Shown: in pieces, positions 1-64,000 of the stretch
Position numbering within the stretch: position 1 is the first letter of the stretch
Layout of the letters: each line of letters starts with the position of its first letter
Assembly: GCA_010093605.1 (NCBI GenBank)
Contig: MU004194.1
Coordinates: forward strand, 1,501,833-1,565,832
Reading direction: 5' to 3'
DNA: 64,000 bases
Source: Lophium mytilinum
Taxonomy: Eukaryota > Ascomycota > Dothideomycetes > Mytilinidiales > Mytilinidiaceae
Translations under genes and position numbers: made by a program
The notes under the pieces: generated by a model
Seen by the model: the letters and a program-made list of their open reading frames with translations, nothing else
Told to the model about the DNA's origin: nothing
The model's database searches: none

Positions 1-1956
1 CAATAGAACTGGAGATGACATACCGGCGCCCAGCAACGTTGGCTGCAGGAATGCTCCTCCTGAGCGTGGAGCTCTCGCCAGCCCGTGCCTAGCTATCCGT
101 ATACCAGCTGTTTAGGGAGCTGGCGCGGGCGTAGCCTCAGCATGGCGGCGGGCATGCATCATGGGAGAACAGCTCTGGGGCCGTTATTGGCAGGGAGTAG
201 TCTGGCACGGCACAGGGACAGAGCGACGCCGCCGGGAGAGGTGCCCAGGAACGTTATAATTGCAGCCGTTCACGCCGTTCTGTGCCTTGCGCGCCGAAAG
301 CTTGATAGACGGGATGGGAGAGGAAAGGTGCTAGCTGAAGGCAAGGAATTCACTGCTTGGCCGCGACTGCCCCTCAATCATGCCCGCCAGTGGACACCCT
401 GACACCAACTTTTAGGCTCCTCGAGATCTCGCAGATCATGCTGCTGTTCACGCCAGCCGTTCTCCCGCTCTGGACCAATCGCTGCCAGAATGCTCGCTGG
501 GAGGCGGCGGAAGGAGCTGCACTCCTGAGCGGCCATGCCGCGATGGCGAAATAGCAGACGTCAATCCAGGCCTCGAAGCAGCAAGTGGGCGCACCCTACG
601 CCGGCCGGGCTGCTGCCAGCTCACCAGCTTAATCTGCCGTCTGATGCCTGCGGTTTGTCCATGCTCCCTCAAGCGAGGTCGCATATTGCTGCCCGCGGCC
701 TTATGCAATTGGCTCGCAGGCGCCGCACTACCGCCTGTTCACCAGAGTCAGCCCGTCTGGAGAAGCCTCCACGCCGAGTTCCGTGATACCGCGCTGGATG
801 TCACTGAGACTGGCCACGGTTGCTGGGCTCGCCACAACCTCGGAGCCTTGAGCGACTGCATCGACAGCTGCGGTGGGCGAGGCCGTTTCAGCAGCAGCAG
901 AAGTCGCTTGACGTAGAAATCCTCCGCTGTCCTCTGCTGTCGTGTGCTTCAAGCGCCCTGGCACTAGGGTCGGCGTGCCCTAGGCCAGATGCAGTGACGC
1001 TCAGGACGCAGAGCCAGACTTGCAGATGGTGGGACATGCGCTGACTAACTCAGCATTCTCACTGACGATTATCTCCACACCAAACTACCAGGCCATTTTG
1101 ACACCGTGAGAGAATGTACGCAAGTAGCAGACGAAGCTAACCATACACACAGAACGCTGTCAATATATTCATTAAAATGGAAAGCGTTGAAGTGATGTGC
1201 ACGGCCCAATTCTGACTTGTCCCACAGTCCTGCGTCCTCGGCGGCTCCTGTCTCTGTGCATTCGCTACGATGTACCTTGCTGCAAGGTACGCCCACTCTC
1301 CCCAATCGAAGCCAAGTCTGCATTCCAGCGGAGGCCGCCGTTGGGGCCTTCCAAGGGAGCTGCCTGTAATCTTGCCGCTCCACTATAACGGCTCACTTCC
1401 GAGCGTGGTGCAAGAGGAAATATTGATGCTAGGGAGTGTCATCTCATCATCACGGCTCCATACGTGCGGGTTGTCGTGTTTCCAGTGGGGGCCGAAAATT
1501 CTTCAGCTTCACCGCTGGTGGGGACATGAAGACGTAGTGGGGATATTAGGCTCACAACGGTTCCTTTGGGTTAGGGGTGGCTGCTGGAATTTTCTTCGTT
1601 TTCACCGCTGTGGGGATATTGACGATGCAGTAGTGGGTATATTAGGTATTTGAGAAGATCCTTTGGGGCAGGGTGACTGCTGGAATTTTCCACGCTATAT
1701 ATATCCGGTTCATGCCTGAGAAACCATACTAGGTAATCTGTTGACACTCGCTTAGGTTGCTTCGATATATTCCAGAATTTTGGAGACGTATCGAGCTATC
1801 TCAAACGGTATTATGAACGTGTGAGCACGCCGATGTCCTAGTACTCCATCCATTACAAACGCCAAGCTGCCATGCGGGAAAGAAATAACGGCTAAAAAAT
1901 ACGTCTTTTTCGCGTGATGTCATATGCTACAGGGAATAAAAGAGAAGCGCGTCCCA
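1..1956. other. Intergenic, no supported gene
   Basis: No reading frame here has recognisable family sequence, and the short frames on both strands overlap one another without a convincing intron model. The first kilobase is GC-rich, with Ala/Ser/Arg-rich frames on the minus strand near 448-964 that could be remnants of a gene, but nothing anchors them. From 1497 a short diverged tandem repeat is present. The last 300 bases before 1957 are AT-richer and probably hold the 3' end of the neighbouring minus-strand gene. Confidence 0.5.
1497..1690. repeat. Diverged ~93-bp tandem repeat, two copies
   Basis: The block starting with AATTCTTCAGCTTCACCGCTG near 1497 recurs about 93 bases later as AATTTTCTTCG..TTCACCGCTG near 1588. 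Both copies continue with a GTAGTGGG(G/T)ATATTAGG core, a CCTTTGGG segment and GTG(G)CTGCTGGAATTTT at the end; a third copy begins at 1682 and breaks off. Copies differ by point changes and small indels. Confidence 0.55.
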
Positions 1957-2985
1957 TCATACTGAAGGTCGGTTGACGACTGGGTCTTGCTGGTAAGAAA
2001 GATCTGAAACTACAGAGAGCTCGTCCACTGCTCTTCGTCCATAGTGTGGTGCCGTAGCCGAGAATTCGGAGATGTTATCGTCGTCGTGCGGGTCACTAAA
2101 AGGTGAAAGGGTGTGCTCCTGTGCAGCCATTAGGTTTGTTTGAGACAATGCTGCAGGAGGCGGGCTTCGAAGGCTCGTATTTCGTGAGAGCGGCGCTAGA
2201 CTACGAGGTCGATATGGGGGAGGTGGCTCTTCGTGTTGCGGGTCAACGAATGGATTGCCGAGGCCCGTGGGCTGAGGCGGCGGATGAGCCTCATGCATCG
2301 ATACTACATCGGAAGTATCGATTCCCGTATAGTACGCTCCATTTGAATTCGGAGAGATCGGTCCCAGAATGACAGGCTGAGGTGGCATAGGCGAAAGCCC
2401 TGGCGGAGGTGGGCCTGATGGTCGATGGTAGTATGCCTGCTCCACCGCGGGAATGTCCCTCTTCATCATCTCCTGCTGCGCAAGAGCCTGGTTCTTGTGG
2501 CGCCGACGTCTTCGAATATACAAGAACAGTATTACTCCGAGGATAGCCAAGCATGCGAGCGGGATAACAGCCGCAGCGACATGCTTTACGAGCTTGGAAT
2601 GCTGCGACCCGTCGTCGTCTTGAGGCAACGTAGTAGAGACAGGAACAGGCGATTTTGTGGTGCTTGAGCCATCAGTGCCCGACGGATTCGGACTTGTCTC
2701 CCAAGGCTTTGGTGGACCTGTTGTCTGGAGCAATGTAGTTGCTACCGTCTCTAGCGCCGGAACTGGATCGGTTGTTGATGGAGTCGGCGAAGAGTATAGT
2801 CCTCCAAGAAGTGGATTGGTGGGATTCGGTACTGGCGGAGTAGGATGGAGGTGTTCTGTCCAAATAGACCCCATTGGGTTATCACTGACTACAGGAGCAG
2901 TCCAGACGGCGTCGTCGCTTGAGAATGGCCAATTGTTCCAGTCATCGGATTCGCGGGGCTCACGAATCTCGACACCAAAGGACAT
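1957..2985 (-). CDS. Single-pass membrane protein with Ser/Thr/Pro-rich ectodomain and PPxY cytoplasmic tail
   Basis: One exon, 342 residues. Residues 1-130 are rich in Thr, Ser and Pro, as in O-mannosylated fungal surface stalks. A hydrophobic helix at about 135-157 is followed by the stop-transfer run RRRRRHK, so the N-terminus should face outward. The tail (160-342) is proline-rich, includes runs such as PPPPG and a PPPPY motif near residue 250, and is Asp/Ser-rich at the end. PPxY motifs are known ligands of WW domains, for example in Rsp5-type ubiquitin ligases, so regulated endocytosis is a plausible inference. No cleavable signal peptide is visible on this start; an upstream exon carrying one cannot be excluded. 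The layout resembles fungal Mid2-like or mucin-like sensors, but no diagnostic domain is seen. It has no functional link to the neighbouring F-box gene. Confidence 0.7.
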   Translation of the reverse strand: MSFGVEIREPRESDDWNNWPFSSDDAVWTAPVVSDNPMGSIWTEHLHPTPPVPNPTNPLLGGLYSSPTPSTTDPVPALETVATTLLQTTGPPKPWETSPNPSGTDGSSTTKSPVPVSTTLPQDDDGSQHSKLVKHVAAAVIPLACLAILGVILFLYIRRRRRHKNQALAQQEMMKRDIPAVEQAYYHRPSGPPPPGLSPMPPQPVILGPISPNSNGAYYTGIDTSDVVSMHEAHPPPQPTGLGNPFVDPQHEEPPPPYRPRSLAPLSRNTSLRSPPPAALSQTNLMAAQEHTLSPFSDPHDDDNISEFSATAPHYGRRAVDELSVVSDLSYQQDPVVNRPSV

Positions 2986-4969
2986 GGCGGACAGACCAAG
3001 AAATAGGTCTTCTGGGGATGTCCGTCAACCTTGGTGAGGCGTGCTGAGCGGATGAGTAGGCTGACACACAGCCCCGGGCGTCGGACTTGGTACGGTGTAG
3101 GAGGGCGGTGATAGGAGCCTGGAGTTCCTGTGTGGAGCGGATCTGACTCGTTTTCCACTTGTCTATCAGACACGTCGTAAGCACTGTGCTCGATTTCTGA
3201 GAGATGGTGGGCGAAGCAATGGTTGTGGATGGTGGGGCCGACGTCGGGAACTCACTGAGACAGCTTATGCAGGCAAGAACATATCCAAGGCTTGTAGAAC
3301 CGACAATCTGGTCGCGCTAGAGGAGAGACTTTTAAGGCGTCTGGTGGTCTCTATGGGACCCAAAGTTGCCGTAAGGGTTGCGGAAAGGTGTGAGGCTCAA
3401 GTACCCACGAGAGAACGAGGTGACTATCTGAAGGACGGAAGAGAGTGCAAGGTGGCATCTCTTCGTACGAAGTTGGCCTCTCTCTCGACATCCCGGTGGC
3501 CAACAGGAGGACAAGGCCGGAGCTGAATGTTGGTTTGGACGAAGCATCTTCGAGGATTCCAGCATAGCCTCAGAGGATGCAGCACAAGTCGCGGAACACC
3601 ACCCCACCCGCTTGGACTTGGGATATTTTTAGCCGGCCCTAGCACGGCGATCATGAGCTTGGCCTAAAGTCTCCTCGCCGCTCAAATTGTTCAAGAGTTT
3701 CGCATGATACGCGTTTCAACTTGAACAGAACGCTGGGCCTTCGCAGCTCTCCCCGTCTCTGCACAGATGCTGGATGCTACCACCCACCGCAGCCTCAGTA
3801 CAACACAGCAACGTTGACCACCAGAAAGGCTAGCCGACACACGTTACACTAGCCGCAGCCGGCTGCACTGTGCCGATCTATCCCTCTCTAGACCAGCTGC
3901 AACACCATGTAGGCTGTGAGCAATCATAGTCGTAGGCCGACATGCCGAGTCGTCGTGAGCGTCACCGAGCCACCGCCTAGACTCAGTATTCTCTTTCTCG
4001 AGCCAATGGGGAAGTCAACCCAAGTCTGGGACCTGGGCGGCTTTCATTTGTTGTACGGCTATTAATTTACTTACCTCTGTACAAAGGTATCTGTCAGTCT
4101 TTTCACCCACGGTTGAATGATACATTCGTATCTAGTCGTGATGTCACATCTTGGAAGCCGCATCAGGGCATCCACGTTCTCTGCTCGGAGCGCTTATCTA
4201 TATGCTGCACAACTGGATGACTCTCGAATGTGGCACAGCGAGATGCGGAGGCTCTTCCGATTGCGGGTGTATGCTATCCTTGCAATTAGTCGACAATTTG
4301 ATCAGGCTCTTGAGGTACAGAAAGAGTGGAATGTAAGGAAAGTCCACGTTAGTACTTGGATGGTTATGAATAATAGTCGTCATTGCACCTGCTTTTGCCG
4401 TTCACGAGGTGCTCCAGTTATTAGGCTATGCCTCGCGTGATATAGAGTACATCGATGATCTGTCATATTATTGTATTATATCGATCTACTTACAAGACGA
4501 TATCTAGACACGATTTGTAAATGGCCAATCACTTCTGTAGAGCCTGATAGTAGCAGCTAGTGATATTGCTCGTTGGACGTTGTAGCTGTCACGTGCATTA
4601 TTCCATCCTAGGCTAGCTCTATCGCTTACTAAGCGCGCAAACCGCATATCCTTCGCGAAATCTCAGACTCTCTTCTCTCCGCAGAAAGTTGCACCCAGAT
4701 TCTCGAAATTTGACTCCTCACCCTTCTTCCATGGGCGTGGAGTTGTATTAGCTGGGGAGATCGAATCGTTGCTCCCAAGAACCCAAGCCCCTCCTACGTG
4801 GGTTGACGTGGTCCCGTAGCTCCGATACAAACCTTCCGGAAGACCCAAACCTCTTCGCGCACCCACAAACACCGCCACGATGGATGCATAAACCCCTTCT
4901 GAAGCAGCCTTTGCGCTCGCTTTGGAGCCACCCTCAATCCTTGACATACAACCGCGCCCGTGAAAACCT
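2986..4969. other. Intergenic, nothing recognised
   Basis: About 2 kb between the divergently transcribed membrane-protein and F-box genes. Frames at 3332-3654 and 4117-4440 are short, overlap on both strands and resemble no known protein. The stretch 4440-4560 is AT-rich with many TATA-like steps. It presumably contains both promoters. Confidence 0.5.
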
Positions 4970-5695
4970 ATGGACGCCGTGTCCGTATCGCGACCTCGCC
5001 GTCGTCCGGAAGCTAAGCCATTCCGCTTCTTCGACCTCCCCGCCGAGCTGCGTCTAAAGATCCTCGACTTCGTCCTCGTGCTGCCCAATACGATCGACCT
5101 TGATCCTGATAACTATCGCTATGTTGCGCCGCGCCTCAGGCTGTTCCTCGTGAGCCACCGCATGCACTTGGAGGCAGCCGCGTGCTTCTTCGGCAGCAAT
5201 ACCTTCCGAATTTTCCCTATCCACGGCCGCTTCTTCCACACCAAAAAGCCACTCCTCGTCCGCCTCTCCCCACGCTACCGCGCCTTCATAAAGACAATAG
5301 AGCTGAGGCTTGGGCCGGGTTGGACGAAGCCACCCAAGTGCTGGGTTGTGGATGCGCGGCTGGGGTTGGGAGAGATGACGAAAGGACGGCTGCTAAAGAT
5401 ATTCGTGGAGTGCGACCCAGCGTCAGATGAGATATTCGAAGGGTTCCGTGCCGGCCAGGACTTCTACACGTTCTTCTGCAAAGACTTGGTGCAAAATGTG
5501 CTGGAACAAGTTCCGTCGTTGGCGGAGGTCCAATTCGATGCTTATCCGTCGGTCACCAAGGGGTCTCCGCTGATGCAGGCTCTAATCAGCGAGGGGAGGG
5601 CGAGGCATAAGAGGATCACATATGGACCGCTCCGAGGGTGGCGCGGTACGGACATAGGTAAGGCAATGGCGGCGCTGCGTATTGCGGCACCGTAG
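4970..5695 (+). CDS. F-box-like domain protein
   Basis: One exon, 241 residues. After a basic N-terminus, residues 18-40 read FRFFDLPAELRLKILDFVL, the classic start of the fungal F-box/2EXR-like fold (FxxLPxELRxxI). The following YRYVAPRLRLFLVSHRMHLEA matches the second helix pair, where such proteins place the residue pattern LLxVxRxxxxEA, and FFGSNTFRI continues the usual 'yysxNxFxf' strand. Such proteins typically act as substrate adaptors of SCF ubiquitin ligases or as members of a large expanded fungal family with no known substrate. The remaining sequence has no leucine-rich or WD repeats that would name the substrate. The ATG at 4970 is the first in frame and precedes the domain directly. 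Length is usual for short Dothideomycete-type members. It stands alone with no operon-like partner. Confidence 0.8.
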   Translation: MDAVSVSRPRRRPEAKPFRFFDLPAELRLKILDFVLVLPNTIDLDPDNYRYVAPRLRLFLVSHRMHLEAAACFFGSNTFRIFPIHGRFFHTKKPLLVRLSPRYRAFIKTIELRLGPGWTKPPKCWVVDARLGLGEMTKGRLLKIFVECDPASDEIFEGFRAGQDFYTFFCKDLVQNVLEQVPSLAEVQFDAYPSVTKGSPLMQALISEGRARHKRITYGPLRGWRGTDIGKAMAALRIAAP

Positions 5696-6302
5696 GCTGT
5701 ATATAGGATTGAAATCTTACATAATTCTACTTCATACTTCATTCAAAGTTTGGAAAATGTATTGAGGCACTTCAGGCAGTAGTAGTCCCGTGTCACAAAC
5801 CCGTTTCGCTCGGGACTCTGAAAACCTATTGAGGCACGTCAGACGCCGTCAAACCGGTGTACACATATGCACATTACACCAAGATCTCTAGAAGCTTATT
5901 GAGATATGTTAGACCTCCTCAAATCGGTACACATAGATGCACGTTCTGACAGAATCTTTTAGGATGTATCAAGGCATCTCATACGGTGCTATGAAGATTG
6001 CAATCCAATTTAGAAGCCCAGCCAATTCGCCCGCTCCATTACAACTACCTGGGCGAGCTCATCATTCCTAGGAATGTACTCTGGGGCTTCAAATTGGGCG
6101 TACGCAGATGCACGTTTTACTCAACACTTTTAAGATGTGTTGAGGCGCTTCAAACGGTGCCATTCAGGTTACAATTCAAGAGAAGAACCTAGCCAATTCA
6201 CCCATTCCATTACAATTACCGCGGTAACCCCACCGATCCTGCAGAAACTCCAAAACAACCCATTGTTCCGCCAACAGTCACAATTAGCTCCCAAAGTCAC
6301 AA
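5696..6302. other. Intergenic repeat-bearing region
   Basis: Between the 3' ends of the F-box gene and the minus-strand coiled-coil gene. It is occupied mostly by the diverged repeats described separately. No coding frame here is supported. Confidence 0.55.
5750..6230. repeat. Diverged repeats with TTGAGGCA(C/T)NTCA cores
   Basis: At least five related blocks lie here. Each has an ATTGAGGCAC.TCA-type core (near 5759, 5829, 5897, 5969 and 6140) followed by a (CG)GT(G)TACACA.ATGCAC segment. Copies at 5829 and 5897 are about 68 bases apart. A longer pair (5953-6060 and 6122-6225) shares the core, a C(G)GTGC(C/T)AT segment, a CAAT(T/C)C..AAGAAG stretch and the block AGCCAATTC(G/A)CCC..(T)CCATTACAA(C/T)TACC. 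Related fragments recur at 7389-7424, 7594-7640 and 12210-12223. The core is a near-perfect inverted repeat, suggesting remnants of a small mobile element. Confidence 0.55.
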
Positions 6303-7134
6303 CTACTCCCTCATCGCCCGGTACCCAGCGGCACGCTGCTTCACCAACCGCTCCACCTCCTCCTGCGCCCGCGCCAACGCTTCCGCCTGTTGATCCCACT
6401 TTTTGTACATATTGTACATCATCTTCTCTCGGGCCTCCGCGTCCTCCATCTGCTGCTTCTTTATGGCCTCGATCTCCCTATCCTGCTCACAACAAGCCAC
6501 GCTGAGCCGCTCCACCGCCTCCTGCACGCTCCCTAGCTCCGCGTTGAACCTAAATGTTAAATAAAGTGCACAAATGGTAGGGACTTCCGTGATACCTCTT
6601 GGTAATAGCAACGATAACGTTACGCTTCGCCACACACTTCCGGTCCTTTTCCTCACAGATCTTCCCAATGCGTTCGACCTCCGCCTGCTTCGTCTCGACC
6701 TCCGCGTGCGCCTCCACCAGACGCTTCGCGCTCTCCTCCTGCTTCTTCTCCTCCTTCTCCAACTTCTCCCCGATGCGTTCGACCTCCGCGTGCTTCGCCT
6801 CGACCTCCGCGTGCGCTTCCTCGAGACGCTTCGCGCTCTCCTCCTGCTCCTTCTCCATCTTCTCCACCATCTCCCCCAAGCGTCGCACCTCTCCCTGCGC
6901 TTCTTCAAGCGCTTTGGCAGCCTCCGCGTGCTTCCCGGCCAAAAAACCGGCCTCGGCGTCCTTCTCCTCGCACGCGGCGTGCAGCCGCGCAAGCTCGTTG
7001 TCGGCGCCGAACAGGCGGAGCTCGAGGCTGATGGCGGTCGCGGCGAGGGCCTTGGTGGGGCGGTTGAGGGCGGCGAAGAGGGTGGAGGTTCCGGTGGCGG
7101 CGGCGTGCGCGGTTGTGTTGGATGATTCGGACAT
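6303..7134 (-). CDS. Coiled-coil protein of unknown function
   Basis: Two exons, 6596-7134 and 6303-6549, with a 46-nt GT-AG intron (6550-6595); the junction keeps frame and gives 261 residues. From residue 40 onward the protein is almost entirely heptad-patterned, Glu/Lys/Ala-rich coiled coil. An internal duplication of about 33 residues is visible: EESAKRLEEAHAEVEAKHAE followed by VERIGEKL, then EESAKRLVEAHAEVETKQAE followed by VERIG again. The second exon continues the coil (VERLVKQRA near the end). There is no signal peptide, membrane segment or catalytic motif. Such proteins are usually cytoskeletal, tethering or scaffold components, but nothing names this one. The ATG at 7134 is the first in the open frame. 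The opposite-strand frames over the same bases are low-complexity shadows produced by the repeat structure. Confidence 0.7.
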
Positions 7135-8305
7135 GGTGGTTTGATGCGCGAGAGTTGTGTGTGAGATGTGACGATGTGTGGTACGCTTTGTGAAGCTTTG
7201 GTGTGATGTGTGGGAGGTGTGGTGCGTGGAGGGTGGAGGGTGAGAGCCGGACGAGGTTTTGTTTACGTTTTTTGGAGGAGGCTTGGCGCGGTTTGTGTGG
7301 TGTGGGATGGCGATGGCTGGGTGGCTTCAGTGGGTTGAGTTGGTGCGGAAAAGAGATGGGCGGGTGGTTTGGGTTGATGGGTTGGGGGACCTCAGACGGC
7401 GGTAGGATGGTGTGTGCAGGTGGCCATCCTAGCAACGGGGCGTCGCGATTGAGGGTGGAGGGGTGATAATAGAGAAGAGGGTTGCGAATTGGAGGCCGCT
7501 GCAGAGGATGATGGACTGAATATGCCGGCGTCTGAGGTGCCCCGGCGAGTTTTCAAACCAGTCAATACGATTTACTTCGGGTTTTTGATAGTGAGTTGAA
7601 GCACTCATGACGGCGGCAAGACGGTGTACACAGACGAATGGCTAAGTACTGGAATTGGGGATTGATGGTAGTAGATTATAAGGATGGGAGAAGAAGATGA
7701 GGAGAGCTGAACAGAAGCGGTGAGGTTGGGATCTGCGGTGAGTGACCGTGATCAAAGACACCCCCTGACCTATTGACAGCTTCGGATCAGAATCACATGT
7801 CAGCAGTGTGATTTGCGAGCTCTGGAGATCGATATCACAGAACCTTGGTATTGCTGAAGGCATTTTCAGGAACTTCATATCAGAAGAGTGAGGTTTTGAG
7901 TTGGGGTAAGAGGACAATGACTACAGACATCTCTCAACAAACCTGAAGTTGTGGGAACAATATCACATGACGAGGGTGTGATTTGCGAGGCCTTGGAATG
8001 CTCATTGACCATTGGATGTGAAGGCAGCATGCATATCCACAAAGCCTCAAATTAGGGCGGGGAGGCTGTGAACTGGGGGTATATGACAGTGACTAAAGAC
8101 ACCCATGACCATACTCACAATTTTGGGAGCCAACTAACTTAATAGCAGCGTGATTCGCGATGCCTAACAAACAAGATCTACATGACATACGTTATTAGCA
8201 TGCATGGCCTCATGATTTTGAATCTGACTTGAATTTCTCCGATAAAGACGTACATATTAGTGCACGACGAGGTGGCCTTCGGAGACGTGAACGACATCCC
8301 AGAGC
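7135..8305. other. Intergenic with tandem repeats
   Basis: Holds the promoter of the coiled-coil gene (7135-7480), two fragments of the TTGAG-type repeat family (7389-7424, 7594-7640) and a diverged ~170-bp tandem array (7721-8190). No supported coding frame. Confidence 0.55.
7721..8190. repeat. Diverged ~170-bp tandem repeat, about 2.7 copies
   Basis: Copies begin with (T)GAGG(C/T)T(G/T)..A at 7721, 7889 and 8060, i.e. steps of 168 and 171 bases. Each copy contains, in the same order, a G(G)GG(T)..GTGAC/GACA(G/A)TGACTA block with AAAGACA(C)CC, a CTGA(C)A/TTTT segment, a CACATGAC-like block and TGTGATTTGCGAG(G) (7808, 7977) or GTGATTCGCGATG (8150). Identity between copies is moderate, implying an old duplication. 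Confidence 0.6.
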
Positions 8306-9580
8306 CTACAGCTTCGCCGCCAGACTCTTCTGCTCCTTCGCTTGCTCAACCAACTTCCAGCATATCTCAGCCGCGGGTTTCATTTCCTCTCCGACCTTCT
8401 TCGCCTGTTCGCTACTCGCCTGGCGCACGGCATACCGCGCCGCAATACCTTGGAAAATGACGCTGTCTCGCCACATAGCAAAGGCAGTCCCCCAAGCAAT
8501 TTCGGGAGCGGGGTCCCAGCCAGCAACATCGCGATACCAAGAAATACATTGAGCGCGAGATGGAAGGCCTGCGGGATGATTGAAAGGGTGGAAGGCGGGA
8601 TGGGAGTTCCGGCGAGAGGTATCGAAGGCAGTGATTGTCCAGGGCACGATGAGATTCGAGAGATCAGAAAGCGGGTGACCAATAGTTGCCATCTCCCAGC
8701 TATCAGGGTCAGTATCGGACCTTTTCAAAAGAAGAGTAAGGGCACTGGCTTACTCTAATATCCCAATAACGCGAGGCTCTGTCCTGTGGTACACCAGGTT
8801 ATCAATTTTGTAGTCTCCGTGGATCGGGTTGCCTCGATCTTTCGGTTGGCTTTTGGGATCGCTGAAATACTGAACCAGTTCGTCGAAGCGTGGGACTTTG
8901 CCGACTGCCTGGCCTGTCTCGACATCCTTAGCAACGCTCTGGGCGTCTCCGAGTTGTGTGAAGGTGTTAATTTGGCGATTGTAGAAGCCAGTTGGCTTTC
9001 CGAAAGTCGAGAGACCAATTGAGGCCGGATTTAACCTGTGAAGCTTGGCCAATGTTCGTACTGCGTCGTGCCACCTGGGATACGCGTTAGTACCAGTCTC
9101 GCTTTGGCATTGGAAGTTGAGCAACCCTACATCTCATTCCTCTCCTCGGGCGAGACTCCAGGAAAGTGCGGCTCCGTCACAATCCTACCGTCCAAGAATT
9201 CCATGATGTAAAATGGTGTTCCGACCACCGAGTCGTCCTCGCATAGCCCATACGTCTTGGGTACTGGGACGTCCGTGTTCTGCAACGCGTTTATGATCCG
9301 ATACTCCCGCTCGACTTTGTGTGCACTCTTTGATACCAGCTTCCCCGGCGGCTTTTTGCGCATTACAAACTTGGATCCCCGCGCGTCGGTGATTTGGTAT
9401 GTGGGGTTGGACTGGCCAAAGCCGAACTGAAGTCATATTGTCAGCATTCAGGTGTCCGAGAAGGGATAATGGCATACGCACCTGCTTGAGAGTGATTGGA
9501 GTCTTGATGTCGGCGACATTCTTCTCAATGTACTTCTCCAGTGAGGAGATATCAATGGGCTGTCGAACTGGCCCCGCCAT
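8306..9580 (-). CDS. APH-family small-molecule kinase (ACAD10/11 kinase-domain type), peroxisomal
   Basis: Four exons (9482-9580, 9131-9426, 8754-9074, 8306-8699) joined by 55, 56 and 54-nt introns; the second has a consensus TACTAAC branch site. The product is 369 residues. It has the aminoglycoside-phosphotransferase fold: the Lys-bearing strand [23 protein letters not shown], the catalytic loop HGDYKIDN at 217-224 and the metal-binding Asp at 239 in ILDWE. All active-site residues look intact. In animals this kinase domain is fused to an acyl-CoA dehydrogenase in ACAD10/ACAD11, where it phosphorylates 4-hydroxyacyl-CoAs. Here a matching ACAD lies 4.5 kb away as a separate gene. The last three residues are AKL, a canonical PTS1, so a peroxisomal location is likely. 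The start at MAGPVRQ was preferred; an in-frame ATG 20 codons upstream is possible. Confidence 0.85.
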
Positions 9581-10129
9581 GATTCGCTCAGGAAACAATG
9601 TATGTAGTTGTGAAAGGTAGGGTGACACTGAGAGCTCCAAAGCTATGAAGGATGAATCTTTTGGTAGCCACCTGCTAAAGCGAGGTCAGGGACGCGCATG
9701 GCTGGACCCAGGCTCTGCAGCTCCGTTGTCTGTTGCTTTGGTCCCCTCGACTTGCTCACCTCGGCTTTTGGTGATTCAGTTCCCGCGACTGGCTAGGCAA
9801 TTCTGGGCTTAGTGTGGTGGTGTTTAAACAGACGTGGAGATGTCGTCGGGAGATCTTAACCGTTGCCATCAAAATCCTAGCCATCTGCCCATGCAGACTG
9901 TCCTAGAAGTATAATCAGCTCGCGAGTTACCGTGAGGCTTGATGCTGCATTGAAACAACGCCTCGCTGCGATTGATCTCTTTCGAGAACTAACACTTTTC
10001 ACGACCACTAAACTTCTGTTAAAGCAGCTTACAATCGCAGTTCTAGTCATCAGAGGCACTTCCCACAGTGCTGATATGATTCGCTAGCACTCAGTTCAGC
10101 CGAAGTGATTGAATCTTCGTTCGCGCCCT
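9581..10129. other. Intergenic
   Basis: Promoter region of the minus-strand kinase gene and upstream region of the HET gene. Nothing else recognised. The real 5' exon of the HET gene could reach into the right end. Confidence 0.5.
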
Positions 10130-12056
10130 ATGAGTCCCAATGTGCATCAATCGCCCTTTGCGTGCTCTGTTCCTATTTCTGGGAGGAAGGGAAAGGGAAA
10201 AAGAGAAATCCGATTCGCATTTCGCTTGCCAGCATCAAGCAACGCACAGCTACTATTCTTCTACATCGCGTGGCGCCTCGGGGTGATAAACCCATCGCAA
10301 AGGTCGTCATATCTATGGGTAAGTGTCTACTCAAAAATCGTCTGCTTTTTATGGACATGGATATGCTCAAACCTAAGCTACGTTCTTGGTATCGGAAAGA
10401 CAGACTTGTGAGCAACAACAAACATCGGCCTTACGCTTTTGCAAACAGGAGTTTGACGAATGCTCATCATCTCACACACATTGCTTACCTTATACTGGAG
10501 ATACAACTCTTTTACCAAAGAGAGTGATTGATGTCGGACGTGTGGATTCCCTTGATGAGCCTCATCTATTGGTCACTGAAGAAATGTATGGCGATTATCT
10601 TGCGCTGTCTCACTGCTGGGGCCAATTTCCGCAATTCACTACGACTTTGGAAACGCTCTTACAGAGAGTTCACAGCATTCCCATCGCCGAGCTGCCGAAA
10701 ACCTTCGCCGATGCAGTCTTAATTACACACTCCTTGGGATTTAGGTACTTGTGGATTGACTCACTTTGCATACTTCAAAATCTGGACAAAAAAGACTGGG
10801 GAGTGGAGGTTGGCAACATGTCCTCTATTTACCAAAATGCACGCATGACTATTGCCGCAACATCTGCAGCTGAAAGCCGCGAAGGCTGCTTTCCTTCCCG
10901 AATTGCGCCCTTTGCGAGCGATCGGACTGTATTGAAGATACGCATCGATAAATCGTCATGCGAACGAGTAACCTCGGAATGGTTCCCTCAATTCCTCGTG
11001 CGCTTTGCAACCGGAGGTGCACAAGCACTGTCTGCATATACGGATACCCCTCTCCGTCAAAGGGCTTGGGTGCTTCAGGAGATAATTCTTTCCCCACGCG
11101 TTCTATTCTTCGCACAAAATCTAGTTTACTGGATGTGTGCGGAGTGTGTTGCGTCCGAGGATGGGCTTTACAAAGACGAAGACTGCTCTTCAATCATCCA
11201 GCGCCCTCAGACTCTCAAATCTGAGCTTTATCAACGGGTAGAAGAATCGTCCTTGTTTCTCAACGGGACTCCTGCTTTGATTGCTCTCTGGTACGACTTC
11301 GTCGAGGACTACAGTTCCAGACATCTTACCCATAGTAGCGATAAGCTTGGGGCTATAGCAGGCATGACTCGTCATTTCCGGAACGAGATGTGCAATGAGA
11401 TGCCTGCTATGGGACTGTGGGAATCGGACCTACGCCATGGCATCCTTTGGCTTCCGAATACTCATCTGACTTCTAAGCGAATATTTGGTTTCCCTTCCTG
11501 GTCATGGCTGTCCTTTGATGGGCCGGTCTTGTTTTCTATCCGTAACTTCGTTTCCGATAGCAATGACGCAGAGTTCTTACCAGTGAGCATCGATTGGTCC
11601 GGAAAGGAGCTCACCTCAAACCTTCGACGAGCCAGCATCCAGATAAGAGCAAAAGTGGTTACCGTTACCTCTGTCGTAGTATGCAGGCAAGGTATTGAAG
11701 ATGCACAGCTATGGAGAAAACCAAACCGAGCAATCCATTCGTTCCAAAAGGTTGATGGTACACTATACGGCGAGGCTATTTTTGATAACGAGCCAGAGAC
11801 TATCAACGATACCTTCCCAGAGGTTTTTATCTCTGAACCTTTTGTCGGCACCCAAGATCTCACGTTGCTCAACATTTCGCAAGAACAGCGATTTTGGGGT
11901 AAAAAATCTCAGGATGAATGTAATAACTTTTTCATAGTTGTGCGGCAGGAAAGCGGCTTTTATCGCAGGATAGGGGTGGCGTTCGTTCGAACTCAACTCG
12001 TCACCAAACTCTCACCTATGGTGACCCTACCGAAAGTGCTAGTTGAGCTAGAGTGA
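10130..12056 (+). CDS. HET-domain (heterokaryon incompatibility) protein
   Basis: The long frame 10404-12056 encodes a clear HET domain: a CX-rich lead (FCKQEF..C..H.HC), LPKRVIDVG, YLALSHCWGQ, ALLITHSLGF-type helix, LWIDSLCILQ, MSSIYQNARMTIAAT and, further on, LRQRAWVLQEIILSPRVLFF. HET proteins trigger growth arrest or programmed cell death on non-self recognition. The first ATG in the long frame (10584) lies inside the domain, so the gene must begin upstream. A tentative 5' exon from ATG 10130 to TGG|GTAAGT at 10318 joins in frame to CAG|ACT at 10404 (85-nt intron); this 5' end is uncertain. No NACHT, ankyrin or WD repeats follow, so it is a short stand-alone type. It interrupts an otherwise metabolic neighbourhood and shows no functional link to it. 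Confidence 0.75.
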
Positions 12057-12498
12057 CAAGGGGGCATGAAATACGTGGCACTCGTATTCATTCTAGAAAG
12101 CCGCAACGGATGTGAGCGCGTGTATAGCACCACTGCTTGGGTTGCTTCAATGCATTTCCAGAAATCTAACGGGACAGAAACCGGCCACTTCGGACTATAT
12201 GAAAAGTCGTTGAGGCATCTCAAGCATTAGCAGACATGGGTCCTTGCCCTAAAATACAATGCAATAATTTCTTTCTAGGCTGTCTTCATCGAGTGCCTCA
12301 TCAGATCAAAGTACATCCCCTCTCAACCATCCTTCTCGCAGCTAGTCTCGAGTTCCTCTTCACTCATCTCGTAGATTCAAACCATCCCTCAACGTCACCA
12401 GCGCTTACACTCGCAACGGCCTCGCCCTCCCCATTCAGGCTCTTCAACAGGTTCCCCATCTACCAGTCCGAGAGATTGGAGTATATAGCCCCATAACA
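12057..12498. other. Intergenic
   Basis: 3' flank of the HET gene. It contains a perfect TTGAG-GCAT-CTCAA inverted repeat at 12210-12223 that matches the core of the repeats near 5.8-6.2 kb. The Ser/Thr/Pro-rich frame at 12236-12496 is not convincing. Confidence 0.5.
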
Positions 12499-12750
12499 CT
12501 AATCATCGTTAGGGTTAAACATCCAATCCGCACGATACGGCATATCCTTGATATTCCCACAAAGACACATCACAGTCTTCTTCCAGCAATCCGTGCTGCC
12601 CCCACAAGTCCCATCATCCTTCCCCGCACGCTTTAGATACGCCGCGTTGATCGGAATCACCTTCGTCAAATCGCACATGGGAAGGTTGAAGGCCGTAGAC
12701 AATTCCGCTGTGCCCTGGGCTTCCCCGTTCGCCTCGAGTCTCGACACCAT
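12499..12750 (-). CDS. Small hypothetical protein (83 residues)
   Basis: A compact frame starting at ATG 12750. The C-terminal half has five cysteines (C.L, GTCGGSTDCWKK, MCLCGN) and ends PYRADWMFNPNDD. The residue mix is protein-like rather than low-complexity, and the cysteine clustering suggests a small metal-binding or disulphide module. There is no signal peptide, so secretion is not indicated. I do not recognise a family. It could also be the last exon of a larger unrecognised gene, or a chance frame. Confidence 0.3.
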   Translation of the reverse strand: MVSRLEANGEAQGTAELSTAFNLPMCDLTKVIPINAAYLKRAGKDDGTCGGSTDCWKKTVMCLCGNIKDMPYRADWMFNPNDD

Positions 12751-13554
12751 ATCATCATCCGACAACTCCGACCTCTAAGCCTTTGTGACACTCTGTGTGC
12801 ATTTGCAATGAGGTTGACGCAAAATTAGGAAGTTATCTATGCAATTGCGCAATGTTCGATCACCATGCTTGAACTGCTTGGTGGAACTAACAACGCCATC
12901 CATGATGTGATTAATGAGAGGCGGAACTCAACGAAATGATAGAGAGTGTGCGCACACGAGTGAACGAGAGAGGGAGAGAGGGAGAGGGAGAGAGAGGTGT
13001 TGCTTTGACGTGGAGATGCAATGTCGTCTGGCATGACGAGATGAACACTAGGTCTGATGAGGAAAAACGACCCATCACGTGATCTGAACTACCATTTCAA
13101 CTATATATTTGGATCTGTCATTGTTGGCTGAAAAGATGAAAGCCCTTCACCTAAATATAATAACATGCCATAGAAATTCGTACCCTTCTAGTCCTCGTAG
13201 AGCTACATCAGGTTGCCACTGTCTGGTCTACTAGTACACCAAGATGCCGAAGTGGTCTTTTGTTTAGAGGGCCGAGAATACTCCAAAGCTCCTCATGTGG
13301 CGGTATACGAATACGAGTGTACGGAATTGTATGACGAGTTATTGTAGTTTTCACTCTCTGATTGTAGGGCTTAAAGGTTTTCAGGCGTTCACTCTGACGT
13401 GAGATCTTAGTGCCAGGATTTACCGCCAACTCATCACAAGTCGCTTGCATTGCACATTAGATATTCAGGGCGGAAGCGAACACTGCATATAAGATGGAGT
13501 AAAGGCATACCAGACCTCATGAATTCTTCCAACTATCCAGTTTCAAGCTTCAAC
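12751..13554. other. Intergenic
   Basis: Holds a GA-rich microsatellite (12964-12996), a TCACGTGA palindrome (13075-13082) and the promoter of the RidA-like gene, including a CATATAAGATG TATA-like stretch near 13487. No coding frame is supported. Confidence 0.5.
12964..12996. repeat. (GA)n/(GGGAGA)n microsatellite
   Basis: A purine-only run of GAGAGAGGGAGAGAGGGAGAG type, imperfect, in intergenic DNA. Confidence 0.8.
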
Positions 13555-13998
13555 ATGACCGTCAAAGCACAAGACCCTCCCTCCTTCAATAAGCAACACC
13601 CTCTCTATGCCTCCTTCACCTCCGTTCCTCTCTCGCCTACAGCTACACTCATCACTGTAGCTGGTCAGGTTGCCGAAGATCCAGAGACGGGCGAAACACC
13701 ATCCGACCTCTCCGCCCAGGTTGATCTCTGCCTGCGCCGCTTAAAGATCATCCTCGACCATGCGGGCGCCGGGAAGGCTGACATCACTCGCTTCATGTAC
13801 TACGTTGCCCAGGGCGGCGTGGATCAGGTAGAGGCTGCTAAAGGCAAGGGCGCCGCAATAAAGCTTGTAGGAGGCAAGGTTGGAGAGTGGCTCGAAGGAA
13901 ACCGACCTGCTAGCTGTTTTCTGAGAGTCTTTGGGATGAGTGATGAACGCTTCCTGTGCGAGTTTGAATGCATGGCTGTTGTAACAAAGGGCACCTAG
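13555..13998 (+). CDS. RidA/YjgF/UK114-family protein
   Basis: One exon, 147 residues from ATG 13555; an in-frame ATG at 13519 would add 12 residues with no family similarity. The Rid fold is seen in order: LITVAGQVAEDPETGE (the usual 'sGQ.p.d..g' strand), QVDLCLRRLKIILDHAGAGKADITRFMYYV (matching 'Q....l.Ni...L..aG....dvvk...yv') and the C-terminal PASCFLRVFGMSDERFLCEFE ending in the usual E(I/C)xA-type strand. Family members deaminate reactive imines/enamines or, in fungal and bacterial catabolic clusters, serve as hydrolases or dehydratases of small intermediates. The Arg that binds the carboxylate in true RidA (in R-x-x-V) is not in its usual context, so deaminase activity is uncertain. 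It sits between the kinase and ACAD genes, suggesting a role in the same route. Confidence 0.75.
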   Translation: MTVKAQDPPSFNKQHPLYASFTSVPLSPTATLITVAGQVAEDPETGETPSDLSAQVDLCLRRLKIILDHAGAGKADITRFMYYVAQGGVDQVEAAKGKGAAIKLVGGKVGEWLEGNRPASCFLRVFGMSDERFLCEFECMAVVTKGT

Positions 13999-14112
13999 GA
14001 CAGGAAAATGAAAGGGACTTTGAAAGAAGTAGTTGATGGACGCTATACAAATTCTAATGAACTATACATATAAGAAGACCCCTGATGTATATATGTTAAG
14101 ATATAGCGATGA

Positions 14113-15521
14113 CTATACAATTCCCCAGAACTCCTCTGGCTCCAACGCCCACTTCTTACATAGCTCCTTATACTTCTTCGTGTACTCCTCGAACCTCGTC
14201 CGGACACCCTGTGCCGTCTTCATTTGGTCCCTCCCGACTTGATGCCGATGCGCCGCGTCCGGTCCATCCGCGACACGCACAAATCGCGCATACGTCCAGA
14301 TCTCCGGCAGCGGCGTGTGTTGGGTAAGGCCCTGCCCACCATACATCTGCATCGCCTCGTCGATCACCTTCAGCAACGCATTCGGAACAAGGATCTTGCT
14401 CTGCGCAATCGCGTACTTGCCCGCCTTGTTACCGGCGTAGTCCATCGTGTCGGCAGCGTTCAGCACTACTAGTCGCATACTGTCAATCGTCATGCGCATG
14501 TCCGCGATACGCTCGATGTTGCTGTCGAATTGGCCGATGAGCTTCCCGCGCGGCTTCTTCCTGGGCTCGATGCACCGGACGAGCGCGAGCTCATAGGCGC
14601 GCTCGGCTTGCCCGATCAGCCGCATGCAGTGGTGGATGCGGCCGGGGCCGAGACGTCCTTGGGCGATTTCGAAGGCGCGGCCCGGGCCGAGGATGATGTT
14701 CTCCTTGGGTACGCGCACATTGTCGTAGATGTACTCGCCGTGGCCTTCAGGCGCACAGTCGAAGCCCATAATGGTCAGGTTCCGCACTTGCTTTAGGCCG
14801 GGTGTCCGTGCTGGGACGACGAGAGTCGTGTGGCGGTTCCAAGGGTTAGGGTTCTCGGGGTCGGAGCAGCCCATGAGGATGTAGATGTTTAGGTCTTCGT
14901 TGTACTGGCAGTTGGCGTAGAGCTTGCGGCCGTTGATGATGACTTCGGTGTCCGTGATCTTCATGCTGCAGGCGATGTTGGTTGCGTCGGAGGAGGCGAC
15001 ATCAGGCTCGGTCATGGAGTAGGCAGAGCTCATCTCGCCGTTCATGAGGGGTTCCAGCCACTTCTTCTTTTGCTCCGGGGAGCAGTATTTGGCTAGTAGC
15101 TCGATGTTTCCAGTCTCGGGGGCGTGGCAATTCATTGTCTGGATATTTCTTAGTACATGTTTCGAGGAACGATTGAGGGCGTAAGTACCTGCGGAGCCCA
15201 GTACACCTTTCCCATGATCTCAGCACAGCAAGAGTATTCGAGGTTGGTCAGACCAGGGCTCTCTTTGAAGTGGTTTGGCAGAAAAAGGTTGAAGAGACCC
15301 TGTGCCTTCGCCTTTTGCCTCAACTCGTGGATAATCGGTGGGTTCTTCCACCGGTTGTCTTTTATTTGCGCTTTGAAGATTCTCTCTGCGGGTATACATT
15401 CTGTCTCGACCCATTCGTAAACTTGCTTGATCTTCTCGATAGCAAAGGGTCGTAGCTTGGCCTTCACCCACGGGGGAGTGCGGGCAAAAGCTGGGTGGTC
15501 CATTAGCGATTCTGATGACAT
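14113..15521 (-). CDS. Acyl-CoA dehydrogenase, ACAD10/11 type
   Basis: Two exons (15189-15521, 14113-15138) separated by a 50-nt intron; 452 residues. The N-terminal helical domain (residues 1-110) is followed by MNCHAPETGNIELL, SMTEPDVASSDATNI (FAD/substrate-binding strand), the beta domain with LYANCQYNEDLNIYILMG, and GPGRIHHCMRLIG, which is strongly characteristic of the ACAD10/ACAD11 subgroup. MYGGQGLTQHTPLPEIW completes the C-terminal helical domain. In ACAD10/11 this domain acts with the APH kinase domain: the phosphorylated 4-hydroxyacyl-CoA loses phosphate at the flavin site to give an enoyl-CoA. The partner kinase is encoded at 8306-9580. No PTS1 is present (ends WGIV). It shares a 353-bp divergent promoter with the alpha/beta-hydrolase gene, supporting co-regulation. 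Confidence 0.9.
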
Positions 15522-15874
15522 GGTGATGTTGGGTAGGTTCAGGGAGGAGGATTGAAATTATGAGAAAGATGAGGCTTCACATAAAAAGACCTCAATTGCT
15601 TTTGATCACCACAGACGCGTGTTTTTCGGTCCATGGTTAGCTCGAATATGGAGTGATAGACCTGGGGCCGAGGTGGTTTGCGGGGAGAGCTTCAGGCGGC
15701 GCGGACGGAAGTCGTTAAGCGTTGGAGCTCCCCAGCCTTTCGTCCCCCACCGACGTTCGACCATCACCGGAACTGATGATTCATTGGTTGCTTGGTGTTG
15801 TAGAGGTTCCTTTATGTGCCAATCAGTCATAATGAAGGTAGCTTTCATGCTGCACCTACCTTTCTGTCGTGAAA
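15522..15874. promoter_or_regulatory. Shared divergent promoter of ACAD and hydrolase genes
   Basis: 353 bases separate the two start codons, which point away from each other. The region contains several CGG/CCG triplets (GGGCCGAGG near 15665, GGCGGCGCGGACGG near 15695, CACCGAC near 15749) of the kind bound by Zn2Cys6 factors, but no perfect spaced pair stands out. Co-regulation is an inference from the arrangement. Confidence 0.5.
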
Positions 15875-16999
15875 ATGGGAGACTTCGCAAAGCCCTGGAT
15901 TGAGGTAGGTACTTCCACAGCTAGCTTCTCAAGAGCTTCACACTGACTTTCTTCAAGTTTGAAAAAGAGTTCGGTCAACGTCCTATCCTTCATGGCCCCC
16001 TCCAGAACTGCCTCGATGGCTTTGCAGGCATTGGCGCCGCGCTGGTAGCCAAGTACGAATTCCCTCCGCCCGATGCATCTATCACGACGGAGGACAAGGT
16101 GACAGAGGAGGGGCTAGGAGTCCGTGTCTATACTCCGCCTGGATATGCTGGAGGCAAGCCTGTTGGAGTATACTTCCATGGCGGAGGGTGGGCAATGGGC
16201 GACATTGATGGGGACGACCCCTGGTGCCGGGCCATGTCGAAGATGGCTGGAGTGGTCCTCGTCTCCATCGAGTACGGCCTTGCTCCAGCAAACAAACATC
16301 CTGGCCTACTAGATGATTGCTTCAAAGGCTTCCAATGGACCCTGAAAAATGCGGCTTCATTGGGTGGCATTGAAGGCAAGATCTTTGTGGCTGGGATATC
16401 TGCGGGGGCAGGCCTTGCTTTGGGAACCGCTTTGAGAGCCATCGATGAAGGCTACGGTAGCTCTCTGGTTGGAGTGGTAGCTCAGGTGCCGGCAACCTGC
16501 CATCCCGATGCTGTTCCGGAAAATCTCCAGTCGAAATACACTTCGTACACAGAGCATGCTGAAGACACGATTGATTCGGATTCAGCTATGAGAGCATTTT
16601 GGGGTAGGCCATCACCAATGTCTTGTAGAGTAGATTCGGCGATACTAAATGTAACTCTAGGTGCATTCGGAGCGCCCCCTACTGATAAATACGCATCGCC
16701 GCTTTTACATGACAAGATCAAAGATTTGAACAAGGTGTATCTTACAGTCGCTGGACACGACACGCTTCGCGACGATGGCCTCCTCTTCCAGCAAGCACTT
16801 GATGAGAACAAGTGAGTCTTCTTATGCGAGCCATAACTCTATCGGGATATTCTAATACCCGTACAGAGTCCCTAATAAAATCGATTTCTTCGCGGGCTAC
16901 CCACACTACCACTGGACTTGGCCATCGAAACATCTCGATGAAGCAAGGGCGGAATACCTGGGAAAAGTGGCAAAGGGAATCGATTTTGTCATTTCATGA
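15875..16999 (+). CDS. HSL-type alpha/beta-hydrolase (esterase/lactonase-like)
   Basis: Four exons (15875-15904, 15958-16603, 16661-16811, 16867-16999), introns 53, 57 and 55 nt; the 57-nt intron contains no stop but is set by GTAGGC, a TACTAAA branch and CTCTAG. The 319-residue product has the oxyanion-hole motif HGGGW at 84-88, the nucleophile elbow GISAG with Ser158, Asp259 in GHDTLRDDG and His289 in GYPHYHW, so the catalytic triad is complete. This is the hormone-sensitive-lipase/AB-hydrolase-3 family, whose fungal members hydrolyse carboxylic esters and lactones. No signal peptide: the enzyme is intracellular. Given the BVMO in the same island, opening of the lactone or ester product is the likely job, but the substrate cannot be read from sequence. 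It is divergent from the ACAD and tandem with the ADH. Confidence 0.85.
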
Positions 17000-17833
17000 T
17001 CTCTGGGCCATCTTTTCTGGCAAAGTCATACATGCAAACCATATCTTCCATGCCAAATATCTACAATATCGGCATACTGCATTAATTCCTCGTTGCCAAG
17101 TCATCTCAGCTTCCCGCGGGCATGCTTTCTCGTGACTTGAACTCCCCGCGAAAGTTTCTCCGGGTCATACATGACTCGCCAAACCAATATGAAAATGGAC
17201 CCATGCGTCAGGCCTCGCTCAAGTTGGCAGCCCAATCGCAAGAACAACATTAGAGAGATTACAGCGAGGACTCTATATTCAATATGGCGTGCCTGGACGT
17301 CAAAAAGATAATGTGTAGACCAGCAGCTAGTACAAACATTAGAAAAGGGCCGTAAACCGTGTTACTAAGCACTATTTCATCGCTCCCACTTCTCCACATA
17401 TTCGACCTCCACGTCTCACTTCAACCCCGCTCCAAGCATCATGCCCCACCACCACCTGACGTCCTGGGGGGACCTGTATCTCGTTCTCCGGTCTCAGCCA
17501 GAGCTCATCCCAGCCAATCACTTTGCGATGTTTTCTGCGAGTTCATAGTAGCCATGGCACCGGTGGGTGTTTTCCGCCCGCGACTGCTGCTACGGCAAAG
17601 TGCTGGCAAATTGTATGGGATGGCTAGGCTAGACTGACGGAGCTCTCGCCGAATATTCCAGTCCGTACCTACTGTTAAAGCTCATATCAGACACAGAAGA
17701 TATTCCTGCTGAGACTAAACACCCTCTTCTATTACTCCCTCAAGCGTTCTCCGAACATCACATTGCATAATCCGAGCACCCTCTCGGACATCTTGAGTAC
17801 CATACCAGACATTTCCAGCACACGCTCGTAACA
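17000..17833. other. Intergenic, upstream of alcohol dehydrogenase
   Basis: The 3' flank of the hydrolase gene and the ADH promoter. A perfect spaced inverted repeat lies 46 bases upstream of the ADH start (annotated separately). Frames at 17359-17637 and 17715-17984 are not convincing. Confidence 0.5.
17771..17788. promoter_or_regulatory. Perfect inverted repeat TCCGAG-N6-CTCGGA
   Basis: TCCGAG CACCCT CTCGGA, 46 bases upstream of the ADH start codon. Two CGG/CCG triplets in opposite orientation with a fixed spacer are the usual binding form for Zn2Cys6 dimers. The regulator at 28109-31119 is a candidate, but I found no second perfect copy in the other promoters of the island, so the assignment is tentative. 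Confidence 0.4.
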
Positions 17834-18949
17834 ATGAAGGCCGGCCAGTGGGATCCGGTATGTATATACCTGAAATACAACCGCGACTGCGCTGATACTC
17901 GTCGTCTAGAAACAAAAGAAGGTTGTCATCAATGACATCCCCAAGCCGGAGGCCGGTCCGGGCCAGTTCCTCGTAAAAATACAATCAGCTTCACTATGTC
18001 ATTCCGATTTGATGATGGAAATGCGGCCAGACTACAATGTTACGCTAGGTCATGAGGGCGTGGGACACATCGAGACAGTAGACCCCGCTGCGGAAGGGAA
18101 GGGCTTCAAAGTGGGTGATGCTATTGGGTTCAACTACTTTATCGGCGCCTGCTTCGAGTGCGAAAACTGCATGGTTCACAACATGTGGTGCAAGACGGGA
18201 AACTCGCGCCTCCAAGGGTTCATGGTGGACGGGTATTTTGCGGAGTATGCTGTGGTGGATTGGCAAAACGCCGTTCTTCTGCCGGAGGTATTGGATATGT
18301 CTAAGACCGCACCACTGTTTTGCGCCGGGATTACAGGTTAGTTTACCGGCCGTTCGATTTACCCGCATAACCGCTAACGAAATTACTAGCCTTTCATGCT
18401 GTCGACAGCTGCGAACTGAAGCCAGGTCAGTGGCTCGCCGTTGTCGGATGTGGAGGACTGGGACAGTATGCAACTCAATACGCAAAGGCAATGGGTTTCA
18501 AGGTCATTGGAATCGACATCAGCGACGATCAGCTAGCTATGGCTAAGAAGGTCGGCGCCGATGCCACCTTCAACTCCATGACAAACAAGGGGTATTTGGA
18601 CGAGATCAAGAAACTTACAGACGGCGGATGCCATGCTTCGGCTGTCTTCGCCGCGTCCAACCCTGCGTATGCTGGAGCAACAAAGGTCCTTCGCGTAGGA
18701 GGTTTGTTGATGGTTATTGGTATCGCACCAAAGCCCCTTGAGTTCTCTACATTCGACCTTACTACAGGTGTATACCGTGTGAAGGCAGACAGCACGAGTA
18801 TTCCTCAGCGCATGAAGAAGGCCGTCGATTTCACCGCGAAGCACAACATCCAACCTGATGTTGACTTCAGGAAGATCGAGGATCTCCCTGCTATGGTTGA
18901 CCAGATGCACTCCGGCAAGGCTGAGAAGAGATTGGTTGTCGTCTTTTAA
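17834..18949 (+). CDS. Zinc-dependent alcohol dehydrogenase
   Basis: Three exons (17834-17857, 17910-18336, 18390-18949), introns 52 and 53 nt, the second with a CTAAC branch site; 336 residues. Catalytic zinc ligands are Cys38 (SLCHSD) and His56-Glu57 (GHEGVG). The structural zinc loop CFECENCMVHNMWC (Cys89, 92, 95, 102) is one residue shorter than the usual 8-step last spacing. The Rossmann fold has GCGGLGQYATQYAKAMG, and VIGIDISD places an Asp after the second strand, which favours NAD+ over NADP+. Fungal relatives oxidise primary or secondary alcohols. In this island it could oxidise the hydroxyl freed by lactone opening or supply the ketone substrate of the BVMO. The tiny eight-codon first exon is supported by a good GTATGT donor and by the usual N-terminal strand. 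Confidence 0.88.
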
Positions 18950-19263
18950 GCTCGATTTCCACCCTTGTAGAATTACCCTGGTTACGTTAATATATAACCA
19001 ACATAAGAAGCTCCCCCTCGATGCCGCCCTGAATTTGGGTCTTTCCCGTACTGTCAAACCCCCAAGAATGCCACTAGCCAGGCACATATGATCTTCTTTC
19101 ATGATATCTAATCTGGAAAGGGTCATGACGATAACCCCGCTCTTGAACTCGGTATCTCATTCCGCGTAACTGGATTAGTGCCCCTTCCCTTCGCGTATAA
19201 GACCATGCTGACCATGAGTACGACTTTGCGGCATCCATCATGTAAAGTTCATTTCTACTCATC
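18950..19263. other. Intergenic
   Basis: 314 bases between the tandem ADH and EthD genes. It must contain the ADH polyadenylation region and the EthD promoter. Nothing else recognised. Confidence 0.5.
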
Positions 19264-19958
19264 ATGGTCCACAAAAAGATTGATCACCAGTTCGCCTTCA
19301 AAGAGTTGGAATATGAGACGGAAGAGAACTATCAACGTGAGAAATCATTCCCAAGTTATAAAGGTCTGTACTGACTTCCACTAGCATGCATCAAGCTTTC
19401 CTTCTTCTTCAGCAAGCTGCCACACGTCTCTTATGAGCACTTTCACAAACACTACGCTCACGTACATGCCGATTTGACAGTAGCCTCAAAAGACTTCAAT
19501 GTTTGCAAGATCCAGAGATATGTACAGGTATTACCATCTTCCAGCATGGAACGTCACCAAATTCACCATTTTTCAGACACACCAAACGCCCGAGATGAAG
19601 GAAAAGGTCAAGTCATTGGGAATGGACCTGCTCGACTACGATGGATGCTCTCAGATATGGGTTAAGTCGTGGGACGATTGGGAGAAGTTTTTCACAAGTC
19701 CACAGTACGCTGCAGGCAAGTCATTCGCCAACAATCATCCAATAATACACAGTGTAACCCATCGCAGCTTTGGGCCCTGATTGTGCTAACTTTATGGACA
19801 CCTCGAACGGAATCAAGGTTATGGCCGGGTACGCTCGGCGAGAATCCTGGAGGATTGAAGCTATAACATCTGCTGACTCCCAACACAGGAACGATCTCAT
19901 TGTCTTCGGGAAAGCCATTCCTGACTGTGATGCGAAGGATGGACTCACTAGCACTTAA
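19264..19958 (+). CDS. EthD-domain protein with a GC-AG intron
   Basis: Five exons (19264-19336, 19385-19527, 19577-19715, 19768-19828, 19889-19958), introns 48, 49, 52 and 60 nt; 161 residues. The third intron starts GCAAGT, giving a GC-AG intron; the frame and the conserved C-terminus hold only with it. The EthD core is IKLSFFFSKLPHVSYEHFHK followed by HYAHVHADL, the usual start of this dimeric alpha/beta-barrel, then KIQRYVQ, and a C-terminal strand DLIVFGKAIP. EthD proteins act in ether degradation in Actinobacteria, and in fungi as small lyases, dehydratases or decarboxylases in polyketide or aromatic pathways. It lies in tandem with the ADH and MFS genes on the same strand. The first exon is the least certain part. 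Confidence 0.75.
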
Positions 19959-20742
19959 ACGACGTCAATCCTTCGTAAGTATTTCTCATTGATGTCGATA
20001 ACCGCAACCGACGAGCATTGTCATCGAATGAGTGTTCACAATAGACCACTTTGGATCGAGTCCCAACGTGGAGGACGTTGGTAATTCCTCAAACCTGAAG
20101 AACTATGTTTCACGTCAGGGGAAACATTACAAGCGAGGTTTAACGTGAAGAACTTCATTTTTCACTCATCTGACCTCTCGCCTGTGAAGAATGATAGCAG
20201 GCAAGAAGCGGATAATGGCCTGGATGTCCTCGCTTCTCGCCTATCCCCTCTCCACCAATCTCAAAAATGTACAAATGTTACTCTTCGAAGTTAGTCCACA
20301 TAGAAAAAGCCTTATCCGCCACTATTCGATCTCAAGCCAAGAGTTCTAGCCCCATGGACCTCCAGGCTCGTAACAACTGACCAATAGCACTCGAATCATA
20401 CTTTAGCTCGGTCCAGATGCTTAATCTTCCAGCAACCGGGTACCGTGATCCTGCAGGAAAAGGGCACCCGTACCCCAGATCTGGCCCAAATTCGGCAAAG
20501 CGCCCCAGCCTCGCTACCCCAGACATACACAAGCTTCCGCGTCCTCCAACCAACGGAGCGGCGGATGTAGTATTTGTGGGGTCGGGCACGTTTGGAGGGC
20601 GGGGTCCCGACCCGCTGGGTTAGGGTCATGTGGAGAGGCATGGCAAGGCTGTTGTTGCGGTGATCAACATAAAAACTCCTTTCTGTCGACAGGTTTCGCT
20701 CGTTCTTTCCTGTCATCATTTCTGATTCTACTCTTCATCGTC
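19959..20742. other. Intergenic, MFS promoter
   Basis: 784 bases between the EthD gene and the first MFS gene. It contains a GC-rich GGGCGGGGTCCCGACCCGC palindromic stretch near 20599 that has CGG/CCG triplets. No gene is supported on either strand. Confidence 0.5.
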
Positions 20743-22830
20743 ATGGCTATCGCAGAAGAACCTTACAGCCGCCCCTCCTCTACGGAGAAGGGCGATATCG
20801 AGAAAGTGGAGGAGATCCATGGGGACATCGCAACTACCGCTGCCCCAGATGTTCCCGTGGAAATGACATGGAAGACTTGGGCCGTTATTTTTGTAAGTTT
20901 GATCTGTAATCTTCAAGCTAAAGACGGAGAAGCTGACAGCTTTTAGGTTCTCTCTTCGACATTTGGGCTCAGTTTCTGGCCTGTACCTACCACAGCTGCG
21001 CTCCAAAGCAAACTTGCTGCACAGTGGCTATCTCCCTTGTCTTCCGCCTGGTTTATCCCGGCCTATACAACGGCCAATGCCATCGGGTTCTTACTTGCTG
21101 GTGCGAACTCTGATCTATTTGGCCGTCGCCTGTTTCTCCTTTTCGGAAATGTCACATGCTGCGTTGGATTCCTCGTTGCCGCGACATCAAAAGGTCCCAC
21201 TCAGTTCACTGCTGGATTGGCTATCGGTGGATTTGGAGGTGGATTCTGCCAGATGGCGATGTGAGTAGATCCAAAGTATCGAATGCTCAAGTGCCTCTTC
21301 TGACATTCTACGCCAGGTGCTCGATTCCAGAGCTGATGCCGAATAAATTCCGTCACATCGGTGTCTGTCTTTCGGATGGGTTCGTCTTTGTGATTGTGGT
21401 CATCGGACCTGTCGTCGGAAGAGTAAGATTTACCTCACTACTTGAATGCTGGAGATGCTAACAAATACTAGTACGCCATCGATGACGGAAACTGGAAGTA
21501 CATCTATTACGGAGGATTCGTCGCCCAGTTCATGTCCCTGACTGCCCTCTTCCTTTTCTACAAGCCACCAAAGCACCCCAAGGGTATTCCGTGGCACGAA
21601 GCCCTCCCTGGCTTGGATTACGTTGGCGCTTTCCTTGTCGTTCCAGGAATATGTCTCACGCTCGTTGGCATCATCAACACCACCGTGAGTCATGATACAC
21701 CCTCAGTTTCCAGCTTCTTCTGACAAAACCTAGTACAAGAAAAGCACCGACATCCTCGTCATCGCCCCCATGTGCGTCGGCTTCGGCGTCCTGATTCTCT
21801 TCGGCCTCTGGGAGACCTTCTCCAAGTACGCCCCTTCCCCCTGAATTACCTCAACCTCATTCAACTTCTAACACCCTCACAGCGTCAAATACCCCCTCTG
21901 CCCACCGCGCATTTTCCGCAGCCACAACGGCCGCGAGTTCACCGTCCCCTTCGTAATCGCCTTCATCGTCACTATGTTCTACTACGGCATCAACGTCATC
22001 TACCCGACTATGATCAACGTCTTCTACATCACCCCCACCACCTCGCGCGCTGAGACCCTCCTCCTTACGCTCCCGGGTAACCTCGGCCTCGTCTTCGGCG
22101 CCCTCCTTCTCATCGCTTTCGGCAATCTCGTCGGCCACTGGAAATGGAGCCTGATCGCCTCATGGTCCGGCATGACGCTCTTCGGCGGGCTGATGGCGCT
22201 CGTGACCCCCTACAACAAGGGCATGATGATCGCCTTCACCTTTATCATGCAGACGTTCTTCGGCTGGGCGCAGTACGAGAGCGTCGCGTTCACGCAGCTG
22301 GGCGTCGCCCAGCAAGATCTGGGCATGAGTGGCGGGCTGGCGGGCGTCGCGCGGTATGCGGGAGGCTCGCTCGCGCAGGCGATCTATGTGAGTGTGTTGG
22401 CAAATACGCAGGCCTCAAAAGCAGCGGTAACACTGCCGGCGGCGGCGATGAAGGCTGGGTTAAATAAGGCTGCGGCCCAGCAGTTGTTGGTGGCGTTTCC
22501 GTTGGGTGCAGAGGCGATTATGAAGGTGCCTGGTGTGGTGAGTTTGCCCCTTTCTCCTTTTCCTACCCTCTGTAACTTTCAATACCTATGATGGCGAACT
22601 TGTACTAATCTTGTGGTGCGTAGAACGCGGATATCATTGCAGCAGCCAGCACGGCGTTCAAGTGGTCATACGCCCATGGTCTCAAGATCACGGCGCTGAG
22701 TTCGCTGGCGTTTGGTGGGCTTGGGCTTATCATGTGTCTCCTGGTTGAGAACATTGATGCCAAGATGAATAACAAGACGGAGATCTATCTGGAGAATGAT
22801 GTTTATGGCGAGCGCAACGAGTTCCATTGA
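20743..22830 (+). CDS. MFS transporter, 14-TM type
   Basis: Seven exons (20743-20892, 20947-21260, 21317-21422, 21472-21684, 21734-21825, 21883-22537, 22624-22830) with introns of 49-86 nt; 578 residues. Residues 1-45 are a polar cytosolic tail. The MFS motif A between TM2 and TM3 reads GANSDLFGRRLFLL, and a glycine-rich helix (GLAIGGFGGGF) follows. Many further hydrophobic helices, including LDYVGAFLVVPGICLTLVG in the central part, agree with a 14-helix drug:H+ antiporter/TRI12-like pump. The cytosolic C-tail is polar. It could export a toxic substrate or intermediate, or import the growth substrate; the sequence does not decide. It is in tandem with the EthD gene and a second MFS gene. Confidence 0.88.
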
Positions 22831-23928
22831 TTGGAATTGGCTGTGTGAGTAGATAGTAATATGCAGCACGAATTATGACCAGATATGGTATTGATATGTT
22901 AATATCCCGCATGGTTCCTTGCTACATCACTGGTTGTTACCCTGAGTTGGGTTTACCATTAGTGAGTAGTGATTGATCACGAGGTGAAAGAGGGAAATCT
23001 TCACATTTTCATGCTCTTCCAATTTGAAGACCGTATGATCTTTTAAACTGCAGGTCATAGCATCTGCTGCCGGCGGTGATTAGTGTAGGTGATTGTCATT
23101 ATTCCACCGCTATAACTCCCTACAATAGGTTTCCCTGTTCACTGTGGTCATTCTATCATGGCTGTACTGTAATGGATGCGACGAATTCGTCTCCAAGAGT
23201 GTTAAGCTTATACACTGAGAACAAAAGCTTCGAGAACAAAAAGCATGTCATACTCATGATGTGTCGAGCTTGGCATAGTGTATGCTGCGATAGACTCTTT
23301 GGTAACTAATCTATTAGAGTAGACCACTGATTATGTCGATCAAATCTCTCCCAAACATCCGGTTCGGCCGGTCGTAATGCCCGAAGACTGATCTAGATCC
23401 AGACTCATGTTTGTCATTGTCACCTAGTATCTCAAATCGCCAAAGCTAGAATCGCATGTTGTGGCGTCCGGAGTTTGATATCCCCGCACAGATCTCCAAC
23501 CCCAGATCTTCGCTATTCTTTCTCCGCGTCCCAATCATGCAACCTTATTTAGTACCATGCGGAGTAATGAATCAGTACAGGGATACCCCACAGTATGCTT
23601 CATTTCTGATACGCTGACCTACCACACAACACGCTACGATGTGCCCAGCTGTCAGTGCCATGTGCCTCCCCGGGATCCATCGCGCGAAGCTCAAGCTCAA
23701 GCCCAAGCTCAAGCTCAAGGCTACGCGAAGACGCGAAGACCGAAAATTGCGTACACGTGCGCTTTCCTGACCGACAGTTCCACCTGGGGAATCTGGGGCA
23801 CTTAACTTGTCGGTACCTCCCCCAGATTATCTCCACATTCCCGGATTCTGGGGTCGTTTTCCCTCCCTCATTCCCCAATAACCCCCATTACCACTCTGAG
23901 GCTAAGAGACCTCCCATCTACCATCACC
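22831..23928. other. Intergenic between two MFS genes
   Basis: 1.1 kb with a CCGGTTCGGCCGGT palindrome-like block near 23360 and an AAGCTC hexamer run at 23687-23719. No supported gene. The right end carries the pyrimidine-rich leader of the second MFS gene. Confidence 0.5.
23687..23719. repeat. AAGCTC hexamer run, about 5.5 units
   Basis: AAGCTC AAGCTC AAGCCC AAGCTC AAGCTC AAG, one imperfect unit. Located in the promoter of the second MFS gene, not coding. Confidence 0.8.
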
Positions 23929-26017
23929 ATGGAAGAATCTCCCGAAAAAGCCCAAGCAACCCGCTTCTCTCACGAGTCCCAGCTCGAGAAAGCCACTCCC
24001 GACGCCACTCACCATGTTATGACCGGCTTTGATACGAGCCTCGAAAGCCTTCCCGATGGATACTTTACTAGCTCCTTTTTCATCGGCACAATGCTAGCGG
24101 CCGCTCTGGGTCTGCTTGCAGGTGTAGCTGGGTTTGGGTATGCAGCGCCCGTGCTCGCCATCATCAACGCGGATATCGGCCCGGACCCGAATCTGGCGTG
24201 GGTTGGGCTTGTGTATACGCTTATGTTAGCGGTGTTTTTGACGCTGGTGGGGAGAGTGAGCGATGTGTTCGGGAGGCGCTGGGTCTTTGGTGAGTGGCCG
24301 GTTGCTTGCTTGCTCTTTGATCGGAAGTGACTGACGGCCATGTAGCTGGTGGTAGTTGTCTCGGAGTAATTGGGAGTATAATCTGCGCTGTAGCAAAGGA
24401 CATCCCTACGCTCATTGGAGGAACTACGGTGATTGGTGAGTACCTTGGGGAAGTCAAGCTGAAAAGTGGACATGAGTATTCTGACTAGCACAGGCATTGC
24501 GGCTGCTACACAAGTTTCGTTCCCCATCGTAGTAGGCGAACTACTACCTATGAAATACCGCTTCTACGGGAATGCACTCATTTTCATCTTTGCGATACCC
24601 GGATCTGGGTTTGGGCCTGCTGTTGCGCAAGGTTTCATCACGCACACAAGTGTAGGCTGGAGGGGTATCTACTATCTCGTAAGTATTAGGTCATAAATCG
24701 CTAAAACTGTCGTACTGACTGTTTGGTAGTTGATCGCAATCAATGGCACCGCAGCGCTCTTCTGGATTCTCTTTTACCATCCTCCAACTTTCCATATGAA
24801 GCACCGATCCGGAAAAGTGATGGAATATGTCAAAACGTTTGATTACGTTGGAGCCTTCTTGTTTATTCTTGGGCTTCTGCTGTTCCTGATGGGTAAGATT
24901 CCACTCGGCAAGTAATCTTAACTCTTACTAATATGCAACAGGTCTCAATTGGGGCGGCAGCACTTACCCATGGAAGTCCGCGCATGTCATCGCCGCTATC
25001 GTCGTCGGATTCATGCTTATGGTTGCGTTTGTACTATGGGAGAATTTTGCCCCCGCATCATTTCTCAAGGATCCTCTGGTTCCTATGCATCTTTTCAGAA
25101 ATGGGCCATGGGTCATGTCTACAATCGTGCTCGGTGTCGGTGCGGGAATGTACTACGCTTTTGCCATAATCTGTGAGTTTCTCTCAGCCCTATGCGGCGT
25201 TGAACGCTTACTTACCGTCCATTCTAGGGCCCTCTATGGTAGCAGTCCTTTACACGAACGGCGACCCAATGTACGCCAGCATCCTCGCCAGTCTAGTGGG
25301 TCTCGGACTCCTAGCAGGCGAGATCATCGGCGGTCTCCTGGCCACCCCTCTCGGAAAGACGAAGTTCCAGATGATGTTTGCTGTCCTTTCCGCTGGTATC
25401 TTTTTTGGCTGTAAGTCTTCGCAATTCGATTCAGCTTACCTAGATACTGACCTTCAAAAGGCGTCGCAGTCTGCACCCCAGACACCAAAGCCCTCGCCTG
25501 CGGTCTCGTATTCATGGGCTGCTTCTTCGTCGGCTGGGTCGAAAACGTCTGCCTCTCCCTCACCACCATCGCACTAGACGACCAAAACGAGATCGGTACC
25601 GGCGCTGGTGTGGCTGGATCCGTCCGCGCTGCTATCTCAACCATCTCGCAAACCGTCTACGTCGTCGTGCTATCCAATCGCCTTACTTCAACCATCTCAT
25701 CTCAAGTGCCGCCAGCGCTCGTCGCTGCGGGTCTGCCTGCAAGCAGCGTCGTTGACTTCCTCACTGCCATCACAGTTGGCACACCGGCTGCATTTGCCGC
25801 GGTGCCGGGGATCTCGGCGGACATCACTGCTGCTGGGCTGAGGGCGTATAAGGTTGCTAACGCAGACGCGTATCGTACGGTCTTCTTGACGACGATTGCG
25901 TTTTCAGGGCTAGCTTTAGTGTTGAGTTGCTTCGTGCCGAATGTAGAGGACCGGATGACGGACGATGTGGCAGCGGCGTTGCATAATCGGAACGATGAGA
26001 AGACTGTGGGCTCGTGA
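23929..26017 (+). CDS. MFS transporter, TRI12-like
   Basis: Seven exons (23929-24289, 24346-24435, 24494-24678, 24730-24892, 24942-25172, 25228-25410, 25461-26017), introns 49-58 nt; 589 residues. Residue ESLPDGYFTSSFFIGTMLA opens TM1 in the way of fungal trichothecene-efflux-pump-like proteins. Motif A is GRVSDVFGRRWVF; GVGWRGIYYL and the LNWGGSTYPW loop are typical of the TRI12 family, as is the C-terminal FVPNVEDRMTDD..ALHNRNDEK tail. TRI12-type proteins export secondary metabolites or take up siderophores; the siderophore transporters of yeasts are related. Having two 14-TM pumps next to a catabolic set suggests handling of a diffusible, possibly toxic small molecule. Convergent with the regulator gene beyond a 2-kb gap. 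Confidence 0.9.
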
Positions 26018-28108
26018 GAATAGCAGAGGCTTATATCACTGGAGGAAATCTAGCATACTGTTGAGAATATATAAGAAAATAAATTCGCATTGAGTTCTTA
26101 CCTGTCGCGTGGAGGTCAAATGAATATCACGTGATCCTCCTTTCCTACGTCGTGAAGCAGGTATAAATGTCCGATTTGAGCGTCGGATTCCTGTTCTGCA
26201 GAGAGAACGGGACCTTCGGTGGCACTGTTCAATAATCCAGGCCCTGTAAAGCCATGCTCTGTCGACTGTGGAAGATTTCAAGGTTCAAACATACTTCGAT
26301 GGATGGAAGGTGGCACAGAAACTATGATGTACGTGCGTACGATGGAGTCGGAGTATCTCCCTCTTCCTAATGCTGTTCTCCACCATCAACTTACTCACTT
26401 GATAATGGCCGGTTCCTTAGATCACTCCTACTCACTTTCACTTACTTTAGACATCTACCACCACCATTTCCCTACAAATCCCTCATTTCCAGCTTCAAAT
26501 CCCTCCAAAGACTGCACCATTGTTCCTCGATTTGGCAGTTTTTGCCCCAATCACCACGCCACAGCCATAATAAGTTTTCGAGGGGCAGTTTTGATACCAG
26601 GCAGCCCTCTCCACATCAACTGCTGTCTTCACCGTTGTCAAAGTCCCCTGACGAGCATGATCCTAATGAGTGAGAAGAATGAGGAGGAAGAGAGACTTTA
26701 TACCTGCCGAACCCCTGGGTTGGAAATTGGTCACGTAGATATCACGTGCTGTCTAACCACTCTACCCTAAACCCCTAAACAGCACAACATCCACTCACAT
26801 CGCCCGCACTACCCAGTTTTAATCAGCCAAGACTCACGTGCTCTCACGTGCTAAGGGGCATAAAACCTCCTCCCCTCCCTCTCTGTTTCATTCTCGTTCA
26901 TGGAGGAGGTCCATGGGGTACCTCTGAAAGCACTGATGGCTCGCGGTGCGGTGCTGAAAATGAAGGGTGGTAGAGGACAATGGCTGGGGGAAGGTGCTGG
27001 GGATCAAAAACAACAAGCGCGAAATAGCATGGAGAATAGCAGATTTCCCTTTCCTTCACCACTACTACGTCCTGATGATCCCGATCTGCTACTGTTCCTA
27101 TTCTGCAGTGTGATATCCGATAATTCTCACCATTATACCCAAACTAAGCCCTCTAACATCAATAGCTGCAGGTTATTGCTACCTCTAAGTCTTCCTGGTG
27201 TACATCATCATCTCTCCTACTCAGCCCCACGCCTCCCCTCCACTCTTCCACTCCTCTACTCCTCCACTCCATGGCTCATGTATCACTCCCATTCTGACAC
27301 ACACACCCCTGCCCTCTCCCCTCCATCAGACATTTCGTACTCCCACGTTGCCACGCCTCCTCCACTCCACCCATGGCCGGAGACATAGTCATGTTGATTT
27401 GATCCACCTCCTCCATGGGAAGCTTCTCTCTTTTATTTTGCCAGACCGCAAGGCCCGACCCAGACATGCTTTTTTTGCCATGATTTTTTGATCACACCCC
27501 CGAGCCCGTTGCAGCTCCCCGACGAGAGAAAGACAGCGAGGGGGTGGAAGGGGTTTATATACCCCAACAATAGGAGAAATTGGGAGTGGACACGTGACTC
27601 AAGTGCCCCGAGGGTCGGAGAACCGGTGAGCGGTGAGTCGTTAGGAGTTCAGTAGAGTACCATGCCTCGTGCTGGAAATCCGTACACTCGTATGCCACCG
27701 CATGAGGCGCCTCAGAGTATTTTCAGCGTTCCGAATGCGAGAGAAGCACGGCGTTTTGGGCTACTAGTAAACTCGCGGAGCCACTCCAGACAGTGGCGAC
27801 ATGGTGTACGCGAGTAGATGAGGCGGAGATAGGGGATAAGGGATGTCACAAGCAAGAAGGAAGGAGTGATAGACGACGTGTTGATATCAATTAGACAGCT
27901 ACAGAGATCCTGAAGATAGAAAACTCCAACCCAGTCCCGCGAACCCAAACGCTCACAGAAGCCTCCTGAAAACCGATCAGCCAACACCGATCCCAAAACC
28001 ATAGCCCCACCTTCTCAACACCACAAACTCATGCATCACCCCTTCATCAACCTCTCTCCCACCCTACCCCTCCAACACCGCCCCAACCTCCTTCTCCAAC
28101 TCGGCTAG
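26018..28108. other. Long intergenic region, E-box-rich, no supported gene
   Basis: Two convergent genes flank 2.1 kb of DNA. It holds five CACGTG palindromes, pyrimidine-rich stretches and a CATAAAACC TATA-like element at 26861 followed by a CT-rich run and an ATG at 26900. The frame from that ATG (162 codons) is Pro/Ser/His low-complexity and not convincing as protein. It may be a promoter plus an untranslated or poorly conserved transcript. Confidence 0.5.
26128..27596. promoter_or_regulatory. Five CACGTG E-boxes
   Basis: CACGTG occurs at 26128, 26743, 26835, 26845 and 27591; the one at 26128 is in the palindrome TCACGTGA. The pair at 26835/26845 is a direct repeat CTCACGTGCT, 10 bases apart. 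The motif is the target of bHLH and CBF1/SREBP-like factors. In a random 1.5 kb with this composition fewer than one copy would be expected. Confidence 0.45.
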
Positions 28109-31100
28109 TCACCCATTAATCAACCCCCCATATCCCCTCGCGCCGCCCCCAACCCCCTCAAACCCCCCAAACCCAGCCTGCGGCGGAAACCCATCCAAAT
28201 CCGTGCCGACCCCCCCGCCCACCCCAGCCTGCCACTCCCTCCAATCCTCGCTCCCCAGCGCCATAAAGTCCAAATGGCTCATACTCGCATCCCCCACACT
28301 CTCCCCCATCAGCCCCATCTCGGGGAAGTGCGCGCCCGCAATCTGCGCAATCGAGTCCGAGTCCAGCTCCGCGCCCATCCACGTCGAGTTCTGCTGCTGC
28401 TGCTGCTGCCGCGGCGCCGAGCTCGACAAGGAAGCCGCCGAGGGCGTCGTGATGGCGGGATCGATCGGCGGCCCGCCGCTGTCGTGCAGCGCCGGCCACG
28501 CGCTGCTGATCTCACTCCGCGGCGTGACCATGATATACCCGTCCGCCGCGCCGGAGTCGGCGTCCACACCGCCACCTCTTGAGCTGGGCGGTGGCGGGGG
28601 CTTGATCTTGAACTCGGCCGTCGTGCTGATGCTCTGCGAGCGGAACTTCTTGTGCGAGCTGGCGGTGTTGGCGCGCGGGCGGGACGTCTGGCGGCGCTTG
28701 AAGACGGGCGGGTCGGCCATGTCGTCGTTGCTGGAGCCGCGGCGGGCGGGGACGAGGGCGCCGGCGGGCTTGTAGAGGTTGGTTTGGCCGTTGTGAGCGG
28801 TGCCGGTGGTGGTGGTTTCGCCGCGCAGTTCGAGCATGACGGCTTGCAGGACGACTGACATGCGCTCGGCGGGCTGGAAGGTGCAGGCCATGTCTTGCAG
28901 GGCGGCTGAGAGACATTCGAGGTATTGCATGTTGTTGGCGCGGTCGACGGGGTCTTTGATGAAGGCGAGGGCGGCGACAAGGGCGGTGGCGGCGGTGCCC
29001 TGGGGCCGGGTTAGTTGGGGGTGATGATGGAGGTTAGGGGGTGTGGACTCACGGCGTGTTGCATTCCTGTCACGAAGATCTGCTTGGTATCGAAGCGTTG
29101 GCGGTGTTGCCAGAATATCCTGGCGACCCGAATGGCGTGTTTTGTGCATACAGTTCGAGATAGAGCAGAGAAGTGGCTGTCAGGTCCGCTCGCTTCATCG
29201 TCGGCTTGTTGAGAATCCTCGTACATGGCGAAAGGACGATGGAGAAGAATGAGAGCAGAGTGGTATTGTTGATGAAGAAGGAAAAAGGAAAAAGGGGCCG
29301 CATTGATATTCGCCGGTGTCCACCGTAATGTGTCTGGAAGACGGGCATACCAGTTGCTGAACTCCCTATCCAAAGCTGCCATTCGAAGATATTGGTTCCG
29401 GTCGATGACTGCGTCTGGTCCTTGAGATCGTGGGTCCATGTTCTCTGTGATCTTACCCGCCAGCTCCATTAGATCCAGCAGAGCTTCGTAGATTTGAGTT
29501 TCCAAGCTTTTCTCAACGCCGGCAGGTCGACAGGTTCCGAGGCGCTCGAACTGTTTCGACAGCGAGTAGATCTCCAGGTCTGTGCTCTTCATACTGGTTG
29601 GTCGTCCTAGGAAAAGTGCCCAATACCTGAACGATGTCAGTTACGCTTCTGAACGCTGCTCTTGAAGACTTACTTGTCATAGATAACGCAAGCCCAGAGG
29701 GTCATTTGTCTGATTTCCACCTCTCGCACCGAGAGTCCAGAGAGGCGTGTATCAAGATGAAGGCTGCAAATACGTTAGTTGCGTTCAGGACCCCAGTTCT
29801 AGTTACTTAGGCTTACCCAATGTCAAAAGCCAGTCTCACAGCCAGACCAGCATAAAGCCATCCCAGATTATCTCTGCCAACTGCAAATCTATCAGCTCTG
29901 CATCTTCAAATCGCCTTGCAATCAACATACCCTGACACTCCAGATCGCCAAGCAAGAGCAACGCGACAACCGACGGAATCCCCCCCGGCCTCTCCAACTC
30001 ATGATCAAGCATATACTTTGCCTCACGATGCAGCGTGCTCTCCTTCTGCGGTAACGACAGTCTCTGAATATCAGGCCTCGTCTTATCCGCAAATCGATAC
30101 CCCATCGCCAGCACACACACGTGGAGGAAACCCGAGTAGAACTGCGCTCGGCCAGTCTCGCGGTCCTCGTTAAAGGCCTCTTTGTGTAGGACGTGAATGA
30201 CAGAGTTATAGTGCTGCCAGAAGACCTCCATGAGGTAGTCGTAGGTGTCTAGCGAAAGGGACCGCACGATCTTCTCTGCTCGCCGCGACTGCTCCGAGGA
30301 CTCAGAGTTCGAGCCATGTGAGTTGCCTAGTTCCGAGTGGACGTGGCAGTTTGTGGTGGGCCCGAAGTACCGCAAGCGACCGCTGAGCTGGTCGAAGCTG
30401 AGATGGCCACGGGTGGAGAGGAGGCGATTAACCATGCCGTCTTTCCTGGGAGGCCCAGGGGCAAGGACTGTGGGAGATGGAGCATCGACCTCGTCGCCAC
30501 GGTGGCTGCTGCTGTCCTGGTTGTCTAGTTGGTCTAGTTGGTCGACATCTATGAAGTCATCTTGCTGGCTGCCCGGGCTTGAGTTGTCGGGGCCATTGCT
30601 GGATGGCTTGTCGGCTCCTCGCTGTGGGGATGGTTCACTATCTTGGGGGAGGCCGTGACGAGTCTTGGGAGGATGGTTTGCAGGTGGTGGCTCAGCTCCA
30701 TGCTCCTTCAGCATAGTTTCGAGTAGCGCCACACGCTCTGTGAGAGAGCACATGTAGGCCCGAGAGATCGGCCTTCACTCCGAAGTTAGAATCGCCCAAT
30801 CAAGAAAGTCGGAATCGCTCACCTCCGCCTCTCATCGTCGTTCTTGATTATGCACTCCACTCCAGACCTCTTGCACTGAGTGCACTCGCTATCGCCTGGT
30901 GGCACTACGCACTTTTTGAAAAGTCAGTATATAGCTGAAACGGGTAACCCGGAGCATCCATACCCTGATTCTGCGATCTCTGCAACTCGCACACGCAACA
31001 GAAGCCCTATGACGCGACTTCTGGCGCTTCTGAGCTGCCGTCTGAGCTTGCTCAGGCTGGTTCTTCTCATCTAGCAGCTCACCGTTCACACTGCCTGAGT

Positions 31101-31119
31101 TCGGGGGCGTGGACTGCAT
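28109..31119 (-). CDS. Zn2Cys6 transcription factor with fungal-specific TF domain
   Basis: Seven exons (30964-31119, 30823-30911, 29931-30772, 29817-29880, 29674-29763, 29053-29626, 28109-28999), introns 47-53 nt; 901 residues. Cysteines 43, 46, 53, 62, 65 and 72 give the exact CX2CX6CX8CX2CX6C binuclear zinc cluster, interrupted by an intron before Cys53. A dimerisation-type helix follows (YMCSLTERVALLETMLKEHG). The middle homology region includes GRDNLGWLYAGLAVRLAFDI (about 364-384) and YWALFLGRPTSM. Exon 7 adds a ~296-residue disordered tail with a Q6 run, PPPPP and Gly-rich segments, likely an activation region. Placed at the centre of the island, it is the obvious candidate pathway regulator. 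The start at MQSTPPNSG was preferred because longer in-frame sequence upstream is low-complexity. Inducer unknown. Confidence 0.88.
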
Positions 31120-32278
31120 CTTGCAACTCAGATTTGGTGAGGATAGTGGAGACAAGGCGAGGTTCTTCAGACATCCAAGGGGAAAAGTGGGAGAGATGCG
31201 GAGGCGGGGGAGGGCAGAAGTCAAAAAGCTGGAGAAAGATGCAGATAAGTCAGTGCAGCCGGGGGTAGCTGGACCGGCGGCCGACCCTGAGTGAAGGGCA
31301 CCAGGACTCAACGTCGATGGCGCTGCATGATGCACGCTACGGGTGGGTCTAGGGATCAAGGACTGTGGGGACCCCACCTCCACAATCACAGAGACAGTCC
31401 TGGCGTTTCTCGAGCTCGCTGTGCCGTTCTGACCGGCGCGGAAGCGATTCCAGGCCAATCGAGAGCAAGCACCAGCCTTGGGGATGGGCAGCTGTGGATG
31501 GGTCTGGTATCCATCAGACCGGTGGCGAGGGGCATCCAGACAGCTTCCCTGCGTCAGGGCTGTCACAGGGTGCTGGAAGGGTGCGAGGCTACGGCGTGCT
31601 GGGGGCGGCTATGAGCATTGTGTGGCCAATAGCACCACGTCAGGAGTAGTTTCCACGTATCTCGGGGAGCTTGCGAGGGCGGAGATCGGGTAGGATCCAA
31701 GAGACGACCGCTCGGGGCCCACGCCGGTGGTGGTGTTGACAGAGGCTGGCGGCACGAGTCAGGAGCGTCTGGAGTCGTGCAGCGGTCGGGGGTAGCCTTA
31801 TTCAGCTACAGCGCGCGGGCTATGAATGCGGGGCCGCGCTTCACCTCGACGGCCAGGACGGCTCTGGTCTTCCTCGGGCTCTTGCGTACGTGCTGTGGTT
31901 GGGTGGCGGTAGCCGACGTGGGAAGCCGGTGATCCACTATCGAAGACACTACTGATTCAGCGCCGAGTCATGTTTCCACGTGATTTGGACGTCGACCTGT
32001 CATGAGCCCAACGACGAGGCATAATTGAAGCTACCGAATACAGTGCACCAGACCCGACGAGGGGGCCCCTACCATCCGCGACCTCCGCACGCGTCGCCCG
32101 CCGTCAGCTACCAAGAAAGCCGGCCTTCAAGCAATGCTCATCCCCATCCATGCACAACGCCACCAATCTGGGGTACTGACAAAACGAAAATTGGGAGGAA
32201 AGTGGACGCAACACTCAAACAAGGCAGACGATGCCGAATATAGACTGCATACTAAACATGCGAACGCTTGCCCAATGC
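31120..32278. other. Intergenic, regulator promoter and BVMO 3' flank
   Basis: 1.16 kb upstream of the regulator. Open frames on both strands (31109-31693) are Arg/Ser/Gly-rich shadows without family similarity, though a longer N-terminus for the regulator is formally possible. Near 31980 a CACGTGATTTGG block is seen. No other gene is supported. Confidence 0.5.
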
Positions 32279-34186
32279 TTACTCGACTGACCACTCGTGG
32301 TCCGAGTTCCTGATATAGGTGCTGAGCCCGAGCACATCGCGAGACGCTGTCGCCTTTACGTCGCCATTGCCCAAGAACGCGAAGCGATTCTTGTAGCGGT
32401 ATGTAAAGTCGTAGTCCTCGAATCGCGGGTCCTTGATGGACTTCAAAAAGTGGATCGTCTAGCGAAACGAAGAAGGTTCGTTAGCATGCGTCAAAGCGGG
32501 GTCTGGGGGGATGCAACGCCAAACTTACTGCGCCCGGCCACAGGTAGATGCGATTCTTGATCTTGCCGTCCTTGAACCAACTGCGGCACTCCTCTTTCCA
32601 TACCGTCGCTTTGTGGTACTCGTCGAAGTGTGCGTAGATCTCGTCGAGTGCCTCCTGCTTGACCGCCAAGGCCTTGATGCCCTCCGTCTGCATCTTCTTC
32701 ATGCACTTGATCGAGTATTCGACCGTCGTTTCGATCGACGGAAGCAGCGTGCCGTTACTCCACGTCGCGCCAGGGCCCACAATAGTGTAGAAGTTGGGGA
32801 ATCGCGGGGCTGATACGCCAAAGTAGAGGTTGGGACCGTCGGTCCAGTCTTGCTTGATCGACTTGCCCGCGCCGTTGATCACAGTGAAAGCAGGCTGGAA
32901 TGCGACCTGGAATCCGGTAGCACAGACGATGATGTCGACCTTGTGCACCTTTCCGTCCCTTGTTTGAAGACCCTCCGGCACTACCTTCTCGATCCCTTCG
33001 AACACTGGCGTCACGTTTTCTTGAACCAACGCCTCAAGGTAGCCATCTCCGGGGGAGATTCGTCGGCAGCCCGGAGACCACTTTGGAATGATGAATGACT
33101 TTAGTTCCTCGTGCCCTGGGCCCATGCGGCGGTTCATTTCTGCTGTGATGACTTCGCGGAAGTGGTTGGATAGTTCAGAGCCTTGCTGGTACATGCCGAA
33201 AAGACCGTTGATCTCCGCCTCGATGCTCTTGCGGAACGAAAGGTGGTAATCCGGGTCCTCGGCGAAGCGCTTCTTCTCCGCTTCGCTGAAGGTGTATTGT
33301 CGCTGTCCGGGGTTGACATCCTCGCCCTTGTGCACGTCGTCGAGAGCTCCAGCGCCAAAGGGCGGGCTGATCCACGTCGGACTCCTCATGTAAACCTGCA
33401 CCTCCTTACAAATCTTCTGCAGCGAGGGCACGATTTGCACACTGGTAGAGCCAGTACCAATAACACCGACGACCTTGCCCTCGAAGTCAACCTCGTGGTC
33501 CCAGGCCGCAGAGTGCATCAGACCGCCCTTGAAGTCATGCAGACCCTCAATCTCCGGCCACTTCCAGCTATTCAAGATGCCAGTGCCGTTAACAAAGACA
33601 TGTGCCCAGTCTTCTGACTTCTCCTTCGTCGTTTGGTCCTCAGTCGTACTAATCACTCTGTCAGTTCCACTCCTCACTTCCACTCACATCCACAGGATTG
33701 AACTCACATATGCCACACCCCCTCCTCCTCATCCCACCTCGTCTCCACAATCTTCGTATTCAGCTTCATATACTTCTTACTCCCATGCCTCTCCGCAAAC
33801 CCCTCAAAATACCCCTGAATCTCCTTACCCGCCGCGAAGAACGTGGTCCAATCCGGCTTCGGGTCCCACGTAAACACGTAGTCGTGAGCCGGGATATCGC
33901 ACGCAACACCCGGGTACGTGTTCTCGTACCACGTACCGCCGAACTGTGGGTTCTTCTCGAACAGCGTCAACTCGAAGGAGCCGGGAGTGAGCATCTTCTC
34001 CATCTTGTATGCGAGACATAGCCCCGAGGCGCCGGCGCCGCAGCACGCGACGCGCAGCTTCGACGGCTTGGAGTGGTACTGGTCCAGCACTCTGTACGGG
34101 CCATCGACATTGTGGGGCGGGTAGCCGAATTCCGGGGCTTTGAGGCCGTTTGTGCCGTTGGCTAGGCCGGTGGCGGAGGGCGCCAT
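32279..34186 (-). CDS. Baeyer-Villiger monooxygenase (flavin-dependent)
   Basis: Three exons (33708-34186, 32529-33648, 32279-32458), introns 59 and 70 nt; 592 residues. The FAD Rossmann motif is GAGASG at 50-55, followed by GGTWYENTYPGVACD at 83-97, a hallmark of class B flavin monooxygenases. Residues 199-209 read FKGGLMHSAAW, an exact match to the BVMO fingerprint FxGxxxHxxxW, and GTGSTS at 224-229 is the NADPH Rossmann motif. The enzyme should insert oxygen next to a ketone to give an ester or lactone. The poorly conserved N-terminal 40 residues are usual for fungal members of this class. Fungal relatives act in steroid, terpenoid and polyketide conversion; substrate choice cannot be read here. 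The hydrolase at 15875 would logically follow it. Confidence 0.92.
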
Positions 34187-35282
34187 GGTGGTGGTTGGAG
34201 AGGGGGTCGTGGGTTTTTTGTCTTTTCTTCTAACGCTCAATTGCAAGAAACGCAAACGCAAACGCGAGAGCAGAGCTGAGATCGAGTTTGTGTGTAACCA
34301 CGAAGGAAGCGGGGAAAAGGCGAGGGGAGCAGCAAGCAAAGAAAAGCGTCGATCTTCTCGATAGTAGTAAACAAATACCCAAACTGTAGAATGGAGAACG
34401 ACGTCTGTCTTCTTAAACGAAAAGTCCAATAGATCAAGGTATGTATCAGACCACAGCAACCTGATATTTCCCAGCTTGGAATTCCCAGGAGTGCTTTAAC
34501 CGCCTTTCTTTTCACCTCGGGGGGCGGGCCAGGGTGGGTATATCATATCCAGCAGATTGACCCGCAAAGCCCAGCCCCCGAGCCCTTTTTCCCACTACTC
34601 TGCGTCGGCCAAACATATCCCGCCCAGCGGAAGACAAAAGAGGTCGCTTGTCGGGATCACATGGTGCGTTTTCGCCAGCTGCAGAGTACACACGCTACCG
34701 CACTCCCGCGTTGCGTGGGGCTAGGGCGGGCGGCGCGCTTTGGTGGGTTGCGGAAATGCATTCGCGAGGCGGGGATGAGGCGGGGATAGTAGCTACACGG
34801 CAGCACCAGGCGGGCTGTCATAATTGACTAATCTCCGTGTTATTTATCGCTTCTGTCCAGCTTCCTCGGCGTGGGTCTGGCGATGATGGCTCGAGCGGTC
34901 ATGGTTTGAGTCCACAATTATAGCGAGCGTGGTGTGAGATGCTCGGAAACCGTCAACCACCAATTCAGATGTTGCGGTTCGTGGAGGTCGACATGTTGCC
35001 GAGTCTCCAAATCGCGTATATCGTTATGCTGGTGGGATTGATTCAAAGTGCTGGCTCATTGTGATTCGTGCTTCTGGCGTAAAGCCGGAAGACGACCCGC
35101 GTGTTGTTTGAATACCGTGAAGATTTGGCGACGCGCGTGATCCCATGATCTGGTCGCCGTAATCGGTAAAAATCGCAATCGACATCAAGGCAATAATAAT
35201 GCAATTGTACTCCTAGAAATGCTGCGAGACACACCCCTACCCTTAGGGACTCGTGTCTAGTAATTGAAAATACATAGCCATC
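34187..35282. other. Intergenic, BVMO promoter and CoA-ligase 3' flank
   Basis: 1.1 kb. A CCTCGGGGGGCGGGCC block near 34515 carries CGG triplets 330 bases upstream of the BVMO start. A short Arg/Lys-rich frame at 34140-34364 on the other strand is a shadow. No further gene is supported. Confidence 0.5.
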
Positions 35283-37187
35283 TCATAGCTTCGCCTTCAG
35301 CTTCCCATTCATCGCCGCTGCATCCCGTTTCGACCACTCCTTTATGACCTTCCGCATAATCTTGCCGCTCGCGAGCTTAGGGACTTCATCGACGAATGAA
35401 ATGCCGCCTACTAGCTGCTTGTGTTTGGCCACCTTCTCCTTCATAAAAGCGTGGATTTCCGCTTCTGTGAGTTTGCCTTTCGCCTCGTCTTTGAGGTGAA
35501 CGTAGGCGCGGGGCCATTCGTCGTCGTCACTATGTTCGTCAGAGATCGAACTCAGGGGCAAGAGCTGAGATACATACAGTATGATGCCAACCACCGCAGC
35601 ATCAGCGATCGAGTCGTGTTCGAGAAGGACTGCCTCGAGCTCCGCCGGAGCCACTTGCAGTGCGTTGACCTTAATCAATTCCTATACTGCGCGTTAGTAG
35701 GGAGATCCTCAAGCGGCTAAGGCTACCATCATACCTTTTTCCGATCGACAATCCAGAACCAATCGTCCTTCACGACCGCAACGTCGCCCGTCTTCAACCA
35801 CCCCTCTGAATCAAGCGACTCCTTCGTCGCATGCGGGTTCCGCCAATAACCTAAGCAAACCTGCGGCCCCCGAACATACATCTCACCAGATTGACCATCC
35901 GGAACCTCTTTCCCATCATCGTCAACAAGCATACACTCGGTATTTGGATCAAGGCAGCCCACAGATCCAGAACTATAGAGTTGTCAGTATTGCCTCCAAA
36001 GAGTAGCCTCAACACACTCACTCGTCTACAGTGCCCCCAGGTACATGGATCGCTCCACACGTAACCTCCGTCATGCCCCAGCCCTGCACAATCTCGCAAT
36101 TCAACTGACTCGACACCGAGTTCTGCAGCTCCTTCGACAGCGGCGCAGCACCGCAGAGAACATCCGTCACGCTGCTCAAATCGTACTTGCTGGTCTCGGG
36201 CCGCTTGCTCAGCATGATCAAGATTGGCGGCGCCGTCTGAAGATGCGTAACCTTGTGATCCTGGATAATCCGCAAGAACTCCTCATACTGGAATGCCTTC
36301 ATGATATACACCGGGACCTGCAGCTTTTGCGCCATGGCAATTGTATACAGTTGCCCGTATGCGTGGTAAAGGGGCAGGAAGCCGACCCATCGCTCTGGCG
36401 GGCGGTTGTGGGCTTTGTATGGTTTCTTGAGGTAGCGCATGTAGATTGTCTGGTCCAGATTCGCGATGAGATTGTGATGGCTGACTTCGACGCCTTTGGG
36501 GAGGCCAGTGGTGCCGCTGGAGTAGTTGACGGTTGCTGTCGTTTTAACGGATTCTTCAGGCGTCATACGTGGGAAGTCGTATTGCGCGGCTTCCTCTGGG
36601 GAGCCGAGAAAGGCTCGCCAGTCTTTGAGGCCTTCGATTGAAGGATTTGGGACGTCGGAGAAGAGGAGCACGCGTCCGTCAGGTAACCCTGCTTTCCGAG
36701 CTGCAGCGACGGCGGTTTTGGCGAAGGTTGGATGTGCTAGGATGTATTGTGCTTGGGTATTCTGGATTTGGTGAACCATTTCTAGTTATTGTTAGCTATC
36801 AATTGCAAGATTTCTTATCACATAAAACACATTGAGAAGCACGTGTGGAGGGATATATCAGGGTGACTGACCAGAAAGGGTATATGCGGGATTTGCGCCG
36901 CTGAAGATTCTCTTTGAGCCAACAATTCCCAAATATGCGACCGGCACAAAAATGTGATTTGGGGTGTAAATCATGACAACTTCGCCAGTCTTGCTGCCAA
37001 TTCGGTCCAATCCAATCGCTAACCGCTTCACCCATTGCAGCAGCGCTTTGGGCGTTAGATGATGACTTGTGTCCTTCGAATCGATCCATATCGGTGTCTC
37101 TGAAGCTGCAGCATTATCAGGGAACAGATAATGCAGCAAATTGACCTTTGGGATATCAAGGTCTGGGAAGGGTGACTTGAACGGCAT
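35283..37187 (-). CDS. Acyl-CoA ligase, 4-coumarate-CoA-ligase-like, peroxisomal
   Basis: Five exons (36872-37187, 36022-36781, 35735-35972, 35578-35681, 35283-35529), introns 90, 49, 53 and 48 nt; 554 residues. The ANL-superfamily motifs are [11 protein letters not shown] (192-202), [27 protein letters not shown] and [20 protein letters not shown], the last created by an exon junction. The adenylation-step Lys is in the C-terminal [11 protein letters not shown]. The final residues are AKL, a canonical PTS1. The enzyme would convert a carboxylic acid to its CoA thioester in peroxisomes, the step needed before the kinase/ACAD pair or beta-oxidation. It shares a 360-bp divergent promoter with the SDR at 37548. 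Similar fungal proteins accept aromatic, medium-chain or terpenoid acids; the acid used here is unknown. Confidence 0.92.
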
Positions 37188-37547
37188 GGTCGTGGTGCTT
37201 AGGGAGTGGGGTTGGGCGACGGATGAAAGAAAGTCGACGCAACAAATTGGCTGACAACAGCCTTCCGGGATTGGAGAAGCTTTTGTCCATATCTCCCTTA
37301 AGTATGAGGCCCAGCTTGACGAGTTCTGGTAGCGTGGGCTGCAACAGCCAGGTCGCTGCCGGGGGAGTCGGCGGCGTGCCCCTCGCAAGAAGCTTGACCG
37401 AGGATATCGATCTCCAGCCCACCAGAGCTACCCGCCAGCTAACCCCATACCCAAGGTAGTAGCTCTTCGACATGAAGCCTCCTTAGACGACCCTTTATTT
37501 ATTCTTTTCTTGTGGGAGAGTTCAATTTCTTCTCTATATCCGCGATT
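37188..37547. promoter_or_regulatory. Shared divergent promoter of CoA ligase and SDR
   Basis: 360 bases between start codons pointing outward. It holds CCGGGGGAGTCGGCGG near 37361 and TTCCGGGATTGGA near 37262, with CGG/CCG triplets, but no perfect copy of the ADH-promoter inverted repeat. Likely bidirectional control. Confidence 0.5.
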
Positions 37548-38506
37548 ATGTCTGATTTCAAGAACTTCAGTCGCATGTTCCGCCTGGATGGCAAGGTAGC
37601 TCTGGTTACTGGCGGTACGTTATGTCCCCGCTTCCCCAAGCTCCAGGGGTACGATACTGATTCGATATTGTGCAGGCTCAAGAGGGCTCGGTCTTCACGC
37701 TGCCACAGCCTTTCTCCTCGCCGGCGCAAAGACAGTAATTGTCTCTGCGCGGAAAGCAGAGGGCGAGCAAGGCATCAACCAAGCCGTGGAAAGGCTCAAC
37801 AAGCTCCCAGGCATCTCTGGAAAGGCCATTGGCATTGCCGCGAATGTGGCAGACACGGAGGACATCGCGAGGCTCGTGAAGGAGGTGCAGAAGTATGAGG
37901 ACAAGCTGGACATTCTGGTTGCGAACGCAGGCGCGACTTGGGGCGGTCCCTTCGATCCAACGCCGGACTGGTCGTCGCAGAAGGTGCTTGATCTCAATGT
38001 CCGGGGTGTGTTCAACCTGGCGCGACTGTGAGTGATGGTGTTTCTGGTGATGAATGAGTTTCATCTGACAGCATTCCAGCTTCGCGCCGATGCTTGAGAA
38101 GGCTGGCACTCGCACGGACCCCTCTCGAATCATCATCGTCAGTTCGACGGCAGGTGTAACAGTGCCTCACGTTGGAGACCATGGCACAATCATGTACTCG
38201 GTCTCCAAAGCTGCCGCACATCACTTGACGAGGCAATTGGCCATTGAGTTAGGCCCACGAAATATCACATCCAACACGGTTGGACCTGGCTTCTTCCCGT
38301 CGAAGCTCGCAAACGGCTTGATTGAAATTCTGGGCGGTGAGCAGCAGCTGAAAGATGACAATCCTCGCAAGAGGCTAGGAGAGCCGGAGGATATTGCGGG
38401 GGTTATGGTCTTCCTTTGCTCTCCCGCGGGAAACTACATCAATGGTGAGGATATTCATGTTGACGGTGGCATGCGGTTTGCGGCAGGACGGCAGACAAAA
38501 TTGTAA
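37548..38506 (+). CDS. Short-chain dehydrogenase/reductase
   Basis: Three exons (37548-37614, 37676-38027, 38080-38506), introns 61 and 52 nt; 281 residues. Classical SDR: TGGSRGLG cofactor loop at 21-28 created across the first junction, NAGATWGG, catalytic Ser in IIVSSTAGV, Tyr and Lys in YSVSKAAAH, and GPGFFPSKLANG. VIVSARKAEG after the second strand has Ser-Ala-Arg, which leans towards NADPH. The form resembles fungal RhlG-like 3-oxoacyl reductases. The C-terminal TKL is close to, but not, a canonical PTS1. It would reduce or oxidise a ketone/alcohol pair. It is divergent from the peroxisomal CoA ligase, so shared regulation and possibly a shared compartment are plausible. Confidence 0.88.
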
Positions 38507-39443
38507 ATATTGTATAGTATGGGAGGAGTCGTTGGAGTTTCAACCGCGTGGTCATTTATCCAATACGCGATGTGCATTAAGAAGCACGTTGTGCAAGAAT
38601 CACCCAGACGTTGGCCAGAAGTATTGCAAATACTCACAGAACTGCCTGCGAGAACCGATTATGGAGACACTGAGTGTAGACACGGAGGGGGCCGCGCGGT
38701 GTAGGCGCTTTTCGACGTTTTATTCAATCTTGTTGCAAGTATTTACAGATCTAACTGCGTGGAAGGAATTTATGTTAGACGCAGCGTGCACGCAATGTGG
38801 CACCTATTGCCCCTCATTGATATCTTTCTCCTCGCGTTATGAATTCGCTCCATCCAAAGATGCTCTCCACTTGAGGAATGATTCCATGTCAGCATGCTAT
38901 AGATCTTAGGCTTTTGCAGGGAGCGGTGATGATCTTGTGGAGACTAATAGAACAGGTAAGGTAATCGTAATAAATATCAAGACAGGCTCATATCTGGGTG
39001 CGACGGCAACTGAAAGCACTCCTCTAGTTTAGAACCAATTGCCAACGGCAAGGATCTAGACTGGCCTTCGGTTCGATTATCTTGCTTGATTTCTCAGGGA
39101 AATATCTGAGTGAATGGAGAGAAGGAAATTGAGTCATGAAGTGCCGCTTACACCTGCGGTATGAGTAATGATGCGCGTTCGCTTTCCCCGGATTATATTT
39201 TCCACCCACGCGACGATGCTGGCCCCGCCACGTTCTCCACATTTGTGGGAGAGCGTGTCATGTTGGTGAGGCAATGCATGGCGGTTAATAGAGACGATTA
39301 CTGTAAAGCTGTTGAGTGATGTAGACAGAGGAAAACCGATAGACAGACACCGCAATGCTAATTTCTGGTTTCTGGTATGTAGGGTATCTAAAGGCTCGAC
39401 ACTTGCAAAGTCGTACCCTCGAAGCAGCCAATCCAATTCACGC
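38507..39443. other. Intergenic between convergent SDR genes
   Basis: Roughly 0.9 kb holding both 3' ends. AT-richer than the flanks. Nothing recognised. Confidence 0.5.
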
Positions 39444-40364
39444 CTACTTGGTCCCATGTATTCTCGCAGCCTGCGCCTCCATGCTCGTCTTCGCCATTAC
39501 CGACGCCATCTGGTCGTCGCAGAATGGCACTTGGTTCCTGAAGTAGTGGTTTTGCCCGTTGATCTCGACAATCAGACTGTACGCCTTCTCCGCCGGCAAC
39601 TTGACGCCAAATGCGTCCTCCAAAGCCCCGCCATCGACCAGCGCTGTCACCGAGCTGACGATAGTGGATATTGGGGTGAAGTATTCCTCTGGGAACGACT
39701 TCCATTCCTCGCCAGTCATAAGACCCGTCCTGACTGTTCCAGGACAGATGGCGTATGTCCGCACTCCGTCGTTTGCGTGGTAGGAGTAGGCGATGGAACG
39801 AATAAAATGGATCACGCCAGCCTTGGCTGCAGAGTACATGGGGCTGTAATATTTCTTGTCAGCTGGATACACCAAAAGTTTGAGAGTCTGGAAGTCTTAC
39901 CAGAACTCAGATGGGTACAGGCCACCACAACTCGCCGTCGCTATTAGGACGCCATCTTTTCCCTTGTGTGGACTCTTCCGGAAGAAATGTAGTGCTAGGT
40001 AGCTCGTATTGACCACCGACTTCAAATTGATGTCAATACTCAGCTGGTTTGGTTCGGGGGGTATCGCGAGATCCGACTTTGCGTAGAAGTCATCCCGTTC
40101 CACAATGCCAGCGTTCGCGAACACAAAGTCGATAGAGCCCGAGATCTTGAAGGCAGCCTCAAAGGTAGAAGCAAGCGAAGAGTAGGAGGTTACGTTGGTC
40201 TTGTGGAAATGGGCGTTGGGGAGGTCGGCCGCCGCTTTCGCTCCAGCTTCAGCATTGAGGTCGACGAGATGTAGCGTCCAGTTTCCACGCTTTGCTAGAG
40301 CTTGGGCGACTGCGAGGCCCATTCCACTCGCTCCACCGGTGATCAACGCGACTTTGTTTGTCAT
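39444..40364 (-). CDS. Short-chain dehydrogenase/reductase, 15-PGDH-like
   Basis: Two exons (39901-40364, 39444-39843) and a 57-nt intron; 287 residues. TGGASGMG at 9-16 is the cofactor loop; LVDLN places an Asp at the end of strand 2, favouring NAD(H). FANAGI is the NAG motif, TASCGG carries the catalytic Ser, and YSAAKAG supplies Tyr and Lys. ICPGTVRTGLM and the long C-terminal substrate loop resemble fungal relatives of 15-hydroxyprostaglandin dehydrogenase. Preference for NAD suggests oxidation of a secondary alcohol to a ketone, complementary to the other SDR. The C-terminus HGTK has no PTS1. It shares a 737-bp divergent promoter region with the aldehyde dehydrogenase. Confidence 0.88.
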
Positions 40365-41101
40365 TTTGGCTGTCTAGTAGATGTAGGATGGGTTGAAGAC
40401 CTGTGTATAAGCTGTTTGTTAATGTGAAGGTTGAGATTTAGTCCGGGGGCAGGAATTGACAGTCAGGCATCGTGAGCCCTATAATCTCACACCTCACAAT
40501 GCTGGAAGTGGGTAGCAGAACGGGTTCCAGCACACCCCGCGGGTGCCGTGCCGTCGCTCCCGTCTGGGGGTCCTGCAGAGGGGTGGTGGCTGGTGGGGAA
40601 GAGGAAGCTTGCTGCTGAAAGGGGCAAAGATCGAATCTGATGCCGCCAAGCTCCCGCCCCTCTTTTCCCTCACCCACTTCGCGCCCAAGGCGTCCCAGCT
40701 AACTGCTGCCGGGTGACGTCCGGCGCAGGGCGGAAAACAAAGTGCGCGCGGCCGAAGAAGATGAGAGGCGCGCAGCTGTGGCTCTGCATCTGCTCACGCT
40801 CCGAGTCGTAGCAATGCCCCGCCAGCAGAGGTCTGGCCCGGGGTTAGAGAATGGAGATAGGCACGCGCTTTTGTGTAAGAAGCACACATGTACTCTGTAG
40901 ATGCCCCGCTGTGAGCTTATTAGCCGTCTCTTAACTCTCAAATCGTTTGCTCTTGCTTCCGCTCCCTCTCCTTCATCTCCAAAACAACCACCTATAAACA
41001 GCTCGAAGGCCTCATAGCCTTCCCTTTCCTAGCTCTCTACCCCCAACCTTTCAGTTCGCCTACCACAGCTCTCAAATCCACATACCACGAAATCTGCAAG
41101 C
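40365..41101. promoter_or_regulatory. Divergent promoter region of SDR and ALDH genes
   Basis: 737 bases. GC-rich blocks such as GGGTGCCGTGCCG and GGGTGACGTCCGGCG (40711-40727, containing a TGACGTC CRE-like core) and CTCCGAGTCG at 40800 lie here. Near the ALDH start the sequence is pyrimidine-rich, usual for highly expressed fungal genes. The frames in it are not supported. Confidence 0.5.
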
Positions 41102-42684
41102 ATGGCCTTCTCCTGGAACGAGAAGAACCTCCCCAAGCAGCTCTTCATCAACAACGAATTCGTCGATTCAAAGAACAGCAAGAAGCTCTCCCTCTACAAC
41201 CCCAAAGATGGCTCCCTGATCGCCGATGACGTCGCTCTAGCCGGCGAGGAGGATGTCGATCTTGCCGTAGCAGCCGCAGAGAAGGCGGCCAAGGGCTGGA
41301 AGAAGCTGGCTCCCACCGAGCGCCGAAACATCATGGCGAAGTTCGCCGATCTAATCGAGAAGCACGGCAAAGACATTGCGGGATTGAGCCGTATTTCTCT
41401 GGGTGCGCCGTACGGCGCTTTCGGTGCCTTTGAGGTTGGACTTTGTGCTGAGGTATGATATCCATGTTTGCTCTGTGAGAGCGATGTAGCACTAGCTGAC
41501 ATGCGTATGACAGGCTTTCCGATACAACGCAGGCTGGATAGACAAGTTCGGCGGCGAGTCCTGGCCACAGGAGGACGGCTTCCTTAAGATCGTACGCAAC
41601 GAGCCTCTAGGCGTCACCGCTGGCATCGTCCCCTGGAATGGCCCCGTGGGCACCATCGGTCTGAAAGCCGCTCCCGCGCTCGCCACTGGAAACGTCTTCA
41701 TCCTCAAGCCATCCGAGAAGACGCCTTTCTCCTCAACCGCTCTGGGCACTCTCATCAAAGAAGCCGGTTTCCCACCAGGCGTCTTCCAGATCCTCACTGG
41801 CGACGGCAGCACGGGCGCCCTCATCGCCAGCCACATGCGCATCCGCAAGGTCTCCTTCACCGGCAGCATCTCCACGGGCAAGAAGATCCAGGAAATGGCG
41901 GCGAAGTCGAACCTCAAGCGCGTCACCCTCGAACTCGGCGGCAAGTCGCCCGCCGTGGTCTTCGACGACGCCAATCTCGAAAACGCGGTTACGTGGTGCG
42001 CCAATGCTATCACGGCGAACACCGGCCAGGTTTGCTTCGCCGCCAGCCGTGTCTATGTCCAGGAGGGTATCTACGAGAAGTTCATCGCTGGATACAAGGC
42101 TGCAATGGAAGCGAAAGCTAAGGAGGTCGGTGACCCAGAGGCCGAGGGCACGAACATCGGACCCTTGGTCGACAAGGCGCAGTTCGAGCGCGTCACTGGA
42201 TACATTGAGCGCGGCCAGAAGGGACAGGGCACGCTGTTAGTCGGTGGAAAGCGGATCGGCACGAGCGTAAGCACTCAAATCTCTCCACTGGTATAGAATC
42301 AGCAGCTAACACCCTTTTTAGGGCTTCTACCTCGAGCCGACCGTCTTCACAGACGTTGACATCAAGTCCGAGATCCACACCGAAGAAATCTTCGGCCCCG
42401 TCTCGGTCGTCAGGTCGTTCAAGACCGAGGAGGAGATCATGGAGCTCTCCAACAACACCAACTTCGGCCTCATGGCTGGCGTCTTCACCCAGGACATCAA
42501 CAAGGCGCTGCGCGTAGCCTCTGACTTCGAGTCCGGCATGGTCGGTGTCAACTGCGTCAGCATGATGTTTATGAGCACGCCGTTCGGTGGAGTCAAGGAG
42601 AGCGGTGTTGGGCGTGAGTGCGGCATCCACGCCCTACGGGCTTTCACGGAGACGAAGACGATTATGGTCAACATGAACTACTAA
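41102..42684 (+). CDS. Aldehyde dehydrogenase (NAD(P)+)
   Basis: Three exons (41102-41452, 41514-42266, 42322-42684), introns 61 and 55 nt; 488 residues. Cofactor-binding GIVPWNGPVG and FILKPSEKTP; SFTGSISTGKKI; general-base Glu257 in VTLELGGKSP; nucleophile Cys291 in NTGQVCFAASR; EEIFGPVSVV and PFGGVKESGVGRE close the fold. All catalytic residues are intact. The family oxidises a wide range of aldehydes to carboxylic acids. In the island it would supply a carboxylic acid for the CoA ligase, for example from a primary alcohol oxidised by the ADH. The stretch LSRISLGAPYGAFGAFEVG before the first intron is a variant of the usual substrate-loop sequence. No signal or targeting sequence is seen. 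Confidence 0.93.
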
Positions 42685-42925
42685 AAGTTATCGCAATGGG
42701 GGGTTGCTTTATGACGAGATTGACGGTTTCATCTTTTTGCGTCTGAGGAACAATGATTGGTGAGCGAGCCTCACAACTGTAAATGTACGCTGCACACACG
42801 CACAAATATCAACATATAATGAAACCAAACATGCCATTCCGAATGCTGCGCTACAGTACAATAATCTTTACAGTCCTCATTCCATGAAGCCCTCTTTTCG
42901 CTTCCTGGACCTCCCACTTGACTCC

Positions 42926-43765
42926 CTACTCCACCTCCCCCGCCGCAAAACTCAACTCCCACCCCCCAACCTCCGCCCCCTTCATCGCCTGCTGCGCCGT
43001 CGCAAACGCATCCCGCGAGAACTCCTCGTCGCTGAAATCATGCAGCGCTAGATACCCCGCCGGCTTCTTCTCTTCTGCGCCGCCGGACGGCGCTTTCTCC
43101 TCTCGTCCCCACACGAAGTTTAGCTTGTAGAGGCGCGTCCGCGAGGGCACGAGGCCGTGGAGGGCGCACTCGATGGCGAGGCGCTCGGTGGAGGTGGCGG
43201 TGGAGTCGAAAAGGACGGTTGCGAGGTAGGGGGAGTGTCCGGCTGGAAAGGAAAGAGTTAGTTTGGCGTAGGTGTGGTGGAGGGTGGTTGGGTAATGGGA
43301 GTAATGGGAGTAATGGGAGTAATGGGAGTAATGGGAGTAATGGGAGTAATGGGAGTAATCGAAACGCAACCCACCCTTCCGCTCCTCCTTACTCCACTCC
43401 CCCAGCGTCTCAAACCCCCTCGTATCAAAATCCGCGACCTTGAAACTGCTCCCATCCCCCTCTACCCCATTCTCATCCGGCACCCTCAGCAGGTCGCTCG
43501 CAAAGGGGATGTCGGAGAGGAATTCTTGCGAGGACAGGAACTCGAGCTCGCAGGGGTACAGCGCGAGATATGTCTTCGGCGCGGTTTCGGGGGAGAGGGC
43601 GGTGTAGCGAGTCGCGGAGCGGATGCCGGAGGTTTTGATGATGTCGGGGACGTGGACGGTGTTGTACCAGGTCGTGAAGCGGGAGGCGGGGAGGTTGGGG
43701 TTGGAGATGCGCGAGGCGACGTAGAAGATGCCCGGGGTGTGGGTGGTGGGCGGTGAGGTGGTCAT
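42926..43765 (-). CDS. EthD-like/dimeric alpha-beta-barrel protein with SHY repeat
   Basis: One exon, 279 residues. The N-terminal FYVASRISNPNLPASRFTTW followed by YNTVHVPDI matches the first strand-helix of EthD-type barrels (HxPD stands in for the usual HxxL). TRYTALSPE and YLALYPCEL continue the fold. A second similar unit seems to lie at about 180-275 (KLTLSFPAGH..; YLALHDFSDEEFS). Between them is a run of seven exact SHY triplets from the 9-base minisatellite at 43292-43359, which expands a hydrophilic loop without breaking frame. Function unknown; fungal members lie near polyketide and aromatic-degradation genes. It is one of two EthD-type genes in this island. A one-exon structure contrasts with its neighbours. 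Confidence 0.6.
   Translation of the reverse strand: MTTSPPTTHTPGIFYVASRISNPNLPASRFTTWYNTVHVPDIIKTSGIRSATRYTALSPETAPKTYLALYPCELEFLSSQEFLSDIPFASDLLRVPDENGVEGDGSSFKVADFDTRGFETLGEWSKEERKGGLRFDYSHYSHYSHYSHYSHYSHYSHYPTTLHHTYAKLTLSFPAGHSPYLATVLFDSTATSTERLAIECALHGLVPSRTRLYKLNFVWGREEKAPSGGAEEKKPAGYLALHDFSDEEFSRDAFATAQQAMKGAEVGGWELSFAAGEVE
43292..43359. repeat. Coding minisatellite (GTAATGGGA)7
   Basis: Seven perfect 9-base units plus a partial unit on the plus strand. Read on the minus strand each unit encodes Ser-His-Tyr. Perfect conservation of the units points to recent slippage. Confidence 0.95.
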
Positions 43766-44795
43766 GGTGGGTGAGTGAGGCTATTGGGATGCCGATCACG
43801 ATTCAATGCGGGAGAATGGCTGTTGTGGTAGGGTTGGATTGGAGTGTAGTGGAAAGGGTGCAGTACGTCATGGACAACATAAAGCAGCAAGGTGTTGACT
43901 TTTTTCTGGAAGGAAGCTCCAAACGGTGCTGTTCCCCCCACAGCGGAGGTTTGGAGCTCTCGGAGTTTGGCCCATTCATCGAGGCTACTCGTATTCGTTC
44001 TACCTGCACTTCTAAGGCTAGCAATTCTCGCCAGTATTGCCATTTCTGTCCTCAATCGCACTCGAACCCTTCCAGGGTCTCCTCCGGGTCCGGCAGTCAT
44101 GCTTCCCGTTCTTTTCTTTCCTTCATTCGAGTCAAGATTGTGGCTACGAGTCGCCATATCGCAGCTTCTGCTTCATCATGACTCTCGTACATGAAGTCGT
44201 CCAGGGTCGACTGCAGAAGTGCGGATAAAGTTACGCAGATGTGCCCCTCCATGCACTGTCGATCCATGATTCATATATCCCCGCTCCCCACTAGAAGCAT
44301 GACTCGAGAACTTGGACGGCGACAGGGGTGGAGCTTCGTCGGAGCGACTGTGCCTAAACTTTACCCTCAGTCTCTCAACGCCACCCTCAGCTCAGGGATT
44401 GATGCCTATCTTACCGATGGAGAGTCTCGTGATGAGCATGGGCATGGTTCCTTCACTTTATTCTAGCCTAGCGCGTATGTGAGATTCGGGAGCGGGCAGA
44501 GTGGCATGGGGTAATGCGGGGGAGGGGCAAGATGGGTTAGGTTCTGTCTTCCTTGAATGAAGCTGTGCTCGCAAGAACCATACGAGTCAAACTGGATGGT
44601 AGAGTGTCCTTGCATCTCAATTGAGTTGCTGTAGATATCGTTTCTCCCTTGCTCATCTGTCCCGGAATCAAGTGACAGTCGACACTCCCTTGGGTCACAC
44701 CTCAGAAGCAGACAGGGCAAACAAGCAGCAAACAAAACTTTCATCCTCTCATCACTGATCTTCAGTCCCCGAAACCCCCGTTATCGACTTCAGAG
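43766..44795. other. Intergenic, divergent promoter region
   Basis: 1.03 kb between the EthD-like gene and the PRISE gene, which point away from each other. A CTCTCGGAG block at 43956 contains the CTCGGA half-site seen upstream of the ADH. Short overlapping frames on both strands have no family similarity. Confidence 0.5.
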
Positions 44796-46024
44796 ATGGC
44801 AGGAGGAAAATCCGCCCTCATCTTCGGCGCCTCGGGCGTGACAGGGTGGGCCTTCGTGAACGAGATACTCAACGACTACCCCAAAAAGGGCGTCTGGACG
44901 AAAGTGCACGCCTTGACAAACCGACCGCTCTCCCTCGAAGACTCCAGATGGTCGAAAGACTCCAGGCTGAACATAGTTAGCGGCATCGACCTACTCCAGG
45001 GAAGCCAGGAGGAGTTAGAAGTGGCGATGAAGGAGAAGATTGAGGGGATCGAAGACGTTACACACGTGTACTACCTAGCATACAAGGCGAATAAGGACAT
45101 GCAGCAGGAGCTCGAGGACGCGGTGGATATGTTCAAGAGGAGCACGATAGCGGTAGATCACTTGACCAGTAAGCTCGAGTTTGTGGTATTGCAGACTGGA
45201 GCGAAGATGTGTAAGCTACTCGGAATCCCGTCTCGCAACGAAATACTAACATGTTACTTGAAGATGGCTGCCACCTCCTCTCCGCCCATCCCACGGACTA
45301 CTTGCACGTTCCCCTGGCCGAATCCAGCCCCCGCCTCAAACCTCCCTACCACGACGCCCTCTTCTACCACCCCCAGCTTGACTGGGTGACCGCTTACGCC
45401 AAAGACAAGAGCTGGAACTGGTGCGACACCCGCCCGGACATCATCATCGGCTTCGTGCCCAACCAGAACTTCTACTCCCTCGGAACGGTCCTCGGGATCT
45501 ACCTCTCGCTATACCGCGCAGTAGAAGGCGAGGGCGCGGACTGTCCTTTCCCCGGCACAGACGCCAGCTGGGTCGCAAAGAGCAATGATTCCAGCTCCGA
45601 TATGATTGCACGGCAGACGCTGTATCTCTCGCTCAATCTACCAAAGAAGAACAAAGGAGAAGGGTACAACGTCGCAGACGCCAAGACCCCCGAAACATGG
45701 AGCTCCAAATGGCCACAGCTCTGCGCCTACTTCGGGCTCAAGGGGACTGCACCTACCTCCAAGTCACCCGAGGTCCGACAGTATATCAAGGACCATATGA
45801 AGCAGTGGACCGAGCTAGAGTCGAAGCATGGGCTGCAGGAGGGCCACGCAGATTCGCAGAAGACTTTCCAGGGGTTCGAGTATTTCTTGCTCACCCAGTT
45901 CGATTTTGATAGGCAGTATGATATGACCAAGACGTATGGGACGGGCTTTGAGGAGGAGAGGAGCGTGATGGGGGCGTGGGGACCGGTGTTTGACAGGATG
46001 AGGGAGGCGAAGATTATACCGTGA
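44796..46024 (+). CDS. PRISE-type (progesterone 5-beta-reductase/iridoid-synthase-like) enone reductase
   Basis: Two exons (44796-45210, 45264-46024) and a 53-nt intron; 391 residues. The N-terminal Rossmann motif is GASGVTGWAF. VTHVYYLAYKAN is the usual strand before the second motif, and the exon junction creates QTGAKMYGCHL, diagnostic for this family (TGxKxYG with the catalytic Tyr/Lys region). PNQNFYSLGT is a further family mark. Length and order fit fungal PRISE-like SDRs. These enzymes reduce 1,4-enones to ketones with NADPH. In the proposed order this enzyme would saturate a cyclic enone before the BVMO acts. The C-terminus KIIP is set by a TGA after CCG; a downstream exon is not needed for the family length. 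Confidence 0.85.
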
Positions 46025-46406
46025 GTAGGAGAGGCCGGGGAGCCTTGTAGTGTGGAGTTTGAGCGGACGTACGAGACTAAGCCTGCCATAGAGATTGCGA
46101 TCTTCCAAAGGGAAGCTTGCAGACTTTTGAAGACATCTTCTTTCCACACCATGGGCACTTTGAAATCAACGCCAACTAAGGCAATTTTCAGTAATGCGTC
46201 AATTACCCCTTAATCTTTTAGGGGCGCATGATATCCGTCTTCTTATTCAACCTATTTATGGCTAAGCCTAAGCTTCGCTTGCTTATCCTAGAAGACGCCA
46301 TGGTCTGTGCTCGACTCCTTCGAAATAGGCACACGCATATCAACCGTCAATCCACCAACATCCTACTTGCTAGTCAACCCTCTATGTCAACTCGGACTTG
46401 GACCGT
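46025..46406. other. Intergenic
   Basis: About 380 bases between tandem genes; boundary of the metabolic island. Nothing recognised. Confidence 0.5.
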
Positions 46407-47741
46407 ATGCAACTCACTTCTAAAAGGTACTACCGATGGCGACGCAGCTCCGTGAATGAATCTTCTGGTGCCGTGCTGGAGCCTACGGATGCCATGGCTC
46501 TCGCCGCTGGCCCGCCAGGATCCCAACAACAAGTCGGCAATCAAGATAAGGAGCAAGCACAATCGAGACAACTGCATATTGGTCGCCACATGTTCAGCTT
46601 GAAGCGTGTGGTACAATGGAAAACGGCCCAAAAGGACCGCTTCGAAAAGCGCCAACGGTCCCTCGCCATCGACCGCTCCCTTAAAAGAGACTGGGATTTG
46701 AGAGGCCGGAATGAATATAACATTCTGCTTCTTGGCGCTGACCACAAGGGGAAAAAAGAGATTATGCAGTTTGCGAGACGCTTTCCCGAGGACACTTACA
46801 CGACCGGCGAGTTGGCAGGATATCGACTTACGATTTACAGGATTCTGATCGACTCCGTTAAGGCGCTGGTTGGTGCTATGGATGAATTTGGGATCGTTCC
46901 AGACAGCGAAGAAAGCAAAAGCTATTGCGCTTACCTGAAATCTTCTGCTTTCCCTCCCGTGGATCCACAGAAGCCCCTAGAACCTAAAGTTGGTGAAGCT
47001 ATCGCTGCCTTGAGGACGGACACGTGCATTGCACAGGTAATGGAGCATTCGAATGCTATCAAACTTTCGGAAGATGCAATGCAGTACGTCACAGCAGCTT
47101 AGTCTTGATTGGTCTGAGTACTGAGAGCTTGCAGTTTCATCAATTCCGTGCAACGGATTGCGAGTCCAAACTATCTCCCGACTCCCGCTGACGTCTGTCG
47201 GACACGAATTGGCGAAAGCCTTCTATCCCGCTATTCATTTCGTAATCTCAGCGTCCGCCTGTTTGACAGCGGTTCTGCAACACGCCGGAGTCGGAAATGG
47301 GAAGACTGTTTCGAGACGACGGTCCAAATAGCCATCTTCGTGGTAGACCTCGCCTGCTACGACGAGCCGTTATTCGACGACAACTCCTTGACCAGAATGA
47401 CTGCCACTCTTGCGCTTTTCAAAAGAACAGTGGAAGCTCGCTGGGCCGAGCGCATGATGTTCGTGCTGGTCATGAACAATTTACTCGACTTCCAGGAGAA
47501 GCTGGAACAAAGTCCGCTGGTGGAAAACTTCCCAGACTATGCTGGAGGCAACGACTCCAAGAGTGCTTGCGTGTACTTGACGGAACTCTTTCGAGGTCTT
47601 GACGCTCGCGAGGGGCCGGACCGAGTGCATGTTCGTTTTACCCGGTCCTCCCAGGCTCCGGACGTGTGTCCTGTATTTGACGCAGTTATCAATCTCATAG
47701 TCTGTATGGAGATGTGGCATCTACCTAACGGTCGGCTGTGA
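46407..47741 (+). CDS. Divergent G-alpha-like protein, probable pseudogene
   Basis: Two frames, 46407-47087 and 47135-47741, align end to end with a heterotrimeric G-protein alpha subunit. Seen in order: NILLLGADHKGKKEIMQF where G-alpha has the P-loop GAGESGKST; LTIYRILIDSVKALVGAM (helical domain); the helical-domain end FINSVQRIASPNYLPT; VRLFDSGS where G-alpha has FDVGGQ; KWEDCFE; NRM-like LTRMTATLALF; LVMNNLLDF in place of NKxD; FPDYAGG. The Ser/Thr of the P-loop and the catalytic Gln are gone, so normal GTPase action is unlikely. The expected 47-nt intron (47088-47134) has good splice signals but joins the halves one base out of frame; only an implausible 33-nt intron (47102-47134) keeps frame. 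Either a pseudogene, a sequence error, or an odd intron. The start at ATG 46407 is tentative. Confidence 0.6.
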
Positions 47742-48700
47742 GGGAATAGTACGTCTCGTAGGCGGGTAAAGCCTAAAGACCGCGTCGCTTAAAAGTACCT
47801 CAGCACGTATAATCATGCTTTTAAAGAATCATTTAGTTCAAATGCAAACTCGACAAACTTACTCACAAAGGGGTCTCAGTTAGAAGAACTAGGGAGGCCA
47901 ACTTCCAAGGTAGAGAAACCTTAGATCAACCCTTTAGACCTTGGTGACACATGCCCAAAGGCTAGGCCTAATTCACAAGCGGAGGGAAAGGATTGAGAAG
48001 TAGGATTTGCGTTTCTATAGAGATTCAAAGCCTGGTCATACAAAGATAAAGAAACACACTAATTTAGGAGAGAAAGACCGCCTCATCCCATAGAGGAGTT
48101 CCGTCGACCCGCTTTACAAAAGAAAAGTATGCCATGAAACCGTCAGAGCTCTCCACACTCAAGAACTTGGCCTCTGCTGATCGTGATAGGGAATTAATGA
48201 AGACTTGAACCCTTTGCGCAATGCATGCGCATGATTCCGCTGCCGTGACCCGTAATGGGACTGGAGATTCCGACCCCAATCCTGTAAGATACTCGTAACG
48301 CATAGAAGGGAAGTAACACACAAGAGAAAAAAGGAGACCGACACCGCTTTTGTGAAGTCCGCAATCCGTTCGACACGTCGAGTGCACATAATGACTTCCA
48401 CCATCCTTATAACTTTCTTCGCTCCCATACTTTTGCCTCCCGTCCTATTCGCTCTCATCATCTGCGCTCTCAGCACTTTAGCTCTCATGAAGACAAAGAG
48501 CCACGTCAATGGATCGCAACACGACCGGATGTTTTTTGGTGAAACTAGCACGCGACTCCCAACTGTCAGGTCGGATAGCCTTCCATACTCTCGCCACCAG
48601 TCCCTCTATATTGCCTTGTCAAAAACACACAGCTGTTAGGCTGCGCATCATGACTTGCACCATAAAGGAACGAGAGGAGGGTAGGTGTCCCATTTCGTTT
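47742..48700. other. Intergenic
   Basis: About 1 kb between convergent genes. A weak frame at 48352-48639 has one hydrophobic stretch but no family mark. Nothing else recognised. Confidence 0.5.
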
Positions 48701-51700
48701 TCAACGCTTGTAGGGATCGAGTAAGCTTTTCTGCAACGCAATCTCTTCATCTGACGGAGCTGTGACGTTAGGAATACCCTCGTCGATTGTCTCAGGCTGT
48801 TTTCCGCTTCGACCGCCAGACATGTAATGGGCCGGATTCGTGCCCACTGGACCGGTCACAATGACACCGACATCCTCGTCCGGGTCAACGATGTGGTTGG
48901 GCTCCGGACGACCTCCACTCTCAATGATCTTCGCCGAGATAGCCCAGAGAAACTCGTTCCGGTAGTGTGCCGCCCCGATCTCGTTCACGATCGGGATGAT
49001 GTCCCGGCCACCCTTTGCAAGAGCATCGATGAACATCTCCCGGCCTTCATCTCCAGGCTCGGTACAGCTCCAAAGTCGCTCAAACTCGCTTGGATGCCAT
49101 GTTTTGAGGATCTGTACGGCAGCATTGGTGTAGTCTGCAACTCCGGGGGCCTCCCAAGTCAGGCGCCAGATCTCTTCCTTCCACATCGTCTCTATAGCCT
49201 CGAACACAACAAGAACTTCTAGACTCTTCGCGGCCTCATATACACCCAGCATTGTGTCGATACTCCAATCGAGGGCTTCGATGCTCGTGCTATCGGAGGC
49301 TTCCTCCCCACCGTGCTTGCGTTTACGCGCAGACGACGACCCAGACGACGACGCACTGTAAGGATCCTGCGGTCTCGTGCGCAGATCCTCCGCCTCTTTG
49401 AATTCAAGCACTTGAACGAACCGACGTAAGCTTGCCGGCGACATGTCTTCGACATCGCAGCTTGCGTTTTCTCCTTTCGCAAGATGTTGCCGGACAACAT
49501 TGGAGAACTTTAGGAGCGGCGCCAACGGGCAATTGATTGTCGCCGTTTGACCCTGAAAGACGCTTCTGATGACGAAGTAGTCTTGACCAGACGCTGCGTT
49601 GTAAAATCCAGATGCTGGTGATTGCGGCTGCTCTTGTTCGTCTAAGGGAATAACGGCGGCCGAGTCGTGGCGAGAAGGGCCCTTTCCGGTGAGACGTGGA
49701 CGCTTGCGAGGGCTCTCATCGTCCTCGTCGTGGGCGTCGGATTCTTCGCTATCATCCGAACTGTCCGTCATCTCCTCGTCGGGGTCTTCACGGCGACGCT
49801 TCGAAGCAGCAGCGGCGGCAAGCTTGGCCTGCTTCTCTAGTCTCGCTGTCAGGCTCTTCTCGGCCTTTAGCTCCTTGTCTTTTCTGGCCAGCTCTGCTCT
49901 CAAGACCATTTCGGCCCGGCTCTTTTCGTACCCCGTTGTGTTCTCTTTCCTCTCCAACTCCATCTTCAACACCGTCGCCGCTCGCTTCCGCTCTTGTTGC
50001 AGGTCTTTGTCTTTTCTTGCTACCTGTAGCTCGAGCCATCTAATGGCGTGGAGGTGGTCCAAAGTTGGCGCAACGTCTTCCATTGAATCTTCGACATCTG
50101 ACTCGTCGTCGTCCTCACTGCTCTCGGAGCCGCTCTCGTCGTCCTCACTGCTTTCAGAGCCACTGTCGGAGCCACTCTCGGAGCCACTCTCGGCGTCCTC
50201 TCTGGCCTCGACGATACCTTCGACGTTCTCTATGGTCTCGACGATGGCCTTGGCGTAATCCCCTTCCTCGATGATACCCTCGGCGGGCTCTTCCTCCTCA
50301 TCGTCTTCATCAGGCCACAAGTGTGCAGTCATGGCTCGAATTTGCGGGAGACTCTTGCCACCTAGCTTAGGGCGCACACCACCGAACTCAGCCCAGGACT
50401 CCTCCTCGCCGTCGCTCTGAGCTTCACGCTCGGGCTCGTCGTTGTCCTCCATTTCAACATCTTCACGATCTTGCGGGTTTGTGGCCTCCGCGCTAGCTTT
50501 CGCAGTTTCTTCCAGTCTTTCGCCGTCTTCTTCGCCGGCAGTTGGCTGGACTTCCTGCTCAGGGGTGGCTTGTTCGCGGGCCCTCTCGGCCTCTTGCTCG
50601 ATGGTGACTTGTGCCGCAACCCTCTCAGCATCTTGTTCGAGGGTGAATTCTGCCCGGGCCCTCTCAGCATCTTGCTCGAGGGTGACTTGGGCCCCAGCTC
50701 TCGCAGCCTCTTGCTCTTCTTGTGCAGCCTCGTTACTGACTTGGAGTGGCTCGTCTTGTCCACTGGCCTCCTTGCCCTCACGATCGGCAGAATCTTGCTC
50801 TTGTTCTGCAGCCTCTTTGCTGACTTGCAGTGGCTCATCCTGATCGCTGACCTCCTCGTCCTCACCACCGGCCCGATCTTGCTGTTCTTCTGCGGCCTCT
50901 TCGCTGACTTGCAGTAGCTCATCTTGCCCATTGGCCTCCTCGTCCTCACCACCAGCCTGATTTTGCTCAGTCACAGCGACCTCTTTGCTGACTTGCAGTG
51001 ACTCATCCTGCTCCTCGGCCTCCTCGGCCTCACCACCGGCCTGATCTTGCTCTTTTTCTGCAGCCTTTTTGCTGACTCGCAGTGGCTCATCCTGCTCACT
51101 GGCCCCCTCGCCCTCCCCGCCAGCCTGATCTTGCTCAGTCACAGCAATCTCAACGCCCGAGACCTTCGCAAGTTCCACTTTCTTTGCAGGCAGTTTGAGC
51201 ACAACGTTGAGGCTTTGTGGAACCTCTTCTGCCTTTCCCTTTCCCCTCCGAGTCGGCTTCGCTGCCGTAGGAGCCGCCTGCCCCAATACTTGGGGTTTCT
51301 TGATCAGACGGCCACTCGACGTATACTTCTCATCCTCACCGCCACCAGGAGCAGCAACATCTTCGCCCTCTTCGGCGTCGTCCTCACCCTCTGCGTTCGG
51401 AATAGGTGCAGCAGCCTTGCCACGAGGAGCACGCGGCTTGGGTGTTGCTTTAGGCTTCGGGGCAGCTTTGAGTTTAGGAGCGGCCTTGGGCTTAGCAGGC
51501 GCCTTCTTTGCCGGAGCTTTCGCTTTGGCGACCCCCTTTCCTTTACCCTTAGCCGGAGGCACAGGGTTCTCTTCCGCCTCTCCATCCTCTTCTTCCTCGG
51601 GCTCTTCAGTGATCTTAGCAGGCGCCTTCTTCGCAGGAGCCTTCTTCGCAGGAGCCTTCGCTTTGGCAACCCCCTTTCCTTTACCCTTCGCCGGCGCAGC

Positions 51701-52575
51701 GACCTCTCCTGCCTCCCCATCCTCTTCTTCCTCGGGCTCTTCAGTAATCTTCGCAGGCGCCTTCTTAGCCGGGGCCTTCTTAGCCGGCGCCTTCTTAGCA
51801 GGAGCCTTCACTTTCGCAACCCCCTTTCCTTTACCCTTAGCCGCAGGCGCAGCGGCCTCTCCCGCCTCACCATCCTCTCCTTCCTCCGGCTCTTCAGCAA
51901 TAGCGCCAGGGGCCGGATGGTGCGATCTCGGCGCCTTGAGAGCTTGAGTACGACGCCTCTTAGCAGGCGGATCCACCGACACCTCGTCGTCGGCAGCGGG
52001 CGCGCGACGCTTGTTCTGGGCTGGCTTCACCGACGTATCGGCATCGTCAACGGGCGTGGCAGCTGGGGTTGGTTCAGCGCTGGTGGAGCGGCCGCGGCGG
52101 AGGGGGCCCTGGGTTGGAGGGGCGTTGGCGGTAGTGTTGGCTGGGGAGTGAGTGTTAGATGGTGTGATATAACGTTTTGGAGGGTGAATTACCTTGCTGA
52201 GTGCCTTCAGTGGACGGTCCCGCTGGGACACCGGAGGCTTCTGGGGCTGCGGATCCGGTGCGGGAGCGCGCGGTGCGCTTCGCGGGTGCTTTCTTGGCTG
52301 GCGCTTTCTTGGCTCCTTTGCCAGTGGCCGGGGGTGCTTCAGNNNNNNNNNNNNNNNNNNNNNNNNNNNNNNNNNNNNNNNNNNNNNNNNNNNNNNNNNN
52401 NNNNNNNNNNNNNNNNNNNNNNNNNNNNNNNNTTCTTGGCTCCTTTGCCAGTGGCCGGGGGTGCTTCAGTGTCGGGAGGAGGGTCGGCGATGGCAGAGGC
52501 AGCGCGGGCTTGTTTGGTGGCCGTATTGGAGGAACTGCCACCGGGGTCTACAGATGGAGCTCTACGTGGAGCCAT
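48701..52575 (-). CDS. Very large Lys/Ala/Pro- and Glu-repeat protein with BTB-like C-terminus
   Basis: Exon 1 (52193-52575, containing a 90-N gap) and exon 2 (48701-52140), 52-nt intron. About 1231 residues if the gap is artificial (see findings). The N-terminus is basic and repetitive, with KKAPAKKAPAKKAPAK blocks alternating with EEPEEEEDGEAGE segments, like a histone-H1 tail. Then come five or more Glu/Gln-rich units ending DEPLQVSKEAAE and a coiled-coil, very acidic region. From about residue 935, DYFVIRSVFQGQTATINCPL..FVQVLEF resembles a degenerate BTB/POZ domain, with a helical C-terminal part (LDWSIDTMLGVYEAAKSLEV). The basic/acidic layout and the KRRRT cluster suggest a nuclear, chromatin-associated protein; this is inference. 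The opposite-strand frames here are repeat shadows. Confidence 0.65.
51501..51906. repeat. Coding tandem repeat, three units of ~120-150 bp
   Basis: Units begin at 51501, 51621 and 51756, each containing GGCGCCTTCTT, a CTTTGGC..CCCCCTTTCC block, TTTACCCTT and TCCTCGGGCTCTTC. They encode the repeated EEPEEEEDGEAGE and KGKGKGVAKAKAPAKKAPAK segments. Unit length varies by the number of KKAPA pieces. Confidence 0.8.
52343..52432. other. Assembly gap of 90 N
   Basis: Flanked on both sides by the same 37-base sequence (52306-52342 and 52433-52469). Lies inside exon 1 of the repeat protein. Confidence 0.98.
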
Positions 52576-53167
52576 TTTGATGGAACGTAGATATTTGATG
52601 GATAGAGTGAAGGTTTTGGAGAGATGTAGATGGTGTGTATGGAGGACTTCAGGAAGCGCTGTTGTGTTGCCAGGCTGTGAGGGAAGTGGAAGGGAATTGT
52701 GTTGTGCGGTCCGTCAGCTCGGTCGTTGAAGTAGTCGTCGACACGAGCTCGCTAGCCAGCGGCCGCGCTAGCTAAGCGAGAGTGAATTCACTGACTGTTG
52801 TGTGTTCTCTCATATCCGCCGCTAACCGCATGTTTCTAGAGGCTTCTATTGAATTTCTCAGGTAGAGCGGCCTGGATGCTTAGAGTAAAGGACGTAGTAG
52901 AGAAATCAAAGACGAATCTCGTCTCCTTGCTCAGGGGTCAAGAAACGGTACATTAATTGCTAACGCCGCGTTGTACGCCACGTCTCTATGGATATCTATT
53001 CTAACACCTTTCCCTGCTTCATCTCTAATCATTGCTTAGTCTAGAATATTAAACAGTCATTATGCACTCGTTCCAAATTACGATTAAAAGAGGACCCCTG
53101 AACCTAAACTCCAATCGCTGAAGCCAAACTTTCGTATCATAGCCGCTCCCCTCTACCCCCGCCCTCT
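52576..53167. other. Intergenic
   Basis: About 590 bases: promoter of the repeat protein and 3' flank of the WSC gene. A GCTCGCTAGCCAGCGGCCGCGCTAGC stretch near 52747 is partly self-complementary. Nothing else recognised. Confidence 0.5.
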
Positions 53168-56100
53168 TTAGACGGAGGAGTAAACAAGCGCACGCTGCCC
53201 AGCCCCACAGAACTCTGTCTGGTCCCCTGCGCAAAACATCTTCTTACAATCCTGGATATCCTCCGGGATTGCCTTAGTGTTTAGCGTCGTCCCGCAATAG
53301 CACTCCTGCCCGTACTCCACCGCTGCCTTCACGTACCCCTTTCCTTTACACGTCGCAACACAGCTCTCCACAGTCATGGTCGTGCTCACGTACGAATAGC
53401 TCGGCAGCGCGCGCGGAGTGATCGGATCGTAAAAGCATCCTTGTAGATTATACACGTCCACCTTCGACGACAGCTTCGGGTACACGTAGCTCGGGTTGGT
53501 GTATTGGTAAACGTTGAGCCTGGAAGAGCCGCCGCAGGTCTCCGCGGTGTTGCCGGCGCACTGCATGGTGCAGCCGGTTTGGCCGACCTTGGATCCAAAC
53601 GCCAGCCCAAGGCCGCAGTAGCACTCTTTGCCGTACTCGACGCCGGCGAAGGGGTAGTTTTTGCCGATGCAGTAGGCCTGGCAGGTTTCGATTGTCATGG
53701 TGGTGGCTGCGAAGGTGGTGCCGTTGAGGGCACGGTGGGCAATCGTGTCGTTGGCGCAGCCGAGGGAGGACCAGGATGATGCGGATGCTGAGGGGGTGGC
53801 GGATGATGAGGTGGTTGAGGTGCGGATTGGGGACGTGGAGAGTGTCGATGGTATAAGGGTAGAGGTCGAGAGTGTCGTTGATCGTGTGGAGGAAGTCGAT
53901 AATGTGGAGGACACCGTGGAAGTAGATGAGGCTGAAGAGGTCGAGGTAGATCTTGATGTAACCAGAGTAGATGAAACTGAGGATGCGCTGGACGATGACG
54001 AGCTCGATGATGTACTGGAGTATGACGTCGATACAACGCTAGACGACGCTGAAGTTGAAAGCGAGGACGAGGACGAGGAAGTTGAAAGCAGCGAAGATGA
54101 GGAAGCTGAGAGTATCGAGGAGGATGAGGACACAGTACTAGACGACACCGACGACGATACCGAAGACGAGGACGAAGTCGACACCCGGCTAGATGACGAA
54201 CTGCTTGATGGGAGGTTGTGCAGCTTATACATCGTCATACCCTTTTGGCCACCGCATATCTCATTGACATTTCCAGCGCAGTTCATGTTGCACCTTCCAT
54301 CTGTTGTAGCAAAGCTTCCATAGCTGAGGGTGTTCCCGCAATAGCACTCATCTGAGTACTCCACTCCGAAGTAGTTGAATCCGGCGCAGGCGCTAGCACA
54401 GAGCTCAATCGTCATAGCGCCGTTCACCCACTTCAGTCCAGTCAAGGTTCGAATAGTGATATTGTCTGAACGACAATCGGAGTAGTCGTAAAGGCCGATG
54501 CTTGGGGGGATCGGAGTGGCGGACGCCGACGGAGAAGTAGAGCTGGCGGAGGATGATGTTGATGAGCCAGTAGCTGATATCGAACTAGATGAGGACGAGG
54601 ACACCGAGACTGTAGACGATGATGATACGGTGGATGATACGGCGGAAGATACGGTGGACAATACGGTGGATGAGGTGGAGGAAGATCCAACTGTTGAAGA
54701 CACGACTGTCGATGAGGAAGTCCTGGTGGAAGATGTACTCGAGGCCGCAGCGGATGAAGTCTTCGTAGAAGACGTACTCGAAGCCGCGGCGGACGAAGAG
54801 GCACCAGGGATCAAGATGTTCCCAGAGACTGGATCGAATCTCAGGCTATCATAATAAACGGACATATATGTTCCAGTACCGCCACACATCTGTGAAGCAT
54901 CTCCTGCACAAGTCAAAGTTGTGCACTTCGTTTCGTCCACCTTCACTGAGGCCAATGGTATTGCTGATCCGTAAAAGCATTGAGTCTGATATTCAGTGCC
55001 AGCGAAGATGGCACCGGCGGTCAGGGCCGTTTGTTGGCAGAGACCATTTTCCATAGCAGCGTTGTTGTACTGTGTGGGCTCGACACGTGCATTCTGGGCA
55101 TCTTGGTAGCATCCGAGATACTTGTATCTGGCTTCGCCACCACTGCCCAACGTAGGGCCGACCTGCTTGGGCGCCAAGGTGCCAGTAAAGTTCACAGCAT
55201 GGACACCGAAAGACAGGTCGTTGGTATTGAGAGTCCAAGTGCCGAAGTAGACGATAGGATTGGAGTTGAGAGGTAAAGAGCCTGGTTGGAAATAGACTGT
55301 AGCGCTGGAGGAATTTCCTGGTGGGATTGACATTCCCTCTGATAAATCCGTGGATGGGTTGGTGGCGCCCAGAACCGTGCCCTCTGGAGGTTTGGATTTC
55401 GTGACGACAAGGTCTGATCCTCCGTTGTTCGTAAAACGAATGGTCCTCAAAGCGCTGCCCACTCCAGCTAGGGTGCCAACATCGAGCTGGAAAGTACATC
55501 CATCAGCAGGTATCGCGCAATCCGCAATAGGGTTCCATCCTCCCTCGTTCGTGGCATATTCAAATTTTACGATGGGAGACGTGTTCGCGGAACCGCTGAG
55601 AATCGTATACGCGGACCCACCGTTGGAGAAAACAGTGAGCAGGGTAAAGTAATCACCGATGACTGACGCTGCAAATGTAGCATCAACGGTCAGCGATGCG
55701 CCAGCCGCGATCTTCGTGTTCAGAGGGGGAAGTCCTGTGGTAGTGAAGTACCCATCGTCGTCAAGATCCACCGAAACGCCTGGTCCCGCCAAAGTAATAT
55801 TCGTGTAGGATGCGCCGTCGTCGCCAGCATCATCACCAGCACCGTAGGCGTAACCAAGAATTACGAGGTCGGACTGTCCAGCATTCTGTATGATGAATGT
55901 AGCTGTCGATGCAGCAAGGGCTCCTCCAATAACGATATCAGGGAATCCGACTTGCAATGGGTTGACGGCGATGAAAGGAGCCTGGCTGACAGCCGTACCT
56001 GTCAAGGTGATGCCTTGTTCGGTGGAATACCCAGCGATGGTGTTGCTCGTGTAAATGCTCATGGCAGTCGTTTGAACGCCGGGGGAGACGGAAGGAGCAC

Positions 56101-58107
56101 TTGTGCTGCCCGCATTGAGCACATAACTGGTCAGGTTGAATGTGACAGGAATGTTGAAGCTGTCTCCAGCCTTGAGAGCACCCTTGGGCAAGCTGGAATT
56201 AGACGCCTGGTAGCTGGTCTTACCCAAGGTCAATCCCAGAACCTGGGAAACAGCAATGTTTGCTTTGCAGGTGACGTTCATCGTACTCGCTGAACCAATC
56301 GCCACCGAGCCAAAGTCGAGGGGAGAAGTGCAAGTAAATGGCAGAGCGACAGGAGCTCCAAACCCGACGATGGCACCACTCAGCGTGGCCATATAGTACC
56401 GCCCATTTCCAAACGTTGGACGCTGAAATTTACTGGGATTAGTGATAGCCGGAAGAGTGATTCGTGTCATCACACCGCCAACGGGTGCAGCATTATAAGC
56501 TCGGAGACCGTTTGTATCGACAATCCAGAGGATACCGGTACCAGCCTTTCCGTTGAATGACGTGATGGTCGCAGGCCCAACACCCACCGCACCAGGAGAT
56601 TTCTCGGTGGTTTGCGCAACTAGGGTAAATGTCGGCCTTCCGCTTGTATCAAAGCCCAAGGAATATACGTAGGTCGGTGCGCCAACAGGCGTGAGGTAGA
56701 TGTAGCCGCCCTCGAGGGGATATGCACCGACATTGCCGAAGACTGCGCCTCCACCTGGAGGTGCGATGGTTTGAACAATGGCGTCACCGCCACCTGTGCC
56801 CATCTTGTATCCACCGAGGTTGTCCGCGTTCGCTACGTAGCAGATCCCGTTTTTTCCACAGGTAATTGCAAGACGAGCGATGCCCCCACCGCTAAACGTC
56901 TTTGGATCTGGTAAACAAACACCACCTGAGCCAAGGTCCCGATCACCAGCATCCATGCCCAGATACCCAAACGGCTCGAAATAATCTTGCTGTGTAAGAG
57001 CTCCAGTGTCCGGATCGATCGCTAGGTTGACGATACACTCGGACAGAATATCCAGATGAACTCGGCCAGATGCGGGCACTTTGTTGTTGAAGCCTCCGCC
57101 CTCGGCATTTCCAGTAGCAAAAAAGAGACGACCAGAGTTATCAGAGGAGATCGCAGCGCCAGACTGCCAGACTCCGGCTCCACCTCCTCCACCAGTCCAC
57201 GTACCGTCTTCTGGAGGAGAAGCAGGGCCAGCATTGGTGCTATAGCCGGTCAGAACTTTGCCGGAAGTGCTCATACCGACCACCCAACCGGTGTAATTGA
57301 AGAGATCGCAGTGTCCTCCGAACCCAGCATAGACAGCACCATTGATAAGGTTCAGCCCAGTTCGTTGGAGATGAGTCCCGCCGGTAAACCATCGAGTGTT
57401 GTCATTGTCCGCTGGGATGCGTTAGCAATATGCAGAGACGACATTGGGAATGGCCTACCTGGGTAGCCTTGGATATTTGTGGGAAATCCAGGTCTCTCAG
57501 CCAAGGTTGCGGCATCGATGGCGTGGAATCGATAGGCACCATTCTTGTATCCAGTCTGGCCTCCTGGCAGGTAGCTCTTAGCCCAGAAATACACCGTGTC
57601 GGTCGACGGGTCGATGACGGGAGTGCCAGTAATCCCGATATATCCTCCAATATCGTTGCAAGACGGAAGATCAGTGACCTTGAACGGCATTTCTCCTTCG
57701 AGCGCAAGATCTCTTTTCGCAATCAAGGTACCATTGACAGCATCGACCGCATAGATCCTGTTCGCTTCCGAGAAGGCGAGAACGATTTGTTGGCCTCCCA
57801 GACTAGTAGGCGTGTAAACCAGAGGTTTGGCGTAAAACTGATCTGGCGCACCGCCGGATGGTATCACACCCTTGTACTGCCATAGCTGACCGAACGAGCC
57901 GCCAGTAATGACTGTGGGATCCATGTTGTGATTCGGAAGGTAGCCAGACTGTGAAGAGTCTACGATTCCAAGTTAGACGGTATCAGACGGGCGTCAAGTC
58001 AACCAACACATACCTCCGTCCATCAAAGAATCCGATGCATCATATCCAAACACTACCCGCAGAGAGCCAACGGCCCAGAGGCCAGCAATGAAGGGCTTGA
58101 GATACAT
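53168..58107 (-). CDS. Large secreted beta-propeller/WSC-domain protein
   Basis: Three exons (58014-58107, 57459-57959, 53168-57411), introns 54 and 47 nt; 1612 residues. A signal peptide opens the protein (MYLKPFIAGLWAVGSLRVVFG). Residues ~40-555 form a PQQ-like/beta-propeller region (repeated strands such as IYAVDAVNGTLIAKRDLAL, NGICYVANADNLGG, ILWIVDTNGLRAY). From ~560 a choice-of-anchor-D/ASH-type region (LDFGSVAIGS; LQVGFPDIVIGG) supplies Ig-like strands. Four WSC domains follow at about 960-1050, 1169-1260, 1413-1505 and 1516-1611; each has the C..C..CYCG..C..C.G pattern, e.g. ECYCGNTLSYG and QCAGNTAETCGG. Long Ser/Thr-only linkers separate WSC 1-2 and 2-3. WSC domains bind glycans. No GPI or membrane segment is seen at the end (ALVYSSV). 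Likely a cell-wall or extracellular carbohydrate-associated protein; the enzymatic role of the propeller is unknown. Confidence 0.85.
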
Positions 58108-59950
58108 GTCGATTATTTCCTTACCCTGGCTGGCTACACGCTGTAGCAAAGAAAAGCACAATTGCAGACGAAGATCAACGAGTGTAGATTTGTAAAGAAC
58201 GTAACGCCCTCGTATTCTTCAGGGACAGGACATGAAATGCATTGACGGAAAAGACAGTTGGCGAAGGTGGCACGACTCTTGTCAAAGCTTGTATTGAGGC
58301 TTACCAGCGCGAGATAGATGTATCCAGCACGCCTCTGGCGAGGGGGCGCATACTTGTGAAGGAGCAAGACCTCGGGGTCCTCCATGGTGGTGAGCCAGGG
58401 TCAACCTACACGCTATGGCTTCCGCACCATCGAAATGCCAACCGCATACAGCTGTGGCGTTGAGAAGCGGCTGAGAAACAGCTTGAGAACAAGCCCGAAG
58501 AAGGTTTAGCATTCTTATTTCAGGTACCAGAGCAGGGTGGTTGGGCCGGTGCCTCGGGCGCTAGATAATCCTCAAAGAGGACCTGCCAAAGGCTTGTTCC
58601 AGGCCTCTCCCGTACCTTGCATGCCAGGCCGTGGTGCCTATTGGCTGCAGTCCCTAAACACCCACGGTGGCGCAGTTCGTTTCCATGATAGGCGCAACCT
58701 TGGAACGGCATGGTTGATCTGGGCGCAGTGGCTTGCGCTGTGCCTTGAATTTCCTCATGCACATTCCCTTTGGCCCATCCCGCGCACGACTCGCCGAGGC
58801 CTAGGCGCCGTTCCTGTCCGGTTCCCCCTGCTCCCCGACGTGCCAAGTGGCCGTTGCGACTTCACGGCGGGAGCTCCGTGATAAGATCATAAGGAACCCT
58901 TGAATTAGCAGCAGCCGTTGACGCTGCCAATACTCCTAGCCGTGGTCGCTTCAGCTGGTGGGCTGAGGATTGCATCGGCGCCACACACGGTCAACCAGCT
59001 CAGCAAGACATGGGGGATGAAGCCTACCGGAGAGCATAGTCCAAGCTAATACTCCTTGTCGGTAGGTGCGCAGCTGCCAGTCCGTCTCACGGGAGTTGAG
59101 ACGGTGGACGGGATGTGGAGTTGAGGGGTGAAGGGGGGGATGTGGATTGAGAGGGACGGGATGTGCAGTTGGGACGGGAGATGGCCAGCGGCTAAATTGT
59201 TAGCGTCAGGGGTGCATACGCACGGACAAATGTCACTCTCGGTTAGGCTAAGCTTTCGCCGAGCCAGCCCCTGTCAGCCAGCCTTGGATCTCCTAGACTT
59301 CATCACCAAGCTACGGCTTATCCATATCAGATCTTTCGCTAGAGTCTGCAATCCCTGCCTGCTCATATAGGCGAAACATTCGTCTTTTGTTCTAATCTTT
59401 TGGTGGAGATTCCTGCGACAGGCGCATGGATGGTGCATGGATAATCCCATGAGGCTGATCAGCTGGTCACGTGCTAACAACCTCAGTTCCTCTCTCCGCA
59501 CCACTGGCATCAGTAAGTGGACTATCACATCATCGTTCACCCAAGAAGACTGTTGCAATATCAAAAAACTTCGACAACCTTCTACTTCATACGTTAATAG
59601 GTCTAAATTATTCAGAGCGTATTGTATCTTATACCTCAGAGCTACTCTCTGTACTCAGCACAAGACTGTTTAGTTCAACCCCAATAGCTTTTAACGAAGG
59701 AGATATATGCAACAAGTCTTTATTCTTCGTACCCAGTGCGCTCATGGTTTGTTATGCGGGGAGTCCGACTGCCGCAAACGGCGACCGGACAAAGCACACC
59801 ATTCTCAAATTGCATCTTTGTTCTTTAGCAGCTCTCTCATAGCTCAACCGTTGGCATCACGATGGTCTCTGTTCTTAGCTGTGCGCTATTCATGGTCAAT
59901 CGTCATTTCGAAGCTCGAGGATATAGACATTAAATACTTAAATTTTCATT
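58108..59950. other. Intergenic, nothing recognised
   Basis: 1.84 kb between genes that point away from each other. Short overlapping frames on both strands lack family similarity. A CACGTG palindrome lies near 59467. Confidence 0.5.
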
Positions 59951-61869
59951 ATGGCTCCAAGGAGAAACGCAGCCAGAGGGACAAGGGCAAATCCACCGAG
60001 AGGAGTAAACCAGAGCGACCAGAACGCTGGAGGGGGGCGAGACAACTGGGCATTCAATCTTCGGAACCCAGATTCGATAGCAAGGGAGATCAGAAGGGAG
60101 AATAGAAGAGCAGCTCAACAAGCTATTGCCGATGCGACTACTCAGCAACACCAGTCAGAAGCCCCTGTGGCTTCCCAGCCTATCGATGATGGTACGTTTC
60201 GAAGTTCAATGATGTTGGTTTATGGATAGTCTTCGGCGTAGGCGACTTCACAAGCTTTAGTAGAGCGTTGGTTAGACAGAGACGGCTAACTAACTTCGTC
60301 TCACCAGAGAACCGACCAACGCCAATCTCTCCTTCGAATCGCTCTTCACGCCGCTCAACTCAGGCCGAACGGCGGTCAACCCAGCGATCTCAGCGCTCAA
60401 ACACAAGTCGAAGGAGTCGTAGACGGTCGGAGAACCAACCTTTCGACCCGTTACAGAGTGGGGGAGCCGGACCGGAAGATGTAGCATCGCCAGTTGATGA
60501 GCCCGCAAGACCTCCCGCAAGGCCTTCCCAAAGGTCTTCCCGAAGACCTCCTGCAAGAAGTCCCCTAGCACCTTCTCGCTCGCCGATCCAGAGACGAACC
60601 AGCGCAGGTCGGTCACAACCTCGCCAAACGGGCTCGACCCCGCCTGTCGACCCGCTGCAGCAGGATATCGACCAGCCGCAGGCAGAATTGCCCCACGATA
60701 GTGATGATGGGCTGTTCAACCAGCAGCAAGCCGACGAGCTTGAGGCTAATTTGGCTCGCAACACTGCACCAAGATCCCCCGTTCAGTGGATTTTCCCCGA
60801 TGCGTTCTATGAGGTAACCCGGCCGATCGATCGGGGGGGCAGGCATGGCTTAGGGCCCCGACAACGACCTATAAACGATATTCTCAACATGCATCTCCCT
60901 CGGGGACCGGGCCGGGGGGTTCGAACCGAATACTTTGTAAACGAAAGATCACCGCCGCCGGCCGAGCGACCACCCCCCTCACAGCACGATCCATATGACG
61001 AGTTAGACGAAGGACCGCCGCCGCCGGGCGTGCCGTATTTCCGGGGCTATGGAGCAGAGGGCATCGCTCCACCACCGCCGTATGGTCGGGATGCCGAGCT
61101 GGACGAGGAGGAAAGGGCTGCTCCACGGCTTGCGCAAACTCGGCGTGCCGAAACTGGTGAAGCAGTTCGGCAAGCCGATCTGCCAAGAAATCCTCCAAGC
61201 CGCGGTAGTGCTAGAGGCAGTGCTAGAGGGAGTGCTAGAGGTAGTGCAAGAGGGAGCGCCAGAGGTAGTGCAGCCCGTGGACAGGGGTCTGCAGCGCGAG
61301 ACATAGGTGGTAATCAACCTCCAGGCTGGCTTCCAGGGGTTGGAAACGATCGTCCACCTGCCAGCAGCAATTCCCGTACTCCCAGCCCCACTAGCGAGGA
61401 AATACGGGTTCGAGGATGGCGATACCGCCCTCGCGGTGGTAGAGGCGTCGTGTTTGGACAAAATCAAAATCCGCGAGGGAACCAACCTGCACAGCCACCG
61501 GACGCGAATGGGAGAGCGCAGGCGGACGAGAGAATACAAGAACAGTTGAGGAGAGAGCAGGGCGCAAATAGGCAGGAGCGAGGTATGCGACTCGTAATCA
61601 AAGATCCCTTGCGTCGAGTGATGAGCGACGAAGTTGGGTTAGCCGTGCATCGATTCATATTAGGAATAGAGGGACTAGACGAGTCAGATTTCATAGGGCG
61701 TACGGTCAGAGGTTGGGTTACCGACAAGGTCAACGACCTGTGGCCTGCTGTCGAGGATGTTATCAATAGGTTCTACCACGACCAACCGGATGTTGACGTA
61801 GGGATGTTTTTATGGAGAGAAAACGACGGAGCGCCTGTGGACGAAATCCAGTATATAGGCCTGGAATAG
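59951..61869 (+). CDS. Arg/Pro-rich disordered protein with RGSA repeat and conserved-looking C-terminus
   Basis: Two exons (59951-60191, 60308-61869) and a 116-nt intron, the longest in the window; 600 residues. The first 350 residues are strongly disordered: Arg/Ser-rich (RSSRRSTQAERRSTQRSQRS), Pro-rich, then a six-fold RGSA run. RGG-like segments (RPRGGRGVVFG) suggest RNA or nucleic-acid contact, which is inference. The last 110 residues look folded, with hydrophobic spacing in MRLVIKDPLRRVMSDEVGLA and VHRFILGIEGLDE. No named domain is recognised. The first ATG after an AT-rich leader was used. The antisense frames at 60290-61766 are shadows. Confidence 0.65.
61201..61273. repeat. Coding 12-bp repeat (RGSA)6
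   Basis: Units of GGTAGTGCTAGA type, imperfect at synonymous positions (GGC/GGG/GGT, GCT/GCA/GCC). The synonymous differences show that the amino-acid sequence is kept while DNA drifts. Confidence 0.9.
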
Positions 61870-61898
61870 CTAGAGGCATTAGCGAAGGAAAGTTGGAA

Positions 61899-62172
61899 GC
61901 AGTACAAATTAGACTATCTCTTGACCAATTGGTTGTTCGACCCCCAGGCTATCCCCAACAGTGGTGTCGAGTGAGCAAGATGGAGTAAGGTAGAACTGAA
62001 TTCATGTGCCTAGACTTATAGGCTAGTACTGTTGATGTCGAGGTTCACGCGGTACAGATTAGACTATCTCTTGACTGACTAGTTATCCAGCAACCAGGCA
62101 GCCCTCAACAGTAGTGTCGAGTGAACAAATTAGAGCAAAGCAGAGAGGAGATCATGTGCCCAAATTTATAGC
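61899..62172. repeat. 150-bp tandem duplication
   Basis: Copy A starts at 61899 (GCAGTACAAATTAGACTATC) and copy B at 62049 (GCGGTACAGATTAGACTATC). They share CTATCTCTTGAC, CCAACAGT/CTCAACAGTAGTGTCGAGTGA, ATCATGTGCC and (A/T)(C/T)TTATAG. Located directly after the stop codon of the RGSA protein, so possibly in its 3' UTR. Confidence 0.75.
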
Positions 62173-62439
62173 TTAACGGTGCAAGCCGTGAGAAATAAAG
62201 TATAGGGAACTAGCATGGGTGTAGTCTCTCGGGTACTCTTCGAGAGAGACTGATGCTGTGTAGGAAGTTCCACAAATAACTTAATATCAGTTCGAATTGC
62301 AGAGTGGATCGATAGAGATCCTCCAGGTGTGCTTTAATATAGTCAAGAAGTATGCAATTCCTCTACAAACACACGCCGAACTGAAGTACCAACTAAATGA
62401 CCTTGTCAGAGTATAACAGTAAGGGCTACAGCAGGCGCA

Positions 62440-62602
62440 CGACACCTCTTATATATAGTCTCGCCTTCCTCTAAACCTCTCTCTCTCTCTCTCTCTCTCC
62501 TCCACCATTATCCACTACATTACGTATAAGACACCTGTTATATGTAGTCTTACCTTCCTCCAGGCCTTTCTCTCTCCTACATCATCATCCACTACATCAC
62601 GT
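62440..62602. repeat. ~85-bp tandem duplication around a CT microsatellite
   Basis: GACACCTCTTATATATAGTC at 62443 recurs as GACACCTGTTATATGTAGTC near 62528. Both copies continue with T..CCTTCCTC(T/C)A..CCT(C/T)TCTCTC, a CACCAT-like block and ATCCACTACAT(T/C)ACGTA. Copy 1 holds the expanded CT run at 62477-62499. Confidence 0.7.
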
Positions 62603-62842
62603 ACACGGCCTACAGCTGCTTGTTCCGTGACAAGCCTGCTTCTTTATCGGCTTTCGACTGACCTTTGTATACATCCCTCTTTTCAGCACGTGATGTGCTG
62701 ATTGAATTCATCATTGGCTGATGCCAAGAATTAGCATTCACTCTTACGACCACAACAAGCACGGGCCACCCCACCACGCGAGCAAAATAAAGCTCCGTCG
62801 CTAGAGCCTCACTCCTCTATCGACCTACAGCCTTACACAACT

Positions 62843-63390
62843 GTCTTCTTCTCTGCCAACACTTGCACTTGTGTAAAGCTTCCTGTATCTCACTCTTCCA
62901 TCGACCTTCCAACGTCACACAACTGTTCTACTTCACTGCCAACACCTGCATTTCTGTGAAGCTTTCCAGATCCCACTCTTGCATCGACCTTCACACGTCA
63001 CACTTGGATCGTTCTGCTGCGCTGCCGACATCTACGCTTCTGTACAGCTTCGAGATCTCACTCTTCCATCGACCTCCATCGACCTTCCATCGACCTTCCA
63101 TCGTCACAAGACTGTTCTACTCCACTGCCAACGCCTGCACTTCTGTACGGCTTTCGAGATCTCACTCTTCCATCGACCTTCCATCAACTTTCCATCGACC
63201 TTCCATCGACATTCCACCGAAATTCCAACGTCACAAGACCTATATCGCTCCACTGCCAACACCTCCACTCCTGTAGAGCTTTCCAGATCACACTCTTCCA
63301 CCGACCTTCCATCGACCTTCGAACGTCACAAGACTGTTCTGATCCACTGCCAACGCCTGCACTTGCGTAGAGCGTTCTAGATCTCACTCC
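62843..63390. repeat. Tandem array, six or more ~90-110-bp units with ATCGACCTTCC subrepeats
   Basis: Each unit contains TCTCACTCTTCCATCGACCT, a variable number of TCCATCGACCTT pieces, (A)ACGTCACA(A)G/CACTGTTCTAC(T)TC, CACTGCCAACACCTGCACTT and CTGTA(G/C)AGCTT(T)C(G/C)AGA. Length differences come from the number of inner 10-11-base subrepeats, one to six per unit. The array ends about 60 bases before the start codon at 63448. Confidence 0.85.
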
Positions 63391-63447
63391 AACCCTCTTC
63401 CCATACCTTCCACCACTTCACTCTTCCTACCACCGCCTCTTGACGCG

Positions 63448-64000
63448 ATGGCACCCCGCAACAAGACTACGTCCCCACGTCCAAGCCTCGATCGCGCTCC
63501 TGCCGGTCGACGCTCGAACCGCGGCAGCACGAAAGAGAAGACGGAAGAGGCCACGAAGAAGCAGGCCGAGCGCGAGGCTGTCGCCTTTCCCGCTACGCCC
63601 AGATCTGCGCCGAAGGTGGACACCAGTTCACCAGACGTCAGCGACTTCGGGACGCCCCAGGCTGCATCGACTCCAAAGCACGATGAAAGCCTCGCCATTG
63701 CGCCGCGTATTGAAGCACAGCCGGCTGTGAACCCTTCCGTCGCTCAAATCTCTGCTGCGTCTGCTACTATAGCCCAATCGCCCTCTTCTGGCCTGGCTGT
63801 TGGCACTCGTACTGCAGTTTCGAAGCCAGTCGAAACACTGTTGACTCCGTCAGGCTTGCGTGTCCTAGCGACTCCTTCCCGGCGTCTCAAGAGCCCTAAT
63901 GCTCTTCCCGTCGGATGGAACTCTCCCCTCCCTCCAGATGATGCATCTGTATGGGAATCGCCTCGATTCGGTACCAGCGCTGCTCCTCCCGTCGGATGGA
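63448..64000 (+). CDS. Partial disordered protein, runs off the window
   Basis: An open frame from ATG 63448 with no stop to position 64000 (184 complete codons). It begins MAPRNKTTSPRPSLDRAPAG and is rich in Pro, Ser, Ala and Thr, with a basic/acidic segment (KEKTEEATKKQAEREA). Near the visible end VGWNSPLPPDD and PVGW recur, hinting at a repeat (LPVGWNSP..; PPVGW). No domain is recognised. The N-terminus resembles those of the two disordered proteins upstream (MAPRRAP.. and MAPRRNA..). The transcript leader would contain or abut the tandem array. Confidence 0.65.
   Translation, partial: MAPRNKTTSPRPSLDRAPAGRRSNRGSTKEKTEEATKKQAEREAVAFPATPRSAPKVDTSSPDVSDFGTPQAASTPKHDESLAIAPRIEAQPAVNPSVAQISAASATIAQSPSSGLAVGTRTAVSKPVETLLTPSGLRVLATPSRRLKSPNALPVGWNSPLPPDDASVWESPRFGTSAAPPVGW

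What the first reader, a model, noticed from the sequence alone, without database searches (positions are those of the whole stretch)
8306..46024. A ~38-kb catabolic island: enone reductase, BVMO, lactone-type hydrolase, CoA ligase, kinase and ACAD
Sixteen neighbouring genes include every enzyme class for a coherent route: PRISE reductase (enone to ketone), BVMO with exact FxGxxxHxxxW fingerprint (ketone to lactone/ester), HSL hydrolase with intact triad (ring opening), ADH/SDR/ALDH (alcohol and aldehyde oxidation), AKL-tailed CoA ligase, and an APH kinase plus ACAD10/11-type dehydrogenase for hydroxyacyl-CoA. Two MFS pumps and a central Zn2Cys6 regulator are present. The order resembles the bacterial carvone/limonene logic (reductase, BVMO, lactone hydrolase, CoA entry), but I know of no described fungal cluster with this set. 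The enzyme families are seen in sequence; the joint pathway is inference.
Basis: partly seen in the sequence, partly recalled or inferred. Interest (0 to 1): 0.88.

Follow-up and report, generated by a model that had tools for sequence, protein, structure and literature searches.

The report
Conserved fungal ketone-to-hydroxyacid catabolic gene cluster
A neighbourhood of fungal genes, parts of which are kept together in distantly related moulds, looks like a chemical disassembly line that cuts ketone-containing molecules into hydroxy acids and feeds them into fat-burning; its natural fuel is not yet known.

Summary
The window is Lophium mytilinum (Dothideomycetes): the BVMO and ACAD models are 100% identical to its deposited proteins. 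The enzyme classes claimed were confirmed by Pfam/PDB searches: PRISE, type I BVMO, HSL hydrolase, Zn-ADH, two SDRs, ALDH, CoA ligase, APH kinase, ACAD, plus two MFS pumps and a Zn2Cys6 regulator. The main new result is synteny, testable for three genes: in other Pezizomycotina BVMO and ACAD share a contig in 24 of 35 species (about 1 expected), BVMO and PRISE in 18 of 31 (about 0.8). Where locus tags are comparable the genes are mostly within ten of each other, and in Halenospora a ligase fragment and the BVMO are annotated as one protein in the window's order. ACAD and kinase are of the ACAD10/11 (LvaC/LvaA-like) type, which removes a 4-hydroxyl through 4-phosphoacyl-CoA. Kinase and ligase end in AKL (peroxisomal). 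Best reading: enone/ketone to ester or lactone to hydroxy acid to CoA ester to phospho-elimination to beta-oxidation. The substrate is open: Ophiostoma piceae has BVMO and ACAD on one contig yet did not grow on monoterpenes, which weakens the carvone/limonene idea. No shared promoter motif was found.

The parts
8306..9580 (-). APH-type kinase (356 aa model, C-terminal AKL), like the kinase domain of ACAD11
   Evidence: PF01636 4.6e-32; PDB 3dxp 1.2e-62 and ACAD11 8v3v 1.6e-45; HGDYKIDN motif; an exon border near residue 130 may be slightly wrong (gap against 3dxp)
10377..12778 (+). HET-domain protein lying between kinase and ACAD, probably not part of the pathway
   Evidence: PF06985 5.4e-30 on ORF 10377-12056; gene model
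13295..13943 (+). RidA/YjgF-like small protein (Ribonuc_L-PSP)
   Evidence: PF01042 4e-08; role unknown
14113..15521 (-). ACAD10/11-type acyl-CoA dehydrogenase, 452 aa
   Evidence: 100% to P0121 Lophium mytilinum; ACAD11 2wbi 1.4e-92 against 1.4e-28 for medium-chain ACAD; GRLGPGRIHHCMR and ADGPD
15522..15874 (.). 353-bp divergent intergenic region ACAD / HSL
   Evidence: gene models
15875..16999 (+). HSL-family alpha/beta hydrolase, 319 aa (HGGG, GISAG, D, H present)
   Evidence: PF07859 4e-38 on the main ORF; PDB 6k34 3.8e-30; model
17834..18949 (+). Zn-dependent alcohol dehydrogenase, 336 aa
   Evidence: PF00107 5.1e-25 on the main exon; NCBIfam AdhP-like, under cut-off
19264..20080 (+). EthD-domain protein (borders approximate)
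   Evidence: PF07110 5.2e-18
20201..22830 (+). TRI12-type MFS transporter 1 (start approximate)
   Evidence: PF06609 1.1e-41
23567..26017 (+). TRI12-type MFS transporter 2
   Evidence: PF06609 4.9e-15 on the last exon
28109..31119 (-). Zn2Cys6 / Fungal_trans regulator (inner exon borders approximate)
   Evidence: PF04082 1.2e-14; start Met at 31119 and intact CASCRDRRIRCVVPPGDSECTQCKRSGVEC across a 52-bp intron; PF00172 itself was not scored
32279..34186 (-). type I Baeyer-Villiger monooxygenase, 592 aa, 3 exons
   Evidence: 100% to P0001 Lophium mytilinum; PF00743 4.3e-17; cyclohexanone monooxygenase 5m0z 7.1e-56
35283..37187 (-). 4CL-like AMP-binding CoA ligase, 554 aa, C-terminal AKL
   Evidence: PF00501 5.2e-73, PF13193 2.8e-13; a fragment is fused to the BVMO in Halenospora P0063
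37188..37547 (.). 360-bp divergent intergenic region ligase / SDR1
   Evidence: gene models
37548..38506 (+). SDR (adh_short_C2), 281 aa, ends TKL
   Evidence: PF13561 1.6e-48
39444..40614 (-). SDR (adh_short), about 287 aa; 5' exon approximate
   Evidence: PF00106 2.2e-36
41102..42684 (+). aldehyde dehydrogenase, 488 aa
   Evidence: PF00171 2.4e-157; nearest NCBIfam betaine-aldehyde dehydrogenase, under cut-off
42926..43765 (-). orphan ORF, 279 aa, with a 9-bp repeat encoding a SHY-type run
   Evidence: no Pfam (E up to 0.001) or NCBIfam (E up to 1e-5) match; fold not predictable (pLDDT 32)
44796..46024 (+). PRISE-type enone reductase, 391 aa, two exons around a 53-bp intron near 45211-45263

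Best explanation
A conserved Pezizomycotina catabolic gene cluster. Proposed flow: PRISE reduces an enone to a saturated ketone (an SDR or the ADH can also make the ketone from an alcohol). The BVMO inserts oxygen to give a lactone or ester. The HSL hydrolase opens it to a hydroxy acid (or alcohol plus acid), and ADH/SDR plus ALDH carry primary alcohols on to carboxylates. The CoA ligase and the ACAD10/11-type pair then act, probably in the peroxisome: the acid is bound to CoA, shortened by beta-oxidation if needed to a 4-hydroxyacyl-CoA, phosphorylated by the APH kinase, and turned by the ACAD into an enoyl-CoA that general beta-oxidation finishes. Shown here: gene content, family membership, key residues, AKL tails, and conserved linkage of BVMO, ACAD and PRISE, plus ligase-BVMO adjacency in one other species. 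Inferred: that the enzymes act in one pathway, the order of steps, the compartment split and the substrate. A ring-substituted cyclohexenone/cyclohexanone would fit best, because its lactone gives a 6-hydroxy acid and one round of beta-oxidation then gives the 4-hydroxy form.
For: Linkage: BVMO-ACAD same contig in 24 of 35 species listed in both searches (1.03 expected), BVMO-PRISE 18 of 31 (0.83), ACAD-PRISE 12 of 21 (0.74) (from; the 24 include Lophium itself). Locus tags with the same prefix, read by eye from those listings: BVMO-ACAD within 10 genes in 7 of 8 species, BVMO-PRISE within 7 in 5 of 8, ACAD-PRISE within 6 in 4 of 7. Halenospora P0063 is a ligase fragment (72% identical) joined to a whole BVMO (70%) in the same order. 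ACAD10/11 subtype by score and by residues that PMC12440821 names for phosphate binding and catalysis (passages); kinase domain match. AKL on kinase and ligase; 31 of 120 listed ACADs but 0 of 120 BVMOs and 0 of 120 PRISEs end in a PTS1-like tripeptide. In the same genome a PF07859 hydrolase lies within 2 kb of two other BVMO-like loci of 36 (0.17 expected) and within 20 kb of 7 of 36, this cluster included (1.28 expected). Two Pseudomaricurvus loci have an ACAD with the exact ACAD10/11 signature beside a BVMO, an HSL hydrolase and SDRs; another bacterial locus has BVMO-ADH-ACAD-APH without the exact signature.
Against: No expression or metabolite data. Only 3 of 10 enzyme genes could be tested for linkage in other fungi, plus the ligase in one species. 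In 11 of 35 species BVMO and ACAD are on different contigs, in 13 of 31 BVMO and PRISE, in 9 of 21 ACAD and PRISE (some are fragmented drafts or different strains, others not); Verruconis ACAD is 69 tags from the BVMO. In the four Sordariomycetes listed for both BVMO and PRISE (Niveomyces, Ophiostoma, Sodiomyces, Thelonectria; class recalled) the two are on different contigs, so PRISE may be optional. No shared promoter motif. A HET gene separates kinase and ACAD. The Lophium ACAD itself has no PTS1 (ends GIV). Other ACAD- and APH-like loci of the same genome lie on different contigs from each other, so the two do not always travel together. Bacterial BVMO relatives kept are only 29-34% identical, and just 2 of 80 loci, of one genus, carry the exact ACAD signature. 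The mirror-tree correlation (r 0.70) also follows from shared species history.
Confidence: 0.58

Rival explanations
1. Monoterpenoid (carvone/limonene-like, conifer resin) catabolism specifically: enone reductase, BVMO, lactone hydrolase and CoA entry as in Rhodococcus.
For: The enzyme order fits; Lophium lives on conifers (recalled); Grosmannia clavigera has a terpene-responsive cluster of 30 genes (PMC3680317, passages) and two of its BVMOs are linked to limonene detoxification (PMC8120277, passages).
Against: The linked pair occurs in fungi of several classes with many habitats (recalled). O. piceae has BVMO and ACAD on one contig but did not grow on monoterpenes as sole carbon. The primary G. 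clavigera papers were not held, so its BVMOs could not be compared. No P450 was found in the region by the Pfam scans made.
Confidence: 0.2
2. Lipid-derived substrate: oxylipins, 4-hydroxyalkenals, gamma/delta-lactones or hydroxy fatty acids. PRISE and ALDH handle enones and aldehydes, the hydrolase opens lactones, and ligase, kinase and ACAD process 4-hydroxy acids as mammalian ACAD10/11 do; the BVMO handles keto-lipids.
For: ACAD10/11 with their kinase domains act on 4-hydroxy fatty acids in mammals (PMC11342911, PMC12440821, passages); such substrates are common to many niches, which matches the wide spread.
Against: BVMO and PRISE are not needed for ready-made 4-hydroxy acids; the BVMO's nearest solved relative is a cyclohexanone monooxygenase, although sequence distance does not fix the substrate.
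Confidence: 0.2
3. A biosynthetic or tailoring cluster: the enzymes make or detoxify a secondary metabolite.
For: BVMOs and PRISE-like SDRs occur in fungal biosynthetic clusters (recalled; some relatives are named stcW or sirQ); two efflux-type TRI12 pumps and a Zn2Cys6 regulator are present.
Against: No PKS, NRPS, terpene synthase or other backbone gene was found in the ORFs and models scanned; an ACAD10/11 with its kinase and ligase, two of them with AKL tails, points to degradation; wide conservation is unlike many secondary metabolite clusters (recalled).
Confidence: 0.1
4. Loose neighbourhood: only BVMO, ligase, ACAD and PRISE (perhaps with the kinase) form a unit, and the rest are common redox and transport genes lying nearby.
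For: SDR, ADH, ALDH and MFS families are large (recalled); linkage in other fungi was tested for few genes; HET, RidA-like and orphan genes show that the island is not pure; in other fungi the tags leave room for fewer genes between the ends.
Against: Divergent pairs share short intergenic regions (ACAD/HSL 353 bp, ligase/SDR1 360 bp); the linked genes ACAD and PRISE lie on either side of the others here.
Confidence: 0.25

Closest known systems
Bacterial cyclohexanone cluster (chnABCDE, recalled)
   Same: SDR/ADH, BVMO, lactone hydrolase, alcohol dehydrogenase and aldehyde dehydrogenase
   Different: Has no PRISE, CoA ligase, kinase or ACAD10/11 (recalled); no chn sequence was compared here
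Pseudomonas putida levulinate operon (lva) and mammalian ACAD10/11
   Same: APH kinase plus ACAD turning 4-hydroxyacyl-CoA into enoyl-CoA through 4-phosphoacyl-CoA (PMC11342911, PMC12440821, passages); a CoA ligase (LvaE) in the operon
   Different: Separate genes here as in bacteria, not fused as in mammals; BVMO, hydrolase and PRISE are added
Grosmannia clavigera terpene-responsive cluster
   Same: Fungal and catabolic; two BVMOs of this fungus are tied to limonene (PMC8120277, passages)
   Different: 30 genes, of which five had homologues in O. piceae, dispersed (PMC3680317, passages); gene content not available to me, so identity with this cluster is untested, and whether the two BVMOs lie in that cluster was not seen
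Mycobacterial mymA operon (Rv3083-Rv3089)
   Same: Operon range and last gene, a CoA ligase (PMC2793005, passages); MymA is a BVMO (abstract in the listing); HSL-type LipR, SDR and Zn-ADH (recalled)
   Different: Linked to cell-envelope remodelling; no ACAD10/11, kinase or PRISE (recalled); no sequence compared
Rhodococcus carvone/limonene route (recalled)
   Same: Enone reduction, BVMO, lactone hydrolase, CoA activation
   Different: Not compared by sequence; PRISE not known there (recalled)

Membership tests
ACAD10/11-LvaC type dehydrogenase | Phosphate-binding R, H, R on one helix and catalytic Asp instead of Glu | tested here: met
   GRLGPGRIHHCMR and ADGPD, aligned with ACAD11 2wbi; residues as given in PMC12440821 (passages)
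ACAD10/11-LvaA type kinase | APH fold with HGDxxxxN catalytic loop, close to the ACAD11 kinase domain | tested here: met
   HGDYKIDN; 3dxp 1.2e-62, 8v3v 1.6e-45
ACAD10/11-LvaA/LvaC pair | Acts on 4-hydroxyacyl-CoA | not testable with these tools
   needs an assay
Type I BVMO | FxGxxxHxxxW fingerprint and GxGxxG | tested here: met
   FKGGLMHSAAWD, GAGASG; CHMO/PAMO matches
Type I BVMO | Oxidises ketones | not testable with these tools
   needs an assay
PRISE enone reductase | Pfam PF22917 over full length with catalytic Lys and Tyr | tested here: met
   5.4e-159; LQTGAKMY and FYHPQLD in the corrected model, aligned with 5mlh through P0241; motifs in 109 and 112 of 120 listed relatives
HSL hydrolase | HGGG, GxSxG and Asp/His of the triad | tested here: met
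   read in the model; PF07859
Carvone/limonene catabolic cluster | Acts on monoterpenoids | tested here: inconclusive
   O. piceae argument against; no direct test
Fungal metabolic gene cluster | Linkage kept across species | tested here: met
   for BVMO, ACAD and PRISE and ligase in one species; other genes not tested
Fungal metabolic gene cluster | Co-regulation | tested here: inconclusive
   regulator present; no enriched shared promoter word
Bacterial chn cluster homologue | Common descent of the cluster | not tested
   no chn sequence was compared; bacterial BVMO relatives kept are 29-34% identical and a few loci have a partly similar gene set

The most novel reading that the evidence does not exclude
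An undescribed, ancient fungal degradation pathway in which Baeyer-Villiger ring or chain cleavage in the cytosol is coupled to a peroxisomal kinase-ACAD pair that strips the resulting hydroxyl: a eukaryotic 'BVMO to 4-phosphoacyl-CoA' route kept in one cluster from Candelariomycetes to Sordariomycetes.
Probability: 0.4. Interest if true: 0.78.

Novelty: new variant of a known kind. Interest (0 to 1): 0.62.

Why it matters
BVMOs are numerous in fungi but few have a known native role (recalled), and fungal partners of ACAD10/11 chemistry are not mentioned in the two ACAD10/11 papers searched (the word start 'fung' occurs 0 times in each main text). A cluster that ties them together makes both testable: one deletion set and a few carbon sources could reveal the native substrate of a widespread fungal BVMO family and a new entry into beta-oxidation.

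Tried and rejected
Shared regulator motif: CGG/CCG dyads and 7-9-mers in 10 cluster intergenic regions against 61 predicted promoters from elsewhere in the genome; nothing beyond multiple testing. Full paralogous cluster in the same genome: C10:669-689 kb holds a BVMO-like gene, a hydrolase and a ligase, and C3:366-374 kb a BVMO, with a hydrolase hit beside it; the other cluster proteins gave no match in these three stretches at E 1e-4. Recent transfer from bacteria: the 80 bacterial relatives kept are only 29-34% identical. Structure models: orphan ORF pLDDT 32 and BVMO pLDDT 60; judged too poor, so no fold search was made. First gene-finder settings gave absurd introns and were replaced. Literature: ten searches; none of the papers listed is, by title and abstract start, about this cluster. 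They cover only the held open-licence papers, and of the papers opened I saw passages only, except one section of PMC3680317 in full.

'Same contig' means same species name and same longest-contig length; rows standing for several members may carry another member's contig, and some species compare different strains. Genome size was set at 40 Mb for the chance value. Tag spacings were read by eye; JGI 'DRAFT' numbers were left out as not positional (recalled). The far ones are Verruconis (BVMO-ACAD 69, ACAD-PRISE 63), Oleoguttula, Rachicladosporium and Pycnora (BVMO-PRISE), Pycnora and Sporothrix thermara (ACAD-PRISE). BVMO-like and hydrolase loci were grouped by hand.
Full report
What is there. 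The window is position 1,501,833-1,565,832 of contig 14 of a 43-Mb fungal genome. Spliced models of the BVMO (592 aa) and the ACAD (452 aa) are 100% identical to Lophium mytilinum proteins on a 1.77-Mb contig, so the organism is Lophium mytilinum, Mytilinidiales, Dothideomycetes. Between 8306 and 46024 I find 17 genes: APH kinase, HET protein, RidA-like protein, ACAD, HSL hydrolase, Zn-ADH, EthD protein, two TRI12 MFS pumps, Zn2Cys6 regulator, BVMO, CoA ligase, two SDRs, ALDH, an orphan ORF and PRISE. The next gene to the right is a G-alpha-like protein and is outside.

Family checks. The ACAD scores 1.4e-92 against ACAD11 (2wbi) and 1.4e-28 against medium-chain ACAD; its single better match (4hr3, 4.7e-100) is an unnamed ACAD with the same helix. 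It carries the R/H/R helix (GRLGPGRIHHCMR) and the ADGPD aspartate that PMC12440821 names for 4-phosphoacyl-CoA (passages). The kinase matches 3dxp and the kinase half of ACAD11 (8v3v, 1.6e-45) with HGDxxxxN. Together they are the two halves of an ACAD11, as in the bacterial LvaA/LvaC pair (PMC11342911, passages). The BVMO has the exact fingerprint, and its best solved relatives include cyclohexanone and phenylacetone monooxygenases. PRISE fits PF22917 over its length; the corrected 391-aa model has LQTGAKMY and FYHPQLD, whose Lys and Tyr align with progesterone 5-beta-reductase through the 88%-identical Mytilinidion protein.

Is it a real cluster? The protein searches list species, contig length and often locus tags, which allows a synteny test without the genomes. 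Among species listed in both searches, BVMO and ACAD share a contig in 24 of 35 (1.03 expected), BVMO and PRISE in 18 of 31 (0.83), ACAD and PRISE in 12 of 21 (0.74); all three share one in Microthyrium, Verruconis, Tothia, Polytolypa, Lecanosticta and Saxophila. Tags show the scale: Polytolypa AJ80_01931 (BVMO), 01938 (PRISE), 01941 (ACAD); Saxophila LTR77_005751, 005757, 005758; Fusarium decemcellulare g11943 and g11940, with a 7.4-kb contig given for both; Exophiala aquamarina A1O9_06926 and 06924. Counted over comparable tags: BVMO-ACAD within 10 genes in 7 of 8, BVMO-PRISE within 7 in 5 of 8, ACAD-PRISE within 6 in 4 of 7. Exceptions: 11 of 35, 13 of 31 and 9 of 21 are on different contigs; Verruconis ACAD is 69 tags from its BVMO; Oleoguttula, Rachicladosporium and Pycnora PRISE are far from their BVMO. 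Halenospora varia P0063 is annotated as one protein made of a ligase fragment (72% to this ligase, residues 335-537) followed by a whole BVMO (70%): same neighbours, same order and direction as here. The seven species looked up span Dothideomycetes, Eurotiomycetes, Sordariomycetes, Leotiomycetes and Candelariomycetes.

Other support. Kinase and ligase end in AKL. Of 120 listed ACADs 31 end in a PTS1-like tripeptide, among the 24 linked ones 6, all of them Aspergillus, Penicillium, Exophiala or Fonsecaea; BVMOs and PRISEs 0 of 120 each. This suggests a cytosolic front and a peroxisomal back. In the same genome two other BVMO-like loci sit within 2 kb of a hydrolase of this family (0.17 expected), and 7 of 36, this cluster included, within 20 kb (1.28 expected). 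Among 80 bacterial loci with BVMO relatives, tblastn found SDR1-like genes in 23, SDR2-like in 10, ligase-like in 10, ADH-like in 7, ALDH-like in 7, ACAD-like in 6, APH-like in 3 and HSL-like in 2; no random-locus control was run. Pseudomaricurvus alkylphenolicus (L050) and P. alcaniphilus (L102) have an ACAD of the exact ACAD10/11 signature, an HSL hydrolase and SDRs beside the BVMO; L070 has BVMO, ADH, ACAD and APH but neither the exact ACAD helix nor the HGDxxxxN loop by pattern. This is only a hint.

How it probably works. Enone reduction (PRISE), Baeyer-Villiger oxidation, hydrolysis, oxidation of primary alcohols, CoA ligation, then kinase and ACAD. A substituted cyclohexanone gives a 6-hydroxy acid, and one round of beta-oxidation gives the 4-hydroxyacyl-CoA, the kind for which ACAD10 is specific (5- and 6-hydroxyhexanoate gave no phospho-product, PMC11342911). 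This explains why ligase, kinase and ACAD go with a BVMO, but it is chemistry reasoning, not data. Enoyl-CoA hydratase and thiolase were not seen in the Pfam scans of the region and would come from general metabolism.

Substrate. The carvone/limonene reading is possible but not favoured: the pair is spread over fungi of several classes, and O. piceae has BVMO and ACAD on one contig but did not grow on a monoterpene mixture (PMC3680317). Lipid-derived ketones, lactones and 4-hydroxy acids fit the wide spread better, cyclic ketones fit the BVMO and PRISE better. The closest described fungal system is the G. clavigera terpene cluster; its primary papers were not held, so identity with this cluster is open.

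Negative results. No shared promoter word or CGG dyad stands out. A HET gene lies between kinase and ACAD. Other ACAD-like (C2, C17) and APH-like (C5) loci of the same genome are on different contigs. Linkage of kinase, hydrolase, ADH, SDRs and ALDH outside Lophium is untested. Mirror-tree r = 0.70 in 22 species (0 of 5000 permutations as high) adds little, because species history alone can give such values.

Verdict. A new variant of a known kind: a fungal catabolic cluster whose combination of BVMO with ACAD10/11 chemistry I did not find described in ten searches of the held papers.

Noticed in passing
window 10377-12778 (+): A HET-domain (heterokaryon incompatibility) gene sits between the kinase and the ACAD of the cluster, possibly a later insertion.
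   Followed up: partly
window 43292-43359: Perfect 9-bp minisatellite (7.6 copies, 100% matches) inside the orphan ORF, encoding a Ser-His-Tyr-type run.
   Followed up: no
window 50101-51901: Tandem repeats encoding lysine/alanine/proline-rich and acidic stretches in a long ORF at 48701-52465, which also holds a run of X in translation.
   Followed up: no
G000 C10:672-692 kb: Second group in the same genome with a hydrolase, a ligase-like gene and two BVMO-like loci; may be another ketone catabolic cluster.
   Followed up: partly
L050 and L102: Pseudomaricurvus loci with ACAD10/11-type ACAD, BVMO, HSL hydrolase, SDRs (and in L050 an ALDH): a possible bacterial counterpart.
   Followed up: partly
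window 46228-47663 (+): G-alpha-like protein directly right of the island (PF00503 7.5e-59); its model has a long extra N-terminus that may be wrong.
   Followed up: no
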